From Falsiroseomonas tokyonensis (GTDB lineage Bacteria; Pseudomonadota; Alphaproteobacteria; Acetobacterales; Acetobacteraceae), in NCBI RefSeq assembly GCF_019024325.1, contig NZ_JAFNJS010000013.1, forward strand, positions 1 through 64,000: DNA of 64,000 bases. Direction: 5' to 3'. The notes under the pieces are model-generated. The model ran no database searches. It had not been told where the DNA came from and saw nothing but the letters and a program-made list of their open reading frames with translations. Each line of letters begins with the position of its first letter. Within the stretch, counting starts at the first letter, position 1. The translations under genes and the position numbers were made by a program. Positions 1-64,000 of the stretch are shown here, in pieces.

Positions 1-371
1 CACAACCCACTCGCGTGAGCCGCACCCGGCACAAGAGCCAAAGAGCAACCAATACTCTTCCCTCAACAGATATACAGATTGAATGAGCAGTGGGACCGAT
101 CGGCCAGCACCCCGTAGGATACCGACCTCTTTATCCCGTTACCTCCGCCTCGGCGGGCCGTTGAAGCTAGCGGAGTGTCCGCTCAGTTTCAAGTGGCTGC
201 CTCGTCGTCGGTGGGCGCTTTCTAGTGGCGGGTGGCCTGCCTGTCAAATGGCCCTCCAGACCCCCCTCCCCGGCCGGCTAACCCAGGTAAACCCTGGCCT
301 GGGACGCAAAAGGGGGCGGCCCATGCCGGCCGCCCCCGTCATCGAACCGCATTTTTTCCGAGGAAAAAGTT
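1..371. other. Non-coding left edge with a structured hairpin
   Basis: No frame here has convincing codon usage, and the first 90 bases are clearly less GC-rich than the rest. Positions 161-192 form a two-step hairpin: TTGAA at 161-165 pairs with TTCAA at 188-192, and AGCGGA at 169-174 pairs with TCCGCT at 178-183. The stretch could be the 3' side of an RNA gene or operon lying left of the window, but I cannot identify it. The 12-mer at 9-20 recurs inverted at 63033-63044. Confidence 0.45.
312..337 (-). terminator. Rho-independent terminator of the first Bug gene
   Basis: Perfect 10-bp stem (312-321 with 328-337, loop 322-327). Read on the minus strand it is followed by a short T run (complement of AAAA at 308-311). 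It lies 35 bases past the stop of the minus-strand gene ending at 372, so it probably ends the Bug gene transcript. Confidence 0.7.
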
Positions 372-1355
372 TCAGCTGTCCGCCCGGATGTTGTTGTCGC
401 GGATGACCTTCCCCCAGCGCTCGATCTCCGCCGCCACGAAGGTCCGGCATTCCGCGGGGGTGGAGGCGACGATGTCGCAGCCCTGCTCCTCGATGCGCGC
501 CTTCACCTCCGGCTCGTTCAGCACCTGGCGCAGCGCCGCGTGCATCTTGTCGACGATAGGCTGCGGCGTGCCGGCCCGGCCGAAGAAGGCCCACCAGGTC
601 GGCGCCTCGAAATCGCCGAAGCCCTGCTGGGCGAAGCTCTGGGTGCCCGGCACATGCCGGGTCTCCCCCCGCGTGGTCACGCCCAGCGGCCGCAGCGTCC
701 CGGCTCGGATATGCTGGGAGACGATGACCACATTGGTCATGAACAGCGGCACCTCATTCGCCACCGCCGCCGTCACGGCCGGCCCGCCGCCGCGATAGGG
801 CACATGGGTCAGCTTGAAGTCGTTCTGCTGCTGCAGAAGCGTGGTCGAGATATGCGCCAGGCCGCCGACGCCGGAGCTGGCGTAGTTCAACGCCTCGGGG
901 TTCCGCTTCGCTGCATCCACCACGTCCCGAAAATTGCGGAAGGGGGTGGAGCTATGCGCGGTCATCACCAGCGGGCCTGTCGCCACGAGGCTGACCGGCA
1001 CCAGCGCCTCCAGCGTCTGGTAGTTCAGCCGCAGCAGGGTCTGGTTCGGCGCCTCATTGTCATAGGCCAGCATCCAGGCGCTGCCATCGGCCGGCGTCCG
1101 CGCCATTTCGGAGGCGCCAATGGAGCCCGAGGCGCCGCCCCGGTTCTCGATCACCACCGGCTGGCCGAGCACGGCCGCCAACCGCGGCTGGAACAGGCGC
1201 GCCACCGTATCGGTGGACCCGCCCGGCGCCCAGGGCACGATCAGGCGGATCGGCCGGTCCGGCCAATTGCCCTGGGCGCGGAGGACGGAGGGGGCGGCCA
1301 GGCTGGCGCCGAGGCCCAGCCCGGTCAGGGTCATCAATTGACGGCGCTGCATCAT
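372..1355 (-). CDS. Bug/TctC-family periplasmic substrate-binding protein
   Basis: Periplasmic receptor of the tripartite tricarboxylate transporter (TTT) type, binding small carboxylates or related solutes. At 327 aa it is normal length for the family. Residues 1-28 form a signal peptide ending in an Ala-Gln cleavage site. Then comes the family's first strand (WPDRPIRLIVPWAPGGSTD, about 31-49), the ENRGGASGSIGA segment near 70-81 and a typical YRGGGPA segment in the middle. Two adjacent ATG codons are possible starts behind a GGAGG. No TctA/TctB membrane partner is nearby, so it is an orphan receptor. It is the last of three same-strand Bug genes (81-base gap to the next). Ligand cannot be predicted from sequence. 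Confidence 0.93.
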   Translation of the reverse strand: MMQRRQLMTLTGLGLGASLAAPSVLRAQGNWPDRPIRLIVPWAPGGSTDTVARLFQPRLAAVLGQPVVIENRGGASGSIGASEMARTPADGSAWMLAYDNEAPNQTLLRLNYQTLEALVPVSLVATGPLVMTAHSSTPFRNFRDVVDAAKRNPEALNYASSGVGGLAHISTTLLQQQNDFKLTHVPYRGGGPAVTAAVANEVPLFMTNVVIVSQHIRAGTLRPLGVTTRGETRHVPGTQSFAQQGFGDFEAPTWWAFFGRAGTPQPIVDKMHAALRQVLNEPEVKARIEEQGCDIVASTPAECRTFVAAEIERWGKVIRDNNIRADS

Positions 1356-1436
1356 CTGCAGGTTCCTCCCATGGTTTCGTTGCGGACTGACCCTAAGGGC
1401 GGCGTGGCGGCTTCGCCAAGCCCGGGCGTTCCAGCA

Positions 1437-2393
1437 TCAGCCGCGCAGCCCGTGCCGGCGGATCACCTCGCCCCAGCGCGCCACCTCCGCCGCCAGGAAA
1501 CGGCGCGTGGCCGCAGGGCCGAGCGGCGCCACTTCCGCCCCCTGCGCCAGGATCTGCGCCCGTACCTCCGACTCGGCCAGGGCGGTGGCCAGGGCCTCGG
1601 CCATGGCCGCATGGGCGGCGGCCGGCGCCCGGGCGGGGCCGAGCAGCACCCACCAGGTCCCGGCCTCGAAGCCCGGCACGCCCTGTTCGGCCAGCGGCCG
1701 CACCCCGGGCAGGAAGGGGCTCTCCCCCGCCGTCGTCACCGCCAGCGCCCGCAGCGTGCCGGCCCGAAGTGCCGGGCCCAGCACTGGCAGATTCGACCCG
1801 ATCAGCGGCACGAAGCCCGCGATCACATCCTCCGCCGCCTGGAAGCCGCCGCGATAGGGGGCATGGCGCAGATGGAAGCCGAGTGCCGCCTCCGCCGCCA
1901 GCATGGCCAGGTGCGGGATGGCGCCGGTGCCATTGGTGGCGAAGTCGATCGGCCCGGCCCGGGCCGCGGCCGCCAGCTCCGCCATGTCCCGCCAGGGCTG
2001 CCCCGCATGGGCGGCGAAGACCAGCGGGCCGGTCGCCACACGGCCGGCTGGGATGAAATCCTCCAACAGGTTGTAGGGAAGGTCGAGCACCGCGGCATTG
2101 GTCGCCTCGGTATCGAAGGAGAGCAGCCAGCTGCCGCCGTCGGGCGGCGCGCGCAGCGCCTCGATGGCGCCGGCCGCGCCCAGGCCGCCGGCGCGATTCT
2201 CCACCAGGACCGGCCGGCCGAGCCCCGCCGCCAGGTGCGGCTGCAGGATCCGGGCCAGGATGTCGTTCGACCCGCCGGCCGGGAAGGGCACGATGATGCG
2301 CAGCGGCCCGGCCGCCTGGGCGCGGGCCAAGGCGGGCGCGCAGAGCAGCCCCGCCGCCGCCAGCCCGAGGATACGCCGGCCTGGCCCGGCCAT
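1437..2393 (-). CDS. Bug/TctC-family periplasmic substrate-binding protein
   Basis: Second orphan TTT-type receptor, 318 aa from the chosen start. I place the ATG at 2393, where it shares its A with the TGA of the upstream gene (TGATG). The open frame extends 15 codons further up, but those codons lie inside the upstream gene. The signal peptide (about residues 1-26) is followed by the conserved strand PLRIIVPFPAGGSNDILAR, an ENRAGG segment and YRGG near the middle. It is more Ala/Gly-rich and more divergent than its two neighbours. The one-base overlap implies translational coupling with the 2393-3364 gene. Ligand unknown. Confidence 0.9.
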   Translation of the reverse strand: MAGPGRRILGLAAAGLLCAPALARAQAAGPLRIIVPFPAGGSNDILARILQPHLAAGLGRPVLVENRAGGLGAAGAIEALRAPPDGGSWLLSFDTEATNAAVLDLPYNLLEDFIPAGRVATGPLVFAAHAGQPWRDMAELAAAARAGPIDFATNGTGAIPHLAMLAAEAALGFHLRHAPYRGGFQAAEDVIAGFVPLIGSNLPVLGPALRAGTLRALAVTTAGESPFLPGVRPLAEQGVPGFEAGTWWVLLGPARAPAAAHAAMAEALATALAESEVRAQILAQGAEVAPLGPAATRRFLAAEVARWGEVIRRHGLRG

Positions 2394-3364
2394 CAGCTTT
2401 CGGCGCGGATATTGTTGTCGCGGATCACGGCGCCCCATTTCTCGATCTCGGCGCGGACGAAGGCCTCGGTCTCGGCGGGGGTGGACCCCACGATATCCGC
2501 CCCCTGCTCCGCCATCCGCGCCTGCACATTGGCCTCCGCCAGCACCTGCTTCACCGCCTGCTGCATGCGATCGAGGATCGGCTGCGGGATCCCGGCGGGC
2601 CCGACCAGCAGCCAGTAGGTCAGCGCCTCGAAATCCGGGAAGCCCTGGCGGGTGAAGGGCACCACGCCGGGCAGGTAGCGGCTTTCGGTCTTCTGGGTCA
2701 GGCCCAGCGGCCGCAGGGCGCCGGCGCGGATGTGCGACAGGATGATCACGATATTCGACATGAACAGCGGCACATGCCCGGCCAGCGCATCCTGCAAGGC
2801 GGGGCCGCCACCACGATAGGGCACGTGCTCCAGCTTGAAGTCGCCGCGCTGCTGCAGCAGCACCGTCGCGATATGCGCGCCGCTGCCCACGCCCGTGGTG
2901 GCGTAGTTCAGCGTCTGCGGCCGCGCCTTGGCCGCCGCCACCATCTGGCTGAAATTCTGGAAGGGGGTGGAGGGGTGGGTCACCAGCGCATAGGGGCAGG
3001 TGCCGACCAGGGTGCAGAAGGAAAAGCCCTGCATCACCCGGTAGGGCAGCTGCATCAGGGTCTCGTTCGTGGCCAGCGTGTCATTGGCCAGCAGCCAGGT
3101 ATAGCCATCGGGCGCCGCCCGCGCGGTTTCCGAGGACCCGACCGAGCCCGAGGCGCCGGCCCGGTTCTCCACCACCACCGGCCGGCCCAGCAGCTCGCTC
3201 AGCTTCGGCTGCAGGATGCGCGCCACCGTGTCGTTCGACCCGCCGGGCGGATAGGGCACGACGATCCGTACCGGGCGGTCCGGCCAGGTGCCCTGGGCGC
3301 GCACCAGGCCTGGTGCGGCCAGCGTCGCGGCAAGAGGAGCAGCCAGCAGCGAGCGGCGTTGCAT
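2393..3364 (-). CDS. Bug/TctC-family periplasmic substrate-binding protein
   Basis: First gene of the three-receptor cluster, 323 aa. It has a signal peptide of about 24 residues, then WPDRPVRIVVPYPPGGSND, an ENRAGASGSVG segment and VPYRGGGPALQDAL. Its closest relative in the window by eye is the 372-1355 protein: both share the C-terminal ending VIRDNNIRA(D/E)S, so those two look like a recent duplication that flanks the more divergent middle gene. A GGAGAG ribosome site precedes the ATG. An orphan receptor without membrane components here. Confidence 0.92.
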   Translation of the reverse strand: MQRRSLLAAPLAATLAAPGLVRAQGTWPDRPVRIVVPYPPGGSNDTVARILQPKLSELLGRPVVVENRAGASGSVGSSETARAAPDGYTWLLANDTLATNETLMQLPYRVMQGFSFCTLVGTCPYALVTHPSTPFQNFSQMVAAAKARPQTLNYATTGVGSGAHIATVLLQQRGDFKLEHVPYRGGGPALQDALAGHVPLFMSNIVIILSHIRAGALRPLGLTQKTESRYLPGVVPFTRQGFPDFEALTYWLLVGPAGIPQPILDRMQQAVKQVLAEANVQARMAEQGADIVGSTPAETEAFVRAEIEKWGAVIRDNNIRAES

Positions 3365-3452
3365 CGTGATTCTCTCCGTTTCCCGCCGCTATAGCCGCAT
3401 GCCGGGACGGTCCGATCAAGCGAGGAAACGCGATGGCGCCGAGAGGCCGCCC

Positions 3453-4601
3453 CTATGCCGCGTGCGCTCGGAAAGCCTTCCGCGCCAGGGCCGCGCCGGC
3501 CAGCGCCAGCATGGCGCCGGCAAGTCCGGTCCAGGCCAGGCCGGCGCCCGCGATCACCGCGCCGCCATAGGCCGCCCCCGCCCCCTGCCCCGCATAGATG
3601 ACGGCGCCGTTCAGCGCCAAGGCCACCGACCGGTCCTGCGGCGCCAGCCCCATCAGCCGGGCCTGCACCAGCGGCGCCAGCGCGAACAGCGCGGCGGAGC
3701 CGGCGAAGACCACCAGGCTCAGCGGCGCCACGTGCCAGAGCGCGGGCGGCAAAGCGAGCAGCAGGGAATAGCCGAGCAGCGCCGCGGCCAGCACCAACAG
3801 CAGCGCCACCGGCACGCCCGCCCCGGCGGCATCCGCCCGGCGGCCGCCGAAGCCGATGCCCACCAGGCTGCCGAGCCCCACGAAGACCTGCACCGCGCCG
3901 ATGCCCGAGCCCTCGATACCCGTGGTGCGGGTCACGATGGGGCCGAGATAGGCGGCGATGCAGAACAGCCCGCCGAAGGCCAGCGCCACCACGCCCAGCA
4001 CCAGCAGGATCTCCGGCCGCAGGGCAAGGCCGAGCGAGCCCGCCCCGCCGCGATCGGTGCTCGGCAGGTGGGGCAGGCCGATGCGCACGGCGATGGCGGC
4101 GATCCCCGCCAGCAGCCCGGCAAAGACGAAGGTGCCGCGCCAGCCAACCGCCCCGCCGATCGCGGTGCCCATCGGGATGCCCAGCGAGAAGGCCAGGGTC
4201 AGCCCCGCCATCACCATGGCGATGGCGCGCCCCCGCTGCGCCGGCGGCACCAGCATGGAAGCCGCGACCGCCGGCAGCACCAGCGCGGCCGCAAGCGCCG
4301 TGGCCACCCGCAGCCCGAGCGCGGTGGCGAAATCCGGCACCGCCGCGGTGGCGAGATTGAGCACCGCGATCAGCCCGAGCCCCACCGTCAGCAGCAGCCG
4401 CCGCTCCACCCGCGCGGTGGCGGCCGCGATCGGCGCGCCGGCGATGGCGAAGGTCAGGGCATAGATGGCGGCCAGCTGCCCGGCGGTGGCCAGGCTGATG
4501 CCGAGATCCTGCGCCATGCGGGCGATCAGGCCGGTGAAGGCATAGGCGCCGGTGGCGGAGGCGAATTGCGCGCCCGTCAACAGCCAGACTCGGCGGTCCA
4601 T
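3453..4601 (-). CDS. MFS transporter (DHA1-like)
   Basis: Inner-membrane major facilitator, 382 aa, normal for the roughly 12-TM DHA1/AraJ-type group of drug or sugar-efflux exporters. The protein is hydrophobic throughout, starting within helix 1 (VWLLTGAQFASATGAYAF). A basic loop after helix 2-3 (ARVERRLLL) and a helix-4 region with a GRAIA motif are visible. An AGGAGT ribosome site lies before the ATG at 4601. Transcribed in the same direction as the downstream Bug cluster (88-base gap), so co-transcription is possible. Substrate not predictable. Confidence 0.88.
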   Translation of the reverse strand: MDRRVWLLTGAQFASATGAYAFTGLIARMAQDLGISLATAGQLAAIYALTFAIAGAPIAAATARVERRLLLTVGLGLIAVLNLATAAVPDFATALGLRVATALAAALVLPAVAASMLVPPAQRGRAIAMVMAGLTLAFSLGIPMGTAIGGAVGWRGTFVFAGLLAGIAAIAVRIGLPHLPSTDRGGAGSLGLALRPEILLVLGVVALAFGGLFCIAAYLGPIVTRTTGIEGSGIGAVQVFVGLGSLVGIGFGGRRADAAGAGVPVALLLVLAAALLGYSLLLALPPALWHVAPLSLVVFAGSAALFALAPLVQARLMGLAPQDRSVALALNGAVIYAGQGAGAAYGGAVIAGAGLAWTGLAGAMLALAGAALARKAFRAHAA

Positions 4602-4680
4602 GGATCACTCCTGGCCGCACGGGATCGCGGCGCGGCCTTCTGCCATGGACGGCCTTCGGTCCGGAAGCGCTCCCTGCGCC

Positions 4681-5124
4681 TCAGCCGCCCCAGGGATCGC
4701 CGAGCTTCAGGCCCGAGCGGCGGAAGGCGCAGCCCAGCGCGATGGCAGCCCCGGTGGCGGCATAGGCCTGGTGCGGCGGCAGGTGCCGAAGGAGGCAGGC
4801 CAGCGCCTCTCGCCGCGGGCCGCGCTGGGCGCAAGCCACGGCCAGCAGCAGGGCCGGTTCCTCCCCCACCAGGCGGGGACAGAGCGGGCAGCCGAGCATC
4901 AGCGGGTGCTGCGACAGGGCGCGCAGCAGCGCATCCAAGGGCTCCGCCGCCGCCATCGCATCCTCGGTCGCCAGCAGCCGGCGCAACGCCAACAAAGCGG
5001 GCTGGCCGAAGCGGGCTGCCTGGGCCCAGGCGCGGGCACAATCGATCAGCAGACGCTCGGCGGGCGGCAGGGCATCGGCCTCCGCGCCGGTCCAGGGCCA
5101 TTTGGGGAGGCCGGTTGTCGCCAT
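4681..5124 (-). CDS. Hypothetical protein with a CPLC pair, behind a Fur-like box
   Basis: 147 aa, predicted soluble and largely helical, rich in Ala and Leu, with no signal peptide. The only conspicuous motif is GCPLCPRLVGEE around residues 78-89, where two cysteines three apart could bind metal; further single Cys residues occur at about 98 and 109. I do not recognise the family. I considered NifQ-like or FhuF-like metal proteins and could not support either. A 7-1-7 palindrome typical of Fur operators sits 39-55 bases upstream of the start, which suggests iron-controlled expression. It precedes the MFS gene on the same strand (79-base gap). Confidence 0.6.
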   Translation of the reverse strand: MATTGLPKWPWTGAEADALPPAERLLIDCARAWAQAARFGQPALLALRRLLATEDAMAAAEPLDALLRALSQHPLMLGCPLCPRLVGEEPALLLAVACAQRGPRREALACLLRHLPPHQAYAATGAAIALGCAFRRSGLKLGDPWGG

Positions 5125-5162
5125 GGAATCGCTCCTGCGTGACCGGCCCAGGATTACAGCAA

Positions 5163-5179
5163 TTGCGAGTCATTCGCAA
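5163..5179. promoter_or_regulatory. Putative Fur-type operator
   Basis: Seen: TTGCGA at 5163-5168 and TCGCAA at 5174-5179 form a perfect inverted repeat. The core TGCGAGT-C-ATTCGCA has the 7-1-7 symmetry of Fur boxes with one mismatch and resembles the TGCGAAT-N-ATTCGCA form in proteobacterial iron genes. It lies between divergent genes, closer to the minus-strand hypothetical gene (start 5124) than to the protease (start 5269). Which promoter it serves is inferred from distance. Confidence 0.5.
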
Positions 5180-5268
5180 ATACTATGGCGACTCCCGGAA
5201 GCGGCTTCAGGAATCGGCAAGGCGAGCGGGAGCAGGGTCCGCCTCGCCCAGCGGTCCAGGATCCTGCC

Positions 5269-6012
5269 ATGCGCCTTCCGCCGTCCCTGCCCCGGCCCGG
5301 CCTCCGAGCCCGCCGCCTGTCCCTGTTCCTGCTGGCGGCCCTGCTCGCCCTCCTGCCGGGCGGCTGCGCCCGGCTGCCGGCGGAGGAAGCCGCGGACGGC
5401 CCGGCGGCCAGCGCCGCCCGCACCGGCTTCGCGGCGCTTTCCGCCCATGGGGTGCCGCTCGGCTCCGCCCTCGCCGTGGCGCCGGACCGCCTGCTGACCA
5501 ATGCCCATGTCCTGCCAGAGGGTGCGACGCGGCTGCAGGCGCGGCGCGGCGATGGCGCGGCCGTGGTGGAAGCAGTGGTGCTGGCCCGCAGCCCCGGCAT
5601 GGACCTCGCGGTGCTCGCCGTGGCGCCGGGCGTCTTCCTGCCGGTGCCGCGCCAGGCGGGGCCGCCGCGACAGGGCCAGGCGATCTGGGCGATCGGCGCC
5701 CCGGCGGCGGGTCCCGCCCTGGCGCAGGGGGTGGTGGAGCAGCCGGAGACGGTGCTGGGCGGGCGCGGCCCCGGCTTCACCGCCCGAATCGGCGCGCTCA
5801 TGGGCTATTCGGGCGGGCCGGCCCTGGATGCCGAAGGCCGGGTCCGCGGGCTGGTGACCGCCCTTTTGCGGGCCGGAGCGGCCCCGGCCCTGGCGGCGCT
5901 CACGGGTGTGGACGTGGTGGGATTATCACAAACCCGTGAAGGTCGTGAGGTTTTCATCCTATCCATCGACGCCGCGATGCACGAATCCGAGCGGATCGCG
6001 CCGCGGAACTGA
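5269..6012 (+). CDS. Trypsin-like serine protease, lipoprotein-like N-terminus
   Basis: S1-fold protease, 247 aa from the ATG at 5269; the frame is open further upstream to 5185, but that part has no signal sequence. Residues about 15-33 form a strongly hydrophobic leader ending in LPGGC, an imperfect lipobox, so export and perhaps lipidation are likely. The catalytic triad can be placed: His in LLTNAHVL, Asp in SPGMDLAVL, Ser in GYSGGPAL (usually GNSGGPL). It is single-domain, with no PDZ. Such periplasmic proteases are usually quality-control or stress enzymes; here the role is unknown. Confidence 0.82.
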   Translation: MRLPPSLPRPGLRARRLSLFLLAALLALLPGGCARLPAEEAADGPAASAARTGFAALSAHGVPLGSALAVAPDRLLTNAHVLPEGATRLQARRGDGAAVVEAVVLARSPGMDLAVLAVAPGVFLPVPRQAGPPRQGQAIWAIGAPAAGPALAQGVVEQPETVLGGRGPGFTARIGALMGYSGGPALDAEGRVRGLVTALLRAGAAPALAALTGVDVVGLSQTREGREVFILSIDAAMHESERIAPRN

Positions 6013-6279
6013 GACGCGGAACCTAAAAGCTTGACGGGGGCGGGCCTACTGCGGCCCTTAAGGCGTGCCGCCCCCCATCGCGCGGCATCACCACCGCGAC
6101 GCACCCCCCGGCGCGCCGCCTCGTAGCCAAGGGCAGATGCAACCGCGGTTTCCGGCGCAAGGCGCCGGTCGCGGACGCCACTGGTCAGCCATTTCCGGGC
6201 CATTGCCCGGGTCGATGACGCGAACCGGATGCCCCCGAGGCCGCTCCGTCCCGAGGCGGGTGGCGTGAAGGAGGACCGA

Positions 6280-6738
6280 TTGTTGCCAACCCTGCCCAAG
6301 GGGCGCCTCGTGCTGCTGGCCTTCCTGGCCCTGCCCGCCGCCGCCCCTCTGCCGAGCCAAGCCAGCGACTTCGCAACCCAGCGTGGAATTGCGTCCTATT
6401 ACCACCCGCACCGCTTCACCGGACGCACTATGGCCAACGGGGACCGTTTCGATCCCAATTCCAACTCCGCCGCGCACCGCACCCTGCCCTTCGGAACCGT
6501 GGTCGAGGTGACCAATCTGCGGAACGGCGAGACCCGGACCGTGGTCATCGAGGATCGCGGACCCTTCATCCGCGGCCGCATCATCGACCTCTCCCCCCGC
6601 ATCGCGGAGGAGCTGGGCATGCTCGATGCCGGCCTCGCCGCGGTGGAAGTGCGCCCCATCAGCCAGGCGGACCAGCTGATGGAAGCCTTCAACCGCGCTC
6701 CGCAGCCGATGCTGGAAGTGGCCGAGAGCCTGGACTGA
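6280..6738 (+). CDS. rlpA: RlpA-family septal ring lytic transglycosylase-like lipoprotein/secreted protein
   Basis: Double-psi beta-barrel protein related to RlpA, which cleaves denuded peptidoglycan glycan strands at the division site. I choose a TTG start at 6280 because a strong AAGGAGG (6268-6274) sits 5 bases before it; the frame has an ATG at 6229 with no ribosome site. This gives 152-153 aa with a clean signal peptide to about residue 28 (PLPSQASDF). Conserved DPBB features are visible: GIASYY, FTGRTMANGDRFD, AAHRTLPFGT, VTNLRNG, IEDRGPFIRGRIIDLS. There is no SPOR domain, as in many short RlpA proteins, so it may not localise to the septum through SPOR. Confidence 0.85.
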   Translation: MLPTLPKGRLVLLAFLALPAAAPLPSQASDFATQRGIASYYHPHRFTGRTMANGDRFDPNSNSAAHRTLPFGTVVEVTNLRNGETRTVVIEDRGPFIRGRIIDLSPRIAEELGMLDAGLAAVEVRPISQADQLMEAFNRAPQPMLEVAESLD

Positions 6739-6747
6739 ACCGTCCCC

Positions 6748-6778
6748 GCCTTCCGCCGCCCGCGCAGGCGGCGGAGGC
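6748..6778. terminator. Likely bidirectional terminator between convergent genes
   Basis: A GC-rich stem with one bulged T (6748-6760 against 6767-6778, loop CGCGCA) fills the gap between the rlpA stop (6738) and the DUF1127 stop (6785). There is no clear T run on either side, so termination is inferred from position. Confidence 0.4.
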
Positions 6779-6784
6779 CGGTCG

Positions 6785-7033
6785 CTACTGCGCGCCGGGC
6801 CCGATATCCCAGGGCGCGCGGCCGGATTCCCTCAGCGCCTCGCGGCGCGTCAGGCCGATATCCTTCAGCATCCGGTCATCCATCTCGGCCAGCTGCTGCC
6901 GCGTCGTGACATGGCGCAGCATCACCGCCAGCCAGTCCAGCCAGCCGGAAACCGGGCGGGAGGCAGCGTGGCGCGGCGTGAGCTGGCCCTTCCGCCGCAC
7001 GCCACCACCAGGCGAGAGCAAGAAGCCGGACAT
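6785..7033 (-). CDS. DUF1127 (YjiS-like) small protein
   Basis: 82 aa from the ATG at 7033; the frame continues upstream without reason to extend it. The C-terminal half carries the DUF1127 signature: WLDWLAVMLRHVTTRQQLAEM, then DDRMLKDIGLTRREA, ending in a tryptophan-containing tail. Some alphaproteobacterial DUF1127 proteins have been linked to RNA binding and to phosphate or carbon balance. The function here is unknown. It is divergently transcribed from the LysR gene, a pairing that often means regulation by that LysR. Confidence 0.85.
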   Translation of the reverse strand: MSGFLLSPGGGVRRKGQLTPRHAASRPVSGWLDWLAVMLRHVTTRQQLAEMDDRMLKDIGLTRREALRESGRAPWDIGPGAQ

Positions 7034-7140
7034 GGGAGAAATCCTTCTGCTGATGAACCATCGGCAGCTTCCTTCCCTGGGCAGCATCAGTAAAACGACT
7101 TCTATTGACGTTGAGCATCATCATCGTTGATGCTTCCCCC

Positions 7141-8070
7141 ATGACGCCCCTGCCGCCCGGCCTGGACCCGGACCTGCTGCGCGCCTTCGTGCTGATCGCG
7201 GAGGGGCGGTCCTTCACCCGTGCGGCGGACCGTGTCGGGCGCACCCAATCCGCCGTATCCATGCAGATCCGCCGGCTGGAGCAGCTGCTGGGCCAGCCGC
7301 TGCTGGTGCGCACCTCGAAGGGCGTGCAGACCACGCCGCAGGGCGCCTGGCTGCTGGACCGCGCGCGCGACCTGCTGGCGCTGAACGACGAGATCGTCAG
7401 CAATTTCCGCGCGCCCCCCATGGTCGGCTCGGTGCGCCTCGGCACGCCGGACGACTACGCGCTGAACTGGCTGCCCGACATCCTGGCCCGCTTCGCCGAG
7501 GCGCATCCGGCGGTGGAGCTGGACGTCACCTGCCTGAATTCGGATGTGCTGGTGGAGCAGTTCCGTCAGGGCCAGCTCGACCTCACCTTGGTCAGCGAGG
7601 GCCAGGAACCGCCCGGCGTCGCGGCGCAGCGCATCTGGCGCGGCCCGCTGCGCTGGGTCGGCAGCGCCACGCTCGGCCTGCACCGGCGGGACCCGCTGCC
7701 GCTGGCCCTGTCGCGCCCGAACATGCACATCTCCCGCCCCGAATTCGCCTGCGCCTGGCGGGAGGCGGCGCTATCCACCCTGCGCCAGGCCGGGCGGGGC
7801 TACCGGGTGACCTACAACTCCGCCACCCAGACCGGCTGCTTCACCGTGGCGCTGGCCGGGCTGGCCATCACCGTCAGCACGCCCACCACCCTGCCCCAGG
7901 GCCTGGCCTGGCTGGGCGAGGCGGAGGGGCTGCCGCCGCTGCCGGATATGGGAATCCTGCTGCTGCGGCACGAAGCCGCGCTTGGCGTGCCAGCGGTGGA
8001 TGCGCTGGCCACGCATATTGCGGAGGGCTTTCGCCGCGCCGCGGATCCAGGGATCGGCCTGGCCGCCTGA
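7141..8070 (+). CDS. LysR-family transcriptional regulator
   Basis: 309 aa from the ATG at 7141, chosen over the ATG at 7105 because alignment with the family begins at LDPDLLRAFV. N-terminal winged helix (residues about 7-66) with FTRAADRVGRTQSAVSMQIRRLEQLLG; C-terminal periplasmic-binding-like effector domain from about residue 90 (VRLGTPDDYALNWLPDIL). The effector-domain start resembles the LrhA/PecT subgroup. Divergent from the DUF1127 gene with about 107 bases between starts. In that gap TCAACG occurs twice on the minus strand around 7113-7134, a possible regulator site. Effector unknown. Confidence 0.9.
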   Translation: MTPLPPGLDPDLLRAFVLIAEGRSFTRAADRVGRTQSAVSMQIRRLEQLLGQPLLVRTSKGVQTTPQGAWLLDRARDLLALNDEIVSNFRAPPMVGSVRLGTPDDYALNWLPDILARFAEAHPAVELDVTCLNSDVLVEQFRQGQLDLTLVSEGQEPPGVAAQRIWRGPLRWVGSATLGLHRRDPLPLALSRPNMHISRPEFACAWREAALSTLRQAGRGYRVTYNSATQTGCFTVALAGLAITVSTPTTLPQGLAWLGEAEGLPPLPDMGILLLRHEAALGVPAVDALATHIAEGFRRAADPGIGLAA

Positions 8071-8076
8071 GGCCGG

Positions 8077-8682
8077 CTACCAGCGACGGACGGGACCGCA
8101 ATCCAGATGGACGAAGCCGTCGCGGCTGTAGAGGCCGACGCCGCCCAGCCGCATCTCGGAAGCCAGCCGCGCCAACTGCACGGCGCTGCGCCCCGGCAGC
8201 CGGCAATCCGCCGCCATGCCGGACATATGCAGCGAGACGCGGGAGACGCGGCGGCTGCGGCTGGCATTGCCGGCATTGGTCTCGGGCGTGCGATAGCCGC
8301 TGACCACCTCGAAGGTCTCGTCGCTGGCGTCCATCTGCCGCGCCACCGTCGACATCACGTCGAACAGCCGGGGATCCATCGGCGTGGTCTCGGCCCGCGA
8401 CAGGTCGCGGAAGACGATATCAAGCTGGCGCAGCGCCTCCCGGTCGTAGCGACCATCGCGGAAATAGACGCCGGAGAAGCTGTCATTGGTGACCTGGCGG
8501 CGCACCCGCAGGCTTCGGGTGGCGCCCTGCGCCTGCACCGGCGCGGCCGCCGCCACGCTGCCGGCCAGCACCGCCGCCAGCAGGCCACGCCGCGGCAGGG
8601 CCTCGGCCGGGACCAGACCCTCCGGCCCGCAGCAGGGGCAGGCGCCGGACCACAGGCCGCCATGGCCGAACAGGCCCGGCAT
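8077..8682 (-). CDS. DUF882/YcbK-family peptidase (M15-like)
   Basis: 201 aa. A Tat-like or Sec leader (LPRRGLLAAVLAGSVAAAAPVQAQ, about residues 29-52) follows an unusual Cys-containing N-terminal stretch (ACPCCGPEG). The mature part has the zinc-peptidase features of the D,D-carboxypeptidase-like DUF882 family: SGYRTPETN, HMSGMAADCRLPG and the terminal DGFVHLDCGPVRRW, supplying His-Asp-His-type ligands. Its ATG shares an A with the TGA of the L,D-transpeptidase gene (TGATG), so the two are translationally coupled. The pairing matches the ycbB-ycbK arrangement in enterobacteria. The role is probably trimming peptidoglycan peptides in the periplasm. Confidence 0.85.
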   Translation of the reverse strand: MPGLFGHGGLWSGACPCCGPEGLVPAEALPRRGLLAAVLAGSVAAAAPVQAQGATRSLRVRRQVTNDSFSGVYFRDGRYDREALRQLDIVFRDLSRAETTPMDPRLFDVMSTVARQMDASDETFEVVSGYRTPETNAGNASRSRRVSRVSLHMSGMAADCRLPGRSAVQLARLASEMRLGGVGLYSRDGFVHLDCGPVRRW

Positions 8683-10247
8683 CAGCGCGCCGCCGTCTGG
8701 TTGCTCGCAGCCGGGCGCGAAAGCCCCGCCACCAGCCGCGGCACATTCGCCATGGCGCGGGCATAGGCGGCGTCCAGCCGGTAGATGTCGGGCCGGATCC
8801 GCACCCGCCCGCCGGCCTCCACCATCACGGTATGGTAGTGCAGCCGCACCGGCAGGCTGCGCGAGAGCGAGACCACGCTGGTGGCGCGGCTGGCCAAGGC
8901 GCGTTCCGCCCGCGCCAAATCCCAGCCCGGGGTGCCGGACAGCAGCAGCGCCATCAGCTGGTTCGGCTCCGCCAGGCGGATGCAGCCGGAGGAGAAGGCG
9001 CGGTCCGGGCGGCGGAACAGGTGCCGGTCCGGCGTGTCGTGCAGGAAGATGTCCTCGTTGTTCGGCATGATGAACTTCAGCCGGCCGAGGGCGCTGGAAT
9101 CGCCCGCATCCTGCCGCACGAAATAGGGGAAGCGCTGGCCGTTGATGCTGGACCAGTCGATGGTGCGCGGATCGATCTCCATTCGCTCCCCACCCACCAC
9201 GGTGAAGACGCGGAAGCCGCGCTCCATCATCGCCTGCGGGTCGCGGCGGAAGCGCGGCAGCAGGTCCTCCCGCGCATTGCGCTCCGGCACCCCCCAGGGC
9301 GGGTTGAACTGGATGGCGGTCAGCCGCACCGCCATCATCGGCGTGGCGCGGTCCGGCCGGCCGACGATGACGGCCATGGCGAGCAGTTCGCGCTCCCCCT
9401 CCATCACCCGCAGCCGGTAGTCAGGCACATTCACATCCACCCGGCGCTCCGCCGGCGGCGGGGCCGCGGCGCGGCGCATGTCCAGCGCGACGCGCAGCTG
9501 GTCCACCCGGGCGGTCAGCGGGCGGTTCAGCAGGCCGAGGCTGATGCGGCCGACGCGGCCATCCACCTCCAGCCCATTGGCGGCCTGCCAGCGGCGCACC
9601 GCATCCTCCAGCACCCGGTCATAAAGCGCGCCCGCATCCGGCGCCGCGGCCAGGACGGGGTCTTCCACCGCCAGCCGGGCGCGCAGAAGCGGCACGCGCT
9701 GCGCATCGACCATGCCGGGGTCGATGGTCGCATCGCCCGGGATGGGGGACCAGGGCTGGGCGGCGATCTGCCGCTGGCGCGCGAGTTCCGCCTTCAGGGC
9801 GGCGGCGTCCTGCGGGCGCAGCGCCGCGCGGTCCAGCAGCGCCGCCGGGTCCGGCGTGGTGGCGAGGTCCGCCAGCCAGGCTTCCATGTTCACGCCGGAG
9901 ATGTCGCGCCGCAGGTCCGGCCGGCCCGGCATGTCCCGCACCCGGCCCAGCAGCAGGTCCGACAGCGCGGCGGCCGAGGCCGCATGCAGCGCGGTGCGAT
10001 AGGCCGCCGGGTCGCTGGCCGCCAGGCTGCTGTCCGGAATGGCATAGTGGCGCGGGTCCAGCCCGTCCTCCTCCAGCCGCAGCAGCCGGTCCACCAGCTT
10101 CAGCAGGGCATCGGTGGGCGCCAGGCCCGGCGCGATGGCGGGCGGCATGGCCGCCGGCATGCTCGCCGGGCGGATGGTCTGGGCACCTGCGGGCGCTGCG
10201 ACCAGGGCGAGGGCTGCGGCGAGGAGCGGCCGGCGTTCGATCTGCAT
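8682..10247 (-). CDS. L,D-transpeptidase (YcbB/LdtD-like)
   Basis: 521 aa from the ATG at 10247 (MQIERRPLLAAALALVAAPAGAQ is a signal peptide; the frame is open 13 codons further up). Makes 3-3 peptidoglycan crosslinks in the periplasm. Order: N-terminal scaffold domain, a peptidoglycan-binding-like helix region around 195-235 (RRWQAANGLEVDGRVGRISL), then the YkuD catalytic domain with FIMPNNEDIFLHDTP and the catalytic SGCIRLAEPNQL (Cys nucleophile, with the His of HDTP in support). Length and architecture match YcbB. Coupled to the downstream YcbK-type peptidase. Confidence 0.9.
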   Translation of the reverse strand: MQIERRPLLAAALALVAAPAGAQTIRPASMPAAMPPAIAPGLAPTDALLKLVDRLLRLEEDGLDPRHYAIPDSSLAASDPAAYRTALHAASAAALSDLLLGRVRDMPGRPDLRRDISGVNMEAWLADLATTPDPAALLDRAALRPQDAAALKAELARQRQIAAQPWSPIPGDATIDPGMVDAQRVPLLRARLAVEDPVLAAAPDAGALYDRVLEDAVRRWQAANGLEVDGRVGRISLGLLNRPLTARVDQLRVALDMRRAAAPPPAERRVDVNVPDYRLRVMEGERELLAMAVIVGRPDRATPMMAVRLTAIQFNPPWGVPERNAREDLLPRFRRDPQAMMERGFRVFTVVGGERMEIDPRTIDWSSINGQRFPYFVRQDAGDSSALGRLKFIMPNNEDIFLHDTPDRHLFRRPDRAFSSGCIRLAEPNQLMALLLSGTPGWDLARAERALASRATSVVSLSRSLPVRLHYHTVMVEAGGRVRIRPDIYRLDAAYARAMANVPRLVAGLSRPAASNQTAAR

Positions 10248-10369
10248 GAGGCTGGAATACCGAAGCGGGCCCCCGGTTGCAAACACAACGGAGGCGTGAG
10301 CTTCCTCCGCTAGAGGCCTGTCCGGTCACGAAAGGCTTCCGGACGCCCCCGAGGCATGCCCGCCGCGCC

Positions 10370-11119
10370 TCAGCGCCCGCCGCCCACCGGCAGCACCGCG
10401 CCGGTGACATAAGCGCTGGCCGGGGAGAGCAGGAACAGGATGGTCTCCGCCACCTCCTCCGGCGTGCCCATGCGGCGCAGCGGGATATTCGGCACGATGC
10501 GGCCGATCCGCTCCGGGATGCCGGCGCTGGCGTGGATGTCCGTGTCGATCATGCCGGGCGCCACGGCATTCACGCGGATTCCCTCCCCGGCCAGTTCGCG
10601 GGCCAGCCCGAGCACCAGGGAATCCACCGCGCCCTTGGTGGCGGCGTAGTGCACGAATTCGAAGGCGGAGCCGATCTGCGCGGCGCGGGAGGAAACGGCG
10701 ACGATGCCGCCGCCGGCGCCGCCCAGGCTGGTCGCCATGCGCGCGGCCGCCTGCCGGCAGGCACTCGCCAGGCCCAGAACGTTCACGCGGAAGACCTCGG
10801 CCCAGGTCGCGTCGGTCGAGGCCAGGAAGTCGGAGGCCGGGCCGGTGATGCCGGCATTGGCCACCAGCGCGTCCAGCCGGCCGAAGCGCGCATCCAGCCT
10901 GGCGAAGGCGCGGGCCGTGGCCTCGGGGTCGCCCGCATCCGCCTGCACCAGTTCCACCGCCGCGCCGGCGGCCCGGCAGGCGGCCGCGCTGGCCTCGGCC
11001 GCGTCCTGGCCCCCGCGCCAGGTCAGCAGCAGGTCATAGCCGTCGCGCGCCGCCAGCCGCGCCACCGCGGCCCCGATGCCCCGGCCCCCGCCGGTCACCA
11101 GCATCACTGGCCTTGCCAT
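10370..11119 (-). CDS. SDR-family oxidoreductase
   Basis: 249 aa classical short-chain dehydrogenase/reductase. NAD(P)-binding TGGGRGIG at residues 9-16, NAG at 86-88, catalytic Ser in VSSRAA and YAATK (Tyr-x-x-x-Lys), then PGMIDTDIH and the C-terminal VGGG. The Rossmann fold is complete. The substrate cannot be told; sugar alcohol or 3-oxoacyl reductases in this group look alike. It stands alone, 42 bases from the next minus-strand gene. Confidence 0.92.
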   Translation of the reverse strand: MARPVMLVTGGGRGIGAAVARLAARDGYDLLLTWRGGQDAAEASAAACRAAGAAVELVQADAGDPEATARAFARLDARFGRLDALVANAGITGPASDFLASTDATWAEVFRVNVLGLASACRQAAARMATSLGGAGGGIVAVSSRAAQIGSAFEFVHYAATKGAVDSLVLGLARELAGEGIRVNAVAPGMIDTDIHASAGIPERIGRIVPNIPLRRMGTPEEVAETILFLLSPASAYVTGAVLPVGGGR

Positions 11120-11161
11120 CCCGTCCTCCCCCCAAAAAGCGGGGACAGGACAGCGCGATCC

Positions 11162-11455
11162 TCAGCCGAGCGCCAGATAGAGCAGCCAGGCCACCAGCGC
11201 CGCCACCAGCAGGACGATGACGCCGGAGCCGAAGGCGGCGAGGCCCTCGTGGCGCCGCGCCCCCTCCTCCGGCTTGGCGATGGGGCGGGAGGGTGGCGCG
11301 GCCTCGGGCGGGGTGAAGGGGCTGCGCGGCCCGGGCGGCGGCGCCACGGCGTTGTCGGCCGGGACCGCGCCGGCGGACAGGCTCTCGGCCGGCCGCTTCG
11401 CGGCGGCTGCGCCTTCGACGCGGGACAGGTCAGCAGAAGCAATCGGGGCTCTCAT
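11162..11455 (-). CDS. Small proline-rich tail-anchored membrane protein
   Basis: 97 aa starting at the ATG at 11455; a much longer open frame upstream is not coding. Residues 1-70 are hydrophilic and Pro/Ala-rich. Residues about 76-96 form one transmembrane helix (SGVIVLLVAALVAWLLYLAL) ending at the C-terminus, so the protein is probably tail-anchored with its N-terminus in the cytoplasm. No family recognised. The next gene upstream has the same plan, which suggests a duplicated or co-functional pair. Confidence 0.6.
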   Translation of the reverse strand: MRAPIASADLSRVEGAAAAKRPAESLSAGAVPADNAVAPPPGPRSPFTPPEAAPPSRPIAKPEEGARRHEGLAAFGSGVIVLLVAALVAWLLYLALG

Positions 11456-11502
11456 GGGTCGCTCCTTCGGGCGCCAGGCCCGATGGCACGACAACGCATC
11501 AA

Positions 11503-11781
11503 TCAGCGCTGGGTGAGCATCCAGCCGAGGAAAAAGATCACCGCGACGGCTACGACCAGGCCCTTCAGGATCGCCCAGATTTCGCTGCGGCTGCCCTGCG
11601 GCTCCGCCTCCTCCGGCAGGAAGGTGGGGCGCACCGGCAGCGCGCCATGGGCGAAGGGGTCGCGTCGTCGGGGGGTGGGGCGCTGCAGCGGCGCCTCTCC
11701 GCTCGCGGTGGCGTCCGGTGCTTCGGTGGCGGGGTTGGCACGTGCGGACCCGGCCATCGGCCCATGCTGGCCTGACATCAC
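11503..11781 (-). CDS. Small proline-rich tail-anchored membrane protein
   Basis: 92 aa (or 91 from the second ATG). The N-terminal 65 residues are hydrophilic and Pro-rich (QRPTPRRRDPFAHG, RPTFLPEEAEP). Residues about 69-89 form a single helix (ILKGLVVAVAVIFFLGWML) with only four residues after it. Same layout as the 11162-11455 protein, 47 bases apart, probably one transcript. Function unknown. Confidence 0.6.
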   Translation of the reverse strand: MMSGQHGPMAGSARANPATEAPDATASGEAPLQRPTPRRRDPFAHGALPVRPTFLPEEAEPQGSRSEIWAILKGLVVAVAVIFFLGWMLTQR

Positions 11782-11984
11782 AGCTTCTCCCTGGCTGCCC
11801 GAGGGGACCGGCCGTCCGGCCCGCGGCTGATCCTAGCGAGGCCGGCGGGCACGGCACAATCGATTTGATTTCAATACAAAATACCCCGGCCGCGCCTTTC
11901 GCCGCCCCAGCCCGGCCGATTGACGCCGCGCCCGGCCCGGTCCACCCCTTGCGCGCTGCGCCAGAAGGGAGAAACGACGACACC

Positions 11985-13073
11985 ATGCGGGCAAGTGCGG
12001 AGAGCGTGCGGGCACAGATCCTGGCCATCCTCGGCGCCTGGGGCATGCCGGAGGATCTGGCGGCGGAGACGGCGGAGGTGATGCTGGATACCGACCTCGC
12101 CGGCGTCGACAGCCACGGCATCGGCATGCTCGCCAGCTACGAGGGCATGCGCCATGCCGGCCAGGTGAAGCTGGACAGCCGCCCGCGCATCGAACGCGAC
12201 AGCGGCGCGGTGGCGCTGGTGGATGGCGGCGCGGGGCTCGGCCATCCGGCGGCCAGCTTCGCGATGCGGCTGGCGATCCAGCGCGCCAAGCGCCACGGCA
12301 TCGGTGCCGTCGCGGTGCGCAACAGCCACCATTTCGGCGCGGCCGGCTGGTATGTGAAGCTGGCGGCGAAGAATGGCTGCCTCGGCCTGGTGACCAGCGG
12401 TACCCGCACCATGGCCATGGTGCCGACGCATGGTGCGGTGCCGGTGCTCGGCACGAACCCGATCGCCTTCGCCGCCCCCGGCCAGCGCCAGCCGCCCGTG
12501 CTGCTGGACATGGCCACCACCACGGCGGCGGCCAACAAGGTGCGCGCCAAGGCGCTGCGCAACCGGCCGATCCCCGCCGGTTGGGTGATGGATGGCGCGG
12601 GCCAGCCTGTCACCGATGGCGCCGCCGCCGTCGCCCAGGTCTTCGAGAAGCCGGAAGGCGGCCTTTCCCCGGTCGGCGGCACGCCGGACATGGCCAGCCA
12701 CAAGGGCTATGGCCTGGCGCTGATGGCGCATATCCTGGGGGCGACGCTGTCCGGTGCCTCCTTCTCCCCGATCCGCGTGCGGACGCAGCGACCCGAGGAC
12801 CCGGACGATATCGGCCATTTCATGCTGGCGATCGACCCCGCCGCCTTCCGCCCGCAGGGCGATTTCGAGCAGGACCTGGACCAGGTGGTGGATGTGCTGC
12901 GCGCAACCCCCGCCGCCGACCCGGCCCAGCCCGTTCTCGTGCCCGGCGATCCCGAGCGCGCGGAGCATGCCGAGCGCAGCGCCCATGGCATTCCCATCCC
13001 GGCCGGGCTGGAGGCGCAGATCCGCGCCATCGCAGACCGTGCCAATGTGCCATTCCTCCTCACCGACGCCTGA
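11985..13073 (+). CDS. Ldh-family (malate/lactate/sulfolactate-type) NAD(P)-dependent oxidoreductase
   Basis: 362 aa from the ATG at 11985 (AGAAGGGAG ribosome site); the open frame reaches back to 11718 without coding character. Oxidises a 2-hydroxyacid to a 2-oxoacid. Family marks: GVDSHGIGM, catalytic His in NSHHFGAAGWY, GTNPIAFAAP, LLDMATTTAAANKVR and GGTPDMASHKGYGLAL. It is not related to classical Rossmann LDH. First gene of a three-gene run with a PEP mutase-family lyase and a haloacid dehalogenase, which suggests degradation of a substituted 2-hydroxyacid. An AT-rich patch (11864-11884) upstream may hold the promoter or an operator. Confidence 0.9.
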   Translation: MRASAESVRAQILAILGAWGMPEDLAAETAEVMLDTDLAGVDSHGIGMLASYEGMRHAGQVKLDSRPRIERDSGAVALVDGGAGLGHPAASFAMRLAIQRAKRHGIGAVAVRNSHHFGAAGWYVKLAAKNGCLGLVTSGTRTMAMVPTHGAVPVLGTNPIAFAAPGQRQPPVLLDMATTTAAANKVRAKALRNRPIPAGWVMDGAGQPVTDGAAAVAQVFEKPEGGLSPVGGTPDMASHKGYGLALMAHILGATLSGASFSPIRVRTQRPEDPDDIGHFMLAIDPAAFRPQGDFEQDLDQVVDVLRATPAADPAQPVLVPGDPERAEHAERSAHGIPIPAGLEAQIRAIADRANVPFLLTDA

Positions 13074-13085
13074 AGGATTTTTGCT

Positions 13086-13979
13086 ATGCCGCACCCCTCG
13101 CTTCGTCAGGCGCTTGCCGCCAACGAGTTCATCCTGGCGCCCGGCGTGTTCGACATGATCTCCGCCAAGGTCGCGGACGGGCTCGGCTTCAAGGCGCTCT
13201 ACGCGACCGGTTTCGGCGTCACGGCCTCGCATCTCGGCCTGGCCGATGCGGGGATCGCGACCTACACGGACATGGTCAGCCGCATGGGCACCATCGCCAA
13301 GGGCTGCAAGACGCCGGTGATCTCCGATGCCGATACCGGCTATGGTGGCCTGCTGAACGTGCGCCACACCGTCCGCGGCTATGAGGATGCGGGCGTCACC
13401 GCCATCCAGCTGGAGGACCAGGAAGTTCCCAAGAAGTGCGGCCATACCCCGGGCCGCAAGGTGATCCCGGCCGAGGAGATGGCGCTGAAGATCCGCGTCG
13501 CGGCGGAGGCCCGGCAGAGCGAGGATTTCCTCATCATCGCCCGCACCGATGCCCGCACCGCGCTCGGCCTGGATGAGGCGATCCGCCGCGGCCTGATGTA
13601 TGCCGAGGCCGGCGCCGATGTGATCTTCATCGAGAGTCCGGAGAGCGAGGCCGAAATGGCCGAGGTCGGCCGCCACATCAAGAAGCCGCTGTTTGCGAAC
13701 ATGGTCGAGGGCGGCCGCACGCCGATCGTCCCGGCGGACCGGCTGCATGCGATGGGCTACCGCATCGCCATCTATCCGGCGGTGGGCTTCCTGACCGTCG
13801 CGGCGGCGCTGGAGAAGGCCTATTCCCAGCTCAAGGCCGATGGCCACTCCAACAATATGGGCGTCAACGACGCCTACAGCTTCGCCAAGATGTGCGAGCT
13901 GATGGGCTTCCCCGAGGTCTGGGAATTCGACCGGAAGTGGGCCGAGGCCGCCGGCAACCTGCCCAAGGCGGCCGAGTGA
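13086..13979 (+). CDS. Isocitrate lyase/PEP mutase superfamily lyase
   Basis: 297 aa TIM-barrel enzyme. Visible: DADTGYGG (Mg-binding aspartates), EDQEVPKKCGH (the catalytic KKCGH loop of C-C lyases), RTDAR, and IFIESPES. The KKCGH loop indicates a lyase such as methylisocitrate, 2,3-dimethylmalate or oxaloacetate-cleaving enzymes rather than a phosphonomutase. It starts 13 bases after the Ldh-type gene and its TGA overlaps the next ATG, so the operon is tight. A plausible pathway: the dehydrogenase makes a 2-oxoacid and this enzyme cleaves a related C4-C6 acid. Exact substrate not predictable. Confidence 0.88.
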   Translation: MPHPSLRQALAANEFILAPGVFDMISAKVADGLGFKALYATGFGVTASHLGLADAGIATYTDMVSRMGTIAKGCKTPVISDADTGYGGLLNVRHTVRGYEDAGVTAIQLEDQEVPKKCGHTPGRKVIPAEEMALKIRVAAEARQSEDFLIIARTDARTALGLDEAIRRGLMYAEAGADVIFIESPESEAEMAEVGRHIKKPLFANMVEGGRTPIVPADRLHAMGYRIAIYPAVGFLTVAAALEKAYSQLKADGHSNNMGVNDAYSFAKMCELMGFPEVWEFDRKWAEAAGNLPKAAE

Positions 13980-14704
13980 TGGCCCCGCCGGTGCGCGCCC
14001 TTCTCTTCGATGTCTTCGGCACCGTGGTGGATTGGCGCACATCGGTGGCGCGGGAGGTGACGCCCTTCCTCGCCGAGCATGCGCCGGGCACCGACCCGGT
14101 GGAATTCGCCGCCGCCTGGCGCCGGCGCTACCAGCCGGCGATGGACGCCGTGCGCAGCGGCGCCCGCCCCTTCACCCGGCTCGACATCCTGCACCGCGAA
14201 AACCTGGAGGCGGTGCTGGCCGACCACGGCATCGACCCCGCCGGGCTGGAAGAGGCCACGCTCGATCACCTCAACAAGGCCTGGCATCGCCTCGACCCCT
14301 GGCCGGACAGCGTCGAGGGTCTGCGCCGGCTGAAGACCCGCTTCATCATCGCGCCGCTGTCCAACGGCAATATCGCGCTGATGCTGAACCTGGCGAAGCG
14401 CGCCGGCCTGCCCTGGGACGCGATCCTCGGCGCGGAGGTGGCGCAGGCCTACAAGCCGAGCCCAGCCGCCTATCTCCGCACCGCCGAGATCCTGGGGCTG
14501 CCGCCGGAGGCCTGCATGCTGGTGGCGGCCCACAACGGGGACTTGGCCGCGGCGCGGCGCTGCGGCTTCCGCACCGCCTTCATCCCGCGCCCCACCGAAT
14601 ACGGGCCGGACCAGGCGAAGGATCTGCTGCCGGAGCAGGATTGGGACTTCGTCGCGCCGAGCTTTCCGGCGCTCGCGGACCAGCTCGGCTGCCCGCCCGC
14701 CTGA
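13979..14704 (+). CDS. Type II (S)-2-haloacid dehalogenase-like HAD hydrolase
   Basis: 241 aa, starting at the ATG that shares its A with the preceding TGA (GTGATGG). HAD motif I DVFGTVVDW (nucleophilic Asp), motif II LSNGN, Lys in QAYKPSP and motif IV AAHNGDLAAA (commonly AAHNxDL). The length fits haloacid dehalogenase type II, which converts L-2-haloacids to D-2-hydroxyacids. Many such proteins have other small-acid substrates. Co-expression with an Ldh-type dehydrogenase makes 2-substituted acid catabolism a reasonable inference. Confidence 0.85.
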   Translation: MAPPVRALLFDVFGTVVDWRTSVAREVTPFLAEHAPGTDPVEFAAAWRRRYQPAMDAVRSGARPFTRLDILHRENLEAVLADHGIDPAGLEEATLDHLNKAWHRLDPWPDSVEGLRRLKTRFIIAPLSNGNIALMLNLAKRAGLPWDAILGAEVAQAYKPSPAAYLRTAEILGLPPEACMLVAAHNGDLAAARRCGFRTAFIPRPTEYGPDQAKDLLPEQDWDFVAPSFPALADQLGCPPA

Positions 14705-14775
14705 CCACCGCTTCTTGATCCGCTCGCCTGGCGCCGCGAAACTGGCGGCGCAAACCAGCAGGCTACCCACCCCGC

Positions 14776-15957
14776 ATGTCCTTCCCGCATGACGACCCCG
14801 CCTGGGCGGAGACCGCGCTCTTCCTGCGCAGCCGCCTCGCGCCGCCGGACCGCGTGGTGGCGCCAGATGCCTTCCGCTGGGCGATCCCCCGCGCGGAAAC
14901 CTTCGCCGCCGCGGCCAGCCCCGCCGACTTCGCCTGGGTGGTGGTGCACAAGGGGGAGCTGGACCGCATCCCGCGCGGCTTCCTGGAGGCGCTGCCGGGC
15001 ACGGCGCAGCCGGTCTTTGCCAATCCGGTCTTCGTCGTCTTCGCCCAGCCCGGCCCGGGCCTGCCGGATCTGACCGAGACCGACCATGTCCGCGCCTTCG
15101 AGGCCAATCGGCAGGCCCTGCCGCCCGTGCCCGCGCCCGAACCCGAACCGGTTGCCGCCGCCATGCCCGAATCCCCGCCCGCGCCGCCACCGCCGCCGCG
15201 CCCGGCGCCCTTCCCCCCCGCCCCGCCGCGGCCACCGCGCCCGCCGGCCCGCCAGGCGGCGGCACCGCCACGCCCCTGGCTGGTCCCCGGCGCCCCGGCC
15301 ACGGCGCGGGAGGCCGCCTTCCAGGCCGAGCTCGACCGCCTGGTCGCCGACTATCTGGGCGATGCGCGGGATGAGGCGGTGCTCGACATCGCCTGCGGCA
15401 CGGGCCGCCTGGCGCCGCTGCTGCCGGGGGCCGCGCGCATCACCGGCATCGACCTGTCGCCCGATTCCATCGCCGCCGCCCAGGCGCGCCATGCAGGCGA
15501 TCCGCGCTTCACCTTCGCGCGCATGGATGCGGCCCGCCTGGCCTTCCCGGCCGCCAGCTTCGACACGGCGCTGCTGCTGGACAGCCTGGAGATGCTGGCC
15601 GATCCGGCCGCCGCCCTGGCCGAGGCCGCCCGCGTGCTGGCCCAGGGTGGGCGGCTGATGCTGAGCGCCATGAACCGCGACAGCCTGCCGCTGCGGGCCC
15701 AGCGCCGCCTCGGCCTGCCCGTGCCGCCGCTGGGTTTCACTGCCGCCGAGGTGACGGGGATGCTGCGCGCCGCGGGGCTGCAGGTGGTGCGCAGCGATGG
15801 CTGCTTCCTCTCGCCCGGCTGGGCCCTGCCCGGCGCCGCGCCAGGCCTCGCCGCGCTGGAGGAGGAGCCGGAGTTCATCGAGGCCGCCCGCCACCTCGGC
15901 CGCCGCGCGGGGCCGGAGGATGCGCTGGCCTTCGTGCTGCTGGCCCGAAAAGGCTGA
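14776..15957 (+). CDS. Class I SAM-dependent methyltransferase with an N-terminal extra domain
   Basis: 393 aa in three parts. Residues 1-115 form a compact domain I cannot name. Residues about 115-178 form a low-complexity linker very rich in proline and alanine. Residues about 179-393 are a Methyltransf_11 domain: motif I VLDIACGTGRLAPLL, acidic GIDLSPDSI, a post-I LLLDSLEMLADPAAAL segment, then LAQGGRLMLSAMNRDS. The N-terminal domain (WAIPRAETFA, WVVVHKGELDRIP) resembles glycan-related methyltransferases with sugar-polymer partners, but that is a guess. No operon partner. Confidence 0.8.
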   Translation: MSFPHDDPAWAETALFLRSRLAPPDRVVAPDAFRWAIPRAETFAAAASPADFAWVVVHKGELDRIPRGFLEALPGTAQPVFANPVFVVFAQPGPGLPDLTETDHVRAFEANRQALPPVPAPEPEPVAAAMPESPPAPPPPPRPAPFPPAPPRPPRPPARQAAAPPRPWLVPGAPATAREAAFQAELDRLVADYLGDARDEAVLDIACGTGRLAPLLPGAARITGIDLSPDSIAAAQARHAGDPRFTFARMDAARLAFPAASFDTALLLDSLEMLADPAAALAEAARVLAQGGRLMLSAMNRDSLPLRAQRRLGLPVPPLGFTAAEVTGMLRAAGLQVVRSDGCFLSPGWALPGAAPGLAALEEEPEFIEAARHLGRRAGPEDALAFVLLARKG

Positions 15958-16034
15958 CGCCCCCGTCGACAAAAGGTCATCTTCCTGGTCCATAGACCCT
16001 TGAGCGGCGCGAGGCCGCCCTGGGGTGGGATCGC

Positions 16035-16694
16035 ATGACCGAGAGCGACTACAGCTTTATCGACGCCGAGGGCCTGGACAGCGCCGCGGCCTATCGCCTG
16101 GTGGTGGGCTGCGTGGTGCCGCGGCCGATCGCCTGGATCACCACGGTGGATGCCAGCGGCCGGGTGAATGCCGCGCCCTTCAGCTCCTACAACTACGTCG
16201 CCACCAGCCCGCCCATGCTGGCGATCAATATCGCGACCCGCGCCGGCACGGATGGCCAGGTGAAGGACACCGCCCGCAACATCCTGGAAAGCCGCGAATT
16301 CGTGGTGAATGTCGCCACCGAGGCGACGATGGAGGTGATGCACCGCTCGGCCGCCGACTACCCGCCTGAGGTCAGCGAGGCCGAGGCGCTGGGCATCGCC
16401 CTGCTGCCGAGCCGGCGGGTGAAGCCGCCGCGCATCGCCGCCTCCCCGGTGCAGATGGAATGCCGGCTGGACCAGGCGATCACCCTCGGGCGGGGGATCA
16501 ACACGCTCTATATCGGGGAGATCGTGGCCTTCCACCTGTCCAAGGCGGTCTTCGACGGCAGCCGGGTGGATGCCACGAAGATGCGCCCGGTGGCCCGCCT
16601 CGGCGGCCCCTACTACGCGGCGCTCGGCGAGATTTTCGAGCGGCCGATGCTGCAGCGGCCGCCCGGCGGCGAGGGCTGGGTGAAGAAGGGCTGA
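16035..16694 (+). CDS. Flavin reductase family protein
   Basis: 219 aa FMN-binding split-barrel protein of the flavin reductase/DIM6 group. Visible: VVPRPIAWITTVDASGRVNAAPFSSYNYVATSPPML, the family's FMN site, then VNVATEATMEVMHRSAADYPP and a late GGPYYAAL. Proteins like this bind or reduce FMN with NAD(P)H and often supply reduced flavin to a monooxygenase; none is adjacent. Convergent with the Bug gene ending at 16714. Confidence 0.88.
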   Translation: MTESDYSFIDAEGLDSAAAYRLVVGCVVPRPIAWITTVDASGRVNAAPFSSYNYVATSPPMLAINIATRAGTDGQVKDTARNILESREFVVNVATEATMEVMHRSAADYPPEVSEAEALGIALLPSRRVKPPRIAASPVQMECRLDQAITLGRGINTLYIGEIVAFHLSKAVFDGSRVDATKMRPVARLGGPYYAALGEIFERPMLQRPPGGEGWVKKG

Positions 16695-16713
16695 CGCCCC
16701 GGGCGGCGCCGGC

Positions 16714-17697
16714 TCAGCCGCTGGTGATGCCGCCCTCGCGGATGATCGGCGTCCAGCGCGCCACCTCGCGCGCGATATGCGCCGCGAAATCCTCCGGCGA
16801 GCCGCCGACCACACTGCCCGCCTGGGTCTCGAAGATGCGCTGCTGCACATCCGGCATGGCGGCGATGCGGCCGAAGACCTGGTTGATCTGCCGCACCAGG
16901 CCCGGATCCATGCCGGCGGGCGCGACGATGCCGTGCCAGACCGCCACCTCGAAGCCCGGCAGCACGGTGGAGACGGCCGGCGCATCCGGCAGCAGCGGCG
17001 TGCCGGAGGCATTGCCCACCGCGATCGCCTTGGCATTGCCCTGGCGAATCTGACCGATGCCGGAGGAGACGGTGGGGAAGCCGAATTGCGCATCGCCGCG
17101 GATCAACGCCGTGACCATCTCGGCACCCGAGCGGTAGGGCACATGCACCATGCGGATGCCGGCCTCCTTCAGGAACAGCGCCATGAACAGGTGGCTGCCA
17201 TTGCCATTGCCGGCCGAGGAATAGGTGAAGCCGTCCGGCCGCGCCTTGGCCTGGTCGATCACCTGCTGCACCGTGGTCGCGGTGACGGAGGGATGCGCCA
17301 TCAGCACCGCCGGCAGGTTCACCAGGTGGATGATCGGCGTGAAGGCGGTGGGCGGGTCGTAGGACAGGCTCGGGATCAGCTCCTTGCCGATGGCATTGGC
17401 GCCGATATCGGCCATCATCAGCGTCAGCCCATCCGGCTTTTCCCGCGCCACGGCGGCGCCGGCGATGGTGCCGCCGGCGCCCGGGCGGTTCTCCACCACC
17501 AGCGTCTGGCCGCCCGTCACCTCGGAGAACTTGGCCGCGACCGTACGCGACAGCGTGTCGATCGCCCCGCCGGCGCCGAAGGGGACGATCAGGCGGATCG
17601 GCCGGTCCGGCCAGGCCGACTGCGCGCGGAGGATGCCAGGCGCCGCGAGCACCCCGATTCCGGCCAGGACATGGCGGCGCGAGATCCCGAACGACAT
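16714..17697 (-). CDS. Bug/TctC-family periplasmic substrate-binding protein
   Basis: 327 aa from the ATG at 17697, preceded by GGGGAGG; an upstream in-frame ATG at 17769 would add 24 residues with no signal-like character. Signal peptide about 1-26 (GVLAAPGILRAQ), then WPDRPIRLIVPFGAGGAIDT, VENRPGAGGTIAG, and VPYRSGAEM in place of the usual YRGG. The fourth orphan TTT receptor of the window, divergent from the DUF1028 gene. Confidence 0.92.
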   Translation of the reverse strand: MSFGISRRHVLAGIGVLAAPGILRAQSAWPDRPIRLIVPFGAGGAIDTLSRTVAAKFSEVTGGQTLVVENRPGAGGTIAGAAVAREKPDGLTLMMADIGANAIGKELIPSLSYDPPTAFTPIIHLVNLPAVLMAHPSVTATTVQQVIDQAKARPDGFTYSSAGNGNGSHLFMALFLKEAGIRMVHVPYRSGAEMVTALIRGDAQFGFPTVSSGIGQIRQGNAKAIAVGNASGTPLLPDAPAVSTVLPGFEVAVWHGIVAPAGMDPGLVRQINQVFGRIAAMPDVQQRIFETQAGSVVGGSPEDFAAHIAREVARWTPIIREGGITSG

Positions 17698-17804
17698 GCT
17701 GCATTCCTCCCCAATTGCTTCGGCCCAAAATGGCCGAGTGCGGGCTGGCGCGCAATCGCGGAAGGGCATGTAGTGTGCCGGTCATTGCGAGTCGGATTCC
17801 TGCC

Positions 17805-18524
17805 ATGACCTGGTCGATCGTTGCCCATGATCCGGAGACGGGCGCCTTCGCCGTCGCCGTCACCACCTGTGCCTTCGCGGTCGGCGCCTCCTGCCCCTTC
17901 GTGCGGTCCGGCGTGGGCGCGGTCTCCACCCAGTCGATGACCAACCGCTATCTCGGGCCCGCGGTGCTGGATGGCATGGCGCGCGGCCTGTCGCCGGCGG
18001 CGGCGATCGAGGGTGCGCTGGCGGGCGATGAGGGGCGCGGGCTGCGGCAGATCCATGCGGTGGACCGGCACGGCCGCAGCGCCGCCTTCACCGGCGCCAA
18101 TTGCGTGGAATGGTGCGGCGATGTGACCTCTGCCCATGTCTCCTTCGCCGGCAATATGCTGGCCGGGCCCGCCGTGCTGGCCGATACCTACGCGGCCTTC
18201 GTCACCAATCCGGACCTTTCGGTGGCCGAGCGCCTGCTGGCCGCGCTGGATGCCGGGGAGGCCGCGGGCGGCGACCGGCGCGGCCGGCAATCCGCCGCCC
18301 TGGTGCTGACCACGACGGAGGATTTCCCGGACCTCTCGCTGCGCGTCGACGACCACCCTCTGCCGCTGGTGGAGCTGCGCCGGCTGTACGGCATCTGGCA
18401 GCGCGACCGCGCGCCGACGCTGCGCGACCAGCCTTCCAAGGCGCGCCCCTCCGGCATGACGGATCTCGACAGCATCGAGGCGCGCTGGATCGCCAAGGGC
18501 CTCGACCTGCGGCTGCGGCGCTGA
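17805..18524 (+). CDS. DUF1028 family protein
   Basis: 239 aa from the ATG at 17805. The family signature is complete: MTWSIVAHDPETGAFAVAVTT at the N-terminus, then AVSTQSMTNRYLGP, a central NCVEWCGDV segment (an atypical Cys pair) and SFAGNMLAGP. DUF1028 proteins are thought to be Ntn-hydrolase-like and are found beside amidohydrolases and peptidases. The biochemical role is not established. It heads a run of four same-strand genes with gaps of 8 and 29 bases and one overlap. Confidence 0.88.
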   Translation: MTWSIVAHDPETGAFAVAVTTCAFAVGASCPFVRSGVGAVSTQSMTNRYLGPAVLDGMARGLSPAAAIEGALAGDEGRGLRQIHAVDRHGRSAAFTGANCVEWCGDVTSAHVSFAGNMLAGPAVLADTYAAFVTNPDLSVAERLLAALDAGEAAGGDRRGRQSAALVLTTTEDFPDLSLRVDDHPLPLVELRRLYGIWQRDRAPTLRDQPSKARPSGMTDLDSIEARWIAKGLDLRLRR

Positions 18525-18532
18525 CGCGGGGC

Positions 18533-19744
18533 GTGCTCAAGCCCTGGGTCGCTGCGCTATCGGCCACCCTGCTGATGCAGACGGTTGGCACCTTCCTGAG
18601 CCAGGCGGTGCCGGTGGTGGCGCCGCTGATGACGGCGGAGCTGGGCGTGCGGCCGGAGGCCATCGGGAATTTCGCCAGCGTGAATACGTTGGGCGCCATC
18701 CTGTTCCTGCTGTTCGGCACGCCGCTGGTGGCGCGCTACGGGCCGCTCCGCATGCTGCAGGCGGGCGCGCTGCTGGGCAGCCTGGCGCTGCTGGCGGCGG
18801 CGGCGGGCATTGTCTGGATGCTGCCCTTCGCCGCGCTGCTGATGGGCATCGGCTATGGCCCCACGGGCCCCGCCGGCAGCCGCATCCTGCAGGCCACGGC
18901 GCCGCCGCGCCACCGGGTGCTGATCTTCTCGGTCAAGCAGGCGGGGGCGCCGGCGGGCGGGGCGCTGGCCGGGCTGGTGGCGGCGCCGGTCGCCGCCGCC
19001 TATGGCTGGCAGGCGGCGCTGCTGACGGCCATCCTGGTGGCGCTGGCCTGCGCCGCCCTGATCCAGCCGCTGCGCCCGCAGCTGGATGCGGAACGCGAGC
19101 CAGGCCAGAGCCTGCGCCAGGCCTTCACGCCCCGCCGCCTGGCAGCCCCGGTGAATGTGCTGCGGATGCATCGCGTGCTGCCGCCGCTCACCCTGCAGGC
19201 CTTCGCCTTCGCCGCCCTGCAGGGCAGCCTGTTTGCCTTCACCGTCACCTGGCTGGTGGAGGCGCATGGCATGGGCCTGGCCGCCGCCGGCAGCCTTTTC
19301 GCCGCCATGCAGGTGGCGGGCGTCGCCGGGCGGCTGGTGCTGGGCTGGGCGGCGGACCGGCTGGGGGACGCCACGCGCAGCCTGGCCATCCATGGCCTGG
19401 TGGCCGCCGGCCTCTCGGCGCTCTGGGTGATGTTCGGCCCCGGCGCGCATTGGGCGGTGGGCCTGCTGCTGGCGGTGGCCACCGGCTTCACCGCAGCCAG
19501 CTGGAACGGCATCTTCCTGGCCGAGGTCGCCCGGGTGGCACCGCCGGATCGGGTGGCGGAGGCCTCCTCCGGCGCCATCCTGCTGTGTTTCCTGGGCTAT
19601 CTTTCCGCCCCCAGCGCCTTCGCCTGGGCGGTCACCACCACCGGCAGCTGGACCCTGCCCTATTTCGTCGCCTGCGGGCTGCTGGCCGTCGTCTCCCTCA
19701 TCGTCTTCGCACTCAGGGCTGGACGCGAGGCCGACAGCCGGTAA
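18533..19744 (+). CDS. MFS transporter
   Basis: 403 aa from a GTG at 18533, 8 bases after the DUF1028 stop. No good ATG lies before the first helix (LLMQTVGTFLSQAVPVVAPLM), and the frame upstream overlaps DUF1028 out of frame. About 12 transmembrane segments, with a loop after helix 2 (FGTPLVARYGPLRML) and symmetric halves joined near residues 185-205. The tight spacing suggests it carries the substrate or product of the DUF1028/Gfo-Idh genes. Substrate unknown. Confidence 0.85.
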   Translation: MLKPWVAALSATLLMQTVGTFLSQAVPVVAPLMTAELGVRPEAIGNFASVNTLGAILFLLFGTPLVARYGPLRMLQAGALLGSLALLAAAAGIVWMLPFAALLMGIGYGPTGPAGSRILQATAPPRHRVLIFSVKQAGAPAGGALAGLVAAPVAAAYGWQAALLTAILVALACAALIQPLRPQLDAEREPGQSLRQAFTPRRLAAPVNVLRMHRVLPPLTLQAFAFAALQGSLFAFTVTWLVEAHGMGLAAAGSLFAAMQVAGVAGRLVLGWAADRLGDATRSLAIHGLVAAGLSALWVMFGPGAHWAVGLLLAVATGFTAASWNGIFLAEVARVAPPDRVAEASSGAILLCFLGYLSAPSAFAWAVTTTGSWTLPYFVACGLLAVVSLIVFALRAGREADSR

Positions 19745-19773
19745 ACCGGACCCCGATTGCAGCAGGGGGCATC

Positions 19774-20739
19774 ATGGCGGTCGCATTGGGCGTGGTTGGC
19801 TTCGGCATCATGGGGGAACGCCTGCTGCGCGCGGCGCTGGCGCATGACCCGGATGTGATCCGCCCCGTCGCGGTCTGGGACCCCTCCCCGGCCGCCGCGG
19901 CGCGGCTGGCGGAGATCGCGCCCGGCCTGCCGATGCTCGAAAGCCCGGCGGCGGTAATCGCGGCCTGCGATGCGCTCTACATCGCCTCCCCGCCCAGCTC
20001 CCATCTGGAACATGCCGGTGCGGCCTTCGCCGCCGGCCGCGCCGCCTTCCTGGAAAAGCCGCTGGCCGCCGACCTGGCCGCGGCGCGCGCCTTCGTCGAG
20101 GCGGCGGAAGCCTCCGGCGCCCGCGCGGCGGTGAACTTCCCCATGGCCTCCTCCCCCGCCGTGGCGCAGCTGCGCGCCTGGCGCGAAGGGCTGGGCGCGC
20201 CGCGGGCGCTGACCATCCGTGCGGAATTCGCCACCTGGCCGCGCGGCTGGCAGCACGCCGCCGCCGGCTGGCTGGCAAAGCGCGCCGAGGGCGGCTTCAC
20301 GCGGGAGGTTCTGTCCCACTTCCTGTTCCTGACGCGCCGGCAGCTCGGCAAGCTGGTGCTGCTGGAACGCGCGGCCGCATTCCCCGCCGGCGATGGCGCG
20401 GAGACGGCGGTGCGCGCCCGGCTGATCGCCGGCGACACGCCCGTGCTGCTCTCCGGCCAGGTCGGCGGCACCGATCGGGACGAGAGCAACGAGTGGCGGC
20501 TGGAGGCCGAGTCCGGCAGCATCCGCCTGCGCGACTGGTCGCTGGCCGAGAAGCTGGACCCGGATGGCACCTTCCGCCCCTCGCCCGACGCGCTGCCGAA
20601 CGAGAAGATGCGCCCCATGGTCCTGCGCGACCAGCTGACGAAACTCGCCGCCCTGACGAAGGGCGAGCCCCAGGACCTGGCCACACTGCGGGAGGCGCTG
20701 GAGGTGCAGGAGGTGGTGGAGGCGATCCTTGGCGCCTGA
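19774..20739 (+). CDS. Gfo/Idh/MocA-family oxidoreductase
   Basis: 321 aa from the ATG at 19774. N-terminal Rossmann domain with VVGFGIMGERLL (nucleotide binding) and the family's EKPLAADL segment; the C-terminal sheet domain has a GRF-like EVLSHFLFL region. It probably oxidises a sugar, inositol or amino-polyol derivative with NAD(P). Located between an MFS transporter and a histidine phosphatase that overlaps its 3' end by 11 bases, consistent with a small uptake/catabolism operon. Confidence 0.85.
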   Translation: MAVALGVVGFGIMGERLLRAALAHDPDVIRPVAVWDPSPAAAARLAEIAPGLPMLESPAAVIAACDALYIASPPSSHLEHAGAAFAAGRAAFLEKPLAADLAAARAFVEAAEASGARAAVNFPMASSPAVAQLRAWREGLGAPRALTIRAEFATWPRGWQHAAAGWLAKRAEGGFTREVLSHFLFLTRRQLGKLVLLERAAAFPAGDGAETAVRARLIAGDTPVLLSGQVGGTDRDESNEWRLEAESGSIRLRDWSLAEKLDPDGTFRPSPDALPNEKMRPMVLRDQLTKLAALTKGEPQDLATLREALEVQEVVEAILGA

Positions 20740-21379
20740 CCGCCGGACCCTTCTGCTGGCCCTGCTCGCGGCCGGCCCGGCGCGCGCCCAGGCAAGACTC
20801 ACGCCGCAGCCGGTGGACAGCGACGGGGGCGCGGCCCTGGTGGCGCGGCTGCGCCAGGGCGGGCTGGTGCTGTTCTTCCGCCACGCCGATACGCGCGGGC
20901 AGCCCTGCGACCGCAGTTTTCGTATCGGCGACCGGCCGGGCCAGCGCAACCTTTCGCCGCAGGGGCGCGCCCAAGCAGCGCGGATCGGGCCGCGGCTCGC
21001 GGAACTCGGCATCCCGGTGGCGCGGCCGGTGCTGGCCGGGCCGGTGTTCCGTGCCCGGGATACGGCGGAACTGGCCTTCGGCGCGGCCGAGGTGCGGGTG
21101 ACGGACAGCCTGCTGGCGGATGACTATGCCGGCGGCCGGCTCGGCTGGGTGCTGGCGGAACATCGCCGGCTGTTTACCGAAGCCGTGCCGGCGGGCACGA
21201 ACCGCGTGCTGGTCGGCCACCGCACCCCCGCCATCATGGTGGCGGGCGATGCGGTTGGGGGCCGCGCCTTCCCCGAAGGCTCCGCGCTGGTGCTGGCGCC
21301 GGAGGGCCAGGGCTTCACGGCGCTGGGCATCCTGGACCTCGTGCCGCTGCCAGGCGGCGGGTTCCACGACTGCGGCTGA
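20729..21379 (+). CDS. Secreted histidine phosphatase-superfamily protein
   Basis: 216 aa starting at a TTG at 20729, supported by GGAGG at 20718-20722. Signal peptide LLLALLAAGPARAQA (about residues 8-22). The phosphohistidine motif reads FFRHADTRG (RHA instead of the usual RHG), and the second His is in VLVGHRTPAI. Length and RHA motif resemble SixA-like or periplasmic phosphatases. Overlaps the upstream oxidoreductase gene, so probably co-translated. Substrate unknown. Confidence 0.82.
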   Translation: MAPDRRTLLLALLAAGPARAQARLTPQPVDSDGGAALVARLRQGGLVLFFRHADTRGQPCDRSFRIGDRPGQRNLSPQGRAQAARIGPRLAELGIPVARPVLAGPVFRARDTAELAFGAAEVRVTDSLLADDYAGGRLGWVLAEHRRLFTEAVPAGTNRVLVGHRTPAIMVAGDAVGGRAFPEGSALVLAPEGQGFTALGILDLVPLPGGGFHDCG

Positions 21380-21468
21380 GCCGGCAGGACCCGCCGCTTG
21401 GCGATGATGACGCAGTTCTGAGCCACCTGCGGAGGCAACCAAGCGACCTTTCGCAAGCTTCGGGCCGC

Positions 21469-22626
21469 ATGCCCACCCTGATGCGATCCAACCCCGAGCA
21501 TCTTCTCGCCCAGCAGGCGGCGCTGGCGCGTTTCGGCGAGTTCGCGCTGAAGTCGGAGGATCTCGACACCATCCTGCAGGAGGCCTGCCGCCTGGTGGCG
21601 GAGGCGCTGGGCACCAGCCTCGCCAAGGTCGTGGCGCTGGAGGAGGATGGGCAGACGCTGACGGTCCGCGCCGGCATCGGCTGGAAGCCGGGCGTGGTCG
21701 GCGGGCTCAGCACCCATCTCAGCACGGGATCTGAGGGACTGGCGCTGCGCAGCGCCGAGAGCGTGGTCTGCCAGGACCTGGCGAAGGAAACCCGCTTCGC
21801 CGTGCCGGATTTCGTCAAGGCGCATGGCTGCCGGGCCTGTGCCTGCGTCGTCATCATGGGTGTCGACGGAAGGCCGCCCTATGGCGTGCTGCAGGTGGAC
21901 AGCCTGAGGCCGCATGCCTTCGGCGAGCAGGACATCGCCTTCCTGCGCAGCTATGCGAATCTCCTCGCCTCGGCGGTCGGGCGGCTGCGCGCCAATGCGC
22001 GCCTGCGGCGCAAGGCGGATGACAATGAAAGGCTGCTGCGCGAATTGCAGCACCGGGTGAAGAACAACCTGCAGGTGATCGTCGCGATCCTCGACCTGCA
22101 ATCGCGCCAGCTGCGCGCGCCCGAAAGTCGCGCCGCGCTCCGCAGCGTCGGCCGGCGGGTGGAGGCGCTGCGCCTGCTGCACGACAAGCTGCACCTGTCC
22201 GGCGAGGTGGATGAGCTGGACCTGGGCGAGTACCTGGCCCAGCTCAGCGCCAGCCTGCTGAGCTTCCACGAGGATGGCACGGCACGGGTGCAGCTGGCGC
22301 TGGAGGTGGAGCGCGGGCTGCTGGTCTCGCCGGATCAGGCGGCGCCGCTCGGGCTCGCGGTGAATGAGTTCATCACCAACAGCCTGAAGCACGCCTTCGG
22401 CGAGGGTCTTGGTCGCATCGGCCTGACGCTGCAGGCCGCGCCGGCGCATCGCGCGCTGCTGCGGCTTTCCGACAATGGGCGCGGCCTGCCCATGCCGCGA
22501 CCGAAGACCGGGACCGGCATGCGCATGATCGAGAGTTTCGGCCGCCAGCTCGGCTCCGCCGTGCATTGGACGTCGGACGGTACCGGCACGCGGCTCGAGA
22601 TGACGATCCGCCTGCGCGGGGCCTGA
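21469..22626 (+). CDS. GAF-domain sensor histidine kinase (HisKA_2 type)
   Basis: 385 aa, no transmembrane helix, so cytoplasmic. GAF sensor domain about residues 20-172, with several cysteines (AHGCRACACVV, near 118-127) that could sense redox or bind a cofactor. Then the HisKA_2 dimerisation helix with phospho-acceptor His195 in ELQHRVKNNLQVI. HATPase domain: N-box AVNEFITNSLKHAF, G1 SDNGRGLP and G2 GTGMRMI. This class often signals to general stress-response or light/oxygen circuits in alphaproteobacteria. No response regulator is adjacent. Confidence 0.9.
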   Translation: MPTLMRSNPEHLLAQQAALARFGEFALKSEDLDTILQEACRLVAEALGTSLAKVVALEEDGQTLTVRAGIGWKPGVVGGLSTHLSTGSEGLALRSAESVVCQDLAKETRFAVPDFVKAHGCRACACVVIMGVDGRPPYGVLQVDSLRPHAFGEQDIAFLRSYANLLASAVGRLRANARLRRKADDNERLLRELQHRVKNNLQVIVAILDLQSRQLRAPESRAALRSVGRRVEALRLLHDKLHLSGEVDELDLGEYLAQLSASLLSFHEDGTARVQLALEVERGLLVSPDQAAPLGLAVNEFITNSLKHAFGEGLGRIGLTLQAAPAHRALLRLSDNGRGLPMPRPKTGTGMRMIESFGRQLGSAVHWTSDGTGTRLEMTIRLRGA

Positions 22627-22629
22627 AAC

Positions 22630-23814
22630 CTATATCTCGTAGGGCAGGCCTACATAGTTCTCCGCCAGCGTCGTCATGGCGGCCTGGCTGGTCGAGACAT
22701 AGTCCAGCTCCGCCACCTGCACGCGATGCTCGAAGGGGTCGGCGCCGTCGAAACGGTGCAGCATGGAGGTCATCCACCAGGAGAAGCGCTGCCCCTTCCA
22801 GATCCGGCGCAGGCAGATTTTGGAGTAGTCCTCCAGCAGGCCGGCGTCGTTCTTCGCGAAGAAGCGTTCCAGCCCGCGCGCCAGCACGCGGATATCGGCA
22901 ATGGCCAGGTTCATGCCCTTGGCGCCGGTGGGCGGCACGATATGGGCGGCGTCCCCGGCCAGGAACAGCCGGCCATGGCGCATCGGCTCCACCACATAGC
23001 TGCGCATGGCGGTGACGCCCTTCTGGAAGATCGGGCCTTCCTGCAGCTCCTCCCCGCAGCCGAGGCGCTTGTGCAGTTCTTCCCAGATGCGGGAATCCGG
23101 CCATTCGTCCAGGTTCTCGTCCGGCGCGCATTGCAGGTAGAGGCGGCTGATGGTCTCCGACCGCATGGTGGCCAGCGCAAAACCCTCCTGGTGGCGGGCG
23201 TAGATCAGTTCCTCCGAGACCGGCCTGGAATGGGCCAGGATGCCGAGCCAGGCGAAGGGGTAGATGCGGTCATAGACGCGGATCAGCTCCTCCGGGATCG
23301 CGCCGCGGCAGATGCCGTGGAAGCCGTCGCAGCCGCCGATGAAGACGCAATCCAGCACCTGCGCCACCCCCTCATGGGTGAAGCTGATGCGCGGGTTCTC
23401 GCTCGTCACGTCGTGCACCGCGACGTCCGAGACCTCGAACAGGATCGCGGGGTTGCCGGAATGGGTGCCGGCGGCCAGGCGGGCGGCGATCAGGTCCTTC
23501 ACCACCTCCTGCTGCCCATAGATGGTCACCACCTTGCCGGTCAGGTCCGTCAGCGGGATGCGGTGGCCGACGCCGTCGAAGCGCAGCTCGATGCCGTGAT
23601 GCGCCAGGCCCTGGCGGTGCAGGCGATCCGCCACGCCGGCCTCCGTCAGCGTGTCCACACTGCCCTGTTCCAGCAGGCCGGCGCGCACGCGTTCCTCGAC
23701 ATAGGCGCGGGACCGCGCCTCCAGCACGACACTGTCGATGCCTGCCAGGTGCAGCAGGTGGGACAGCAGCAGCCCCGCCGGACCCGCGCCGATGATGCCG
23801 ACCTGAGTGCGCAT
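22630..23814 (-). CDS. pobA: 4-hydroxybenzoate 3-monooxygenase (PobA)
   Basis: 394 aa from the ATG at 23814, exactly the usual PobA length. FAD-dependent hydroxylase converting 4-hydroxybenzoate to protocatechuate with NADPH and oxygen. Visible: GIIGAGPAGLLLSHLL (residues 6-21), the CDGFHG motif, substrate-pocket region ELIYARHQEGFAL, FLAGDAAHIVPPTGAKGMN (second FAD motif) and the C-terminal ENYVGLPYEI. No pca genes or pob regulator lie nearby, so the downstream beta-ketoadipate steps are elsewhere. A palindrome at 23884-23906 upstream is a candidate operator. Confidence 0.95.
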   Translation of the reverse strand: MRTQVGIIGAGPAGLLLSHLLHLAGIDSVVLEARSRAYVEERVRAGLLEQGSVDTLTEAGVADRLHRQGLAHHGIELRFDGVGHRIPLTDLTGKVVTIYGQQEVVKDLIAARLAAGTHSGNPAILFEVSDVAVHDVTSENPRISFTHEGVAQVLDCVFIGGCDGFHGICRGAIPEELIRVYDRIYPFAWLGILAHSRPVSEELIYARHQEGFALATMRSETISRLYLQCAPDENLDEWPDSRIWEELHKRLGCGEELQEGPIFQKGVTAMRSYVVEPMRHGRLFLAGDAAHIVPPTGAKGMNLAIADIRVLARGLERFFAKNDAGLLEDYSKICLRRIWKGQRFSWWMTSMLHRFDGADPFEHRVQVAELDYVSTSQAAMTTLAENYVGLPYEI

Positions 23815-23883
23815 GCCGCTGTCTCCCCTATCCGACCTGCCCATGTGTCGCCGCCGCCAGCCTTGGCAATGGCCGGGCAGGGC

Positions 23884-23906
23884 GATTGTTGTATAGCATA
23901 ACAATC
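23884..23906. promoter_or_regulatory. Palindromic operator upstream of pobA
   Basis: GATTGTT (23884-23890) and AACAATC (23900-23906) form a perfect 7-bp inverted repeat around a 9-base AT-rich centre, 70-92 bases upstream of the pobA ATG. The size fits an IclR- or GntR-type regulator. It could also be shared with the divergent phnD promoter about 155 bases away. The regulator is not in the window. Confidence 0.45.
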
Positions 23907-24061
23907 AACCGCGCCGCCCGCCGCCGCGCAAGGCCGCTGATCCGGACCACTCCCGCATTGGGCGCGAAATCGGCCGGGCGTCCCGACACCGTCACCGGAC
24001 CGTCAAGCGACTGCAATGCTGGCCGCGCTAGATCGCCGCACCCCTTTCCGGAGGTCGCGCG

Positions 24062-24976
24062 ATGATCCGCCGCCGCACCCTTGCCGCCGCCCTGCTGGCC
24101 CCTGCCCTTGCCGCCCCCCGCCTGGCCCGCGCCCAGTCCGGCTGGCGCGCCAATTACCGCGAGCTGCGCCTCGGCATCTCCTCGGCCGAGAATGAGCGCG
24201 ACGCGGTGGCCCGGCAGCAGCCCTTCCAGGACTATATCCAGCGCACGCTTGGCGTGCCGCTGCGCGTCTATCGCGCCACCGACTATGCCGGGGTGGTGGA
24301 AGCGCTGCGCAGCAGCAATGTGGAATTCGCCCGCTTCGGGCCCGCCACCTATGCCCTGGCCCGCCGCGTGATGGGCGAGCGCATCATCGCCTTCGCCCGC
24401 GACCGGGACAGTGAGGGCGGCACCGGCTATCACAGCGTCGCTTTCGTGAAGGCGGACAGCCCCTATCGGCGGATCGAGGATCTGCGCGGCAAGTCCTTCG
24501 CCTTCGCCGATCCCAATTCCACCTCCGGCTTCGCCTTCCCGGCCTATTTCCTGCGCAAGGAAGGCTTCGACCCCACCAGCTTCTTCGGCCGCACGGGCTT
24601 CTCCGGCAGCCATGAGCAGAGCGTCATCGCCGTGCTCAACGGCACCTACGATGCCGGCGCCACCTTCTGGTCCAATCCCACGCGCGGCAATATCCAGCGG
24701 ATGGAGGAGAAGGGCATGATCCAGCCCGGCACCACCCGCATCGTCTGGACCAGCCCGCTGATCCCGAATTCCCCCTGGGTGATGCGCGGCGACCTGCCGG
24801 CGGATCTGCGGCGGGACTGGGCTGCGGCGGTCTTCGCCATGCCGGAACGCGACCCCGCCGCCTTCGCCGTCGCCGCATCCGGCGCCATCGGCCTGGTGGA
24901 GACGACGCATGCCGACTATCTCGACGTGATCGCAGTGGTCGAGGAGAACCTGCAGCGCCGCCGCCAGCGCTCGTGA
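24062..24976 (+). CDS. phnD: Phosphonate/phosphate ABC transporter substrate-binding protein (PhnD)
   Basis: 304 aa periplasmic receptor for phosphonates or phosphite. Signal peptide about 1-25 (PRLARAQ). Family marks: LRLGISSAENERDAVARQQPFQDYI, a central GTGYHSVAFVK segment, FADPNSTSGFAFPAYFLRKEG and NGTYDAGATFWSN. Followed with a 4-base overlap by two permease genes. Unusually there is no phnC ATPase in the cluster, so energisation must come from a protein encoded elsewhere. Confidence 0.93.
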   Translation: MIRRRTLAAALLAPALAAPRLARAQSGWRANYRELRLGISSAENERDAVARQQPFQDYIQRTLGVPLRVYRATDYAGVVEALRSSNVEFARFGPATYALARRVMGERIIAFARDRDSEGGTGYHSVAFVKADSPYRRIEDLRGKSFAFADPNSTSGFAFPAYFLRKEGFDPTSFFGRTGFSGSHEQSVIAVLNGTYDAGATFWSNPTRGNIQRMEEKGMIQPGTTRIVWTSPLIPNSPWVMRGDLPADLRRDWAAAVFAMPERDPAAFAVAASGAIGLVETTHADYLDVIAVVEENLQRRRQRS

Positions 24977-25836
24977 GCGCATCCCTCGCCGCGGCCGAAC
25001 AGGCCTGGCAGCGGCAGACAAGCCGGCGGCGGCTGGCGCGCGGTCTGTGGCTGGCGGTCTTCCTTCTGCTGGTCGCGGTGGCGGCGCAGCTGGGCGAGGT
25101 GAGCCTCGCGCGGCTGGCCGCCGGCATCCCCATGGCGCTGGACTATATCTGGCGCACCATCCCCGTGCTGCGGGCGGAGACGCTTTGGGCCGATCTCGCC
25201 GAGTGGATGTGGGGGCTCGACCTGTGGGTCGGCCTGCTGCTGGACACCGTGCTGATCGCCTATACCGGCACGGTGCTGGGCGCGGGCGCGGCGCTGCTGC
25301 TGTCCTTCCCTGCCGCCACCACCTTGGCGCCGGCCTGGTCCGTCTCCGTCACCCGGCGGCTGCTGGAGCTGGCGCGTACGGTGCCGGTGCTCGTCTTCGC
25401 GCTGATCTTCGTCTACGCCTTCGGCCTCGGCCCCTTCGCCGGCGTGTTGGCGATCGCGCTCCACACCATGGGCGCGCTCGGCAAGCAGTTCGCGGAGCTG
25501 CATGAGAATGCCGATCTGGGCCCGGTGGATGCGCTGCGCGCCACCGGCAGCGGCTGGGGCCAGGCCATGCGCTACGGCGTGCTGCCGCAATCCCTGCCCG
25601 GGCTGCTGTCCCTCGGCCTGCTGCGCTTCGAGATCAATGTGCGGGAGGCCTCGGTGCTCGGCATCGTCGGCGCCGGCGGGATCGGGGAGGAGCTGTACCT
25701 CTCCGTCCGTCAATTCTCCTACCCGGACATCTCCGCCATCCTGCTGCTGATCCTGCTGGCAGTGACGCTGATCGACCTGGGCTGCGAGCGCCTGCGGCAT
25801 CGCGTGATCGGCGCCGAGGCGCTGCGCGCGGCATGA
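24973..25836 (+). CDS. phnE: Phosphonate ABC transporter permease (PhnE)
   Basis: 287 aa from a GTG that overlaps the phnD TGA (GTGA). About six transmembrane helices and a BPD_transp_1 domain. The cytoplasmic EAA-like loop reads DALRATGSGWGQAMRYGVLPQSLPG, followed by REASVLGIVGAGGIGEEL, the typical PhnE ending. Start and stop overlaps on both sides indicate translational coupling in phnD-phnE-phnE. Confidence 0.92.
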   Translation: MSASLAAAEQAWQRQTSRRRLARGLWLAVFLLLVAVAAQLGEVSLARLAAGIPMALDYIWRTIPVLRAETLWADLAEWMWGLDLWVGLLLDTVLIAYTGTVLGAGAALLLSFPAATTLAPAWSVSVTRRLLELARTVPVLVFALIFVYAFGLGPFAGVLAIALHTMGALGKQFAELHENADLGPVDALRATGSGWGQAMRYGVLPQSLPGLLSLGLLRFEINVREASVLGIVGAGGIGEELYLSVRQFSYPDISAILLLILLAVTLIDLGCERLRHRVIGAEALRAA

Positions 25837-26600
25837 GGGCGCTGCGCGGCGCGCCGCTGATCTTCGGCGCCGGCTTCCTGCTGCTGGTGGTCGGCCTCTG
25901 GCGCGTCGATGCCTCGCCCGCCCGCGTGCTGGAGGGGGTGCAGAAACTGGGATGGCTGGTGGCGCTGATGTGGCCGCCCTCGCCCGGCGGTGCTTTGCGG
26001 GACCTGCTGGGCGCGCTGGCGGAGACGCTGGCCATGGCCTTCCTCGGCACGCTGCTGGCCGCCCTGGTGGCGCTGCCGCTGTCCTTCCTCGGCGCCGGCA
26101 ATGTCGTGGCGAACACCTTGGCGCGCTTCACCATCCGCCGCAGCTATGACGGGCTGCGCGCAGTGGATAGCCTGGTCTGGGCGCTGATCTTCGTCTCCGC
26201 CGTCGGCATGGGCCCCTTTGCCGGCATCCTGGCGCTGGCCGTGCCGGATACCGGCATGCTGGCCAAGGTCTTTGCCGAGGCGCTGGAATCCGCCGAGCGT
26301 CGGCAGGTGGAGGGCGTGCGCGCCGCGGGCGGATCCCGCCTGCAGGCCATCCGCTTCGGGCTGCTGCCGCAGGCAGCACCCGTGATGCTGGCGCAGGTGC
26401 TCTATACCTTCGAATCCAACACGCGCTCCGCCACCATCCTCGGCGTGGTAGGCGCCGGCGGCATCGGCCTGGCCTTGTCCGACCGCATCCGAATCAACAA
26501 CTGGGATCAGGCCGCCTTCATCGTACTGATGATCCTGGTGGCCGTTGGTGTCATCGACTGGTGCAGCCGCCGGCTGCGATTGAGGCTGATCCGCGCATGA
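25833..26600 (+). CDS. phnE: Phosphonate ABC transporter permease (second PhnE)
   Basis: 255 aa, ATG overlapping the first phnE stop (ATGA). Same fold as its neighbour: EAA-like loop GVRAAGGSRLQAIRFGLLPQAAPV and ATILGVVGAGGIGLAL. The two PhnE proteins are clearly paralogous and probably form a heterodimeric channel. Its stop overlaps the start of the hexapeptide-repeat protein. Confidence 0.92.
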   Translation: MRALRGAPLIFGAGFLLLVVGLWRVDASPARVLEGVQKLGWLVALMWPPSPGGALRDLLGALAETLAMAFLGTLLAALVALPLSFLGAGNVVANTLARFTIRRSYDGLRAVDSLVWALIFVSAVGMGPFAGILALAVPDTGMLAKVFAEALESAERRQVEGVRAAGGSRLQAIRFGLLPQAAPVMLAQVLYTFESNTRSATILGVVGAGGIGLALSDRIRINNWDQAAFIVLMILVAVGVIDWCSRRLRLRLIRA

Positions 26601-27256
26601 CCATCTACCAGGATCCCGCCACGGCGAAGAAGCAGCTGGGACTTGAGCCCTGCATCGACCCCACCGCCAGCGTGCGCGACACGCGCTTCGGCATCTACAC
26701 GGAAGTCGGCGCCCGCACCTCGATCGCGGAGACGGAGTTCGGCGACTACTCCTACGTCGTGCACGACAGCCAGATCATCTACGCGACGATCGGCAAGTTC
26801 TGCTCCATCGCCAGCCACACGCGCGTCAATCCTGGCAATCATCCGCTGGAACGCGTGGCGCTGAGCCATGTCACCTATCGCGCCAGCGCCTATGGCCTGG
26901 GTGCCGACGAGGCCGGCTTCTTCGACTGGCGGCGCGGCTTCCGCGTGACGCTGGGACATGACGTCTGGCTCGGCCATGGCGTCATCGTGCTGCCGGGCGT
27001 CAGCATCGGCACCGGCGCGGCCATCGGCGCCGGCGCCGTGGTGACGAAGGACATCCCGCCCTATGCCATCGCGGTCGGGAATCCGGCACGCGTGCTGCGT
27101 TTCCGCTTCAGCGAAGCGGTGCGCGAAAGCCTGCAGCGCATCGCCTGGTGGGACTGGACACGGGAGCAATTGGCGAGCGGTCTGGATGACATGCGGAAGA
27201 TGTCCGCAGAGTCCTTCTGCCAGAAATACGACCCGGCCTTCTGTCACAAAGACTAA
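26597..27256 (+). CDS. Hexapeptide-repeat acyltransferase of phosphonate loci
   Basis: 219 aa, ATG at 26597 overlapping the phnE stop. Left-handed beta-helix acyltransferase: imperfect hexapeptides from about residue 24 (IDPTASVRDTRFGIYTEVG) to about 165, including IGKFCSIASHTRVNPGNHP and GHDVWLGHGVIVLPGVSIGTGAAIGAGAVVTKDIPPYAIAVGNPA. The pattern and the phn context fit the transferase family found with phosphonate genes (DapH/LacA-like), possibly acetylating aminoalkylphosphonates or a processed intermediate. That role is inference. Confidence 0.82.
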   Translation: MTIYQDPATAKKQLGLEPCIDPTASVRDTRFGIYTEVGARTSIAETEFGDYSYVVHDSQIIYATIGKFCSIASHTRVNPGNHPLERVALSHVTYRASAYGLGADEAGFFDWRRGFRVTLGHDVWLGHGVIVLPGVSIGTGAAIGAGAVVTKDIPPYAIAVGNPARVLRFRFSEAVRESLQRIAWWDWTREQLASGLDDMRKMSAESFCQKYDPAFCHKD

Positions 27257-27324
27257 GCACAGCCGTCACAAGACGGTCGCCACTCCCCGGCTAAGCCCCG
27301 CCGCATCGGATGGAGCGGCGCAGC

Positions 27325-28890
27325 ATGGCCAGGCGGAAGAATGTACTTCTCATCGTGGTGGATCAGTGGCGGGCGGACTTCGTGCCCGCCCTCGGCGCGG
27401 ACTTCCTGCGCACGCCGAACCTGGACCGGCTGTGCCGCGAGGGCGTGACCTTCCGCAACCATGTGACGAACACCGTGCCCTGCGGCCCGGCCCGCGCCAG
27501 CCTGCTGACAGGCCTGTACCTGATGAACCATCGCGCCGTGCAGAACACGGTGCCGCTGGATGCGCGCCACACCAATCTCGGCAAGCAGCTGCGCCTGATC
27601 GGCTACGACCCCGCGCTGATCGGCTATACGACGACCACGCCGGACCCGCGCAGCACCGGCCCGAAGGACCCGCGCTTCACCACGCTCGGCGACCTGATGG
27701 ACGGTTTCCGCAGCGTCGGCGCCTTCGAGCCGAACATGGACGGCTATTTCGGCTGGCTGGCGCATCAGGGCTATGAGTTGCCCGCGAAGCGCGAGGATAT
27801 CTGGCTGCCGGAAGGCGAGGATGCCGTGCCGGGTGCGACGAACCGCCCCTCCCGCATCCCGAAGGAACTGTCGGACACCACCTTCTTCACGGAAAAGGCG
27901 CTGACCTATCTGAAGGGCAAGGGCGACAAGCCCTGGTTCCTGCACCTCGGCTACTACCGTCCGCATCCCCCCTTCATCGCGCCGGCACCCTACAACACGA
28001 TGTACGACCCGGCCGACATGCCGGCGCCGATCCGGGCCGCGCGTTGGGAGGAGGAGGCCGCACAGCATCCGCTGCTGCGCCACTATCTAGGCGCCATCGG
28101 CCAGGCGTCCTTCTTCCGCGGCGGCCAGGGCGCCGGCGCCGGGCTGGACGAGGCCAGCATTCGCCAGATGCGTGCCAGCTATTGCGGGCTGATGACCGAG
28201 ATCGACGACGCGCTGGGCCGCGTCTTCGCCTATCTCGAACAGACCGGGCAGTGGGATGACACGACCATCATCTTCACCTCCGACCATGGCGAGCAGCTCG
28301 GCGACCATTGGCTGCTCGGCAAGCTCGGCTATTTCGACGAAAGTTTTCGGATTCCGCTGGTCATCAAGGGCGCGGGTGCGCGCCCGGGTGTCATCGATGA
28401 CACGCTGACCGAAAGCGTGGACGTGATGCCGACCATCCTCGACATCCTCGGCGGCGAGGTGCCGCGCGCCTGCGACGGCCGTTCTCTGCTGCCGGTGCTG
28501 GCCGGCGAGACGCCCGCGGATTGGCGCAAGCTGCTGCACTACGAATACGACTACCGCGACATCCACTACTCGCAGCCCGAGACGGCGCTGGGGCTGACGA
28601 TGGACACGTCGAGCCTCTGCGTCGTGCAGGACGCCGACTACAAATATGTGCACTTCGCCGCCCTGCCGCCGCTGTTCTTCGACCTGAAGCGCGACCCGAA
28701 CCAGTTCGAGAACCGCGCCGAGGACCCCGACTACGCGGCGCGCGTGAAGGACTATGCGCAGCGCGCGCTGTCGCTGCGCCTCAGCCACGCCGAACGCACC
28801 CTCACCCATTTCCGTGCCACGCCGCAGGGGCTGGAGGAGCGCCGCACGGCGCCCGCCGCGCAGCCCCCGCGCGCCGCCGCCGCCGAATAA
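27325..28890 (+). CDS. pehA: Phosphonate monoester hydrolase (formylglycine type)
   Basis: 521 aa from the ATG at 27325, matching known enzymes that begin MxxRKNVLLIVVDQWRADF (an ATG at 27310 is less likely). Alkaline phosphatase superfamily enzyme hydrolysing phosphonate monoesters and phosphodiesters, with promiscuous sulfatase activity. Metal Asp13 in VVDQWR; Cys53 in VPCGPARASLLTG fits the CxPxR site converted to formylglycine, the nucleophile; FTSDHGEQLGDH carries further metal ligands. Other marks: GYYRPHPPF and HYEYDYRD. By recall the chain follows Rhizobium/Burkholderia PMH nearly end to end. No signal peptide. No formylglycine-generating enzyme in the window. Lies between the phn genes and four peptide-type receptors, 11 bases from the first. 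Confidence 0.93.
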   Translation: MARRKNVLLIVVDQWRADFVPALGADFLRTPNLDRLCREGVTFRNHVTNTVPCGPARASLLTGLYLMNHRAVQNTVPLDARHTNLGKQLRLIGYDPALIGYTTTTPDPRSTGPKDPRFTTLGDLMDGFRSVGAFEPNMDGYFGWLAHQGYELPAKREDIWLPEGEDAVPGATNRPSRIPKELSDTTFFTEKALTYLKGKGDKPWFLHLGYYRPHPPFIAPAPYNTMYDPADMPAPIRAARWEEEAAQHPLLRHYLGAIGQASFFRGGQGAGAGLDEASIRQMRASYCGLMTEIDDALGRVFAYLEQTGQWDDTTIIFTSDHGEQLGDHWLLGKLGYFDESFRIPLVIKGAGARPGVIDDTLTESVDVMPTILDILGGEVPRACDGRSLLPVLAGETPADWRKLLHYEYDYRDIHYSQPETALGLTMDTSSLCVVQDADYKYVHFAALPPLFFDLKRDPNQFENRAEDPDYAARVKDYAQRALSLRLSHAERTLTHFRATPQGLEERRTAPAAQPPRAAAAE

Positions 28891-28901
28891 GGAGCCCCGC
28901 C

Positions 28902-30524
28902 ATGCAGATCTCCCGCCGCCTGGTCCTGGCCGCGCCCGCTTTGGCGCTGCCACGCTTCGCCATCGCGCAGGCCGACAACCGGCCTTCCATCACCATCGCC
29001 GTGCAGAAGGTGGTGAACAGCAACACGCTCGAAGTGCTGCGCGAGCAGTCGAATGTGGGCGAGCGCGTCTTCTTCTCCTCGCTCTGGGAAGGGCTGATCA
29101 GCCGCGACTGGCTGGGCGAGCTCGGCGCCGTGCCGGGGCTGGCCACCGAATGGCGCCGCATCTCCGACCAGGTGGTGGAGCTGAAGCTGCGCCCCGGCGT
29201 GCGCTTCCACAATGGCGACGAGATGACGGCGGAAGACGTCGTCTTCTCCTTCTCCCGCGACCGCATGTTCGGCACCACGCTGGCCACCGCCCAGGGCCGC
29301 ACCATCCCGATCGGCGAAGGCATGCCCGCGCCGCGCCCCGGCAAGGAACTGCCGCCGGAGGTGCCCGCCGTGGCGCGCCGGTCCTGGCCCGCGCTGGAGC
29401 GTGTGGAGGCCGTGGACAAGTACACGGTGCGCTTCCACAACGCGACGCCGGACGTGACGCTCGAAGGCCGCCTCTCGCGCTATGGCAGCGAGATCATGAG
29501 CCGCCGCGGCTTCGAGGAATCCTCGAGCTGGCTGGAATGGGCGCGCAAGCCGATCACCACTGGACCTTATATGGTGGCGGAATACCGCCCCGACGTGTCG
29601 CTGACCCTCGTCGCGCATGATGCCTACTGGGGCGGCCGCCCGCCGCTGAAGCAGATCCGCTTCGTCGAGGTGCCGGAGGTTTCCTCCCGCATCAATGGCC
29701 TGCTCTCCGGCCAGTTCCAATTCGCCTGCGACCTGCCGCCGGACCAGATCCCGGGCGTCGAATCCAACGCGGCCTTCGAGGTGCAGGGCGGCACCATCCT
29801 GAACCATCGGCTGATCTGCTTCGACAAGACCTATCCCGCGCTGCGCGATGCCCGCGTGCGCCGTGCCATCACGCATGCGATGGACCGCCAGGCGATCGTG
29901 GACAGCCTCTGGGCCGGTCGCACGCAGGTGCCGAAGGGCCTGCAATGGCCGTACTACGACCAGATGTTCCATTCGGATTGGTCGGTGCCCGCCTATGACC
30001 CGGCACTGGCCCGCCGCCTGCTGCGGGAGGCGAACTACCGCGGCGAGCCGATCCCCTATCGCCTGCTGAACAATTACTACACCAACCAGAACGCGACCGC
30101 GCAGGTGTTGGTCGAGATGTGGCGCCAGGTCGGCCTGAACGTGCAGATCGAAATGAAGGAAAACTGGTCGCAGATCCTGGAGCGCAGCCCGACGCGCGCC
30201 GTGCGCGACTGGTCCAACAGCGCGCCCTTCAACGATCCCGTCTCCTCCATCGTCAACCAGCACGGCCCGAACGGCCAGCAGCAGCAGGTCGGCGAATGGA
30301 CGAATGAGGAGATGAACCGCCTGTCCGTCGAGCTGGAAACCAGCACGGATCGCGCCCGCCGCCGCGCCGTCTTCCGCCGCATGCTGGAGATCTGCGAGCG
30401 CGAGGACCCCGCCTATACCGTGATCCACCAGAACGCGACCTTCACGGCGAAGCGCAAGGATATCCGCTGGAAGAGCAGCCCCGCCTTCGCGATGGACTTC
30501 CGCAGCGGCAATTGGGGGGCCTGA
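28902..30524 (+). CDS. Family-5 ABC substrate-binding protein (tandem copy 1 of 4)
   Basis: 540 aa from the ATG at 28902 behind AAGGAG. Signal peptide to about residue 24 (LPRFAIAQA). SBP_bac_5 (peptide/nickel/opine receptor class): TIAVQKVVNSNTLEVL, VRFHNGDEMTAEDVVFSFS, FACDLPPDQIPG and RVRRAITHAMDRQAIVDSLWAGR. The very conserved block RLLNNYYTNQNATAQVLVE near residue 388 recurs in the next three genes. It is one of four receptors feeding the OppDFBC-like transporter downstream. Likely ligands are phosphonate esters or phosphodiesters, inferred only from the neighbouring hydrolase. Confidence 0.92.
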   Translation: MQISRRLVLAAPALALPRFAIAQADNRPSITIAVQKVVNSNTLEVLREQSNVGERVFFSSLWEGLISRDWLGELGAVPGLATEWRRISDQVVELKLRPGVRFHNGDEMTAEDVVFSFSRDRMFGTTLATAQGRTIPIGEGMPAPRPGKELPPEVPAVARRSWPALERVEAVDKYTVRFHNATPDVTLEGRLSRYGSEIMSRRGFEESSSWLEWARKPITTGPYMVAEYRPDVSLTLVAHDAYWGGRPPLKQIRFVEVPEVSSRINGLLSGQFQFACDLPPDQIPGVESNAAFEVQGGTILNHRLICFDKTYPALRDARVRRAITHAMDRQAIVDSLWAGRTQVPKGLQWPYYDQMFHSDWSVPAYDPALARRLLREANYRGEPIPYRLLNNYYTNQNATAQVLVEMWRQVGLNVQIEMKENWSQILERSPTRAVRDWSNSAPFNDPVSSIVNQHGPNGQQQQVGEWTNEEMNRLSVELETSTDRARRRAVFRRMLEICEREDPAYTVIHQNATFTAKRKDIRWKSSPAFAMDFRSGNWGA

Positions 30525-30527
30525 GCC

Positions 30528-32096
30528 ATGCTCCGCCGCCGTTCGCTGCTGGCCGCGCCGCTCGGCGCGGCGCTCGCCGCGCCCGCTTTCGCGCAGGCCG
30601 ATACGCGGCCCGTCATCACCATCGCGGTGCAGGACATCAGCACCTCGAACATGCTGGAGATGCTGGCCGAGCAGTCGAATGTCGGCACCCGCATCTTCCG
30701 CAACTATGTCGAGCCGCTGGTCGATACCGACTGGATCGGCGACATGTCGATGAAGCCGGGCCTCGCCACCTCCTGGCGCCGCATCGATGACCGCAGCGTG
30801 GAATTCACGCTGCGCGAGGGCGTGCGCTTCCACAATGGCGATCCGCTGACGGCGGAGGAGGTCGCCTTTTCCTTCGGGCCGGAGCGCATGTGGGGCGGCG
30901 GCCCGGAAGGGGCAAAGGCCCCGCCCGCCGGCGCCGCGCAGACGGCGCGCCGCATCTTCCCCGGCTTCGAACGGATGGAGGTGGTGGATGCGCGCACCGT
31001 CCGCCTCATCAACCGCACGCCGGACCTGACGCTGGAAGGCCAGATGGCGCGCACCGCCGCCGTCATCGCCAATCGCCGCGCCTTCGAAGCGGCGCCGAGC
31101 TGGCAGGACTGGGCGCGCAGGCCCATCGGCACCGGCCCCTACTTCGTCGCGGAGTACCGGCCCGACCAGATCCTGGTGCTGGAGGCTTTCGACCAGCACT
31201 GGCAGGGCCGCCCGCCGATCCGTCGGCTGCGCTTCGTTCAGGTGCCGGAAGTGGCGTCGCGCATCAATGCACTGCTCTCCGGCGAGGCGGACTTCGCCTG
31301 CGACATCCCGCCCGACCAGATCCTGCAGATCGAGCGCAACGCGCGCTTCGAGGTCGCCGGCGGGCCGATCAACAACACCCGCATCATCTGCTTCGACCAG
31401 CAGCACCCGGTGCTGGCCAATCCGCTGGTGCGCCGCGCACTGAGCCACAGCATCGACCGGCAGGCGATCGTCGATGCGCTCTGGGCCGGGCGCGTTTCCA
31501 TCCCGCGTGGCCTGCAATGGGACTTCTACGACGACATGCTGGTGGCCGATTGGCAGGTACCGCGCTTCGACCTGGCCGAGGCACGTCGCCTGCTGCGCCA
31601 GGCGAATTACCGCGGCGAGCCGATCCCCTATCGCTGCCTGAACAACTACTACACCAACCAGACCGCGACCGCGCAGATCCTGATCGAGGGCTGGCGCGCC
31701 GCCGGCGTGAATGTCCAGCTGCAGATGATGGAGAATTGGGGCCAGATCACCGGCCGCGCGACGCAGCCGGGAATCCGTGACTGGTCGCAATCCTCCTCCC
31801 TGCCCGATCCCGTCGCGCAGATGGTGCCGAATTACGGCCGCGGCGGCGCGCCCTGGGTGCGCGGCGAATGGCGGAATGAGCGCTTCGGCACGCTGGCCGA
31901 GGAGCTGCAATCCAGCACCGATCGTCCGCGCCGCAAGCAGGTGTGGGCCGAGATGCTGCAGATCATCGAGCGTGACGACCCCGCCTACACCGTCCTGCAC
32001 CGCAACGGAAACTTCACCGCCAAGCGCCGCGACATCGCCTGGCGCGCCGCGCAGTCCTTCACCATGGACTTCCGCGCGAGCAATTGGGGAGCCTGA
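30528..32096 (+). CDS. Family-5 ABC substrate-binding protein (tandem copy 2 of 4)
   Basis: 522 aa, 3 bases after copy 1. Signal peptide about 1-24 (AAPAFAQA). Shares the whole plan of copy 1: TIAVQDISTSNMLEML, VRFHNGDPLTAEEVAFSFG, FACDIPPDQI, LSHSIDRQAIVDALWAGR and CLNNYYTNQTATAQ, ending in TMDFRASNWGA. The most divergent region is around residues 120-150 (WGGGPEGAKAPPAG), lining the cleft entrance in related folds, which suggests a different ligand. No lipobox, so soluble periplasmic. Confidence 0.92.
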   Translation: MLRRRSLLAAPLGAALAAPAFAQADTRPVITIAVQDISTSNMLEMLAEQSNVGTRIFRNYVEPLVDTDWIGDMSMKPGLATSWRRIDDRSVEFTLREGVRFHNGDPLTAEEVAFSFGPERMWGGGPEGAKAPPAGAAQTARRIFPGFERMEVVDARTVRLINRTPDLTLEGQMARTAAVIANRRAFEAAPSWQDWARRPIGTGPYFVAEYRPDQILVLEAFDQHWQGRPPIRRLRFVQVPEVASRINALLSGEADFACDIPPDQILQIERNARFEVAGGPINNTRIICFDQQHPVLANPLVRRALSHSIDRQAIVDALWAGRVSIPRGLQWDFYDDMLVADWQVPRFDLAEARRLLRQANYRGEPIPYRCLNNYYTNQTATAQILIEGWRAAGVNVQLQMMENWGQITGRATQPGIRDWSQSSSLPDPVAQMVPNYGRGGAPWVRGEWRNERFGTLAEELQSSTDRPRRKQVWAEMLQIIERDDPAYTVLHRNGNFTAKRRDIAWRAAQSFTMDFRASNWGA

Positions 32097-32098
32097 GA

Positions 32099-33718
32099 AT
32101 GACCACCCTCACCCGCCGCGGCGCCTTCGGGCTGGCCGGCGCATCCCTCATCCTGCCGCGCTTCGCCATCGCCCAGGCGGACCAGCGCCCGACCGTCACC
32201 ATCGCGGTGCAGAAGCTGGCGAATACCAATACGCTGGAGCCGCTGCGCGAGCAGTCCAATGTCGGCACCCGCACCTGGCACAGCTACGCCGAGACGCTGA
32301 TCGAGCAGAGCTGGACCGGCGACCTCGGCCTGAAGCCGGCCCTCGCCGAATCCTGGCGCCGCATCGACGACCGCACGGTGGAGCTCTCGCTGCGCCGCGG
32401 CGTGCGCTTCCATGACGGGCGGGAGATGGAGGCGGAAGACGTCGCCTTCTCCTTCAGCGCGGAGCGCATGGGCTGGGGCCTGACGGTGGAGCAGGCGCGC
32501 AACCTGTTCGCCGTGATCCCCGGCCAGAACCCCGGACGCACGCCGCCGCCCGAGGTGCTCGCCGTGGCACGCCGCACCTATCCGGCCTTCGAGCGCATCG
32601 AGATTGTCGACCGCCACACCGTGCGCTTCGTCAACAAGGTGCCGGACGTCACGCTGGAAGGCCGCATCAGCCGCAATGTCGGCGCCATTTTCTCCCGCCA
32701 CGCCTTCGAACAATCCGCCTCCTGGCTCGACTGGGCGCGGCGGCCCATCGGCACCGGCCCCTATCGCGTGGCGGAATTCCGGCCCGACCAGTCGCTGATC
32801 CTGGAAGCCTTCGACGATTATTGGGGCGGCCGACCGCCGATCGCGCGGCTGCGCTTCATGGAAGTGCCGGAAGTCGCCTCCCGCATCAACATGCTGCTCT
32901 CGGGCGAGGCCGATTTCGCCTGCGACATGCCGCCCGACCAGATCGAGACGGTGCAGCGCAATCCGCGCCAACAGGTGGTGGGCGGGCCGATCATGAACCA
33001 TCGCCTGACGGTCTTCGACAAGAACCACCCGGTTCTGGCCAATCCGCTGGTGCGCCGCGCCTTCACCCATGCGATCGACCGCGATGCCATCACCGCCGCG
33101 CTTTGGGATGGCCGCGCGCCGGTTCCGAAGGGGCTGCAATTCGAATTCTACGGCGAGATGTTCCACGCCGATTGGGAAGCGCCGAAGTTCGACCTGGCCG
33201 AGGCGCGCCGCCTGCTGCGCCAGGCGAATTACCGCGGCGAGGCGATCCCCTATCGCCTGCTGAACAACTACTACACGAACCAGACCGCGACGGCGCAGAT
33301 CCTGGTGGAAGGCTGGCGCCAGGCCGGGCTGAACGTGCAGATCGAGATGCGGGAGAATTTCCCGCAGGTCCTGTCGCGCGAGGGCCAGCGTGGCGTGCGC
33401 GACTGGTCGAACAGCGCCAGCTTCAACGACCCCACCGCCTCCATCACTGCGCAGCACGGGCCGCAGGGCCAGCAGTGGCAGATCGGCGAATGGCGCAACG
33501 AGGAATTCGGCCGCCTGTCCGGTGAGCTGGAGACCAGCACGGACCGCCCCCGCCGCCGCGCCGCCTTCCGTCGCATGCTGGAAATCGCGGAACGCGAAGA
33601 CCCCGCCTACACCGTGCTGCACCAGTCGGTGAACCTGACGGCCAAGCGGCGCGACATCGCCTGGAACGCGGCACAATCCTTCACCATGGACTTCCGCAGC
33701 CGGAACTGGGGCGCATGA
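32099..33718 (+). CDS. Family-5 ABC substrate-binding protein (tandem copy 3 of 4)
   Basis: 539 aa from the ATG at 32099 (2 bases after copy 2; an in-frame ATG at 32084 lies inside it). Signal peptide to about residue 25 (LPRFAIAQA, identical in part to copy 1). TIAVQKLANTNTLEPL, VRFHDGREMEAEDVAFSFS, FACDMPPDQIE, THAIDRDAITAALWDGR, LLNNYYTNQTATAQIL and the end TMDFRSRNWGA. Overlaps copy 4 by 4 bases (ATGA). Confidence 0.92.
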   Translation: MTTLTRRGAFGLAGASLILPRFAIAQADQRPTVTIAVQKLANTNTLEPLREQSNVGTRTWHSYAETLIEQSWTGDLGLKPALAESWRRIDDRTVELSLRRGVRFHDGREMEAEDVAFSFSAERMGWGLTVEQARNLFAVIPGQNPGRTPPPEVLAVARRTYPAFERIEIVDRHTVRFVNKVPDVTLEGRISRNVGAIFSRHAFEQSASWLDWARRPIGTGPYRVAEFRPDQSLILEAFDDYWGGRPPIARLRFMEVPEVASRINMLLSGEADFACDMPPDQIETVQRNPRQQVVGGPIMNHRLTVFDKNHPVLANPLVRRAFTHAIDRDAITAALWDGRAPVPKGLQFEFYGEMFHADWEAPKFDLAEARRLLRQANYRGEAIPYRLLNNYYTNQTATAQILVEGWRQAGLNVQIEMRENFPQVLSREGQRGVRDWSNSASFNDPTASITAQHGPQGQQWQIGEWRNEEFGRLSGELETSTDRPRRRAAFRRMLEIAEREDPAYTVLHQSVNLTAKRRDIAWNAAQSFTMDFRSRNWGA

Positions 33719-35328
33719 GCATGACCGGAATTACTCGTCGCGCCCTTCTCGGGGCCCCGACCCTGCTGGCGATGCCGGCCATCGCCCAAGGCGACGATCG
33801 GCCCACGCTGACCATCGCCGTGCAGAAGCTGTCGAACTCGAACACCTTTGAGCCGCCGCGCGAACAATCCAATGTCGGCTTCCGCATCCACGGCCTCTAT
33901 GCGGAACAGCTGGTCGGCACCAACTGGCTCGGCAACGCGGAACTGGTTCCGGGGCTCGCCACGGCATGGCGCCGCCCGGATGCCGCCACGCTGGAGCTTA
34001 CGCTGCGGCAGGGCGTGCGCTTCCATGACGGGCGGGAGATGACGGCGGAAGATGTCGCCTTCTCCTTCGGCGAGCGCCTGTTCGGAACACAGGGCGCGAC
34101 GGGCGCGGGGCGATCCGGCGTGCTGGCAGGCACTGCGACGAAGGAGCCGCCGGCCGAGGTCGTGGCCGTCAGCCGCCGCACCTATCCGGGCCTGGAGCGG
34201 ATCGAGATCACGGGGCGCAACACGCTGCGCTTCATCAACCGCACGCCGGATGTGACGCTGGAAGGCCGCCTGGCGCAGAGCGTCGGCGCCATCCTCTCCA
34301 GCCAGGCTTTCGCCGCGGCGCCGAGCTGGCTGGAATGGGGCCGCGCACCCGTCGGCACGGGCCCCTATCGCATCGCGGATTTCCGCCCCGACACCTTCCT
34401 CGTCATGGAAGCGCATGACAGCTACTGGGGCGGTCGGCCGCCGGCGCGGCGCCTGCGCTTCGTCGAGGTGCCGGAAGTCTCCGGTCGTGTGAACGGCCTG
34501 TTCTCCGGCGAGTACGACTTTGCCTGCGACATTCCACCCGACCAGATCAGCGTCGTGGAACGCAACAGCCGGTTCGAGGTCCTCGGCAGCCCCATCAACA
34601 ACATCCGCAAGCTGGCCTTCGACAAGACCAACCCCGTGCTGGCCGATGCGCGCATCCGCCGTGCCATGACCCATGCCATCGACCGGCGCGTGCTGGTGGA
34701 GACGCTCTGGGCCGGGCGCACCGCGATTCCGCGCGGCATGCAGCTGGAAAGCTACGGCGCCATGTATCTGCAGGACTGGGAGAATCCGCGCTTCGACCCG
34801 ACGGAGGCGCGCCGGCTGCTGCGGGAGGCGAACTACCAGGGCCAGCCGATCACCTATCGCCTGCTGAACAACTACTACACCAACCAGGTCGCCAGCGGGC
34901 AGATCGCCGTCGAGATGTGGCGCGCCGTGGGGCTGAACGTGCAGATCGAGATGCTGGAGAACTTCTCCCAGGTCACTGCCCGCACGCCGGGGCGCGGCAT
35001 TCGCGACTGGTCCAACACCTCCATCTTCGGCGATCCCGTCGCCGGCATCCTGCGCAGCTTCGGCCCGCGCACCGAGGCCGAGCGCAATGGCGAATGGGCG
35101 AATGAGGAGTTCAACCGCGTCACCACCGCGCTGGAAGCCGAGACCGACCTCGAACGTCGGCGCGAGATGTTCCGCCGCCTGCTGACAATCGTGGAGCGTG
35201 AAGACCCGGGCTACATCGTGCTGCACCAGGCAGCCGCCTTCACGGCGAAGCGCAAGGACATCCAATGGCGCGCCGCGAATGGCTGGGCGATGGTCTTTGG
35301 ACCCGGCAATCTGCGTGTCGGCGCATGA
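33715..35328 (+). CDS. Family-5 ABC substrate-binding protein (tandem copy 4 of 4)
   Basis: 537 aa from 33715 (ATGA overlap; a second ATG at 33721 is possible). Signal peptide about 1-23 (AMPAIAQG). TIAVQKLSNSNTFEPP, VRFHDGREMTAEDVAFSFG, FACDIPPDQIS, THAIDRRVLVETLWAGR and LLNNYYTNQVASGQIAVE. Its C-terminus (AMVFGPGNLRVGA) departs from the MDFR..NWGA ending of the other three. Overlaps the ATPase gene by 4 bases, binding the receptors to the transporter operon. Confidence 0.92.
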   Translation: MSMTGITRRALLGAPTLLAMPAIAQGDDRPTLTIAVQKLSNSNTFEPPREQSNVGFRIHGLYAEQLVGTNWLGNAELVPGLATAWRRPDAATLELTLRQGVRFHDGREMTAEDVAFSFGERLFGTQGATGAGRSGVLAGTATKEPPAEVVAVSRRTYPGLERIEITGRNTLRFINRTPDVTLEGRLAQSVGAILSSQAFAAAPSWLEWGRAPVGTGPYRIADFRPDTFLVMEAHDSYWGGRPPARRLRFVEVPEVSGRVNGLFSGEYDFACDIPPDQISVVERNSRFEVLGSPINNIRKLAFDKTNPVLADARIRRAMTHAIDRRVLVETLWAGRTAIPRGMQLESYGAMYLQDWENPRFDPTEARRLLREANYQGQPITYRLLNNYYTNQVASGQIAVEMWRAVGLNVQIEMLENFSQVTARTPGRGIRDWSNTSIFGDPVAGILRSFGPRTEAERNGEWANEEFNRVTTALEAETDLERRREMFRRLLTIVEREDPGYIVLHQAAAFTAKRKDIQWRAANGWAMVFGPGNLRVGA

Positions 35329-36308
35329 GCGCGCCGCTCGTCGCCATCAAGGGCCTGCGCGTCAGCTTCGATGGGCAGGCCGCGCTGCGCGGCATCGACC
35401 TGGATGTCGCGCCCGGTGAATCCGTCGGCCTTGTCGGTGAATCCGGCTGTGGCAAGTCCGTCACCTGGCTGGCCGCGCTGGGCCTGCTGCCCGGCCGCGC
35501 CAGCATTTCCGGCAGCGTGAAACTGGATGGGCAGGAGTTGTTGCCAGCGCGGCCGCAGGTGCTGGACCGCGTGCGCGGTGGCCGCATCGCCATGATCTTC
35601 CAGGACCCCGCCAGCAGCCTCAACCCGGTGCATCGCATCGGCAAGCAGATCACGGAGGCGCTGCGCCTGCATCGCGGCATGGATGGCCCGCAGGCGCGTG
35701 CCGAGGCCAAACGCCTGCTGGACCAGGTCGGCATCCCCGACGCCGCGCGTCGTCTGGATGCCTGGCCGCACGAGCTTTCGGGCGGGCAGAACCAGCGCGT
35801 GATGATCGCCATCGCGCTGGCCGGCCGCCCCGAATTGCTGGTGGCGGATGAGCCGACCACGGCGCTCGATGTCACCATCCAGGCGCAGATCCTGGCCTTG
35901 CTGCAGGACCTGCGGAAGGAGACCGGCATGGCGCTGGTGTTGATCTCGCACGATCTCGGCGTGGTCGCCGATAGCTGCGAGCGCGTCTGCGTCATGTATG
36001 CCGGGCGCATCGTCGAACAGGTGCCCACTGCGCGGCTGTTCGAGGCGCCGGCGCATCCCTATACGCGCGGCCTGCTCGGCGCGCTGCCGCCGCTGCATGG
36101 GCCGCGCCGCCCGCTTTCCGCCATCCCCGGCAGCGTGCCGGAACCCTGGGCCATGCCGCCCGGCTGCGCCTTCGCGCCGCGCTGCGCCATGCATGTCTCG
36201 GCCTGCGACGCGGCGGTGCCGGAGCCGGTGGGCCTGGCGCGCAACCATCGCGCCGCCTGCATCCGTGCCACCCTTCCCGCCCCGCATCCGGAGAACGCCT
36301 ACGCATGA
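35325..36308 (+). CDS. Oligopeptide-type ABC transporter ATP-binding protein (OppD-like)
   Basis: 327 aa from the ATG at 35325 (ATGA overlap with copy 4). Walker A GESGCGKSV near residues 39-47, Q-loop MIFQDPASSLNP, signature LSGGQNQR, Walker B LLVADEPTTALD, switch SHDLGVV. The C-terminal oligopeptide-transporter extension is present (PAHPYTRGLLGALPP, then a Cys-rich PPGCAFAPRCAMHVSAC, which in this family can bind an Fe-S cluster). Pairs with the OppF-like protein. Confidence 0.93.
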   Translation: MSAPLVAIKGLRVSFDGQAALRGIDLDVAPGESVGLVGESGCGKSVTWLAALGLLPGRASISGSVKLDGQELLPARPQVLDRVRGGRIAMIFQDPASSLNPVHRIGKQITEALRLHRGMDGPQARAEAKRLLDQVGIPDAARRLDAWPHELSGGQNQRVMIAIALAGRPELLVADEPTTALDVTIQAQILALLQDLRKETGMALVLISHDLGVVADSCERVCVMYAGRIVEQVPTARLFEAPAHPYTRGLLGALPPLHGPRRPLSAIPGSVPEPWAMPPGCAFAPRCAMHVSACDAAVPEPVGLARNHRAACIRATLPAPHPENAYA

Positions 36309-37309
36309 GGAAGGATGGGGAACTGCTGGTCGCGCAGGGCATCACGCGGCGCTACGCGATGCGGCGGGGCGTGCTGGGCAGGTCGGTCGAGGTGCGCGCC
36401 GTCGATGGCGTTTCGCTGACGCTGGAACGGGGCCGCACGCTGGGTCTCGTCGGCGAATCCGGCTGCGGCAAATCCACCACCGGGCGCCTGGTGCTGGGGC
36501 TGGAACGGCCGGATGACGGCAGCGTGGCCTTCGAGGGCCGCCCCATGCCGACGCCGAACACGCCAGAATGGCGCAAGCTGCGCGCGCGCATGCAGATGGT
36601 CTTCCAGGACCCGCTCGGCGCGCTGGATCGCCGCCTGCCGATCGGCGCGCAGGTGGCGGAGCCGCTGGAGATCCACAACGTGGGAACGCCGGCCGAACGC
36701 GCCACGCGCGTCGCCGAACTGCTGCGCGGCGTCGGGCTGCGCCCCGACCAGGCCGCGCGCTATCCGCACGAACTCTCGGGTGGCCAACGCCAGCGCGCCG
36801 TGCTGGCTCGCGCGCTGGCCACCGATCCTTCCCTGCTGGTCTGCGATGAGCCGATCAGCGCGCTGGATGTCTCGATCCAGGCGCAGGTGATGAACCTGCT
36901 GGTGGAGCTGCAATCCCGCCTCGGCCTCGGCATCCTGTTCATCAGCCACGACCTGCGGGCCGTGCGGCAGGTCAGCCACCGCGTCGCCGTGATGTATCTC
37001 GGCCGCATCGTTGAGGAGGGCGAGCCGGACGAGGTGCTGCACGACCCGGCGCATCCCTACGCGCAGGCCCTCGTCTCCGCGATCCCGCATCCCGGCAAGA
37101 TCGGCCGCGGCATCGTGCTGCAGGGCGATCCGCCGAACCCCGCAGACCGCCCCTCCGGCTGCGCCTTCCATCCGCGCTGCGCCGTCGCCTCCGCGCTGTG
37201 TGCGCGCGAAACGCCCGTGCTGAAGCCACGCCCCGGCGACGGCCGCCGCGTCGCCTGCCATGTGGCCCAGGGCGAGATCGCGCCCGGCACTCTGCAGAAG
37301 GCCGCCTGA
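36305..37309 (+). CDS. Oligopeptide-type ABC transporter ATP-binding protein (OppF-like)
   Basis: 334 aa, ATGA overlap with the OppD-like gene. Walker A GESGCGKST, Q-loop MVFQDPLGALDRR, signature LSGGQRQR, Walker B LVCDEPISALD, switch SHDLRAV. C-terminal PAHPYAQALVSAIPHP and the Cys-containing SGCAFHPRCAVASALC. It forms the second nucleotide-binding subunit of the heterodimer. Confidence 0.93.
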   Translation: MRKDGELLVAQGITRRYAMRRGVLGRSVEVRAVDGVSLTLERGRTLGLVGESGCGKSTTGRLVLGLERPDDGSVAFEGRPMPTPNTPEWRKLRARMQMVFQDPLGALDRRLPIGAQVAEPLEIHNVGTPAERATRVAELLRGVGLRPDQAARYPHELSGGQRQRAVLARALATDPSLLVCDEPISALDVSIQAQVMNLLVELQSRLGLGILFISHDLRAVRQVSHRVAVMYLGRIVEEGEPDEVLHDPAHPYAQALVSAIPHPGKIGRGIVLQGDPPNPADRPSGCAFHPRCAVASALCARETPVLKPRPGDGRRVACHVAQGEIAPGTLQKAA

Positions 37310-37310
37310 C

Positions 37311-38246
37311 ATGATGCGATTCCTCGCCAGCCGCCTGCTGCGTGCCGCCATCACCATCATCATGGTGGTGACCTTCGCCTTCGTCGTGCTGCGCCTGTCC
37401 GGCGACCCCGCGCAGATCATCATGGGCGCCGATGCGCCGCCCGAGGCCGTCGACGCCTTCCGCACCGCATGGGGCCTCGATCAGCCGGTCTGGCTGCAAT
37501 ACTTCCACTACTTCGGCGCCATCTTCCAGGGCGACCTCGGGCGGTCCATGCGCGACGGGCGCGACGCCATCGTGCTGGTGACGGAGCGCATTCCCGCCAC
37601 GCTGGCGCTGACCATCCCGGCGCTGATCATCAAGCTCGGCCTCGGCATTCCCGCTGGCATCACCGCAGCTCTGCACCGCAATTCCTTCATCGACCGCGCC
37701 GTGATGCTGCTGGCCGTCGCGGGCTTCACTGTGCCCTCCTTCGTGCTGGGCCTGCTGCTGGTGCTGGTCTTTGCCGTGCAGCTCGGATGGCTGCCTTCCG
37801 GCGGTCAGGAAAGCTGGCGCCACGCCATCCTGCCCATCATTACCATGGGCGTCGGCGGCGCCGCCGTCCTCGCCCGCTTCACCCGCTCCGCCATGCTCGA
37901 AGTGCTGGGCCAGCCCTATATCCGCACCGCCTCCGCCAAGGGCGTGCCGTGGCACGCCGTGGTCTGGGGGCACGCGCTGCCGAACGCCGCCATCCCCACC
38001 GTCACCATCGTGGGCTTCATGGTCGGCAGCCTGATCGCCGGCGCCGTCGTCGTCGAAAGCGTCTTCTCCTGGCCCGGCGTCGGCCGCCTGCTCGTCGTCG
38101 CGGTCGCCAATCGGGACCTCGCCGTCGTGCAATGCATCCTGCTGCTGGTCGCGGCCACCATGGTCACCGCCAACCTGGTGGTGGATCTGCTCTACGGCCT
38201 GCTGGACCCGCGGCTTCGCAACCAACCCAAGCGCGCGGCGGCCTGA
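37311..38246 (+). CDS. Oligopeptide-type ABC transporter permease (OppB/DppB-like)
   Basis: 311 aa from the first of two adjacent ATG codons at 37311, one base after the OppF stop. Six helices; N-terminal FLASRLLRAAITIIMVVTFAFVVLRLSGDPA is the family's first helix. EAA-like loop with YIRTASAKGVPWHAVVWGHALPNA, then VESVFSWPGVGRLLVVAV. Codons here end overwhelmingly in C or G. Confidence 0.93.
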   Translation: MMRFLASRLLRAAITIIMVVTFAFVVLRLSGDPAQIIMGADAPPEAVDAFRTAWGLDQPVWLQYFHYFGAIFQGDLGRSMRDGRDAIVLVTERIPATLALTIPALIIKLGLGIPAGITAALHRNSFIDRAVMLLAVAGFTVPSFVLGLLLVLVFAVQLGWLPSGGQESWRHAILPIITMGVGGAAVLARFTRSAMLEVLGQPYIRTASAKGVPWHAVVWGHALPNAAIPTVTIVGFMVGSLIAGAVVVESVFSWPGVGRLLVVAVANRDLAVVQCILLLVAATMVTANLVVDLLYGLLDPRLRNQPKRAAA

Positions 38247-38249
38247 ACC

Positions 38250-39128
38250 ATGTCCGACATCACCGCCCCCCTCACTTTGTCCACCACCGCGCCCCGCAAG
38301 GCGCGGCCTCTGCCGCCGCCGATGGTGATCTTCGGCCTGCTCTGGCTGAGCCTGATGCTGGCCACCGCGCTGCTGGCCGATGTCATCAGCCCCTACGCCT
38401 ACACAGCCCTCGACCTGCGCAACCGCCTCTCGCCCCCCATCGGCATGGGCGGCACCTGGCTGCATCCGCTGGGCACCGACGAGCTCGGCCGCGACGTGCT
38501 GGCGCGGCTGATCTACTCGATCCGCATGAGCCTGCTCATCGCCTTCGGCGCCACCCTCATCGGCGCCGTCATCGGCACCACGCTGGGCTTCCTCGCCGCC
38601 CACTTCCGCGGCTTCGTCGAACAGGTCGTCCTGGCCCTCGTCGACTTCTCCGCCAGCCTGCCCTTCCTGATCCTGGCGCTGTCGGTCCTCGCCTTCTTCG
38701 GCAACTCCATGGTGCTGTTCATCTGCCTGCTCGGCTTCCACGCCTGGGAACGCTACGCCCGCATCGCCCGGGGCCTCGCCATCTCCGCCAGCGGGCAGGG
38801 CTACGCCGCCGCCGTGCGCCAGCTCGGCGCCTCCCCCTGGCGGATCTACGGCCGCCACGTGCTGCCGAACATCGCCTCCACCCTCATCGTCTCGATGACC
38901 CTGGCCTTCCCGGAAATCATCCTGCTGGAATCCGGCCTCTCCTTCCTCGGCCTCGGCGTGCAACCACCCGCCACCTCGCTCGGCTCCATGGTCGGCTACG
39001 GCCGCGAATACCTGACCCGCGCCCCCTGGATCCTCCTCGCCCCAGCCTTCACCATCATCCTCACCACCCTCTCCGTCTCCCTCCTCGGCGACTGGCTCCG
39101 CGACCGGCTGGACCCGACCCTGCGGTGA
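38250..39128 (+). CDS. Oligopeptide-type ABC transporter permease (OppC/DppC-like)
   Basis: 292 aa, 3 bases after OppB. N-terminal extension, first helix near residues 28-50, then LGTDELGRDVLARLIYSIRMSLLIAFGAT, typical of DppC/OppC. EAA loop region YAAAVRQLGASPWRIYGRHVLPNI and ESGLSFLGLGVQPPATSLGSMV. Last gene of the transporter block; the hairpin array starts 22 bases after its stop. Codons in its second half are strongly C-ending, in contrast to the next gene. Confidence 0.93.
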   Translation: MSDITAPLTLSTTAPRKARPLPPPMVIFGLLWLSLMLATALLADVISPYAYTALDLRNRLSPPIGMGGTWLHPLGTDELGRDVLARLIYSIRMSLLIAFGATLIGAVIGTTLGFLAAHFRGFVEQVVLALVDFSASLPFLILALSVLAFFGNSMVLFICLLGFHAWERYARIARGLAISASGQGYAAAVRQLGASPWRIYGRHVLPNIASTLIVSMTLAFPEIILLESGLSFLGLGVQPPATSLGSMVGYGREYLTRAPWILLAPAFTIILTTLSVSLLGDWLRDRLDPTLR

Positions 39129-39149
39129 GGTTGGGTTGCGCGGGTGATT

Positions 39150-39355
39150 GCAGGGGGCGCTGCCCCCTGCACCCCCGCCAAAGGGACAGTGGTCCCTTTG
39201 GAATCCCGTTAAGGGGCAGGATGGAGGAGGGGCAAGACGGGACCGCCTGATCCGCGGTTGCTTCAGCCCCTCCTCCATCCTGCCCCTCATCCCCGGGTTC
39301 GAAGGGGCCAATGCCCCTTCGCGGGAGGGTGCAGGGAGGGCAGAGCCCTCCCTGC
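39150..39355. repeat. Array of five perfect inverted repeats (hairpin cluster)
   Basis: In 206 bases there are five perfect stem-loops: 39150-39170 (9-bp arms), 39178-39201 (10-bp arms, loop AGTG), 39213-39232 with 39267-39286 (20-bp arms, 34-base loop), 39300-39321 (9-bp arms) and 39331-39355 (11-bp arms, loop AGA). The arms differ in sequence. They could terminate the transporter transcript, stabilise its 3' end, or be a mosaic of REP/MITE-like elements. No open frame is convincing here. Confidence 0.75.
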
Positions 39356-39401
39356 GAACCACCCGTGCAAAACCTCCCTCAACCTCAGGAGTCAGAAGTC
39401 C

Positions 39402-40826
39402 ATGCCCCGTTACGTGCTGGTCGCCTTGGATGGGTTGCGGCCGGACATGGTGTCGGTCGAGGCGACGCCGAATCTGGCGGCCCTGGTGGCTGCGGGGACG
39501 CGGCTTGCGAATGCGCGGAGTGTGTTCCCGAGTGAGACGCGCGTGGCGACGCCGTCCTTGATCACGGGCTGCCGGCCGGGTGGGCATGGCATGGTGGCGA
39601 ATACGCTGTTCGATGCGGCGGTGGCGTCGGATCGCTTGTTGCGCACGAAGCTTGTGGCGGATGTGCTGGCCATGGCGCAGGGGCGGGAGAGTCCTCTGGA
39701 GCGTCCGAGCCTGGGCGAGCGCCTGGCCGAGGCCGGGCGCAGTTTTGCGCTGGTGAGCGCCGGCACGGCGGGCGCGGCACGGCTGCTGCATCCGGCGGCG
39801 GAGCGGCTGGGCGGCTTTCGCTGGAATGTCGAGGATAGCGAGGGCGCGACGGCGGCGGAGGTGCGCGCGGCCCTGGGCGAGACGCCGCCGCATGCCGTGC
39901 CCAATCTCGGCCGGGTGGCGCATGCCGGGCGGGTGCTGCTGGAGCATGTGCTGCCGAAGCTGCGGCCGGATGTCGCGCTGCTGTGGTTGTCGGAGCCGGA
40001 TATCGCCTTCCATTGGGGCGGGCTGCTCTCGGCCGAGGCGCGGGAAGGGTTGCGGGCGGCGGATGCGGTGCTGGGCCGGATCGTGGCCTGGCGGGATGCG
40101 CAGCCGGATGCGGCGGAGATCGGCCTGATCGTGCTGTCCGACCATGGGCATGTGACGGGGCGCGGCAAGATTTCGCTGGCGGCGGAGTTGCGGCGCGCGG
40201 GTTTTCGCGCCGGCACCGGCATGGCGGCGGATGTGGATGTGGTGGTGGCGCCCGCCGCCGCGCCCGGGCTGTGGTTCCGCGACCCGGCGCTGGCGCCGCA
40301 GGTGGCGGAGTTCCTGGCAACCCAGGCCTGGGCCGGGCCGCTGCTGGCGCGCGATCCGGCCATCCTGCCCGCCGGCCAGGCGATGGCGCTGTCGGTGCTC
40401 GCCAGCGGGCATCGCCGCAGCGCCGATCTGGTGGCGACCTTCGCCGGCAGTGCGGAGGCGGATGAATGGGGCCTGGCCGGCCATGCGCCCTTCGATGCGC
40501 CGGATGTGCCGGAGGGTGGCGGCATGCATGGCGGGCTGCATCGGGCGGAGCTGGCGACGGTGCTGGTGATGCAGGGCGGCCCCTTCCGCCGCGGCGCCGT
40601 GGCGCAGGCGCCGGCGGACCTGACCGATATCGCGCCCACCGTGCTCCACCTGCTGGGCCTGGGCACGGAGGGCTGCGAGGGCCGCCCGCTGGCCGCCGCC
40701 TGGGACGCGGCACGCGACACCGCGCCGATCCATGAACTGGTGGAGATGCCGCGCGGCTTCGTGCTGGAGGCGTTGCGGGCGGAGCCGGGCGGCCGGCTCT
40801 ACCCGACGGGAATGGTGCGCGCCTAA
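39402..40826 (+). CDS. Alkaline phosphatase superfamily phosphodiesterase (nucleotide pyrophosphatase-like)
   Basis: 474 aa from the ATG at 39402 (TCAGGA before it; the frame is open earlier across the hairpins). Cleaves phosphodiester or phosphonoester bonds in related enzymes. Metal Asp in VALDGLRPDM, candidate nucleophile Thr in FPSETRVATPSLITG, second-site residues in SEPDIAFHWGG, VLSDHGHV and the late GGMHGGLHR. No signal peptide, so probably cytoplasmic. It follows the transporter block, suggesting it processes imported esters. Codon use favours G- and T-ended codons compared with oppB/oppC. Its stop overlaps the convergent AapJ-like gene by 4 bases. Confidence 0.88.
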   Translation: MPRYVLVALDGLRPDMVSVEATPNLAALVAAGTRLANARSVFPSETRVATPSLITGCRPGGHGMVANTLFDAAVASDRLLRTKLVADVLAMAQGRESPLERPSLGERLAEAGRSFALVSAGTAGAARLLHPAAERLGGFRWNVEDSEGATAAEVRAALGETPPHAVPNLGRVAHAGRVLLEHVLPKLRPDVALLWLSEPDIAFHWGGLLSAEAREGLRAADAVLGRIVAWRDAQPDAAEIGLIVLSDHGHVTGRGKISLAAELRRAGFRAGTGMAADVDVVVAPAAAPGLWFRDPALAPQVAEFLATQAWAGPLLARDPAILPAGQAMALSVLASGHRRSADLVATFAGSAEADEWGLAGHAPFDAPDVPEGGGMHGGLHRAELATVLVMQGGPFRRGAVAQAPADLTDIAPTVLHLLGLGTEGCEGRPLAAAWDAARDTAPIHELVEMPRGFVLEALRAEPGGRLYPTGMVRA

Positions 40827-41854
40827 CGAATGGGCGGCGCGTACATCAGCCCGCCGCGCGTCCACAGGTCGTTCACGCCGCGGGCCAGGCCCACCGGGGT
40901 GTTGCGGCCCAGGTGGCGCTCGAAGATCTCGCCGTAATTTCCCACCGCCTTGAGGGCGTTATAGGCCCAGCGGCGATCCAGGCCCATGAAGGGGCCGTGG
41001 TCGCCGGAGACGCCGAGCAGGCGGCGGATTTCCGGCCGCGGGCTGGAAAGCATCTCCTCGACATTGGCCTGGGTCACGCCCAGCTCCTCCGCCTCGATCA
41101 GCGCGAAGATGGTCCAGCGCACGATGTCGAACCACTGGTCGTCGCCATGCCGCACCGCCACCGCCAGCGGCTCCTTCGAGATGATGTCCGGCAGCACCAC
41201 ATGCTCGGACGGATTCTGCAGGGCAGATCGGATGCCGGCGAGCTGGGAGGCATCGGTGGTGAAGACATCGCAGCGGCCGGACTGGTAGGCGATGCGCGTC
41301 TCGTCATTCTGCTCGAAGACCACCGGTCGGATATTCAGGCGGTTGCTGCGTGCCCAGTCGGCCAGGTTCAGCTCGTTGGTGGTGCCGGAGGTGACGCAGA
41401 AGGTGGCGCCATCCAGCTGCGTCGCGCGGGTCACGCCCAGGCTGGTGCGCAGCAGGAAGCCCTGGCCGTCGTAGAAGTTCACCGCGGTGAAGTTCAGCCC
41501 GTTCGCCGTGTCGCGCGACTGGGTCCAGGTGGTGGTGCGCGGCAGCACGTCGATCTGGCCGGATTGCAGCGCCGGCAGCCTGGCGGCGGAGGTGACAACG
41601 ACAAAGCGCGCGCGGGCCGCATCGCCGAAGACGGCGGCGGCGATGGCGCGGCAGGTATCGCCGTCGAGCCCGCTGTAGACGCCGCGGCTGTCCATCACGC
41701 CGAAGCCGGGCGCGCCGGGATGCGCGCCACAATCCAGCGCCCCCTTGGCGCGCACCGCGGTCAGCGTCGGCCCGGGTGACGCCATGGTCTGCGCCAGCGC
41801 GGGCAGCGCGAGCGACAGCAGCAGCCCCGCCGTGGCCAGTGTCCTGGTGATCAT
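40823..41854 (-). CDS. AapJ-like amino-acid ABC transporter substrate-binding protein
   Basis: 343 aa. Signal peptide about 1-21 (LALPALAQ). SBP_bac_3 fold with marks of the general L-amino-acid receptor AapJ: GVYSGLDGDTCRAIAAAVFGD, SGQIDVLPRTTTWTQSRDT, FYDGQGFLLR, DGATFCVTSGTTNELNLADW and RGGLMYAPPIR at the end. Normally this receptor precedes aapQMP; here it is the last gene of a TRAP operon, its ATG overlapping the permease stop (ATGA), with no ABC permease or ATPase nearby. Ligand probably polar amino acids. Confidence 0.93.
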   Translation of the reverse strand: MITRTLATAGLLLSLALPALAQTMASPGPTLTAVRAKGALDCGAHPGAPGFGVMDSRGVYSGLDGDTCRAIAAAVFGDAARARFVVVTSAARLPALQSGQIDVLPRTTTWTQSRDTANGLNFTAVNFYDGQGFLLRTSLGVTRATQLDGATFCVTSGTTNELNLADWARSNRLNIRPVVFEQNDETRIAYQSGRCDVFTTDASQLAGIRSALQNPSEHVVLPDIISKEPLAVAVRHGDDQWFDIVRWTIFALIEAEELGVTQANVEEMLSSPRPEIRRLLGVSGDHGPFMGLDRRWAYNALKAVGNYGEIFERHLGRNTPVGLARGVNDLWTRGGLMYAPPIR

Positions 41855-43764
41855 GCCTTCTCTCCCTGTATGCGGCGTGCGGTTCGTGCCGCCGCCATTT
41901 GCCAGGCCGCCACCACCCCCAGTGACAGGAAGGCCAGGGCGAAGCGCCCGCCATCCGGAATCACATGCAGGAAGGCCACCGCCAGGCCCATCGCACCCAG
42001 CGCCAGGCGCAGCAGAACGCCCATCGGCGCCAGCAGGAAGCCCGCATAGGCCGAGGTGAACAGCACCAGCGCGCCGGCCATGATGCCGATGGAGCCGATG
42101 ATCTGCACCAGCCCGCCGCGCATCATGATGCCCGGATCGTAGATGAAGGCGAAGCCAACCGCGAAGCCCGCGATCGCGAAGCGGGAGGAATGCAGCGCCG
42201 TCATCAGCGGGCTGGCGCGCGCGATGGCGGCCGCGGCGAAGGCGGCGGCGGCCACCGGCGGCGTGGTATCCGCCAGCACCGCGAAATAGAAGACGAACAT
42301 GTGCGCCTGCAGCATGTCCACATTCAGGTAGCTACCGAGTTCCAGCACCTGCGGCACGCCGATCGCGGCGGCGATGATGTAGCTCGGCGTGGTCGGGATC
42401 CCCATGCCGAGCACCAGCACGGTCAGCGCCAGCAGCAGCAGCAGCATGGCCAGGTCGCCGCCGGCCAGTTCCTTGATGATGCCGCCGAAGGCCACCACCA
42501 TGCCGGTGGCGGTCAGGGCGGAGACGACAATGCCAGCCCCGGCGATGGTCACCGCCAGCGGCGCCATGGTCAGCCCGGCGCTGGCCAGGCTGTCCAGCAC
42601 CTGCATCGGCGTCATGCGCGTGCGCCGCCGCAGGAAGGCCACGGCCACCATGGACAGCGTGGCGCAGAAGGCGGCGAAGTTGCCGGACCAGCGTTCCGTC
42701 ATCAGCCAGACCAGCACGCCGATCGGGATCACCAGATGGGCATCGGCCAGCACCTCCCGCCAGGCGGGGATCTCCTTGGCCGGCACCGGCTCCAGGCCCA
42801 GCTTCTTCGCCTCGAAATGCACCGCGGCGAGGATGGCGAAGTAGTACAGCACCGCGCCGGCGGCGGCGGCGACCAGGATATTGCCGTAGGGGATATTGGT
42901 GATCTCGGCCATGACGAAGGCGGCCGCCCCCATCACCGGCGGCATCAGCGCCCCGCCGACGCTGGCCGCACTCTCGATCCCGCCCGCCACCGCGGGCCGA
43001 TAGCCCACGCGCATCATCAGCGGGATGGTCATCGACCCGGTGGTGATGACGTTGGAGACGGAGGACCCGCTCATCGTCCCGAACAGGCCGCTGGTCACCA
43101 CCGCCACCTTGGCCGGCCCGCCCGAATAGCGCCCGGCGACGGCGGTGCCGAAGTTGGAGAACAGCCGCCCCGTGCCGCTGCCCTGCATGAAGCTGCCGAA
43201 CAGGATGAAGACGGCGATGATGGTGGCGACGATACCCGTCAGCGGCCCATAGACGCCGCCGGCGGTGGGCACGAGCCAGGAGGCCTCGACGATTTCCTGC
43301 GGCGAGAAGGGCCGCGCATTCAGCATGCCCGGCACCAGCCAGCCGAACTGCATATAGGCGAGCGAGACGGCCACCATGATGGCCAGCCCCGGCTCCACCG
43401 CGCGGCGGATCGCCTCCAGCAGCGTCACGATGGCGATGATTCCCAGTGCCATCATGGTGGGCGTGAAGGGGTCGACATATTCCATGCGGTCGGCGACCGC
43501 CATCCAGTTCCACATCACCCAGGCATGCGGCAGGCCGGAAGCCACGGCCCAGACCCAGTCCAGTACCGAGGGCCGATGCTTCGGCGACCGCGTCTTCGAC
43601 GCCGGGTACAGAAGGAACAGCAGCGGCGTGAAGACCAGCAGGTGGAAGCCACGCATCTGGATCGGCTCGGGAAATCCCGTGCCGCCGAAATAGAGGTGGA
43701 CCGCGGCAGCCGCCGCGGCCCAGCCCCAACAGACCCACTTCAGTGGGCCGGCGAGTTGACGCAT
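41851..43764 (-). CDS. TRAP transporter fused permease (DctQM-type, TAXI system)
   Basis: 637 aa multi-spanning protein combining small and large TRAP permease domains, as usual for TAXI-TRAP systems. Conserved DctM-like segments: SGSSVSNVITTGSMTIPLMMRVGY, GGIESAASVGGALMPPVMGAAAFVMAEI and GMGIPTTPSYIIAAAIG. It uses an ion gradient rather than ATP to import a carboxylate-like solute delivered by the TAXI receptor 25 bases upstream. Stop overlaps the AapJ-like start. Confidence 0.93.
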   Translation of the reverse strand: MRQLAGPLKWVCWGWAAAAAAVHLYFGGTGFPEPIQMRGFHLLVFTPLLFLLYPASKTRSPKHRPSVLDWVWAVASGLPHAWVMWNWMAVADRMEYVDPFTPTMMALGIIAIVTLLEAIRRAVEPGLAIMVAVSLAYMQFGWLVPGMLNARPFSPQEIVEASWLVPTAGGVYGPLTGIVATIIAVFILFGSFMQGSGTGRLFSNFGTAVAGRYSGGPAKVAVVTSGLFGTMSGSSVSNVITTGSMTIPLMMRVGYRPAVAGGIESAASVGGALMPPVMGAAAFVMAEITNIPYGNILVAAAAGAVLYYFAILAAVHFEAKKLGLEPVPAKEIPAWREVLADAHLVIPIGVLVWLMTERWSGNFAAFCATLSMVAVAFLRRRTRMTPMQVLDSLASAGLTMAPLAVTIAGAGIVVSALTATGMVVAFGGIIKELAGGDLAMLLLLLALTVLVLGMGIPTTPSYIIAAAIGVPQVLELGSYLNVDMLQAHMFVFYFAVLADTTPPVAAAAFAAAAIARASPLMTALHSSRFAIAGFAVGFAFIYDPGIMMRGGLVQIIGSIGIMAGALVLFTSAYAGFLLAPMGVLLRLALGAMGLAVAFLHVIPDGGRFALAFLSLGVVAAWQMAAARTARRIQGEKA

Positions 43765-43789
43765 CCTGCCGCGCCGGCCCTGGCGTCGA

Positions 43790-44785
43790 TCAGCCCGGCA
43801 TCACGCCGGCTTCGCGGAAGGCGCGCGCGGCGCCGGGGTGCAGCGGCACGCCATTGTACTTCCAGGCCACCGCCGGGTCGAAGGCGCCCATGCTGGCGTG
43901 GATCTGCGTCAGCCGGGAGCCGCGGTTCTTGATGAGGGTCCTGGTGATGCCATAGGCCACCTCATCCGGCAGCGTCTCATGCGCCAGGATGACGCTGTCC
44001 ATGGTCGTCACCTTCAGGTCGCTGCTCTGCAGCTGCGGGTAGGTCGCGGCCGGCAGCACGCCCTCGGCATAGGCATAGGTGTCGATCAGGTGCTTGCGGA
44101 CATCGTCCGGGAAGCCGACGAGCTGGGAGGCGCGGCGGCCCTGGCCGATCTCGGTCAGGATCGCGGCGGGCTTGGCCAGCGCGGCATAGAGGTAGTCCAC
44201 CTGGCCATCGGCATAGGCCGCGCCGATATCGGCGTAGCTGCCGTTCAGGTAGCGGCCGCCTTCGCTGCGGATCCTGTCCGGGCTGGTGCCGAGGAAGCGA
44301 AGGATGCGCTGCAGCGTCATCTCGTCGGTGGAGGAGCGCTGCGGGCAGGCGATCTTCAGGCCGCGCTGCGTCAGGATCTCCCGCATCCCCTCCGGCCCGC
44401 TGCCCACGGCGCGGACCAGGTTGTGCTCGGTGGGGCTGTAGCCGGACCCCAGGCTGCGCAGCCGCTCATGCTTGGCGTTGTAGGGCTCCTCCCCCCGCGC
44501 GGCGGCGGCGGTGAAGGCATCGATGCCCCAGCCGAGCTGCGACTGGCCGTTGTTCACCCGGGTGGAATTGGCCAGGCCGCCGCCGGGTACGACGCGGATA
44601 CGGATATTCGGGTTTTCCTCCCCGATCAGGGAGGACAGGCCGGCGGCCATGGTGTACCAGCCGCCGCCGACCGAGCCCGCGACCCATTCGAAGGTCGACT
44701 GCGCCTGGGCGGTCCGGATGGCCGGCGCCGAAAGGGCGGCGGCACCGAGCAACAGCGCGCTGCGGCGCGGAATCATGATGGCCAT
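43790..44785 (-). CDS. TAXI-family TRAP transporter solute-binding protein
   Basis: 331 aa. Signal peptide about 1-29 (APAIRTAQAQ). TAXI receptor marks: AGSVGGGWYTMAAGLSSLIGE, VVPGGGLANSTRVNNGQSQLGWG and a YADGQVDYL segment. Periplasmic partner of the fused permease downstream. Ligand unknown; TAXI receptors are often assigned glutamate or 2-oxoglutarate-like acids. Confidence 0.92.
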   Translation of the reverse strand: MAIMIPRRSALLLGAAALSAPAIRTAQAQSTFEWVAGSVGGGWYTMAAGLSSLIGEENPNIRIRVVPGGGLANSTRVNNGQSQLGWGIDAFTAAAARGEEPYNAKHERLRSLGSGYSPTEHNLVRAVGSGPEGMREILTQRGLKIACPQRSSTDEMTLQRILRFLGTSPDRIRSEGGRYLNGSYADIGAAYADGQVDYLYAALAKPAAILTEIGQGRRASQLVGFPDDVRKHLIDTYAYAEGVLPAATYPQLQSSDLKVTTMDSVILAHETLPDEVAYGITRTLIKNRGSRLTQIHASMGAFDPAVAWKYNGVPLHPGAARAFREAGVMPG

Positions 44786-44888
44786 CGAGGGCCTCCCCGT
44801 TTGTCTGCGGGGGGATCATGCGCGACGCTTCACCCGGCTTGCAACCGGGTCGGCATCGGCTTCCCGGCGCCCGGCGGCGGCCGGCTGC

Positions 44889-45191
44889 TCAGCCCTGCGG
44901 CAGGTAGGGCCTGGCCGCCTGCATCGCCGGCACGCAGCGGGGCGCGGCCTCGGCCAGCACCGCATCCGGGCTGGTGGTGCCGATCCAGGTGGCCAGCCCA
45001 GTCCGGATCGCCCACCAGGGGTCCTCCGTCGCGCGCTGCAGCAGGACGGGGGCGGCAGAGGCGCCGCAGGCCGCGACCTGCGCGACCACGGCGGGCGGAG
45101 CATTGGCCTCCGCCAGGCGGGACTGCACCTCCGCGGTCAGCGGGTTCACCAGGAAGGCCATCACCAGCCAGGCGATCAGCTCGCCGATCAT
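44889..45191 (-). CDS. Hypothetical small membrane-associated protein
   Basis: 100 aa from the ATG at 45191; an earlier in-frame start at 45248 adds 19 weakly convincing residues. Residues 2-17 (IGELIAWLVMAFLVNP) form a hydrophobic segment, possibly an uncleaved anchor or signal. The rest is Ala-rich with two cysteines (CGASAAP, PRCVPAM). No family recognised. Divergent from the binding-protein gene at 45415. Confidence 0.5.
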   Translation of the reverse strand: MIGELIAWLVMAFLVNPLTAEVQSRLAEANAPPAVVAQVAACGASAAPVLLQRATEDPWWAIRTGLATWIGTTSPDAVLAEAAPRCVPAMQAARPYLPQG

Positions 45192-45414
45192 GCGCCAGGC
45201 CCGGCAAGGCAGGGGGGAAACATCGGCAAAACCCTCCGCAGAAGACAATCCGACATCGCGCGGCGTCGCCAGAGGGGCGCAGCCGCGCCAGAGGGGCCCG
45301 GATCGACGCCGATCTGGCCCTGGCGCGGGCCGGCTTCAAGCCCGTGCAGCAGCAGTTGCGTCGCAGGCGCAGCCTCCGCATGCTGCGGGAAAATCCCCCC
45401 TGCCGGAGAGAAAG

Positions 45415-47013
45415 ATGCATCGCCGCAGCCTGCTGACCGGATTGGCCGCCGCAACCCTGCCCCTGCCCCTGGCCCGCCTGTCCGCCCCGGCGCTGGCCCA
45501 GGGGGCGGCCGCGCATACGCTGCGCTTCATCCCGCAGGCCGATGTGACCACGCTCGACCCGCTGAACACCACCAGCTACGGCGTGCGCAACCACGGCCAT
45601 ATGTGCTGGGACACGCTGTACGGGCCCGACACCAGCTTCGTCATGCGGCCCCAGCTGGCGGAAGGCCATGTGGTGGAGGATGACGGGCTGCGCTGGGTCT
45701 TCACCCTGCGGGCCGGGACGAAGTTCCACGACGGCACGCCGATCCGGGCCCAGGATGCCGTGGCCTCCATCGCCCGCTGGTCTGCGCGCGACACGCTGGG
45801 CCAGACCCTGCGCGCCCGGACGGAGGCGATGACGGCGCTGGACGACCGCCGCTTCGAGATCCGCCTGAAGCAGAAATTCGGTCCCATGCTGGAGGCTTTG
45901 GGCAAGCCTTCCTCCTACCCCTGCTTCATCTTCCCGGAACGCTTCGCGACGGTGGACCCGACCACCCCCTTCACCGAGGTGGTGGGCAGCGGCCCCTATC
46001 GCTTCGTGGCGAGCGAGCGGCTGTCCGGCGCCCGCGTGGTCTATCAGCGCTTCGCCGACTACGTCCCGAACCCGAACCCGCCCAGCCTGCTCGGCGGCGC
46101 GAAGATCGCGCATTTCGAGCGGGTGGAATTCAACATCATCACCGATGCCGGCACCGCCGCCGCCGCCATCCAGTCCGGCGAGATCGACTGGTACGAGCAG
46201 GTGGCGCCGGACCTGCGCCCGCTGCTGGCGCGCAACCGGGACATCACGGTGGAGCGGGTGGATTTCGGCGGGCTGATGGCGCATCTGCGCTTCAACCACC
46301 TGCATGCGCCCTTCGACGATGTGCGGGTGCGCCGCGCCCTGCTGCATTCGATCAACCAGGCGGATTTCATGACCTCGATCATGGGCACGGATCGCGCCCT
46401 GTGGTCGGACGGCATGGGCGTCTTCCCGCGCTCCTCGCCGCTGGTGAATGACGAGGGCCTCTCCGCTCTCACCGGCCCGCGCAGCTTCGACCGCGCCCGC
46501 GCGGCGCTGCGGGAGGCCGGCTACGCCAACCAGCCGGTAACGGTGCTGCACCCGACCGACGTGGTGAACAACAACACGCTGACCACGGTGCTGACCGATA
46601 CGCTGAAGCGGTCCGGCCTGAATGCCGAAAGCGCCACCAGCGACTGGGGCACGGTGTTGCAGCGCCGCGGCCGGATGACCCCGCCGAGCGAGGGCGGCTG
46701 GAATGCGCTGATCGTGCTCTTCGGCGGCGTTGACCTCGGCAATCCGGGCGTGCATCCGCTGCTGCGCGCCAATGGCCGCCGGGCCTGGTTCGGCTGGCCC
46801 ACCAGCCCGGCGCTGGAGGCGCTGCGCGACGAATGGCTGGAGGCGCCGGACCTCGACGCCCAGAAGGGCATCGCCCGCCGGCTGCAGGCGCAGTTCTGGC
46901 AGGACCTGCCCTACATCCCCCTCGGCCAGTATTTCGTGGATAGCGCCTGGCGGAAGAGCATTTCGACGCCGCAGAAGGGGATGGCGCTGCCGATCAACGT
47001 GCGGCGCGTCTGA
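45415..47013 (+). CDS. Family-5 ABC substrate-binding protein
   Basis: 532 aa from the ATG at 45415 (GGAGAG ribosome site); the frame is open much further upstream across non-coding sequence. Signal peptide about 1-29 (SAPALAQGAA). SBP_bac_5: PQADVTTLDPLNTTSYGVRNHGHMCWDTLYG, TKFHDGTPIRAQDAVASIARW and VRVRRALLHSINQADFM. It is not part of the four-copy set at 28902-35328 (no LNNYYTNQ block), and no opp-type transporter is beside it. Confidence 0.92.
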   Translation: MHRRSLLTGLAAATLPLPLARLSAPALAQGAAAHTLRFIPQADVTTLDPLNTTSYGVRNHGHMCWDTLYGPDTSFVMRPQLAEGHVVEDDGLRWVFTLRAGTKFHDGTPIRAQDAVASIARWSARDTLGQTLRARTEAMTALDDRRFEIRLKQKFGPMLEALGKPSSYPCFIFPERFATVDPTTPFTEVVGSGPYRFVASERLSGARVVYQRFADYVPNPNPPSLLGGAKIAHFERVEFNIITDAGTAAAAIQSGEIDWYEQVAPDLRPLLARNRDITVERVDFGGLMAHLRFNHLHAPFDDVRVRRALLHSINQADFMTSIMGTDRALWSDGMGVFPRSSPLVNDEGLSALTGPRSFDRARAALREAGYANQPVTVLHPTDVVNNNTLTTVLTDTLKRSGLNAESATSDWGTVLQRRGRMTPPSEGGWNALIVLFGGVDLGNPGVHPLLRANGRRAWFGWPTSPALEALRDEWLEAPDLDAQKGIARRLQAQFWQDLPYIPLGQYFVDSAWRKSISTPQKGMALPINVRRV

Positions 47014-47064
47014 TGGCGTGATCGTTGCATGGGCGAGGCGTTCAACCTCGGAGGCCGCCCGCCC

Positions 47065-48039
47065 ATGCTCGCCCGTCGCTCGCTCCTCGCCGGTCTCGCC
47101 GCCAACCTGGCCGCGCCATCCCTGGCCAGCGCCCAGGGCTGGTCGCCGGACCGGCCGATCCGCCTGCTGATCGGCTTCCCGCCCGGCGGCGCCTCCGATG
47201 CCGCGCTGCGCATCATCCAGCCCAGGCTTGCGGCACGGCTCGGCCAATCGGTGGTCATCGAGAACCGCACCGGCGCCGGCGGCAACCTGGCGGCGGAGGC
47301 CGCGGCGCGGGCGGCGCCGGATGGCACGACGCTGGTCTCCGCCAATATCGGCACGCTGGCGGTGAACCCCGCTTTGCTGAAGACCATGCCCTTCGACCCG
47401 ATCGCGGACCTCGCCCCGCTGTCGATGCTGTTCAACGCCACCAATGTGCTGGTGGTGCCGGCCGCAAAACCCTTCCGCAGCGCGGCGGATATTTTGGGCG
47501 CGGCGAAGGCACGGCCGGAGACGCTGACCTATGGCACCGGCGGCGTCGGCTCCCCCGGCCATCTCTGCGGCATCTTGCTGGACAGCATCGCGGGGGTGAA
47601 GACGGTGGCCGTGCCCTATCGTGGCGGCGGGCCGCAGATGCTGGGGCTGGTGGCGGGCGAGCACGACTTCTCCTTCTCCCCCATCGGCACGGTGCTGACC
47701 CATGTGGCCGCCGGCACCATCCGGGCGCTGGCGGTCGCCACCCGCACCCGCGCGCCGGAACTGCCGGAGGTGCCAACCATGATCGAGGCGGGGTTGGCGG
47801 ATTTCGAGGTGCTGAACTGGGACGGCGTGCTGGTGCCGAAGGCGACGCCGGCCGCCATCCGCACCCGCCTCGGCGATACGCTGCGGGCGGTGCTGGCGGA
47901 TCCGGAGGTGGTGGTGGAATTCGGCCGCCGCGGCCTGACCCCGCGCCCGACCAGCGAGGCCGATTTCGCCGCCCAGCTCGCCGCCGACAGCACCAATTGG
48001 CAGCGCCTGATCCGCGCCGCCGGCATCGAGCCGAGCTGA
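47065..48039 (+). CDS. Bug/TctC-family periplasmic substrate-binding protein
   Basis: 324 aa from the ATG at 47065, preceded by GGAGG; an in-frame ATG at 47029 adds 12 non-signal residues. Signal peptide about 1-24 (AAPSLASAQG), WSPDRPIRLLIGFPPGGASDA, IENRTGAGGNLAAE, VPYRGGGPQML. Fifth TTT receptor of the window, again without membrane partners. It follows the family-5 receptor by 51 bases, so the two may share a promoter. Confidence 0.92.
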   Translation: MLARRSLLAGLAANLAAPSLASAQGWSPDRPIRLLIGFPPGGASDAALRIIQPRLAARLGQSVVIENRTGAGGNLAAEAAARAAPDGTTLVSANIGTLAVNPALLKTMPFDPIADLAPLSMLFNATNVLVVPAAKPFRSAADILGAAKARPETLTYGTGGVGSPGHLCGILLDSIAGVKTVAVPYRGGGPQMLGLVAGEHDFSFSPIGTVLTHVAAGTIRALAVATRTRAPELPEVPTMIEAGLADFEVLNWDGVLVPKATPAAIRTRLGDTLRAVLADPEVVVEFGRRGLTPRPTSEADFAAQLAADSTNWQRLIRAAGIEPS

Positions 48040-48092
48040 CCGGCCAGCTGAGACCTTTGCAGCCGGCGCATGGGGTGGTGTATCGCCGCTCC

Positions 48093-49814
48093 ATGCTCCG
48101 ACAATTCCTTCGCTTCTACCGCCCGCATCTGCGCCTGGTGGTGATCGCCTTCGGCTGCGCCGCGCTGTCCGGCGTGCTGGAGCTCGGCTTTCCGATGGCG
48201 GTGCGCGCCTTCATCGACCATCTGCTGCCGCAGCAGGAGATGGGCATCATCGGCCTGGCGGTCGCCGCGCTGCTCGCGGTCTATCTGCTGAATGCGGGGC
48301 TGATGGCGGTGGTCACCTATTGGGGCCATGTGCTCGGCATCGCCATCGAGACGGAGCTGCGCGCGCGCGCCTTCGACCAGCTGATGCGCCTGTCCTTCCG
48401 CTTCTACGACAACCAGAAGACCGGCCACCTGGTCGGCCGCGTCACCAAGAACCTGGAGGATATCGGAGAGGTCGCGCATCACGGGCCGGAGGATCTGCTG
48501 GTCGCCGTGCTGACCTTCGCCGGCGCCTTCGCGCTGATGCTGCTGGTCAGCCCCACGCTGGCCCTGCTGACCGCCGTGATCGTGCCGCTGGTGGGCTGGG
48601 TCGTCGCGCATTACGGCGGGCGGATGACGCTGAACTGGCAGGCCCAGTTCGGCCGCGTCGGCGCCTTCAATGCGCGCATCGAGGAAGCCGTCGGCGGCAT
48701 CCGCGTGGTCAAGGCCTTCGCCAACGAGGCGCATGAGCGGAAGCTGTTCGCCGCCGACAATGCGAACTACCAGCGCACGAAGCTGGAGGCCTATCGCATC
48801 ATGGCCGTCAGCATGACGCTGAATTACCTCGGCATGCGGCTGGTGCAGCTGGTGGTGATGTTGGCGGGTGCCGCGCTGATCGTGGCGGGCAGCCTGTCCA
48901 TCGGCGATTTCGTCGCCTTCCTGCTGCTGGTGAATGTCTTCTACCGCCCGCTGGAGAAGATCAACGCGGTGATCGAGACCTATCCGCGCGGCCTGGCCGG
49001 CTTCCGCAGCTTTCTCGAGCTGATGGCGACCGAGCCCGATATCGCCGATGCGCCGGATGCCGTGCCGGCGCCCGCGCTGCGGGGCGCCGTGCGCTTCGAG
49101 GGCGTGACCTTCGGCTATGCACCCGGCCGCCCGGTGCTGCGCGACCTGTCGCTGGCGGTGGCGCCGGGGGAGACCATCGCGCTGGTCGGGCCGTCTGGGG
49201 CCGGCAAGACCACCATCTGCTCCCTGCTGCCGCGCTTCTACGATGTGCAGGCCGGGCGCATCACCATCGATGGCATCGACATCCGCCGGATGACGCTCGC
49301 CTCGCTGCGCGGGCAGATCGGGCTGGTGCAGCAGGATGTCTTTCTGTTCGCCGGCAGCATCCGCCAGAACATCGCCTATGGCCGCCTGGATGCGACCGAG
49401 GCCGAGATCCGCGACGCCGCCCGCCGCGCCCGGCTGGATGCGCTGATCGCGGACCTGCCGGAGGGGCTGGACACGCTGATCGGCGAGCGCGGCGTGAAGC
49501 TCTCGGGCGGGCAGAAGCAGCGCCTGGCCATCGCCCGCATCTTCCTGATGAACCCGCCCATCCTGATCCTGGACGAGGCGACCAGCGCCCTGGATACGGA
49601 GACCGAGCGCGCCATCCAGCAGGCCCTGTCCGAACTGGCCCAGGGCCGCACCACCCTGGTAATCGCGCACCGCCTGGCCACCATCCGCGACGCCGACCGC
49701 ATCCTGGTGGTGACGGAGCAGGGCATCGCGGAGCAGGGCTCGCATCAGGAATTGCTGGCGGCCAACGGCCCCTATCGCCGGCTGCACGAGGCGCAGTTCG
49801 CGGAGGCGTCCTAG
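48093..49814 (+). CDS. ABC exporter, fused membrane and ATPase domains (MsbA-like)
   Basis: 573 aa from the ATG at 48093. Six-helix exporter domain (residues about 1-305), then a nucleotide-binding domain: Walker A GPSGAGKTT, signature LSGGQKQR, Walker B ILILDEATSALD, H-loop VIAHRLATI. Half-transporter of the MsbA/multidrug type, working as a homodimer to flip lipids or expel drugs. Its TAG shares CTAG with the stop of the convergent lipoprotein gene. Confidence 0.92.
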   Translation: MLRQFLRFYRPHLRLVVIAFGCAALSGVLELGFPMAVRAFIDHLLPQQEMGIIGLAVAALLAVYLLNAGLMAVVTYWGHVLGIAIETELRARAFDQLMRLSFRFYDNQKTGHLVGRVTKNLEDIGEVAHHGPEDLLVAVLTFAGAFALMLLVSPTLALLTAVIVPLVGWVVAHYGGRMTLNWQAQFGRVGAFNARIEEAVGGIRVVKAFANEAHERKLFAADNANYQRTKLEAYRIMAVSMTLNYLGMRLVQLVVMLAGAALIVAGSLSIGDFVAFLLLVNVFYRPLEKINAVIETYPRGLAGFRSFLELMATEPDIADAPDAVPAPALRGAVRFEGVTFGYAPGRPVLRDLSLAVAPGETIALVGPSGAGKTTICSLLPRFYDVQAGRITIDGIDIRRMTLASLRGQIGLVQQDVFLFAGSIRQNIAYGRLDATEAEIRDAARRARLDALIADLPEGLDTLIGERGVKLSGGQKQRLAIARIFLMNPPILILDEATSALDTETERAIQQALSELAQGRTTLVIAHRLATIRDADRILVVTEQGIAEQGSHQELLAANGPYRRLHEAQFAEAS

Positions 49815-50074
49815 GTCCAGCCGGAGCGGCGCTCGCAGGCTTCGCGCGCACGGGGATTGGCACGCTCCCATTGGGTGATGGAGCGGGTCTCATTGCTCGA
49901 CATGCGGTCGTTCATGCAGCTGCAATAGCTGCGCACCACGCTCTGCGGCACGCGCGCGTCGCGGTTGTCGCGCAGGCACTGGTTGATCCAGCGCCGGTCA
50001 TCGGCAGAGGACGAGCCGGCGGTCGCGGAGCAGCCCGCGCACAGCGCGACGGCCAAGAGAAGAGCGAACTTCAC
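49811..50074 (-). CDS. Small lipoprotein, hypothetical
   Basis: 87 aa. Signal peptide with lipobox LCAGC (Cys at residue 15), so a probable outer- or inner-membrane lipoprotein. The mature part has three further cysteines (NQCLRDNR, YCSCMNDRM, REACERR), which suggests a disulfide-stabilised helical hairpin. No family recognised. Its stop overlaps that of the ABC exporter gene. Confidence 0.6.
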   Translation of the reverse strand: MKFALLLAVALCAGCSATAGSSSADDRRWINQCLRDNRDARVPQSVVRSYCSCMNDRMSSNETRSITQWERANPRAREACERRSGWT

Positions 50075-50133
50075 GGCGCGGTTCCAATCTGGAACCGCAA
50101 CCGTTGCATGGGGGCTGCGGGCCGTCCAGCGGG

Positions 50134-50550
50134 TCAGCGCAGGCGCCGCCGCTCCTCCTCGATCCGGCGCTGCTGTTCCTCCAGCTGGCGCTGCTGCTCA
50201 GCAAGCTGGCGATCGCGCTCGCGCAGATTGTGTTGGCGGTCGTCCCCGCCGCGGCGGCGCTCCTCGTCCCGCACCATGCGTTCACGCTCCCGCACCCGGC
50301 CGCGCTCATAGGCCTCGCGCTCCCGCTCCCGCGCCTCGCGATCGCGTTCGCGGGCCTCGCGCTCCCTCTCCCAATGTTCGCGGCGGCCTTCGTCCTCGCG
50401 TCGGCGGGACTCGTTCGGATCGCCCTGGAGCTGGCGCAGCACCTCGCCGAGGGGTCCCAGGTCCTGCGCCGGCGCCGGCGTGACGAAGGCGCAGCCGGCA
50501 ATCAGGGCGGCACCCAGGCAGGCGTGGCGAAGGGTGCGGAGGTCATGCAT
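50134..50550 (-). CDS. Secreted Arg/Glu-rich coiled-coil protein, hypothetical
   Basis: 138 aa. Signal peptide to about residue 28 (CAFVTPAPAQ). After a short spacer, residues about 50-138 consist almost entirely of Arg, Glu, Asp and Gln in short repeats (EREREARERDREAREREREA, then RQLAEQQRQLEEQQRRIEEERRR), predicted as a long single alpha-helix or coiled coil. Such ER/K helices act as rigid spacers. Function unknown. Same strand as the lipoprotein gene 59 bases downstream. Confidence 0.6.
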   Translation of the reverse strand: MHDLRTLRHACLGAALIAGCAFVTPAPAQDLGPLGEVLRQLQGDPNESRRREDEGRREHWEREREARERDREAREREREAYERGRVRERERMVRDEERRRGGDDRQHNLRERDRQLAEQQRQLEEQQRRIEEERRRLR

Positions 50551-50607
50551 GGCGGCGGCTCTCCCGGTTGTGGAAGATCAACGCGCCAAGGACGCCCTTC
50601 GTTGCGC

Positions 50608-51495
50608 TCAGCAGGCCTCGGCGCGGAAGACGCGGGAGGGGGTGACGAATTCCTCCTGCGCCGCGACCGTCAGGATCTCCCGCGACCCGGCCTCCGCCGT
50701 GCGCCGCAGCAGCCCGTAGATGGAAGAGGCGGCGGCCGAGAGCGCAACGGAAGGCTCGCCCCAGCGCAGACGGTGGAACAGGAACAGCGCCGCGATCGCA
50801 TCCCCCGCGCCATTGACCGAGATGGGCAGCAGCGGCGTGCGGATGCGGAAGAAGCGCCCGCCCTCCCCCACCAGCAGGTCCATGGCCTCGGCCGGCGTAT
50901 CCTCGACGCGCAGCGAGGTCACCAGCACGCAGCGCGGCCCCTGGGCCTGCAGCGCGGCGATGGCCGCCTTGGCGCTGCCGAGGCCGGTGATGGTGTGGCC
51001 CGTCAGCCATTCCAGCTCGAACTGATTGGGTGTCAGGATATCGGCGGCCGGCACGGCGCGGTCGCGCATGAATTCCGGGATGCCGGGTCGGACGAAGATG
51101 CCGCGCCCGATATCGCCGATCACCGGGTCGCAGCAATACATGGCCGCCGGATTGGCCGCCTTCACCTTCGCCACCGCCGAGAGGATCGCGGCGCCGGTGC
51201 CGGGGTCGCCCATATAGCCCGACAGCACCGCATCGCAGCGTTCCAGCGCGCCGCGCTCGGCGATGCCGAGAACCAGCTCCTCGATCAGCTCGCTCGGAAA
51301 AACCTGGCCGCGCCAGGCGCCATAGCCGGTGTGGTTGGAGAACTGCACCGTGTTCAGCGCCCAGACCTCCGCCCCCAGCCTCTGCAGCGGGAAGACGGCG
51401 GAGGCATTGCCGACATGGCCGTAGGCGACCCAGGACTGGATCGAGAGGATGTTCAGCGGCCGGCCGGCATCGGCAGGCGAGACGGCCTGGTTCAT
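50608..51495 (-). CDS. pdxY: Pyridoxal kinase (PdxY)
   Basis: 295 aa PfkB-like kinase phosphorylating pyridoxal in vitamin B6 salvage. Marks: ILSIQSWVAYGHVGNASAVFPLQRLG (substrate site, residues about 16-41), NTVQFSNHTGYGAW, YCCDPVIGDIGRGIFV, TPNQFELEWLTG and the ATP/anion-hole GAGDAIAALFL (catalytic Asp). Length and motifs fit PdxY/PdxK. Stand-alone minus-strand gene. Confidence 0.95.
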   Translation of the reverse strand: MNQAVSPADAGRPLNILSIQSWVAYGHVGNASAVFPLQRLGAEVWALNTVQFSNHTGYGAWRGQVFPSELIEELVLGIAERGALERCDAVLSGYMGDPGTGAAILSAVAKVKAANPAAMYCCDPVIGDIGRGIFVRPGIPEFMRDRAVPAADILTPNQFELEWLTGHTITGLGSAKAAIAALQAQGPRCVLVTSLRVEDTPAEAMDLLVGEGGRFFRIRTPLLPISVNGAGDAIAALFLFHRLRWGEPSVALSAAASSIYGLLRRTAEAGSREILTVAAQEEFVTPSRVFRAEAC

Positions 51496-51568
51496 GACTT
51501 TCCCCGAAGGCGCATGCGATCATCCCCTGGCAACTGCGCGCCGAGGGTCCATCAAACGGGGCCTGGCC

Positions 51569-52225
51569 TCAATGGGCATGGCCCGCATGGTCGCCATGCA
51601 CGCCGGCAGCGGAGCGGGCGCCGCGCAGCTCCGCCAGGGCGGTGCGGGCGGTCAGGAAGCTGGTCTGCAGGAACAGCGCCGACATCACCGCGGCCACCGC
51701 CAGGTCCGGCCAGCGGGTGCCGGTGCCGAAGACGCCCGCGGCCGCGGCCAGCACCAGCAGATTGCCGAAGGCGTCGTTGCGGCTGCAAAGCCAGACGGAC
51801 CGGATATTCGCATCGCCGTCCCGCCACTTCCACAGCAGCAGGACGGAGAGCAGGTTGGCCGCGAAGGCGGCGATGGCGATGGAGCCCATGGTGATGGCTT
51901 CCGGCACCCCGCCGCCCAGCGTCCGCCAGACCGCCGCGCCCAGCACCCAGGCCGCGACCAGGCCGAGCGAAGCCGCTTTCATCAGCGCCGCCCGCGCCCG
52001 CGTCGCCGCGGCCATGCCGATGACGGCCAGCGAAAGCCCGTAGGTCGCGGCATCCATGGCGAAGTCGAGACTGTCCGCCTGCAGGGCCAGCGAGCCGGAA
52101 ATGGCGCCGGCGATGAATTCGAAGAAAAACATCCCGCCGTTCAGCAGGATGATGATCCAGAGCACGCGCCGGAAGGCGGGATCCTGGCCCGTGAAGACGT
52201 GGGTGTGGCAACCGTCATGGGGCAT
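51569..52225 (-). CDS. Short cation diffusion facilitator-type transporter
   Basis: 218 aa, about six helices. Shares CDF features: helix-2 [13 protein letters not shown] (metal-site Asp pair) and helix-5 [14 protein letters not shown]. It lacks the roughly 90-residue cytoplasmic domain of full CDF proteins. His-rich at both ends ([17 protein letters not shown]), plausible metal-collecting tails. Exports Zn, Co or similar metal in related proteins. Divergent from rpmE with 247 bases between starts. Confidence 0.8.
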
Positions 52226-52472
52226 GCGGGATTTCTGGTATTTCGGCCGTGACTTCGCAAGATTGAATCACGTCATGGTCTTATTTGGTTACAAGGTAGC
52301 GCGCAGCAACATTATAACCTTCTTGTCTTGTGCGCGACTTAAGAAGGCCGCCGCACCTTCCCGCCCCGGCCGCGGCCGGCGCAGGTTGCACCGGCGCAGG
52401 GCCTCCTCTATAGCCCGCTTTCCCGCGCCTGCCGGTCGCTGTCGGCGGGCCCATATGCGCGAGCACAATGCG

Positions 52473-52703
52473 ATGAAGCCCGATATCCACCCCGAGTATC
52501 ACACCATCAACGTCATCATGACGGATGGCACGACCTTCACGACCCGGTCCTGCTACGGGCAGGAAGGCGACACCATGCGCCTCGACATCGACCCGAAGTC
52601 GCACCCGGCCTGGACCGGCCAACAGCGCGTGATGGACACGGGCGGCCAGATCGCCAAGTTCAACAAGAAGTTCGCCGGCCTGGGCATCCGCAAGCCGGCC
52701 TGA
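52473..52703 (+). CDS. rpmE: 50S ribosomal protein L31
   Basis: 76 aa from the ATG at 52473; in-frame upstream codons are not part of the protein. [15 protein letters not shown] at residues 4-18, then [27 protein letters not shown]. It has a single Cys and lacks the CxxC zinc ribbon, so it is a C-minus form as common in alphaproteobacteria. A component of the large subunit at the central protuberance. Terminator 25 bases downstream. Confidence 0.95.
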
Positions 52704-52727
52704 TCCGGCGCGGGTTCGGCTGTTCGG

Positions 52728-52762
52728 AAAGGCGCGCTCCCGGTCCCCGGGGGCGCGCCTTT
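52728..52762 (+). terminator. Rho-independent terminator of rpmE
   Basis: AAAGGCGCGC (52728-52737) pairs perfectly with GCGCGCCTTT (52753-52762), loop 15 bases, with U residues in the distal arm. Confidence 0.8.
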
Positions 52763-52779
52763 CTGCATGGGCGCCCCCT

Positions 52780-52808
52780 CTTGAAGCGCGGCGGGCCGCT
52801 GACCAATT
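52780..52808 (+). promoter_or_regulatory. Putative heat-shock (RpoH) promoter of hsp20
   Basis: CTTGAA at 52780-52785 matches the alphaproteobacterial sigma-32 -35 element. CCAATT at 52803-52808, 17 bases further, is a partial match to its -10 region. It would give a 5' leader of about 115 bases. Confidence 0.45.
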
Positions 52809-52905
52809 CCTGCGCTGCCGACGGTGCCCGATCGGGGCCGAAGGCGCGGTGACCGGAGAGCCGCCCGTTCGCGGGGGCATAGTTCCGGTGGACCGCGGCA
52901 CAACC

Positions 52906-52927
52906 GACCTTGCTATCGCAGGAGGTC
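52906..52927 (+). promoter_or_regulatory. ROSE-like RNA thermometer hairpin masking the hsp20 ribosome site
   Basis: GACCTTGCT (52906-52914) can fold onto AGGAGGTC (52920-52927) over a 5-base loop ATCGC. It contains TTGCT facing AGGA, the hallmark UYGCU/anti-Shine-Dalgarno pairing of ROSE thermometers, where the G is unpaired or in a G-G pair. The hairpin would hide the ribosome site at low temperature. Position, gene type and leader length all fit. Confidence 0.6.
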
Positions 52928-52931
52928 TTCC

Positions 52932-53414
52932 GTGAACGCTTTCGACTTCTCCCCCCTGTTCCGCTCCGCCATCGGCTTCGACCGCATGGCCCGCCTGGTG
53001 GAAAACGCCCGCGCGGCGGCCGAGGGGCCCAGCTACCCGCCCTACAACATCGAGAAGACCGGTGAGGACAGCTACGTCCTGACCATGGCCGTCGCCGGCT
53101 TCGGCCCCGACGACATCGAGGTGACGGCGCATGACAACACCCTGACCGTCGCCGGCAAGGCCGCGCCGGCCGCTACGGGCCAGGACAATGGCCGCGTGCT
53201 GTACCGCGGCATCGCCGGCCGCGCCTTCGAGCGTCGCTTCGTCCTCGCCGACCATATCGTCATCGAGGGTGCGCAGCTCGAGCATGGCCTGCTGCATGTC
53301 GCGCTGAAGCGGCAGGTGCCGGAGGCGCTGAAGCCGCGCCGGATCGAGATCCAGGCCCCCCGCCCGACGCAGCGGGTGCTGGAGAACGAGGCGCCGCAGG
53401 CCCAGGCCGCCTGA
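52932..53414 (+). CDS. Small heat-shock protein Hsp20 (IbpA-like)
   Basis: 160 aa from a GTG at 52932, five bases after the AGGAGGT ribosome site. ATP-independent holdase. N-terminal FDFSPLFRSAIGFDRMARLVENA, alpha-crystallin domain about residues 37-130 (YPPYNIEKTGEDSYVLTMAVAGF, IEVTAHDNTLTVAGKA, YRGIAGRAFERRFVLADHI), then a C-terminal tail with PRRIEI matching the I-x-I anchor. Probably heat-induced, given the upstream promoter and thermometer. Confidence 0.93.
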   Translation: MNAFDFSPLFRSAIGFDRMARLVENARAAAEGPSYPPYNIEKTGEDSYVLTMAVAGFGPDDIEVTAHDNTLTVAGKAAPAATGQDNGRVLYRGIAGRAFERRFVLADHIVIEGAQLEHGLLHVALKRQVPEALKPRRIEIQAPRPTQRVLENEAPQAQAA

Positions 53415-53434
53415 CGGCGGAGGCTCGGTGAAGG

Positions 53435-53461
53435 GGCCGGCGGAGCGATCCGCCGGCCTTT
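53435..53461 (+). terminator. Rho-independent terminator of hsp20
   Basis: Perfect 10-bp stem GGCCGGCGGA/TCCGCCGGCC (53435-53444, 53449-53458), GCGA tetraloop, followed by TTT at 53459-53461. Confidence 0.85.
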
Positions 53462-53473
53462 CTAGTAGCGGCC

Positions 53474-53671
53474 TCAGCCCAGTGGCGGGACCTTGAAGAA
53501 CAGGTCCGCCGCCGCCCGTCCGGCCTGGCGCTTGCCGATCTCGGCCTCGGCGCGGGCGATCTCCGACCGCAGTTCCTCGATATAGGCGCGCAGCTCGTCC
53601 ACATCCCAGCGATCCATCACCGGCCGCTCGAAGCGCCCCTTGGGCTTCGGCGTCTCCTCCTCCAGGAACAT
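53474..53671 (-). CDS. DUF1192 family protein
   Basis: 65 aa. Pattern of the alphaproteobacterial DUF1192 family: acidic start, then WDVDELRAYIEELRSEIARAEAEIGKR, a short coiled coil (about residues 22-50), and AAADLFFK near the C-terminus. Function unknown; small cytoplasmic protein. Divergent from the DUF1013 gene. Confidence 0.85.
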   Translation of the reverse strand: MFLEEETPKPKGRFERPVMDRWDVDELRAYIEELRSEIARAEAEIGKRQAGRAAADLFFKVPPLG

Positions 53672-53807
53672 CGCAATCCCCTTTCATCCTGCCGCGAGGC
53701 TTTGACCCGGCCTCCACCGCTCTCTATATCCGATGGAACGAGGCGCGGACGCCCCGGCGGAGCGGTTGCTGCCCGGGTCGCGGGCCGAACCACCAAAGGG
53801 TCCCATC

Positions 53808-54377
53808 ATGAAGACGCCCCTGATGCCGAAGGCCACCGCCGTGTGGCTGATCGAGAAGACGTCCCTCTCCTTCGAGCAGATCGCCGATTTCGTGGGGATG
53901 CACCCGCTGGAAGTCCAGGCCATTGCCGATGGCGAGGTGGCGCAAGGCATCGTCGGCTACGACCCCGTGGCAAACGACCAGCTGACGCGGGAGGAGATCG
54001 TCCGCTGCGAGGCCGACCCGGCCGCCCGGCTGGTGCTGACCGAACGCTCCACCCCGCTGCCCAAGCAGCGCAGCAAGGGCGCGCGCTATATCCCGGTGGC
54101 CAAGCGCACGGAACGTCCGGATGCCATCGCCTGGCTGCTGCGCAACTACCCGCAGCTGTCGGACCCGCAGATCGTGAAGCTGCTGGCGACCACCAAGGAA
54201 ACCATCGCCAAGGTGCGGGACAAGACGCATCCGAATACGCCGAACATCAAGCCGCGGGACCCGGTGACGCTGGGCCTCTGCACGCAAACGGCGCTGAACG
54301 AGGCGGTGGGAACGGCGAATGAGCGCCATGGCGGGCCGGTGCCCGCGCCGCTGCCGATGGACGACGCGGCCGCCTGA
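53808..54377 (+). CDS. DUF1013/TrcR-family regulatory protein
   Basis: 189 aa from the ATG at 53808, with the conserved start MKTPLMPKATAVWLIEKTSL. Two helix-turn-helix-like segments: SFEQIADFVGMHPLEVQAIADG (about 21-42) and a second near DPQIVKLLATTKETIAKVRDK. Family ending: NIKPRDPVTLGLCTQTALNEAV. The family is restricted to alphaproteobacteria and annotated as a transcriptional regulator (TrcR), possibly in cell-cycle control. Likely DNA-binding by sequence. Confidence 0.9.
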   Translation: MKTPLMPKATAVWLIEKTSLSFEQIADFVGMHPLEVQAIADGEVAQGIVGYDPVANDQLTREEIVRCEADPAARLVLTERSTPLPKQRSKGARYIPVAKRTERPDAIAWLLRNYPQLSDPQIVKLLATTKETIAKVRDKTHPNTPNIKPRDPVTLGLCTQTALNEAVGTANERHGGPVPAPLPMDDAAA

Positions 54378-54476
54378 TCGGCGGAGGTGGGACCCGGCCA
54401 GGCCTTCGGGCCGCCGGGCCCCGCGGCCTTTCCGGCCGCTGATACGGGCGGGTGCAGACCCCCCGCCCCGGCGCCC

Positions 54477-54647
54477 TCAGTGGCGCAGCTTCAGCTTTTC
54501 CATCTCTTCCTTGAGGCGCAGTTTTTCGCGCTTCAGGCGCATCAGTGCCAGGTCGTCGGGGCGGGGACGTCCCCCCTCCTCCGCGATTCGCGTCTCGAGC
54601 GTCGCGTGCCGCGCCTCAAGGGTGCGGATACGGGCAGCCTCGGCCAT
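54477..54647 (-). CDS. YdcH (DUF465) family small coiled-coil protein
   Basis: 56 aa, translated by hand from the ATG at 54645-54647 to the TGA at 54477-54479. Begins MAEAARIRTLEARHATLE and ends with RLKREKLRLKEEMEKLKLR, the basic, Lys/Arg-rich helix typical of YdcH. A single coiled coil. Function unknown. Opposite in direction to the second ydcH-type gene at 54864; starts are 216 bases apart. Confidence 0.8.
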   Translation of the reverse strand: MAEAARIRTLEARHATLETRIAEEGGRPRPDDLALMRLKREKLRLKEEMEKLKLRH

Positions 54648-54863
54648 GCGCAATCATCCTTGTCCGTTGCCTTGCGGGGCAGCGGCGGCACGATCCACGC
54701 CGGGGGCGGGCGCCGCAGGGAGATACAGGCGGCATAACCGGCCCCGGGCGCGCAACCGTCCCTTCTGCGCCCGCACTTGGCATGTTATGCCGCTGCGCGG
54801 CGCTTTCCAGCGCCAAGTTTGAGACACCCCACTGCAACATTGGCAACTGAACATTGGGGGCCC

Positions 54864-55064
54864 ATGCAGGCCGACCGCGATAGCCTCCTCCGCCGGCTGC
54901 ACGAGCTGCGCAGCGAGCACCGGGACCTCGACACCGTGATCGCCCGGCTGGACGAGGCCGGGACGGATGCCTTGCAGCTGCAGCGCCTGAAGAAGCGCAA
55001 GCTCAAGCTGAAGGACGAGATCGCCTGGCTGGAAAGCCAGCTGGTCCCCGACATCATCGCCTGA
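54864..55064 (+). CDS. YdcH (DUF465) family small coiled-coil protein
   Basis: 66 aa from the ATG at 54864. [29 protein letters not shown], then [30 protein letters not shown]: the canonical YdcH two-helix pattern with the [11 protein letters not shown] signature. It lies 35 bases before purE, probably in the same transcript. Confidence 0.88.
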
Positions 55065-55099
55065 GCCGTTTACCCTTACCGCAAGACGCCGAGGCACCG

Positions 55100-55597
55100 A
55101 TGACCGAACAGACCGCCGCGCCACCCCGCGTGGGCGTCATCATGGGCAGCACCTCGGACTGGGAGACGATGCGCCATGCATCGGAGGTCCTGGGCAAGCT
55201 GGGTGTGGCCCATGAGACACGGGTGGTCTCCGCGCACCGCACGCCGACGCGCATGTACGACTACGCCCAGGCAGCCGCCGGGCGCGGGCTGAAGGTGCTG
55301 ATCGCCGGCGCCGGCGGGGCGGCCGCCCTGCCCGGCATGGTCGCCTCCCTCACCGTCCTGCCGGTGCTGGGCGTGCCGGTGGAAAGCCATGCGCTGAAGG
55401 GCATGGATAGCCTGATGTCGATCGTGCAGATGCCGGGCGGCATCCCGGTCGGCACGCTGGCCATCGGCAAGGCCGGCGCCATCAACGCCGGGCTGCTGGC
55501 GGCCGCCATCCTGGCGCTGGAGGACCCGGCGCTCGCCGCGCGGCTGGCCGAATTCCGGCAGGCGCAGACGGATGCCGTGGCGGAGGCGCCGGTTTGA
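55100..55597 (+). CDS. purE: 5-(carboxyamino)imidazole ribonucleotide mutase (PurE)
   Basis: 165 aa. Converts N5-CAIR to CAIR in purine synthesis, cytoplasmic. [13 protein letters not shown] (residues 11-23), SAHRTPTRM (catalytic His), [15 protein letters not shown] and [15 protein letters not shown] are all present. Overlaps purK by 4 bases (TTGA), giving co-translation of consecutive pathway enzymes. Confidence 0.97.
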
Positions 55598-56715
55598 CCG
55601 CCATGCTCCCGCCCGGCTCCACCATCGGCATCCTGGGCGGCGGCCAGCTCGGCCGCATGTCGGCCCTCGCCGCCGCGGCGCTCGGCTATCGCTGCCACAT
55701 CTATGCGCCGGAGGATAACAGCCCCGGCATGCAGGTGGCGGCCGCCCGTACCGTCGCGCCCTACACCGATGCCGCGGCGCTGGCCCGCTTCGCCGCGGCG
55801 GTTGATGTGGTGACCTTCGAATTCGAGAATGTGCCGGCCGCCACGCTGGACGCGCTGGCGCCCCTGGTGCCCTGCCGCCCCGGCGTCGCCGCGCTGCGCA
55901 TCGGCCAGGACCGCATCGCCGAGAAGCGCTTCTTCGAACAGGCCGGCATCCCGGTGGGCCCCTGGCGCGCGGTGCATAGCCTGGAGGATCTGCAGGCCGG
56001 CATCGCCGAACTCGGCCTGCCGGCGGTGCTGAAGACCACCCGCATGGGCTATGACGGCCGCGGCCAGGCCGTGCTGCGGCGGCCGGAGGAAGCGGCGGAG
56101 GCCTTCGAACGCCTCGCCCCGCATCCGCTGATCCTGGAGGCCTTCATCCCCTTCGCGAAGGAGGTCTCGGCCATCGCAGCACGGGGCGTGGACGGCACCG
56201 TGGTGACTTTCGACGCGGTGGAGAACCGCCATGCCCACCACATCCTGGACCTGACCTTCGCCCCGGCGCTGGTCGCCGAGTCGGTCGCCCACCAGGCCCG
56301 CGCGCATGTCGCCGCCCTGGCCACGGCGCTGGAGCTGGTGGGCGTGCTGGCGCTGGAGATGTTCCTGCTGCCAGACGGCACACTGCTGGCCAATGAAATG
56401 GCGCCGCGGCCGCACAATTCCGGCCATTGGACCATGGATGCCTGCCGGCACGGGCAGTTCGAGCTGCATATGCGCGCGGTGGCCGGACTGCCCCTGCCGG
56501 AACCGGGCCGGCACGCCGATTCGGTGATGAAGAACCTGGTCGGGCCGGAGAGCTTTGCCGCCTGGCCGCGCCTGGCCGCGGCGCCCGATGTTGCGCTGCA
56601 CCTCTATGGGAAGGCGGAGGCGCGCCCGGGCCGGAAACTGGGCCATGCGACGCGGCTTTTGCCGTGCGGGACGCTTGCAAATACGTCCGAACCGGACCTG
56701 CTCGCGCCCCTGTGA
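55594..56715 (+). CDS. purK: 5-(carboxyamino)imidazole ribonucleotide synthase (PurK)
   Basis: 373 aa if the TTG at 55594 is used; GGAGG at 55582-55586 is 7 bases before it and 16 before the ATG at 55603, so I favour the TTG. ATP-grasp enzyme carboxylating AIR to N5-[15 protein letters not shown] near residues 12-22, [22 protein letters not shown], and [18 protein letters not shown]. Works directly with PurE. Confidence 0.96.
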
Positions 56716-56895
56716 CCAATTTGCCATGGGGGACTGTGGCTTGATTATCACAGCGCGGCGATTGTGCTGCATGGCCGATGGTTAAGCGCGAAAACCGGTG
56801 TAGATAACCCTCATGCATCTGGTGCGGTGGCATGAACCGCGACGGTGAATTGGCCGAGCCACCCGGTGCCGCGTTTGTTCGAGAGGAGAAAATCA

Positions 56896-57984
56896 ATGAG
56901 CCTGAGGAAAATTCTTCTGGCCGCGACGGTGCTGGCGATGCCTGTGGCCGCAAACGCGCAGCCGATCAGCGGCCTGTACATCGGCGGTGGCGCGGGTGTG
57001 AACCTGCGTCAGGAATCCGACATCACCCTGTCGCCGAGCATGGCCAGCACGGTCGGCGCGTCGCGTACCGGTACCGCCGAGTTCAACTACGGCTTCGTCG
57101 GCGTGCTCAGCCTGGGCTACGGCTTCGGTAACGGCGTCCGCGCCGAGATCGAGGGCTCCTACCGCACCAATGACGTGGACGATGTCTCCGGCATGGGCGT
57201 GCCGCGCAACGGCCGCTCGCTCGGCCGCGCCGTGACCTATGGCGTGATGGCCAATGCCCTGTATGACTTCGACCTGGGCCCGGGCAGCTTCTTCACCCCC
57301 TATGTCGGCGTCGGCGCCGGCTACCAGTGGGTGGACAACGACATCCGTGGCGGCGTGAACAGCGGCGCGACCGTGCGCATCGACGGCACCGACGGCAGCT
57401 TCGCCTACCAGGCGATCGTCGGCGCGGCCTTCCCGATCGCGCAGGTGCCGGGCCTGGCCATCACCGCCGAGTACCGCTTCCTCGGCACGCTGGACAACGA
57501 GGTTGACGCCCGTCGCGACAACTCCGGCCGCGGCACCGCGGAGATGGACAACTACAACCACAGCCTGCTGCTCGGCCTGCGCTACGCCTTCGGCGTGACG
57601 CCGCCGCCGCCGGTCGTGGCCCCGGCCGCCCCGCCGGCCGCCGCCCCGGCCGTCGCCCGCACCTACCTGGTGTTCTTCGACTTCGACCGCGCCGACCTGA
57701 CGGACCGTGCCCGCCAGATCATCGCGGAAGCCGCGACGAACAGCCAGCGCGTCGGCACGACCCGCATCGAGGTCTCCGGCCACGCCGACCGCTCCGGCAC
57801 GCCGCAGTACAACCAGCGCCTGTCCGAGCGCCGCGCCGCCGCCGTGGCGGCCGAGCTCGAGCGCCGTGGCGTGGCCCGCTCCGCCATGACCATCCAGGCC
57901 TTCGGCGAGAGCCGCCCGCTGGTTCCGACCGCCGACGGCGTGCGCGAGCCGCAGAACCGCCGCGTCGAGATCGTCCTGCGCTGA
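56896..57984 (+). CDS. OmpA-family outer membrane protein
   Basis: 362 aa from the ATG at 56896 (AGAGGAGA). Signal peptide about 1-22 (MPVAANAQ). Residues about 25-235 are an eight-stranded barrel of the opacity/OmpA type (GLYIGGGAGVNL, GYGFGNGVRAEIEGSY, YVGVGAGYQW, LLLGLRYAFG). A Pro/Ala linker (about 236-255) leads to the peptidoglycan-binding OmpA domain: VFFDFDRADLTDRA, VSGHADRSGTPQYNQRLSERRA and NRRVEIVLR. Anchors outer membrane to peptidoglycan. Codons are highly C/G-biased, fitting strong expression. Good terminator follows. Confidence 0.94.
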   Translation: MSLRKILLAATVLAMPVAANAQPISGLYIGGGAGVNLRQESDITLSPSMASTVGASRTGTAEFNYGFVGVLSLGYGFGNGVRAEIEGSYRTNDVDDVSGMGVPRNGRSLGRAVTYGVMANALYDFDLGPGSFFTPYVGVGAGYQWVDNDIRGGVNSGATVRIDGTDGSFAYQAIVGAAFPIAQVPGLAITAEYRFLGTLDNEVDARRDNSGRGTAEMDNYNHSLLLGLRYAFGVTPPPPVVAPAAPPAAAPAVARTYLVFFDFDRADLTDRARQIIAEAATNSQRVGTTRIEVSGHADRSGTPQYNQRLSERRAAAVAAELERRGVARSAMTIQAFGESRPLVPTADGVREPQNRRVEIVLR

Positions 57985-58012
57985 TCGCAGGCTTCTCGCC
58001 GGAATTGGGGAA

Positions 58013-58039
58013 GGGGGCGCCGCGAGGCGCCCCCTTTTC
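58013..58039 (+). terminator. Rho-independent terminator of the OmpA gene
   Basis: GGGGGCGCC (58013-58021) and GGCGCCCCC (58026-58034), GCGA loop, then TTTT. Strong, 29 bases past the stop. Confidence 0.88.
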
Positions 58040-58090
58040 TTTTGCGCAGGTCCCTTCCCTTTTGCGCGGCCGACTGGGAATTTGCCGGCC

Positions 58091-58699
58091 ATGATCCTCA
58101 TCGGCCGCAACCTCTCCCCCTTCGTCCGCCGCACGGCGGCCGCCCTCAACCTGCTCGGCCTGCGCTACACGCAGCGGCCCTTCAGCACGGTCGACAACGC
58201 CACCGAGATCCGCAGCTTCAACCCGTTGGGCCGCGTGCCGGCCCTGGTCATGGAGGATGGCGAGGTGCTGGTCGACAGCGCCGCCATCCTCGATGCGCTG
58301 GATGACCTGGCGGGGCCTGACCGCGCCCTGGTGCCCCGCGGCGGCGCGGCGCGGCGGGCGGTGCTGCGCGCCAATGCGCTGGCCACCGGCGCCACGGAGA
58401 AGGTGGTGGCCGCCTATTATGAATCGCGCCGGCCGGAGGCGCTGCGCTGGGCCGACAACCTGGCCAAGCAGATCGGGCAGGCCCAGGCCGGCTTCGCCGC
58501 CCTGGACCAGCTGGCGGAATCGGGCGGCTGGCTCTGCGGCGAAGCGCCGACGCTGGCCGACCTGACGGCGGTGGCCAGGCTCGATTTCGCCGATGTGGTG
58601 CTGCCCGACCTCGCGGCCGAACGATTCCCCGCCCTCTCCGCCCTGCGCGACCGCGCCAATGCGCTGGAGGCGATCGGCAGCACCCGCTGGCAGGCGTAG
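58091..58699 (+). CDS. Glutathione S-transferase family protein
   Basis: 202 aa from the ATG at 58091 (a TTG at 58082 is possible). N-terminal thioredoxin-like domain: MILIGRNLSPFVRRTAAALNLLG, GRVPALVMEDGEVLVDSAAILDAL (the cis-Pro and DSAAI glutathione-binding motifs). C-terminal helical domain with GEAPTLADLTAVARLDF. Conjugation or disulfide-reductase activity; Ser or Cys at the active site is not obvious (NLSPF). No neighbours suggest a pathway. Confidence 0.88.
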   Translation: MILIGRNLSPFVRRTAAALNLLGLRYTQRPFSTVDNATEIRSFNPLGRVPALVMEDGEVLVDSAAILDALDDLAGPDRALVPRGGAARRAVLRANALATGATEKVVAAYYESRRPEALRWADNLAKQIGQAQAGFAALDQLAESGGWLCGEAPTLADLTAVARLDFADVVLPDLAAERFPALSALRDRANALEAIGSTRWQA

Positions 58700-58769
58700 A
58701 CGCGTCGCGAGCACCGTCCCGGAAGGCTCTGAGACGCGGGCAGAAACCGCGCTCACCCTGCACTGCAGC

Positions 58770-58793
58770 AGGCAATCCTTGTTAGGATTGCCT
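58770..58793. other. Perfect hairpin between GST and DUF1194 genes
   Basis: AGGCAATCCT (58770-58779) and AGGATTGCCT (58784-58793), loop TGTT. A 10-bp perfect stem without a U tract, 71 bases after the GST stop. Terminator or regulatory structure; the surroundings (58790-58890) are unusually AT-rich for this genome. Confidence 0.55.
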
Positions 58794-58872
58794 TAGAAGA
58801 TGGCAACTCAAAAAAAACTGCCCTGATCCAGGCAATTCTGGCGACCAACCGCCTGATTTTAAGGATTTCTTA

Positions 58873-58887
58873 TGTTGCGGTGCAGCA
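58873..58887. promoter_or_regulatory. TGC-GCA near-palindrome upstream of the DUF1194 gene
   Basis: TGTTGC-GGT-GCAGCA at 58873-58887, one mismatch from symmetry, followed by CATAAT at 58886-58891, a possible -10 element. TGC-rich palindromes of this kind occur at PhaR-regulated promoters, but no PHA gene is near, so the regulator is unknown. Confidence 0.35.
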
Positions 58888-58958
58888 TAATGCGCCCTAC
58901 CTAGCCCGCGGGAGCATTCGCGCAGGCACGGCCACCAGGCTGAATAGGAGCGCGTGCC

Positions 58959-59711
58959 ATGCGGATCGGATCCTTCACCCGCCGTGGACTCATCACCGGG
59001 GCCCTCGCGACCCCCTGCATCCTCCGCCCCCTCGCGGCCCGCGCTCAGGAGCCGGTCGATATCGAGCTGGTGCTGGCCGTCGATGTCAGCCGCTCGGTGG
59101 ACGAGCAGGAGCAGGAGCTGCAGTTCAAGGGCTACGCCGCCGCCTTCCGCGATCCCCGGCTGATCGAGGGCATCGCCGGCGGCCCGCTGGGGCAGATCGC
59201 CGTCACCCTCTTCACCTGGTCCGACTGGCATATCCAGGAACTGCTGGTGCCCTGGACCCGCATCGATGGCGCCGCCAGCGCCGAGGGCCTGGCTCAGGCG
59301 CTGGATGCGGCACCGCGCCGCACCTGGCTCTACACCTCCATCTCCGGCGCCATGGACTATGCCGCCGGACTCTTCGGCCAGGGCTATGAGGGCACGCGGA
59401 AGGTGGTGGACATCTCCGGCGACGGCATCAGCAATTCCGGCCGCCCCGTGGCCGATGCACGGGCCGATGCGCTGGCCAAGGGCATCGTGATGAACGGCCT
59501 CGCCGTGATCGACCGCTCGCCGCAGCCCTGGGCGGCCGGGATGCCGCCGCTGGATGACTACTACCGGGACGAGGTGATCGGCGGCCCCGGCGCCTTCCTG
59601 ATGGTGGCCGAGGGCTTCGAGGCCTTCGAGACGGCGGTGAAGCGGAAGATCATCCGCGAGATCGCCTCCGCCCCGCCACCCGGCCCGCTGGTCGAACGCG
59701 CCTATGCCTGA
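58959..59711 (+). CDS. DUF1194 (von Willebrand A-like) secreted protein
   Basis: 250 aa. N-terminal SFTRRGLITG resembles a Tat twin-arginine signal, cleaved near AARAQ (about residue 30). The mature part begins VDIELVLAVDVSRSVDEQE: the DxSxS MIDAS metal-site motif of vWA domains. Further conserved LFTWSDWHIQ, YTSISGAMDYAAGLF, VVDISGDGISNSG. No partner gene nearby; role in the periplasm unknown. Confidence 0.88.
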   Translation: MRIGSFTRRGLITGALATPCILRPLAARAQEPVDIELVLAVDVSRSVDEQEQELQFKGYAAAFRDPRLIEGIAGGPLGQIAVTLFTWSDWHIQELLVPWTRIDGAASAEGLAQALDAAPRRTWLYTSISGAMDYAAGLFGQGYEGTRKVVDISGDGISNSGRPVADARADALAKGIVMNGLAVIDRSPQPWAAGMPPLDDYYRDEVIGGPGAFLMVAEGFEAFETAVKRKIIREIASAPPPGPLVERAYA

Positions 59712-59750
59712 GCCCCGCGGCGGCCGGACCACCGGCCGCCGCACCGCGCA

Positions 59751-60011
59751 TCAGGCCTTGCCGCGGCCGGTCTTGGCCTGCAGCTCATCGATGCGCATGG
59801 AAGCCTGCGCCTTGGAGAGCGAGGGATCGAAGTCCTCCTTCGCCTCCTCGCTCAGCGTCTTCAGTTAGGACGCCTGAGCGCCGGTCATCGCCTCGTCACC
59901 CGTGGTCCAGTCGGACGGATCCTTGATGGTATTGGAGCCTGGATCGGGCGCCGTCTTCGGATTCTCCTCCTCCGCCGCGGCCTGGTTGGAGGTCTGGTTG
60001 CGATCGGCCAT
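59751..60011 (-). pseudogene. DUF3072 gene interrupted by a stop codon
   Basis: Reading from the ATG at 60009-60011, the first 48 codons end in AMTGAQAS, then a TAA (59865-59867). The same frame continues LKTLSEEAKEDFDPSLSKAQ and on through RIDELQAKTG to a TGA at 59751-59753. Together the two halves are one DUF3072 protein of about 86 residues, whose family reads ...AQASYLKTLSEEA..., so the stop sits exactly where a Tyr is expected (TAC or TAT to TAA). Either a recent nonsense mutation, read-through, or a sequencing error. Confidence 0.85.
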
Positions 60012-60193
60012 GCTGGTCTCTCCCTTACGAGTTGCCAGAACGTTCACGTCGCGCCGAAGGTTTCGTGGGGCCCGCGCGCAGGAAAGCGGCGGTCCGGCAT
60101 GAAGTGCCACATTTCGACCCCGAAACGCCCTTCGCAACATCAACTTTCCCAGCGCAGACTGCGGCGTTGCAAAAACCTGAGGGGAACCGCCCG

Positions 60194-60553
60194 ATGCGCC
60201 GCCTTCTGCTCGCCAGCCTCGTTGCGACGTGCCTTGCCTCCGCGGCCCAGGCGCAGGGCCGCCAGGACTTCGCCATGGTCAACCGCACCGGCTACCAGAT
60301 CGACGAGGTCTATATCGGCCCGTCCAGCAGCCCGAATTGGGGCCGCGACATCCTGGGCCAGAACGTGCTGGCCAATGGCCGGACCTTCAACGTGACCTTC
60401 TCCGGCGGTTCCAGCGAATGCCTCTGGGACATCAAGGTGGTCTATGCGGATCGCGACCAGTCGGAGCTGCGCCAGGTGAATCTGTGCCGCGTCAGCACCA
60501 TCACCATGTTCTGGGACCGGCAGCGCAACGGCACCCGCTTCGTGGCGGAATAG
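60194..60553 (+). CDS. Secreted hypothetical protein (small beta-rich family)
   Basis: 119 aa from the ATG at 60194. Signal peptide about 1-22 (LASAAQAQG). Mature part: FAMVNRTGYQIDEVYIGPSSSPNWGRDILGQ, then CLWDIKVVYADRDQSELRQVNLCRVSTITMFW with two cysteines that could pair. This short family is widespread in alphaproteobacteria and sometimes misnamed argininosuccinate lyase, which it is not. Function unknown. Confidence 0.75.
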   Translation: MRRLLLASLVATCLASAAQAQGRQDFAMVNRTGYQIDEVYIGPSSSPNWGRDILGQNVLANGRTFNVTFSGGSSECLWDIKVVYADRDQSELRQVNLCRVSTITMFWDRQRNGTRFVAE

Positions 60554-60562
60554 CCAGGCGGG

Positions 60563-62416
60563 TCAGATCGCCGCCAGAACGCGCAGCACGGCCTCGCCAT
60601 AGCGATCCAGCTTGGTGCGGCCGACGCCGGCGATCTCGCCCAGCTGGTCCAGGCTGCGCGGCCGCTGCGCGGCGATCTCGGCCAGGGTGCGGTCCTGGAA
60701 GATCACATAGGCGGGCACGGACTGCGCCTGCGCCTCGCCGCGGCGCCAGTCGCGCAGCGCCTCGAAGACCGCATCGCCGACCGGGGCCACGCTGCCGCCG
60801 GCGCTGCGGGCGTTGCGGGCGGGCGCGGCGGAGGCCTGCACCAGCTCCTCCCGCAGCATGACCTTCTCCTCGCCCTTCAGAATCGGCTTCGCGGCGTCCG
60901 TCGGCACCAGCTCCCCGTGGTTTTCCACCGCCACATCGAGTACCCCGCGCGCCACCAGCTGGCGCGCCACGCCGCGCCAGGCGGATTCGGAAAAATCCTT
61001 GCCGACGCCGAAGGTCGGCAGCTGGTCATGGGCGAATTGCGCAACCTTGTCCGTCAGCTTGCCGCGCAGCACGTCCACCACATGCGCGACGCCGAAGCGC
61101 CGCCCGGTGCGCAGCACGGCGGAGAGCATCTTCTGGGCCGCGACAGTGCCGTCGAAGAGTCGCGGCGGCGCGCGGCAGACATCGCAGTTCCCGCAGGGCG
61201 GCGGCTCGGGCTCCCCGAAGCAGCGCAGCAGGATCTGGCGGCGGCAGGTGGCGGCCTCGGCGATCGCCACCATGGCGTCCAGCCGTTGCCGTTCGATGCG
61301 TTTCTGCTCCGACGCCGCCGGGCTTTCCTCGATCCGGTGGCGGCCGAGCGCGATATCGCCGGCGCCATAGAGCAGCAGCGCGCGGGCCGGCAGCCCGTCG
61401 CGGCCGGCGCGGCCGATCTCCTGGTACCAGCTCTCCGGCGATTTCGGCAGATCCAGGTGGACCACCCAGCGGACATCGGGCCGGTCGATGCCCATGCCAA
61501 AGGCGATGGTCGCGCACATCACGACACTGTCACCGCGGGCGAAGCGGCGATGCGCGTCGCGCTTGGCCTCCGATTCCATGCCGGCATGGAAGGCCAGCGC
61601 GTCGTGCCCCTCCCCGCGCAGCCATTCGGCGGTCTGGTCGGTCTTGTTGCGGGTGCCGCAATAGACGATGCCGGCGCCGCCCTTGCCGGCTTCTTCCCGA
61701 AGGAAGGCGCGCAGCTGGGATCGCTCCGCCTCCCGCGGCGCGGCCTCGATGCGGATATTGGGGCGGTCGAAGCCGCCGCGGAACACCGGATCCTCGGCCA
61801 GGCCCAGCTGGCGGCGGATGTCCTCCACCGTGCGCGGATCGGCGGTGGCCGTCAGCGCCAGGCGCGGCACGCGGGAAAACCGTTCGGCGAGCACGCCGAG
61901 GCCGCGGTATTCCGGCCGGAAGTGGTGCCCCCATTGGGAGACGCAATGCGCCTCGTCCACCGCGAAGAGCGCGACAGGCAGCGTCTCCAGCCGGGACAGC
62001 ATGCCCTCCAGCGCCAGGCGCTCCGGCGAGACGTAGAGCAGCTTCAGGTCGCCATTGTGCAGGTCGCGCAGCACGGTGCGCGATTCGCCCTCCGGCAGGT
62101 CCGAATGCAGCGCGGCCGCCGCCACGCCCTGCTGGCGAAGGGCTGCGACCTGGTCCTCCATCAGCGCGATCAGCGGCGAGACCACGATGCCGACGCCCGG
62201 CCGGCACAGCGCCGGCACCTGGAAGCACAGCGACTTGCCGCCGCCGGTCGGCATCAGCACCAGGCCGGAGCCGCCGCCGGCGACATGGCGCACCACCTCC
62301 TCCTGCCGCCCGCGGAAACCGGGGTGGCCAAAGACGCGGCTCAGCACATCGAGCGGGTCGGTGCAGTCCTCGGGGTGGTCCGGCATCGCGGCGGGGAATC
62401 GGCCGTCATCGGGCAT
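60563..62416 (-). CDS. recQ: ATP-dependent DNA helicase RecQ
   Basis: 617 aa from the ATG at 62416 (a second ATG at 62386 is possible; the frame is open further up without coding reason). 3'-5' helicase of recombination repair. Walker A PTGGGKSLCF (Lys about 61), DEAHCVSQWGHHFRPEY, motif VI QEIGRAGRDG, zinc site CGNCDVC with an upstream Cys in ILLRCFG, winged-helix region about 400-500, and a C-terminal HRDC domain (FEALRDWRRGEAQAQSVPAYVIFQDRTL). Complete. Confidence 0.95.
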   Translation of the reverse strand: MPDDGRFPAAMPDHPEDCTDPLDVLSRVFGHPGFRGRQEEVVRHVAGGGSGLVLMPTGGGKSLCFQVPALCRPGVGIVVSPLIALMEDQVAALRQQGVAAAALHSDLPEGESRTVLRDLHNGDLKLLYVSPERLALEGMLSRLETLPVALFAVDEAHCVSQWGHHFRPEYRGLGVLAERFSRVPRLALTATADPRTVEDIRRQLGLAEDPVFRGGFDRPNIRIEAAPREAERSQLRAFLREEAGKGGAGIVYCGTRNKTDQTAEWLRGEGHDALAFHAGMESEAKRDAHRRFARGDSVVMCATIAFGMGIDRPDVRWVVHLDLPKSPESWYQEIGRAGRDGLPARALLLYGAGDIALGRHRIEESPAASEQKRIERQRLDAMVAIAEAATCRRQILLRCFGEPEPPPCGNCDVCRAPPRLFDGTVAAQKMLSAVLRTGRRFGVAHVVDVLRGKLTDKVAQFAHDQLPTFGVGKDFSESAWRGVARQLVARGVLDVAVENHGELVPTDAAKPILKGEEKVMLREELVQASAAPARNARSAGGSVAPVGDAVFEALRDWRRGEAQAQSVPAYVIFQDRTLAEIAAQRPRSLDQLGEIAGVGRTKLDRYGEAVLRVLAAI

Positions 62417-62461
62417 GGCCCTGTCTGCCACTTCTGGCCCGCGGCGCCCAGGGCAGAGCGG

Positions 62462-62489
62462 CGATGGGGCAGGTTGCCCTGCCCCATCG
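62462..62489 (-). terminator. Hairpin terminator after the OmpA-like lipoprotein gene
   Basis: Perfect 12-bp stem CGATGGGGCAGG/CCTGCCCCATCG, TTGC loop, directly after the stop at 62493 on the minus strand. No T run, so termination is probable but not certain. Confidence 0.6.
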
Positions 62490-62492
62490 GCG

Positions 62493-62897
62493 TCACGGAT
62501 AGCCGATGATGACCTCGACCCGGCGGCTCTCGATCGGCACCGAATCGAAGGGCACGGGGCCGCGGCCGACCACCTGGATGCGGCTGGCGGCGACGCCACG
62601 CTTGATCAGCTCATCCGCCACCTGCTGCGCGCGGCGCTGGGACAGTTCCCGGTTGAAGGCGGCGCCGCCGGCCGGGCCGGCATAGCCGCGCACCTGGACC
62701 GGCACCTGCGGATGGCGGCGTGCCAGGCGGGCGGCATCGGCCAGCACGGCCTGCGCCGGCTCGTCGAGATCGACGCTGTCCACTTCGAAGAAGACCACGC
62801 GGGGCGGCTGGCCCACAAGTTCCCGCGGGTCCGCGGCACAGGCCGCCAGGATGACGGCCGGAAGCAGCCCGGCCAGGGCAAAGGCGCGGCGACGCAT
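62493..62897 (-). CDS. OmpA-domain lipoprotein
   Basis: 134 aa from the ATG at 62897 (an ATG at 62924 is possible). Signal peptide with lipobox LAAC (Cys about residue 21). Then an OmpA C-terminal-like domain: VVFFEVDSVDLDEPAQAVL, VQVRGYAGPAGGAAFNRELSQRRAQQVADELIKRGV, SRRVEVIIGYP. The usual Asp of the GH(A/T)D motif is replaced (RGYAG), so diaminopimelate binding may be weak or lost. Outer membrane lipoprotein by inference. Confidence 0.82.
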   Translation of the reverse strand: MRRRAFALAGLLPAVILAACAADPRELVGQPPRVVFFEVDSVDLDEPAQAVLADAARLARRHPQVPVQVRGYAGPAGGAAFNRELSQRRAQQVADELIKRGVAASRIQVVGRGPVPFDSVPIESRRVEVIIGYP

Positions 62898-62956
62898 GCA
62901 AGACTCCAGGATTGATTTGTCCATAGGTCGCGCGCCGGAGCCCTTGGCGTCAATGA

Positions 62957-63052
62957 TTGCTCGCGCGGCGCGCGAAGGGGCCGCGCGCGCGGCGCGCAAA
63001 GAGGCTCGCTCGCGCGGCGCACGAAGGGGATTGCTCACGCGAGTGCGAAGGG
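62957..63052. repeat. Four tandem imperfect 24-bp GC-rich repeats
   Basis: Units 62957-62980, 62981-63004, 63005-63029 and 63030-63052 share the form (GCTCGCGCGGCGCGCGAAGGGG), each with an internal quasi-palindrome and an AAGGGG-like tail. They fill the gap between the divergent lipoprotein gene and the gene at 63078. The fourth unit's GCTCACGCGAGT matches the reverse complement of positions 9-20. Confidence 0.65.
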
Positions 63053-63077
63053 CGCCGGTCAGCCGGCGTTAACCGCC

Positions 63078-64000
63078 GTGCCGCATCCTGCCGCCGTGCC
63101 CCTTTCCGAAGCCTCCCTGACGAGCCTGCCGGACCCGCGCGGCTTCGATCCGGTGCGCTTTCCCGGCACCGCGGAAGGCGAGACCTGGCCGCCGCCCAAC
63201 TTCGACTTCCAGGCGAGCTGGCTGCGCGAGCCGGGCATGGCCTTCGAGCGCGATCCCTCCGGCGGTATCGGCCTGGTGCGGCCCTATGCGCATATGCGGA
63301 TGCTGGCCGACCTGGAGAATGCGCATCTGCTGCTGGATATCGCCCCAGGCACGCATGACTTCCGTCTGCTGCGCCTGGTGCCGGCGGCGCTGCGCTGCGT
63401 GGAGCGGATCCGCCCCGGCGATCCCGTGCCGGGGCCCCTGCTGGACGAGGATCCCGAGCCGGTGGCGGAGCATCACCTCTATGCCGCCACCTCGGAGCTC
63501 GTCGCCCGCCTCGCCTTGACCGCGGGCGAGGAGGGCGAGGCGCTGGCCGAGGCGATGCGCCGCACCCCGCCCGGCCCCTCCATGTTCGAAGCGGCGATCG
63601 CCCATTGCATCACCAAGGGCGGCTTTCCCATGGCCACCATGGCGCCGCTCGGCCGGCGGTTGCAGCTGCTGGCCAATGCGCATGCCCGCGTGCTGGCCGC
63701 CGCCGCCAGCCAGCCGGATTACGAGGCGATGGAGCGCATGGTGCGGCGGACGCGCGATGCACTGGGCAATGACCGCCGCTGGGCCGGGGACCTGCTGACC
63801 CGCGCGATGGAGGGGCTGCTGCCCATCATCGGCCGGCCGCGCCGCACCAGCGCCGCCCTGCTGGCCGGCGCCGAGGCCGCCATGCGCCGCCCGCTGCCGC
63901 TGGAGGCGCCGACCCGGCTGATCCGCGAACAGCTGGTGCTGCGGGACCAGCTGCTGGATCTCTCGGTCTTCTGGCACCGGCTGGCCGCCGCCTGGCTGGC
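63078..64000 (+). CDS. Hypothetical protein, cut by the right edge
   Basis: Open from a GTG at 63078 (or 63096) to the window end, at least 307 codons with strong GC3 bias and no stop. Translation begins VPHPAAVPLSEASLTSLPDP, then a WPPPNFDFQASWLREPGMAF stretch, a DLENAHLLLDIAPG segment, and an Arg-rich helical C-terminal part (ERMVRRTRDALGNDRRW; LIREQLVLRDQLLDLSVFWHRL). No family recognised. No ribosome site is clear, so the start is uncertain. Confidence 0.7.
   Translation, partial: MPHPAAVPLSEASLTSLPDPRGFDPVRFPGTAEGETWPPPNFDFQASWLREPGMAFERDPSGGIGLVRPYAHMRMLADLENAHLLLDIAPGTHDFRLLRLVPAALRCVERIRPGDPVPGPLLDEDPEPVAEHHLYAATSELVARLALTAGEEGEALAEAMRRTPPGPSMFEAAIAHCITKGGFPMATMAPLGRRLQLLANAHARVLAAAASQPDYEAMERMVRRTRDALGNDRRWAGDLLTRAMEGLLPIIGRPRRTSAALLAGAEAAMRRPLPLEAPTRLIREQLVLRDQLLDLSVFWHRLAAAWL

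Follow-up and report, generated by a model that had tools for sequence, protein, structure and literature searches.

Phosphonate monoester hydrolases (PMH/PehA) are model promiscuous catalysts, and to our knowledge neither a natural substrate nor an entry route has been established for them; none is named in the listed titles and abstract openings of open-licence PMC papers, which also draw no tie between the enzyme (solved as 2vqr and 2w8s) and an importer. PMH has been reported to act on phosphodiesters too, and a relative has been proposed to act on the phosphonate esters in marine polysaccharides, phosphonates making up about one fifth of the phosphorus in the polysaccharide fraction studied (PMC5649143). 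Uptake of a phosphodiester has been described for the acc operon of Agrobacterium plasmids (AccA-AccBCDE-AccF-AccG), which imports agrocinopine and agrocin 84 and whose receptor, AccA, binds phosphodiesters, agrocinopine itself being a sugar phosphodiester (PMC4526662).

A cluster of Falsiroseomonas tokyonensis, found in a window of 64,000 nucleotides (the whole stretch of DNA analysed), resembles the acc operon in the phosphate-contact residues of its family-5 receptors, in the gene order receptor–ATPase–ATPase–permease–permease, and in encoding its importer together with a phosphodiesterase, which in acc is intracellular (PMC4526662). It differs in that its diesterases are PMH and a PF01663 enzyme, whereas an acc-type operon examined for comparison (L249) carries a GDPD-family gene with inositol-phosphatase-type and DeoR-type genes; in having four receptors where acc has one; in the replacement of AccA residues E510 and W178; in lacking a DeoR-type regulator and an inositol-phosphatase-type gene; and in the phn block that adjoins its core. 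None of the three acc-associated functions sought (GDPD-type diesterase, inositol-phosphatase-type AccG, DeoR-type AccR) was found in the 14 genes or the scanned flanking genes. The first-pass annotation knew of no described system with this exact combination; the enzymes and the number of receptors do set it apart, but acc is a close analogue that has been described. The core probably encodes an Acc-like system that takes up phosphodiesters, phosphonate monoesters or both; PMH and the PF01663 phosphodiesterase would then cleave them in the cytoplasm. A conserved phosphate-gripping importer beside PMH makes the natural-substrate question directly testable by receptor binding; if the reading is true, an uptake route for phosphonate esters is indicated, and the Acc system extends beyond plant-tumour opines into phosphorus scavenging at large.

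Gene content and encoded enzymes

All 14 plus-strand genes between 24062 and 40826 were confirmed by gene calling and profile searches, with the content first annotated for them (Table 1). They had been read as one island and are instead two modules, one of PMH, four receptors, oppDFBC and the phosphodiesterase, the other phnD-phnE-phnE-transferase; a single fixed 14-gene island was ruled out by the separability of the phn block, which lies apart from PMH in 5 of the 11 PMH-bearing genomes of the genus. Twelve of the 13 intergenic gaps measure between −4 and +53 bp, so that the genes as far as oppC are likely to share a transcript; the final gap (oppC to phosphodiesterase) is 273 bp, which makes extension of that transcript to the last gene less certain. 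Promoter and terminator scans did no better than on shuffled sequence, and a tRNA scan of the window returned none. A histidine-phosphatase-family gene was observed outside the cluster, at 20813–21379.

Table 1. Genes of the cluster, with window positions and the family evidence for each.
Gene	Position	Strand	Family evidence
phnD, phosphonate-type binding protein	24062..24976	+	TIGR03431 264.1 bits (cut-off 261.1)
phnE permease 1	24973..25836	+	TIGR01097 253 bits (cut-off 217)
phnE permease 2	25833..26600	+	TIGR01097 270.6 bits (cut-off 217)
hexapeptide-repeat transferase, phn family	26597..27256	+	TIGR03308 276 bits (cut-off 201.65)
PMH/PehA, phosphonate monoester hydrolase/phosphodiesterase	27310..28890	+	NF045661 958.9 bits (cut-off 900)
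AccA-type receptor 1	28902..30524	+	AccA 256 bits; next family 97
AccA-type receptor 2	30528..32096	+	AccA 253 bits; next 107
AccA-type receptor 3	32099..33718	+	AccA 272 bits; next 142
AccA-type receptor 4	33715..35328	+	AccA 262 bits; next 104
OppD-type ATPase	35325..36308	+	PF00005, PF08352
OppF-type ATPase	36305..37309	+	PF00005, PF08352
OppB-type permease	37311..38246	+	PF00528, PF19300
OppC-type permease	38250..39128	+	PF00528
PF01663 (NPP-type) phosphodiesterase	39402..40826	+	PF01663 95.1 bits (cut-off 23)

PMH, whose start codon lies at 27310 or 27325, passes the equivalog cut-off and matches the solved enzymes over 496 residues (855.8 bits to 2vqr, 855.2 to 2w8s), with its formylglycine motif CGPAR at the aligned Cys-x-Pro-x-Arg site. 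A formylglycine-generating-enzyme (FGE) family gene elsewhere in the genome, one open frame that matches PF03781 twice (91.8 and 24.1 bits), may serve its maturation. The phosphodiesterase shares family, catalytic positions and fold with NPP/ENPP enzymes and phosphonoacetate hydrolase: its Asp, Thr, Asp/His and Asp-His residues align with the active-site positions of XaNPP, and the Foldseek matches of its model are NPP/ENPP proteins, a list that is no more than supportive since the mean pLDDT of the model is only 62. It differs from those proteins in being only 14–20% identical to them (Foldseek list) and in forming a separate subfamily recurrent beside Acc-type or related importers, where enzymes 35–37% identical to it occur. 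The family is seen beside such importers in Bosea, Arenibaculum, Bradyrhizobium, Nitratireductor and Sinorhizobium meliloti RU11. No signal peptide was evident by eye in the translation of either hydrolase. A sulfate-ester system importing sulfated compounds would suit the Pfam Sulfatase match of PMH and its NCBIfam name (phosphoric/sulfuric ester hydrolase), but is very unlikely given the NPP-type second hydrolase, the neighbouring phn genes and the GDPD and metallophosphoesterase partners found elsewhere.

A probable Acc-type importer

The four receptors match SBP_bac_5 (Pfam) with 214–245 bits, and their nearest solved relative is in every case AccA (253–272 bits, against 97–142 for the next family); for receptor 1, AccA structures occupy Foldseek places 1–11. 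Using the pocket-residue roles given in section 8 of PMC4526662, it was found that the AccA phosphate contacts N54, S419, Y375 and Y376, together with the hinge residue N284, are present in all four; in receptor 1 the corresponding residues are N51, S438, Y392, Y393 and N301. This five-residue signature is complete in 78 of 82 PMH-linked receptors (81 distinct, L050 and L121 being of identical source; L061 and L125 were excluded from 84), while all 30 SBP5 control proteins examined in the same genome, the 29 strongest of 57 matches outside the cluster plus that at 45415, keep at most one of the residues. In a set of 78 linked receptors, from which L038, L045, fragments and one duplicate had also been dropped, only 65 of the 453 AccA positions aligned are conserved in 95% or more, and the probability of all five signature positions falling there is p = 5e-5. 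The sugar contacts of AccA, by contrast, are not retained: its other pocket residues (E510, W178, M372, T430 and E434) are kept in 0–1% of linked receptors; receptors 1–4 carry F/F/F/W at AccA 510 and Y/T/N/S at AccA 178. The pocket residue Glu504, as numbered in the AccA paper, aligns to Trp, and Tyr145 falls outside the alignment. Part of the pocket conservation stems from shared ancestry within a single receptor clade. In a wider set of 14 plasmid receptors, 10 have all five residues, L218, L244 and L248 have four, and L245 of Nitratireductor, which also adjoins a PF01663 enzyme, has one; the signature is thus not universal.

The permeases and ATPases were likewise compared with the Opp/Dpp/Nik superfamily, in which Pfam and NCBIfam place parts of the system and which gives some colour to the notion of an ordinary oligopeptide, dipeptide or nickel importer lying by chance between hydrolase genes. 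Among the best models listed (for the ATPases, the best 25 of 186 and of 181), no Opp/Dpp/Nik cut-off is reached by either permease, either ATPase or any of the four receptors; the OppD-type ATPase scores 323 bits with its top NCBIfam model (cut-off 575) and the OppF-type ATPase 365.5 bits (cut-off 408). With receptors whose sequence, fold, tree placement and pocket are all of AccA type, and with conserved linkage to diesterases, a chance importer of this kind is extremely improbable; an ordinary peptide importer was rejected on receptor kinship and the sub-cut-off scores. Among the matches listed, the OppB-type permease shares about 51% identity with permeases encoded on Agrobacterium plasmids some 2 kb behind AccA-type receptors. 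That the Opp-type transporter imports esters, as had been proposed, is very probable to judge from the sequences, with phospho- or phosphono-esters the predicted cargo, since four AccA-type receptors keep the phosphate contacts and both hydrolases recur beside such importers. The ligand of AccA is an opine, yet that opine is a phosphodiester.

Linkage across genomes

Conserved linkage in related genomes had been set beforehand as the test of the proposed island; it was found for PMH–receptor–oppDFBC, but the phn part is linked to PMH within the genus only, except for the transferase alone at L061. Of 45 named loci with a close PMH, 32 are complete (the fetched flanks hold oppDFBC in full together with a receptor), 9 partial and 4 (L038, L045, L051 and L054) without an importer nearby; the ortholog threshold of 45% identity lets oppD and oppF cross-match, and the 32 were recounted from non-overlapping hits. 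The arrangement is kept in Acetobacteraceae, Arenibaculum, Bosea, Rhizobium and others, and in most linked loci an orthologue of receptor 1 directly follows PMH. On pRL9 of Rhizobium johnstonii, a PMH gene, to which the cluster PMH is 72.8% identical, is likewise followed by an AccA-type receptor and oppDFBC. In an even sample of the class, linkage is complete at 6 of 10 PehA-grade loci against 0 of 29 weaker PMH-like loci, the 40 examined, out of 82 PMH matches outside the own genome, being the top 11 plus 29 from the remaining 71. L125, which has a 742-bit PMH, an importer 40–47% identical and a receptor with four of the five residues, was left out of both arms; counted as linked, it gives 7 of 11. 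Some loci are shared between the two genome sets, each count being drawn from one source except that of the 82 receptors. At 50 weaker PMH-like loci there are seven SBP5-like frames, none with more than two of the five AccA residues. No importer of this kind lies near the uncut class loci L120, L122 and L124, and these, with the four named loci above, indicate that PMH is not bound to such an importer.

Beside Acc-type importers, PMH and the PF01663 phosphodiesterase each turn up repeatedly, their place being taken at other loci by GDPD or metallophosphoesterases. An annotated phosphoesterase lies inside the cluster at 13 of the 14 plasmid loci viewed, which were hand-picked for lineages without a close PMH among the matches listed (40 of 258 and 50 of 248), whereas a phosphoesterase of the tested families occurs in 1 of 20 other SBP5 regions of the own genome, by hydrolase profiles that were built from the positive loci. 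In the receptor tree, where long branches may make some joins false, the plasmid-borne receptors of R. etli, Sinorhizobium sp. B11 and Rhizobium sp. K1/93, all three paired with GDPD and not PMH, are nested among the PMH-linked receptors, a placement that favours phosphate diesters.

The phn block and the probable cargo

PhnD and both PhnE proteins exceed their family cut-offs, and no phnC and none of phnGHIJKLM was found in the cluster, so that a complete PhnCDE system was ruled out. The phnD-phnE-phnE-transferase block is like that of phnCDE–C-P lyase operons with TIGR03308, a family described from such operons, and differs in that phnC and the C-P lyase genes are on other contigs; it is such an operon's transport arm, minus phnC. 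Two over-cut-off PhnC genes are present in the genome, and family models recognise phnG, H, J, K, L, M and phnF on another contig (C12), where phnI, which has no NCBIfam match at 1e-20, is assigned from its position and from tblastn against other C-P lyase loci. Among 15 genus genomes, the own included, a phnD orthologue (at least 64% identity) is found in 10 and the TIGR03308 transferase in 14; the transferase stands beside PMH in 5 of the 11 genomes with PMH, in 3 of them with phnDEE. Elsewhere, 12 of 20 fetched TIGR03308 loci (out of 23 places outside the window) have phnG-L, which are absent at the cluster locus. In the class, phnJ occurs in 10 of 11 PehA-grade genomes, 25 of 59 with a weaker PMH and 30 of 315 without PMH, an association that is confounded by phylogeny and genome size.

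For the substrate, its cleavage products, the division of labour among receptors, the sharing of PhnC and the role of the transferase, we infer the following scheme. In the periplasm, the AccA-type receptors would use their conserved Asn, Ser and Tyr-Tyr residues to hold a small diester-like molecule by its phosphate or phosphonate group; as the paralogues differ on the other side of the pocket, they probably accept different alcohol or sugar parts. All four would feed the one common OppDFBC importer, after which PMH and the NPP-type phosphodiesterase would cut the ester in the cytoplasm into an alcohol and a phosphomonoester or phosphonate. Part of the cargo may be phosphonate monoesters, a possibility that fits the phnDEE-transferase block beside the core in some species of the genus; the freed phosphonate would pass to the C-P lyase encoded elsewhere, PhnDEE may borrow PhnC from another locus, and the transferase may acylate amino- or hydroxyphosphonates.

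The natural substrate may be a phosphonate ester or a phosphate diester. It has nearly an even chance of being right that the core serves phosphate diesters only (glycerophospho-, sugar-phosphodiester- or opine-like), with PMH a pure phosphodiesterase and the phn block a chance neighbour: AccA binds phosphodiesters (PMC4526662), GDPD partners the three nested receptors, phnDEE is unlinked to PMH in much of the genus, and in Pseudochelatococcus a near-orthologue of AccA that has E510 and W178 is paired with PMH. Set against this are the phn-family transferase, which neighbours an Acc-type importer in three lineages (outside the genus in Paracoccus and, with PMH, in Pseudochelatococcus), the PhnF gene beside PMH or PMH-like clusters (over the cut-off in Roseibium, with an Acc-type importer; 148 bits against 157 in Pseudochelatococcus), the C-P lyase of all but one of the PehA-grade class genomes, and two Sinorhizobium plasmids on which an Acc-type importer and a PF01663 enzyme run into phnF and C-P lyase. 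The converse, a route for phosphonate monoesters only, in which PMH liberates the phosphonate and PhnDEE salvages any that has leaked or is free for use by C-P lyase, draws on the activity after which PMH is named, the relative suggested for marine polysaccharide phosphonate esters (PMC5649143), the phn linkage and the co-occurrence of phnJ; it is unlikely, as PMH acts on phosphodiesters as well (PMC5649143), close relatives are paired with GDPD, and the cluster has no Pho box in our scan. That scan, with the Rhizobium-type consensus, gave a single match in the whole window (53131; 2.24 expected), and two at L014 (0.69 expected) and one at L015 (0.63 expected) among related loci.

The importer proposed here may belong to a broader pattern. 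Tentatively, Acc-type importers could be a general bacterial gateway for phosphorus diesters, with agrocinopine uptake as one branch and the Falsiroseomonas cluster as a multi-receptor branch that would supply the physiological role PMH enzymes lack; the phosphate-gripping receptor core would mostly persist, with exchange of the cytoplasmic diesterase (GDPD, PMH, PF01663 enzyme or metallophosphoesterase) and of the pocket's alcohol side, and several branches would feed C-P lyase, which would imply import of phosphonate esters. On an S. meliloti plasmid, an Acc-type importer is flanked by phosphonate-making genes (PEP mutase, CDP-alcohol transferase) on one side and by C-P lyase on the other, an arrangement that suggests phosphonate analogues of opines or rhizopines.

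Cluster and receptors

Fourteen same-strand genes had been described in the first-pass annotation, and gene calling with profile scans recovered all of them on the plus strand. They lie in the order phnD, phnE, phnE, a TIGR03308 hexapeptide transferase, a PehA-type phosphonate monoester hydrolase/phosphodiesterase (PMH), four family-5 receptors (SBP5), OppD-, OppF-, OppB- and OppC-type ABC transporter genes, and a PF01663 phosphodiesterase. Intergenic gaps range from -4 to +53 bp, the sole exception being 273 bp before the phosphodiesterase, the last gene. The nearest relatives of the PMH are 95% identical and are found in Falsiroseomonas and Roseomonas oleicola. A close relative of the upstream monooxygenase gene also flanks the cluster at three fetched loci (L017, L018, L055), and the further family-5 receptor downstream is 25% identical to receptor 1 and lacks the AccA residues considered below.

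Coordinates of the cluster, its neighbours and individual loci
Sequence	Coordinates	Strand	Features
Window	22630-23814		4-hydroxybenzoate 3-monooxygenase gene, divergent, upstream of cluster
Window	24062-40826	plus	fourteen-gene cluster
Window	40823-44785	minus	TAXI/TRAP-like set, downstream: family-3-type binding protein, DctM-type permease, NMT1-like binding protein
Window	45415-49814		another family-5 receptor, then two same-strand genes
F. selenitidurans L018	11639-20735		six receptor matches behind PMH; weakly phosphodiesterase-like gene (26%) between the first two
R. johnstonii pRL9, L083	5316-25500		PMH gene ahead of a receptor-oppDFBC set, amid sugar importers and a phosphotriesterase homologue
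Own genome, contig C2, L253	13127-14701		second, weaker PMH-like gene (36% identity) close to an SBP5 receptor
S. chiapasense plasmid, L247	4610-14485		one run: permease-permease-AccA-like receptor-ATPase-ATPase-PF01663-type enzyme-phnF-phnG-H-I-J
S. meliloti M270 plasmid accessoryC, L250	637-19485		PEP mutase (TIGR02320, 345 bits, cut-off 320), aminotransferases, CDP-alcohol transferase and asparagine-synthase-like gene, adjoining AccA-like importer, PF01663 enzyme, phnF and C-P lyase genes

It is the receptors that decide how the cluster is read. The best solved relative of each is AccA, the agrocinopine (sugar phosphodiester) receptor of the Agrobacterium acc operon (253-272 bits; next family 97-142 bits), and the top 11 Foldseek matches to a model of receptor 1 (mean pLDDT 78) were all AccA chains. 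The AccA report describes the phosphate as held by N54, S419, Y375 and Y376, with N284 as the hinge contact, and the sugar OH1 as anchored by E510 together with N54, N284 and S419 (PMC4526662). Chain and paper numbering were matched through N54, W178, N284, M372, Y375, Y376, S419, T430, E434 and E510, which fall on the expected letters; the paper's Glu504 is Trp in the alignment and Tyr145 lies within an unaligned stretch. N54, N284, Y375, Y376 and S419 are present in all four window receptors and in 78 of 82 PMH-linked receptors, and at most one of the five occurs in each of the 30 control SBP5 proteins examined from the same genome (57 matches in total). Across 78 linked receptors, only 65 of 453 aligned AccA positions are conserved in 95% or more, and these include all five residues (p = 5e-5). 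In receptors 1-4, E510 is replaced by F, F, F and W, and W178 by Y, T, N and S. Since the five residues are among the most conserved positions and E510 and W178 are replaced, the grip on phosphorus has been kept and the rest of the pocket has not.

The receptor tree places the window receptors within the Acc-type family (63 of 68 rows, support 95/89), though away from AccA itself. Receptor 1 joins the PMH-following receptors of Acetobacteraceae and Rhizobiales; receptors 2-4 lie in a separate 24-row group (100/100) shared with second receptors of Bosea and Arenibaculum. In the set used for the conservation count, loci carry one to five receptors; the locus search gives six matches in L018.

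The importer and its diesterase partners

The linkage of PMH with receptors and oppDFBC proposed at first pass is conserved. Close PMHs (64-96% identity) mark 45 named loci, and at a 45% identity threshold the fetched flanks of 32 of these contain a receptor together with oppD, F, B and C. Linkage is partial in nine (L017, L018, L032, L035, L052, L055, L049, L056, L061); at the first six of these the fetched stretch or contig ends, and the receptor of L061 falls below the threshold. Four close-PMH loci (L038, L045, L051, L054) have no importer match in their flanks. The 21 weaker named PMH homologues gave no match at 45%, with opp-like matches at 33-38% in L065, L066 and L080. In an even sample of the class (385 genomes), six of the 10 loci outside the own genome with a PehA-grade PMH were complete and four lacked the importer (L120, L122, L124, and L123 at a contig end); none of 29 weaker PMH-like class loci had a receptor at 45%, and opp genes at 30-50% occurred in L144 and L146. 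Across the 29 and 21 weaker loci there were seven SBP5-like frames, holding 0 to 2 of the five AccA residues. The receptor of the own-genome L253 region (L188) holds at most one.

Gene order varies by group, PMH mostly being first and the importer first in L050 (the same locus as L121), L052, L061 and L116-L118. In Pseudochelatococcus L061 the importer is more distant (50-52%), its receptor is near AccA (506 bits to AccA, with E510 and W178 present), and the PMH that follows the importer shows 75% identity to that of the window; TIGR03308 and PhnF-like (148 bits against a cut-off of 157) genes stand ahead of the importer.

The annotation of 14 plasmid loci with AccA-like receptors was also compared. 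Thirteen have a phosphoesterase, L220 being the exception. It is a glycerophosphodiester phosphodiesterase (GDPD) in L217, L221, L242, L243 and L249 (an acc-type operon); L218, L244, L245 and L250 (by Pfam) have a PF01663 enzyme, as does L247 (69% identical to the L250 enzyme); L218, L246 and L248 have a metallophosphoesterase, and L219 has a PMH-like enzyme. Ten of these receptors have all five AccA residues, those of L218, L244 and L248 have four, and that of L245 has one. A hydrolase of these families occurs in one of 20 other SBP5 regions of the own genome (the PMH-like gene of L253); as the hydrolase profiles were built from the positive loci, this control arm alone is informative and the positive arm depends on record annotation. 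Compared with the PF01663 enzymes of L218, L244 and L245, the window phosphodiesterase shows 35-37% identity. It is found behind oppC at 76-82% identity in seven Roseomonad loci (L019-L023, L026, L048) and at 37-38% in L033, L034, L037, L046 and L060, from Bosea, Arenibaculum and a Rhizobiales. Together with the place of the GDPD-paired receptors in the tree (below), it looks as if the diesterase has been swapped behind a single importer type.

The phn block and C-P lyase

A search of the 385 class genomes places TIGR03308 genes in 22, and phnJ is also present in 21 of those. Of the 24 TIGR03308 places, 15 are no more than 8 kb from phnJ, and another is roughly 11 kb away. Of 20 other fetched TIGR03308 loci, 12 have phnG-L and nine have phnE (a same-strand adjacent match within about 1.5 kb). 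Given this company, the window phn block is best read as a C-P lyase operon's transport arm that lacks phnC. Five TIGR03308 genes had no phn gene in the fetched stretch (L223, L224, L225, L227 and L228, from genomes G040, G162, G260, G033 and, as a second copy, G361), so the family is not restricted to such operons. In the own genome, family models identify phnF, G, H, J, K, L and M on contig C12, where phnI is assigned from its position; two PhnC genes over cut-off (C45, C57) are each accompanied by two PhnE over cut-off and a PhnD-like gene under the PhnD cut-off.

The single island first proposed is rather two modules. All 15 genomes of the genus (own included) have phnJ, 14 have the transferase, 11 a PehA over cut-off and 10 an orthologous phnD. 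Within the 11 PehA-bearing genomes the transferase adjoins PMH in G000 (own), G388, G392, G396 and G397, with phnDEE too in G000, G392 and G397, and in G398 phnDEE-transferase lies about 2 kb downstream of the phosphodiesterase; in five, transferase and PMH are apart (G385, G386, G387, G391, G394). In G388 and G396 the transferase is still beside PMH though orthologous phnD is absent from the genome, and Pseudochelatococcus and Paracoccus have TIGR03308 close to an Acc-type importer. These arrangements connect the import-and-cleave core more closely with the transferase than with phnDEE.

Cargo and relation to the acc operon

Taken singly, the parts of the cluster are all known; as a whole it comes nearest to the acc operon. 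The cluster would work like acc and is not counted as a member, because it lacks AccA's sugar-side contacts and the GDPD, inositol-phosphatase-type and DeoR-type partners found in L249. Among the literature matches listed, no title or abstract start linked an Acc-type importer with PMH or phosphonates. An ester would be bound by a receptor in the periplasm, as kinship and residues suggest, and imported by OppDFBC. The PMH has the motif CGPAR and no evident signal peptide, a gene of the formylglycine-generating enzyme family lies elsewhere in the genome, and the first strand of the phosphodiesterase model starts at residue 3; judged by their families, both enzymes would hydrolyse the ester in the cytoplasm, the products passing to phosphatases or C-P lyase.

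PMH has been described as acting on both phosphonate esters and phosphate diesters (PMC5649143). A phosphonate cargo is favoured by the presence of phnJ in 10 of 11 PehA-grade genomes, 25 of 59 with a weaker PMH only and 30 of 315 without PMH (Fisher p 0.003 and 3e-9, phylogeny and genome size being ignored), by a PhnF gene (188 bits, cut-off 157) adjoining PMH-like and Acc-type genes in Roseibium, and by L247 and L250, where an Acc-type importer and PF01663 enzyme are followed directly by phnF and C-P lyase genes. On balance, a cargo that is mixed or made up of phosphate diesters is placed slightly ahead of phosphonate esters alone. AccA itself points to phosphate, as do the receptor-GDPD pairings: on the Rhizobium and Sinorhizobium plasmids L217, L221 and L242, receptors paired with GDPD nest within the PMH-linked clade, which favours a cargo that includes at least some phosphate diesters. 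A scan of the cluster with a Rhizobium-type consensus found no Pho box, which was counted towards phosphate.

The L250 stretch is possibly a cassette for both making and using a phosphonate ester. On the plasmids of Roseibium L219 and Nitratireductor L245, and also in L218, AccA-like importers have a CDP-alcohol transferase, a DeoR regulator and a gene of the alkaline phosphatase family close by; L219 and L245 add genes for an NTP transferase, a GHMP kinase and an asparagine-synthase-like protein. These neighbours perhaps synthesize the imported compound.
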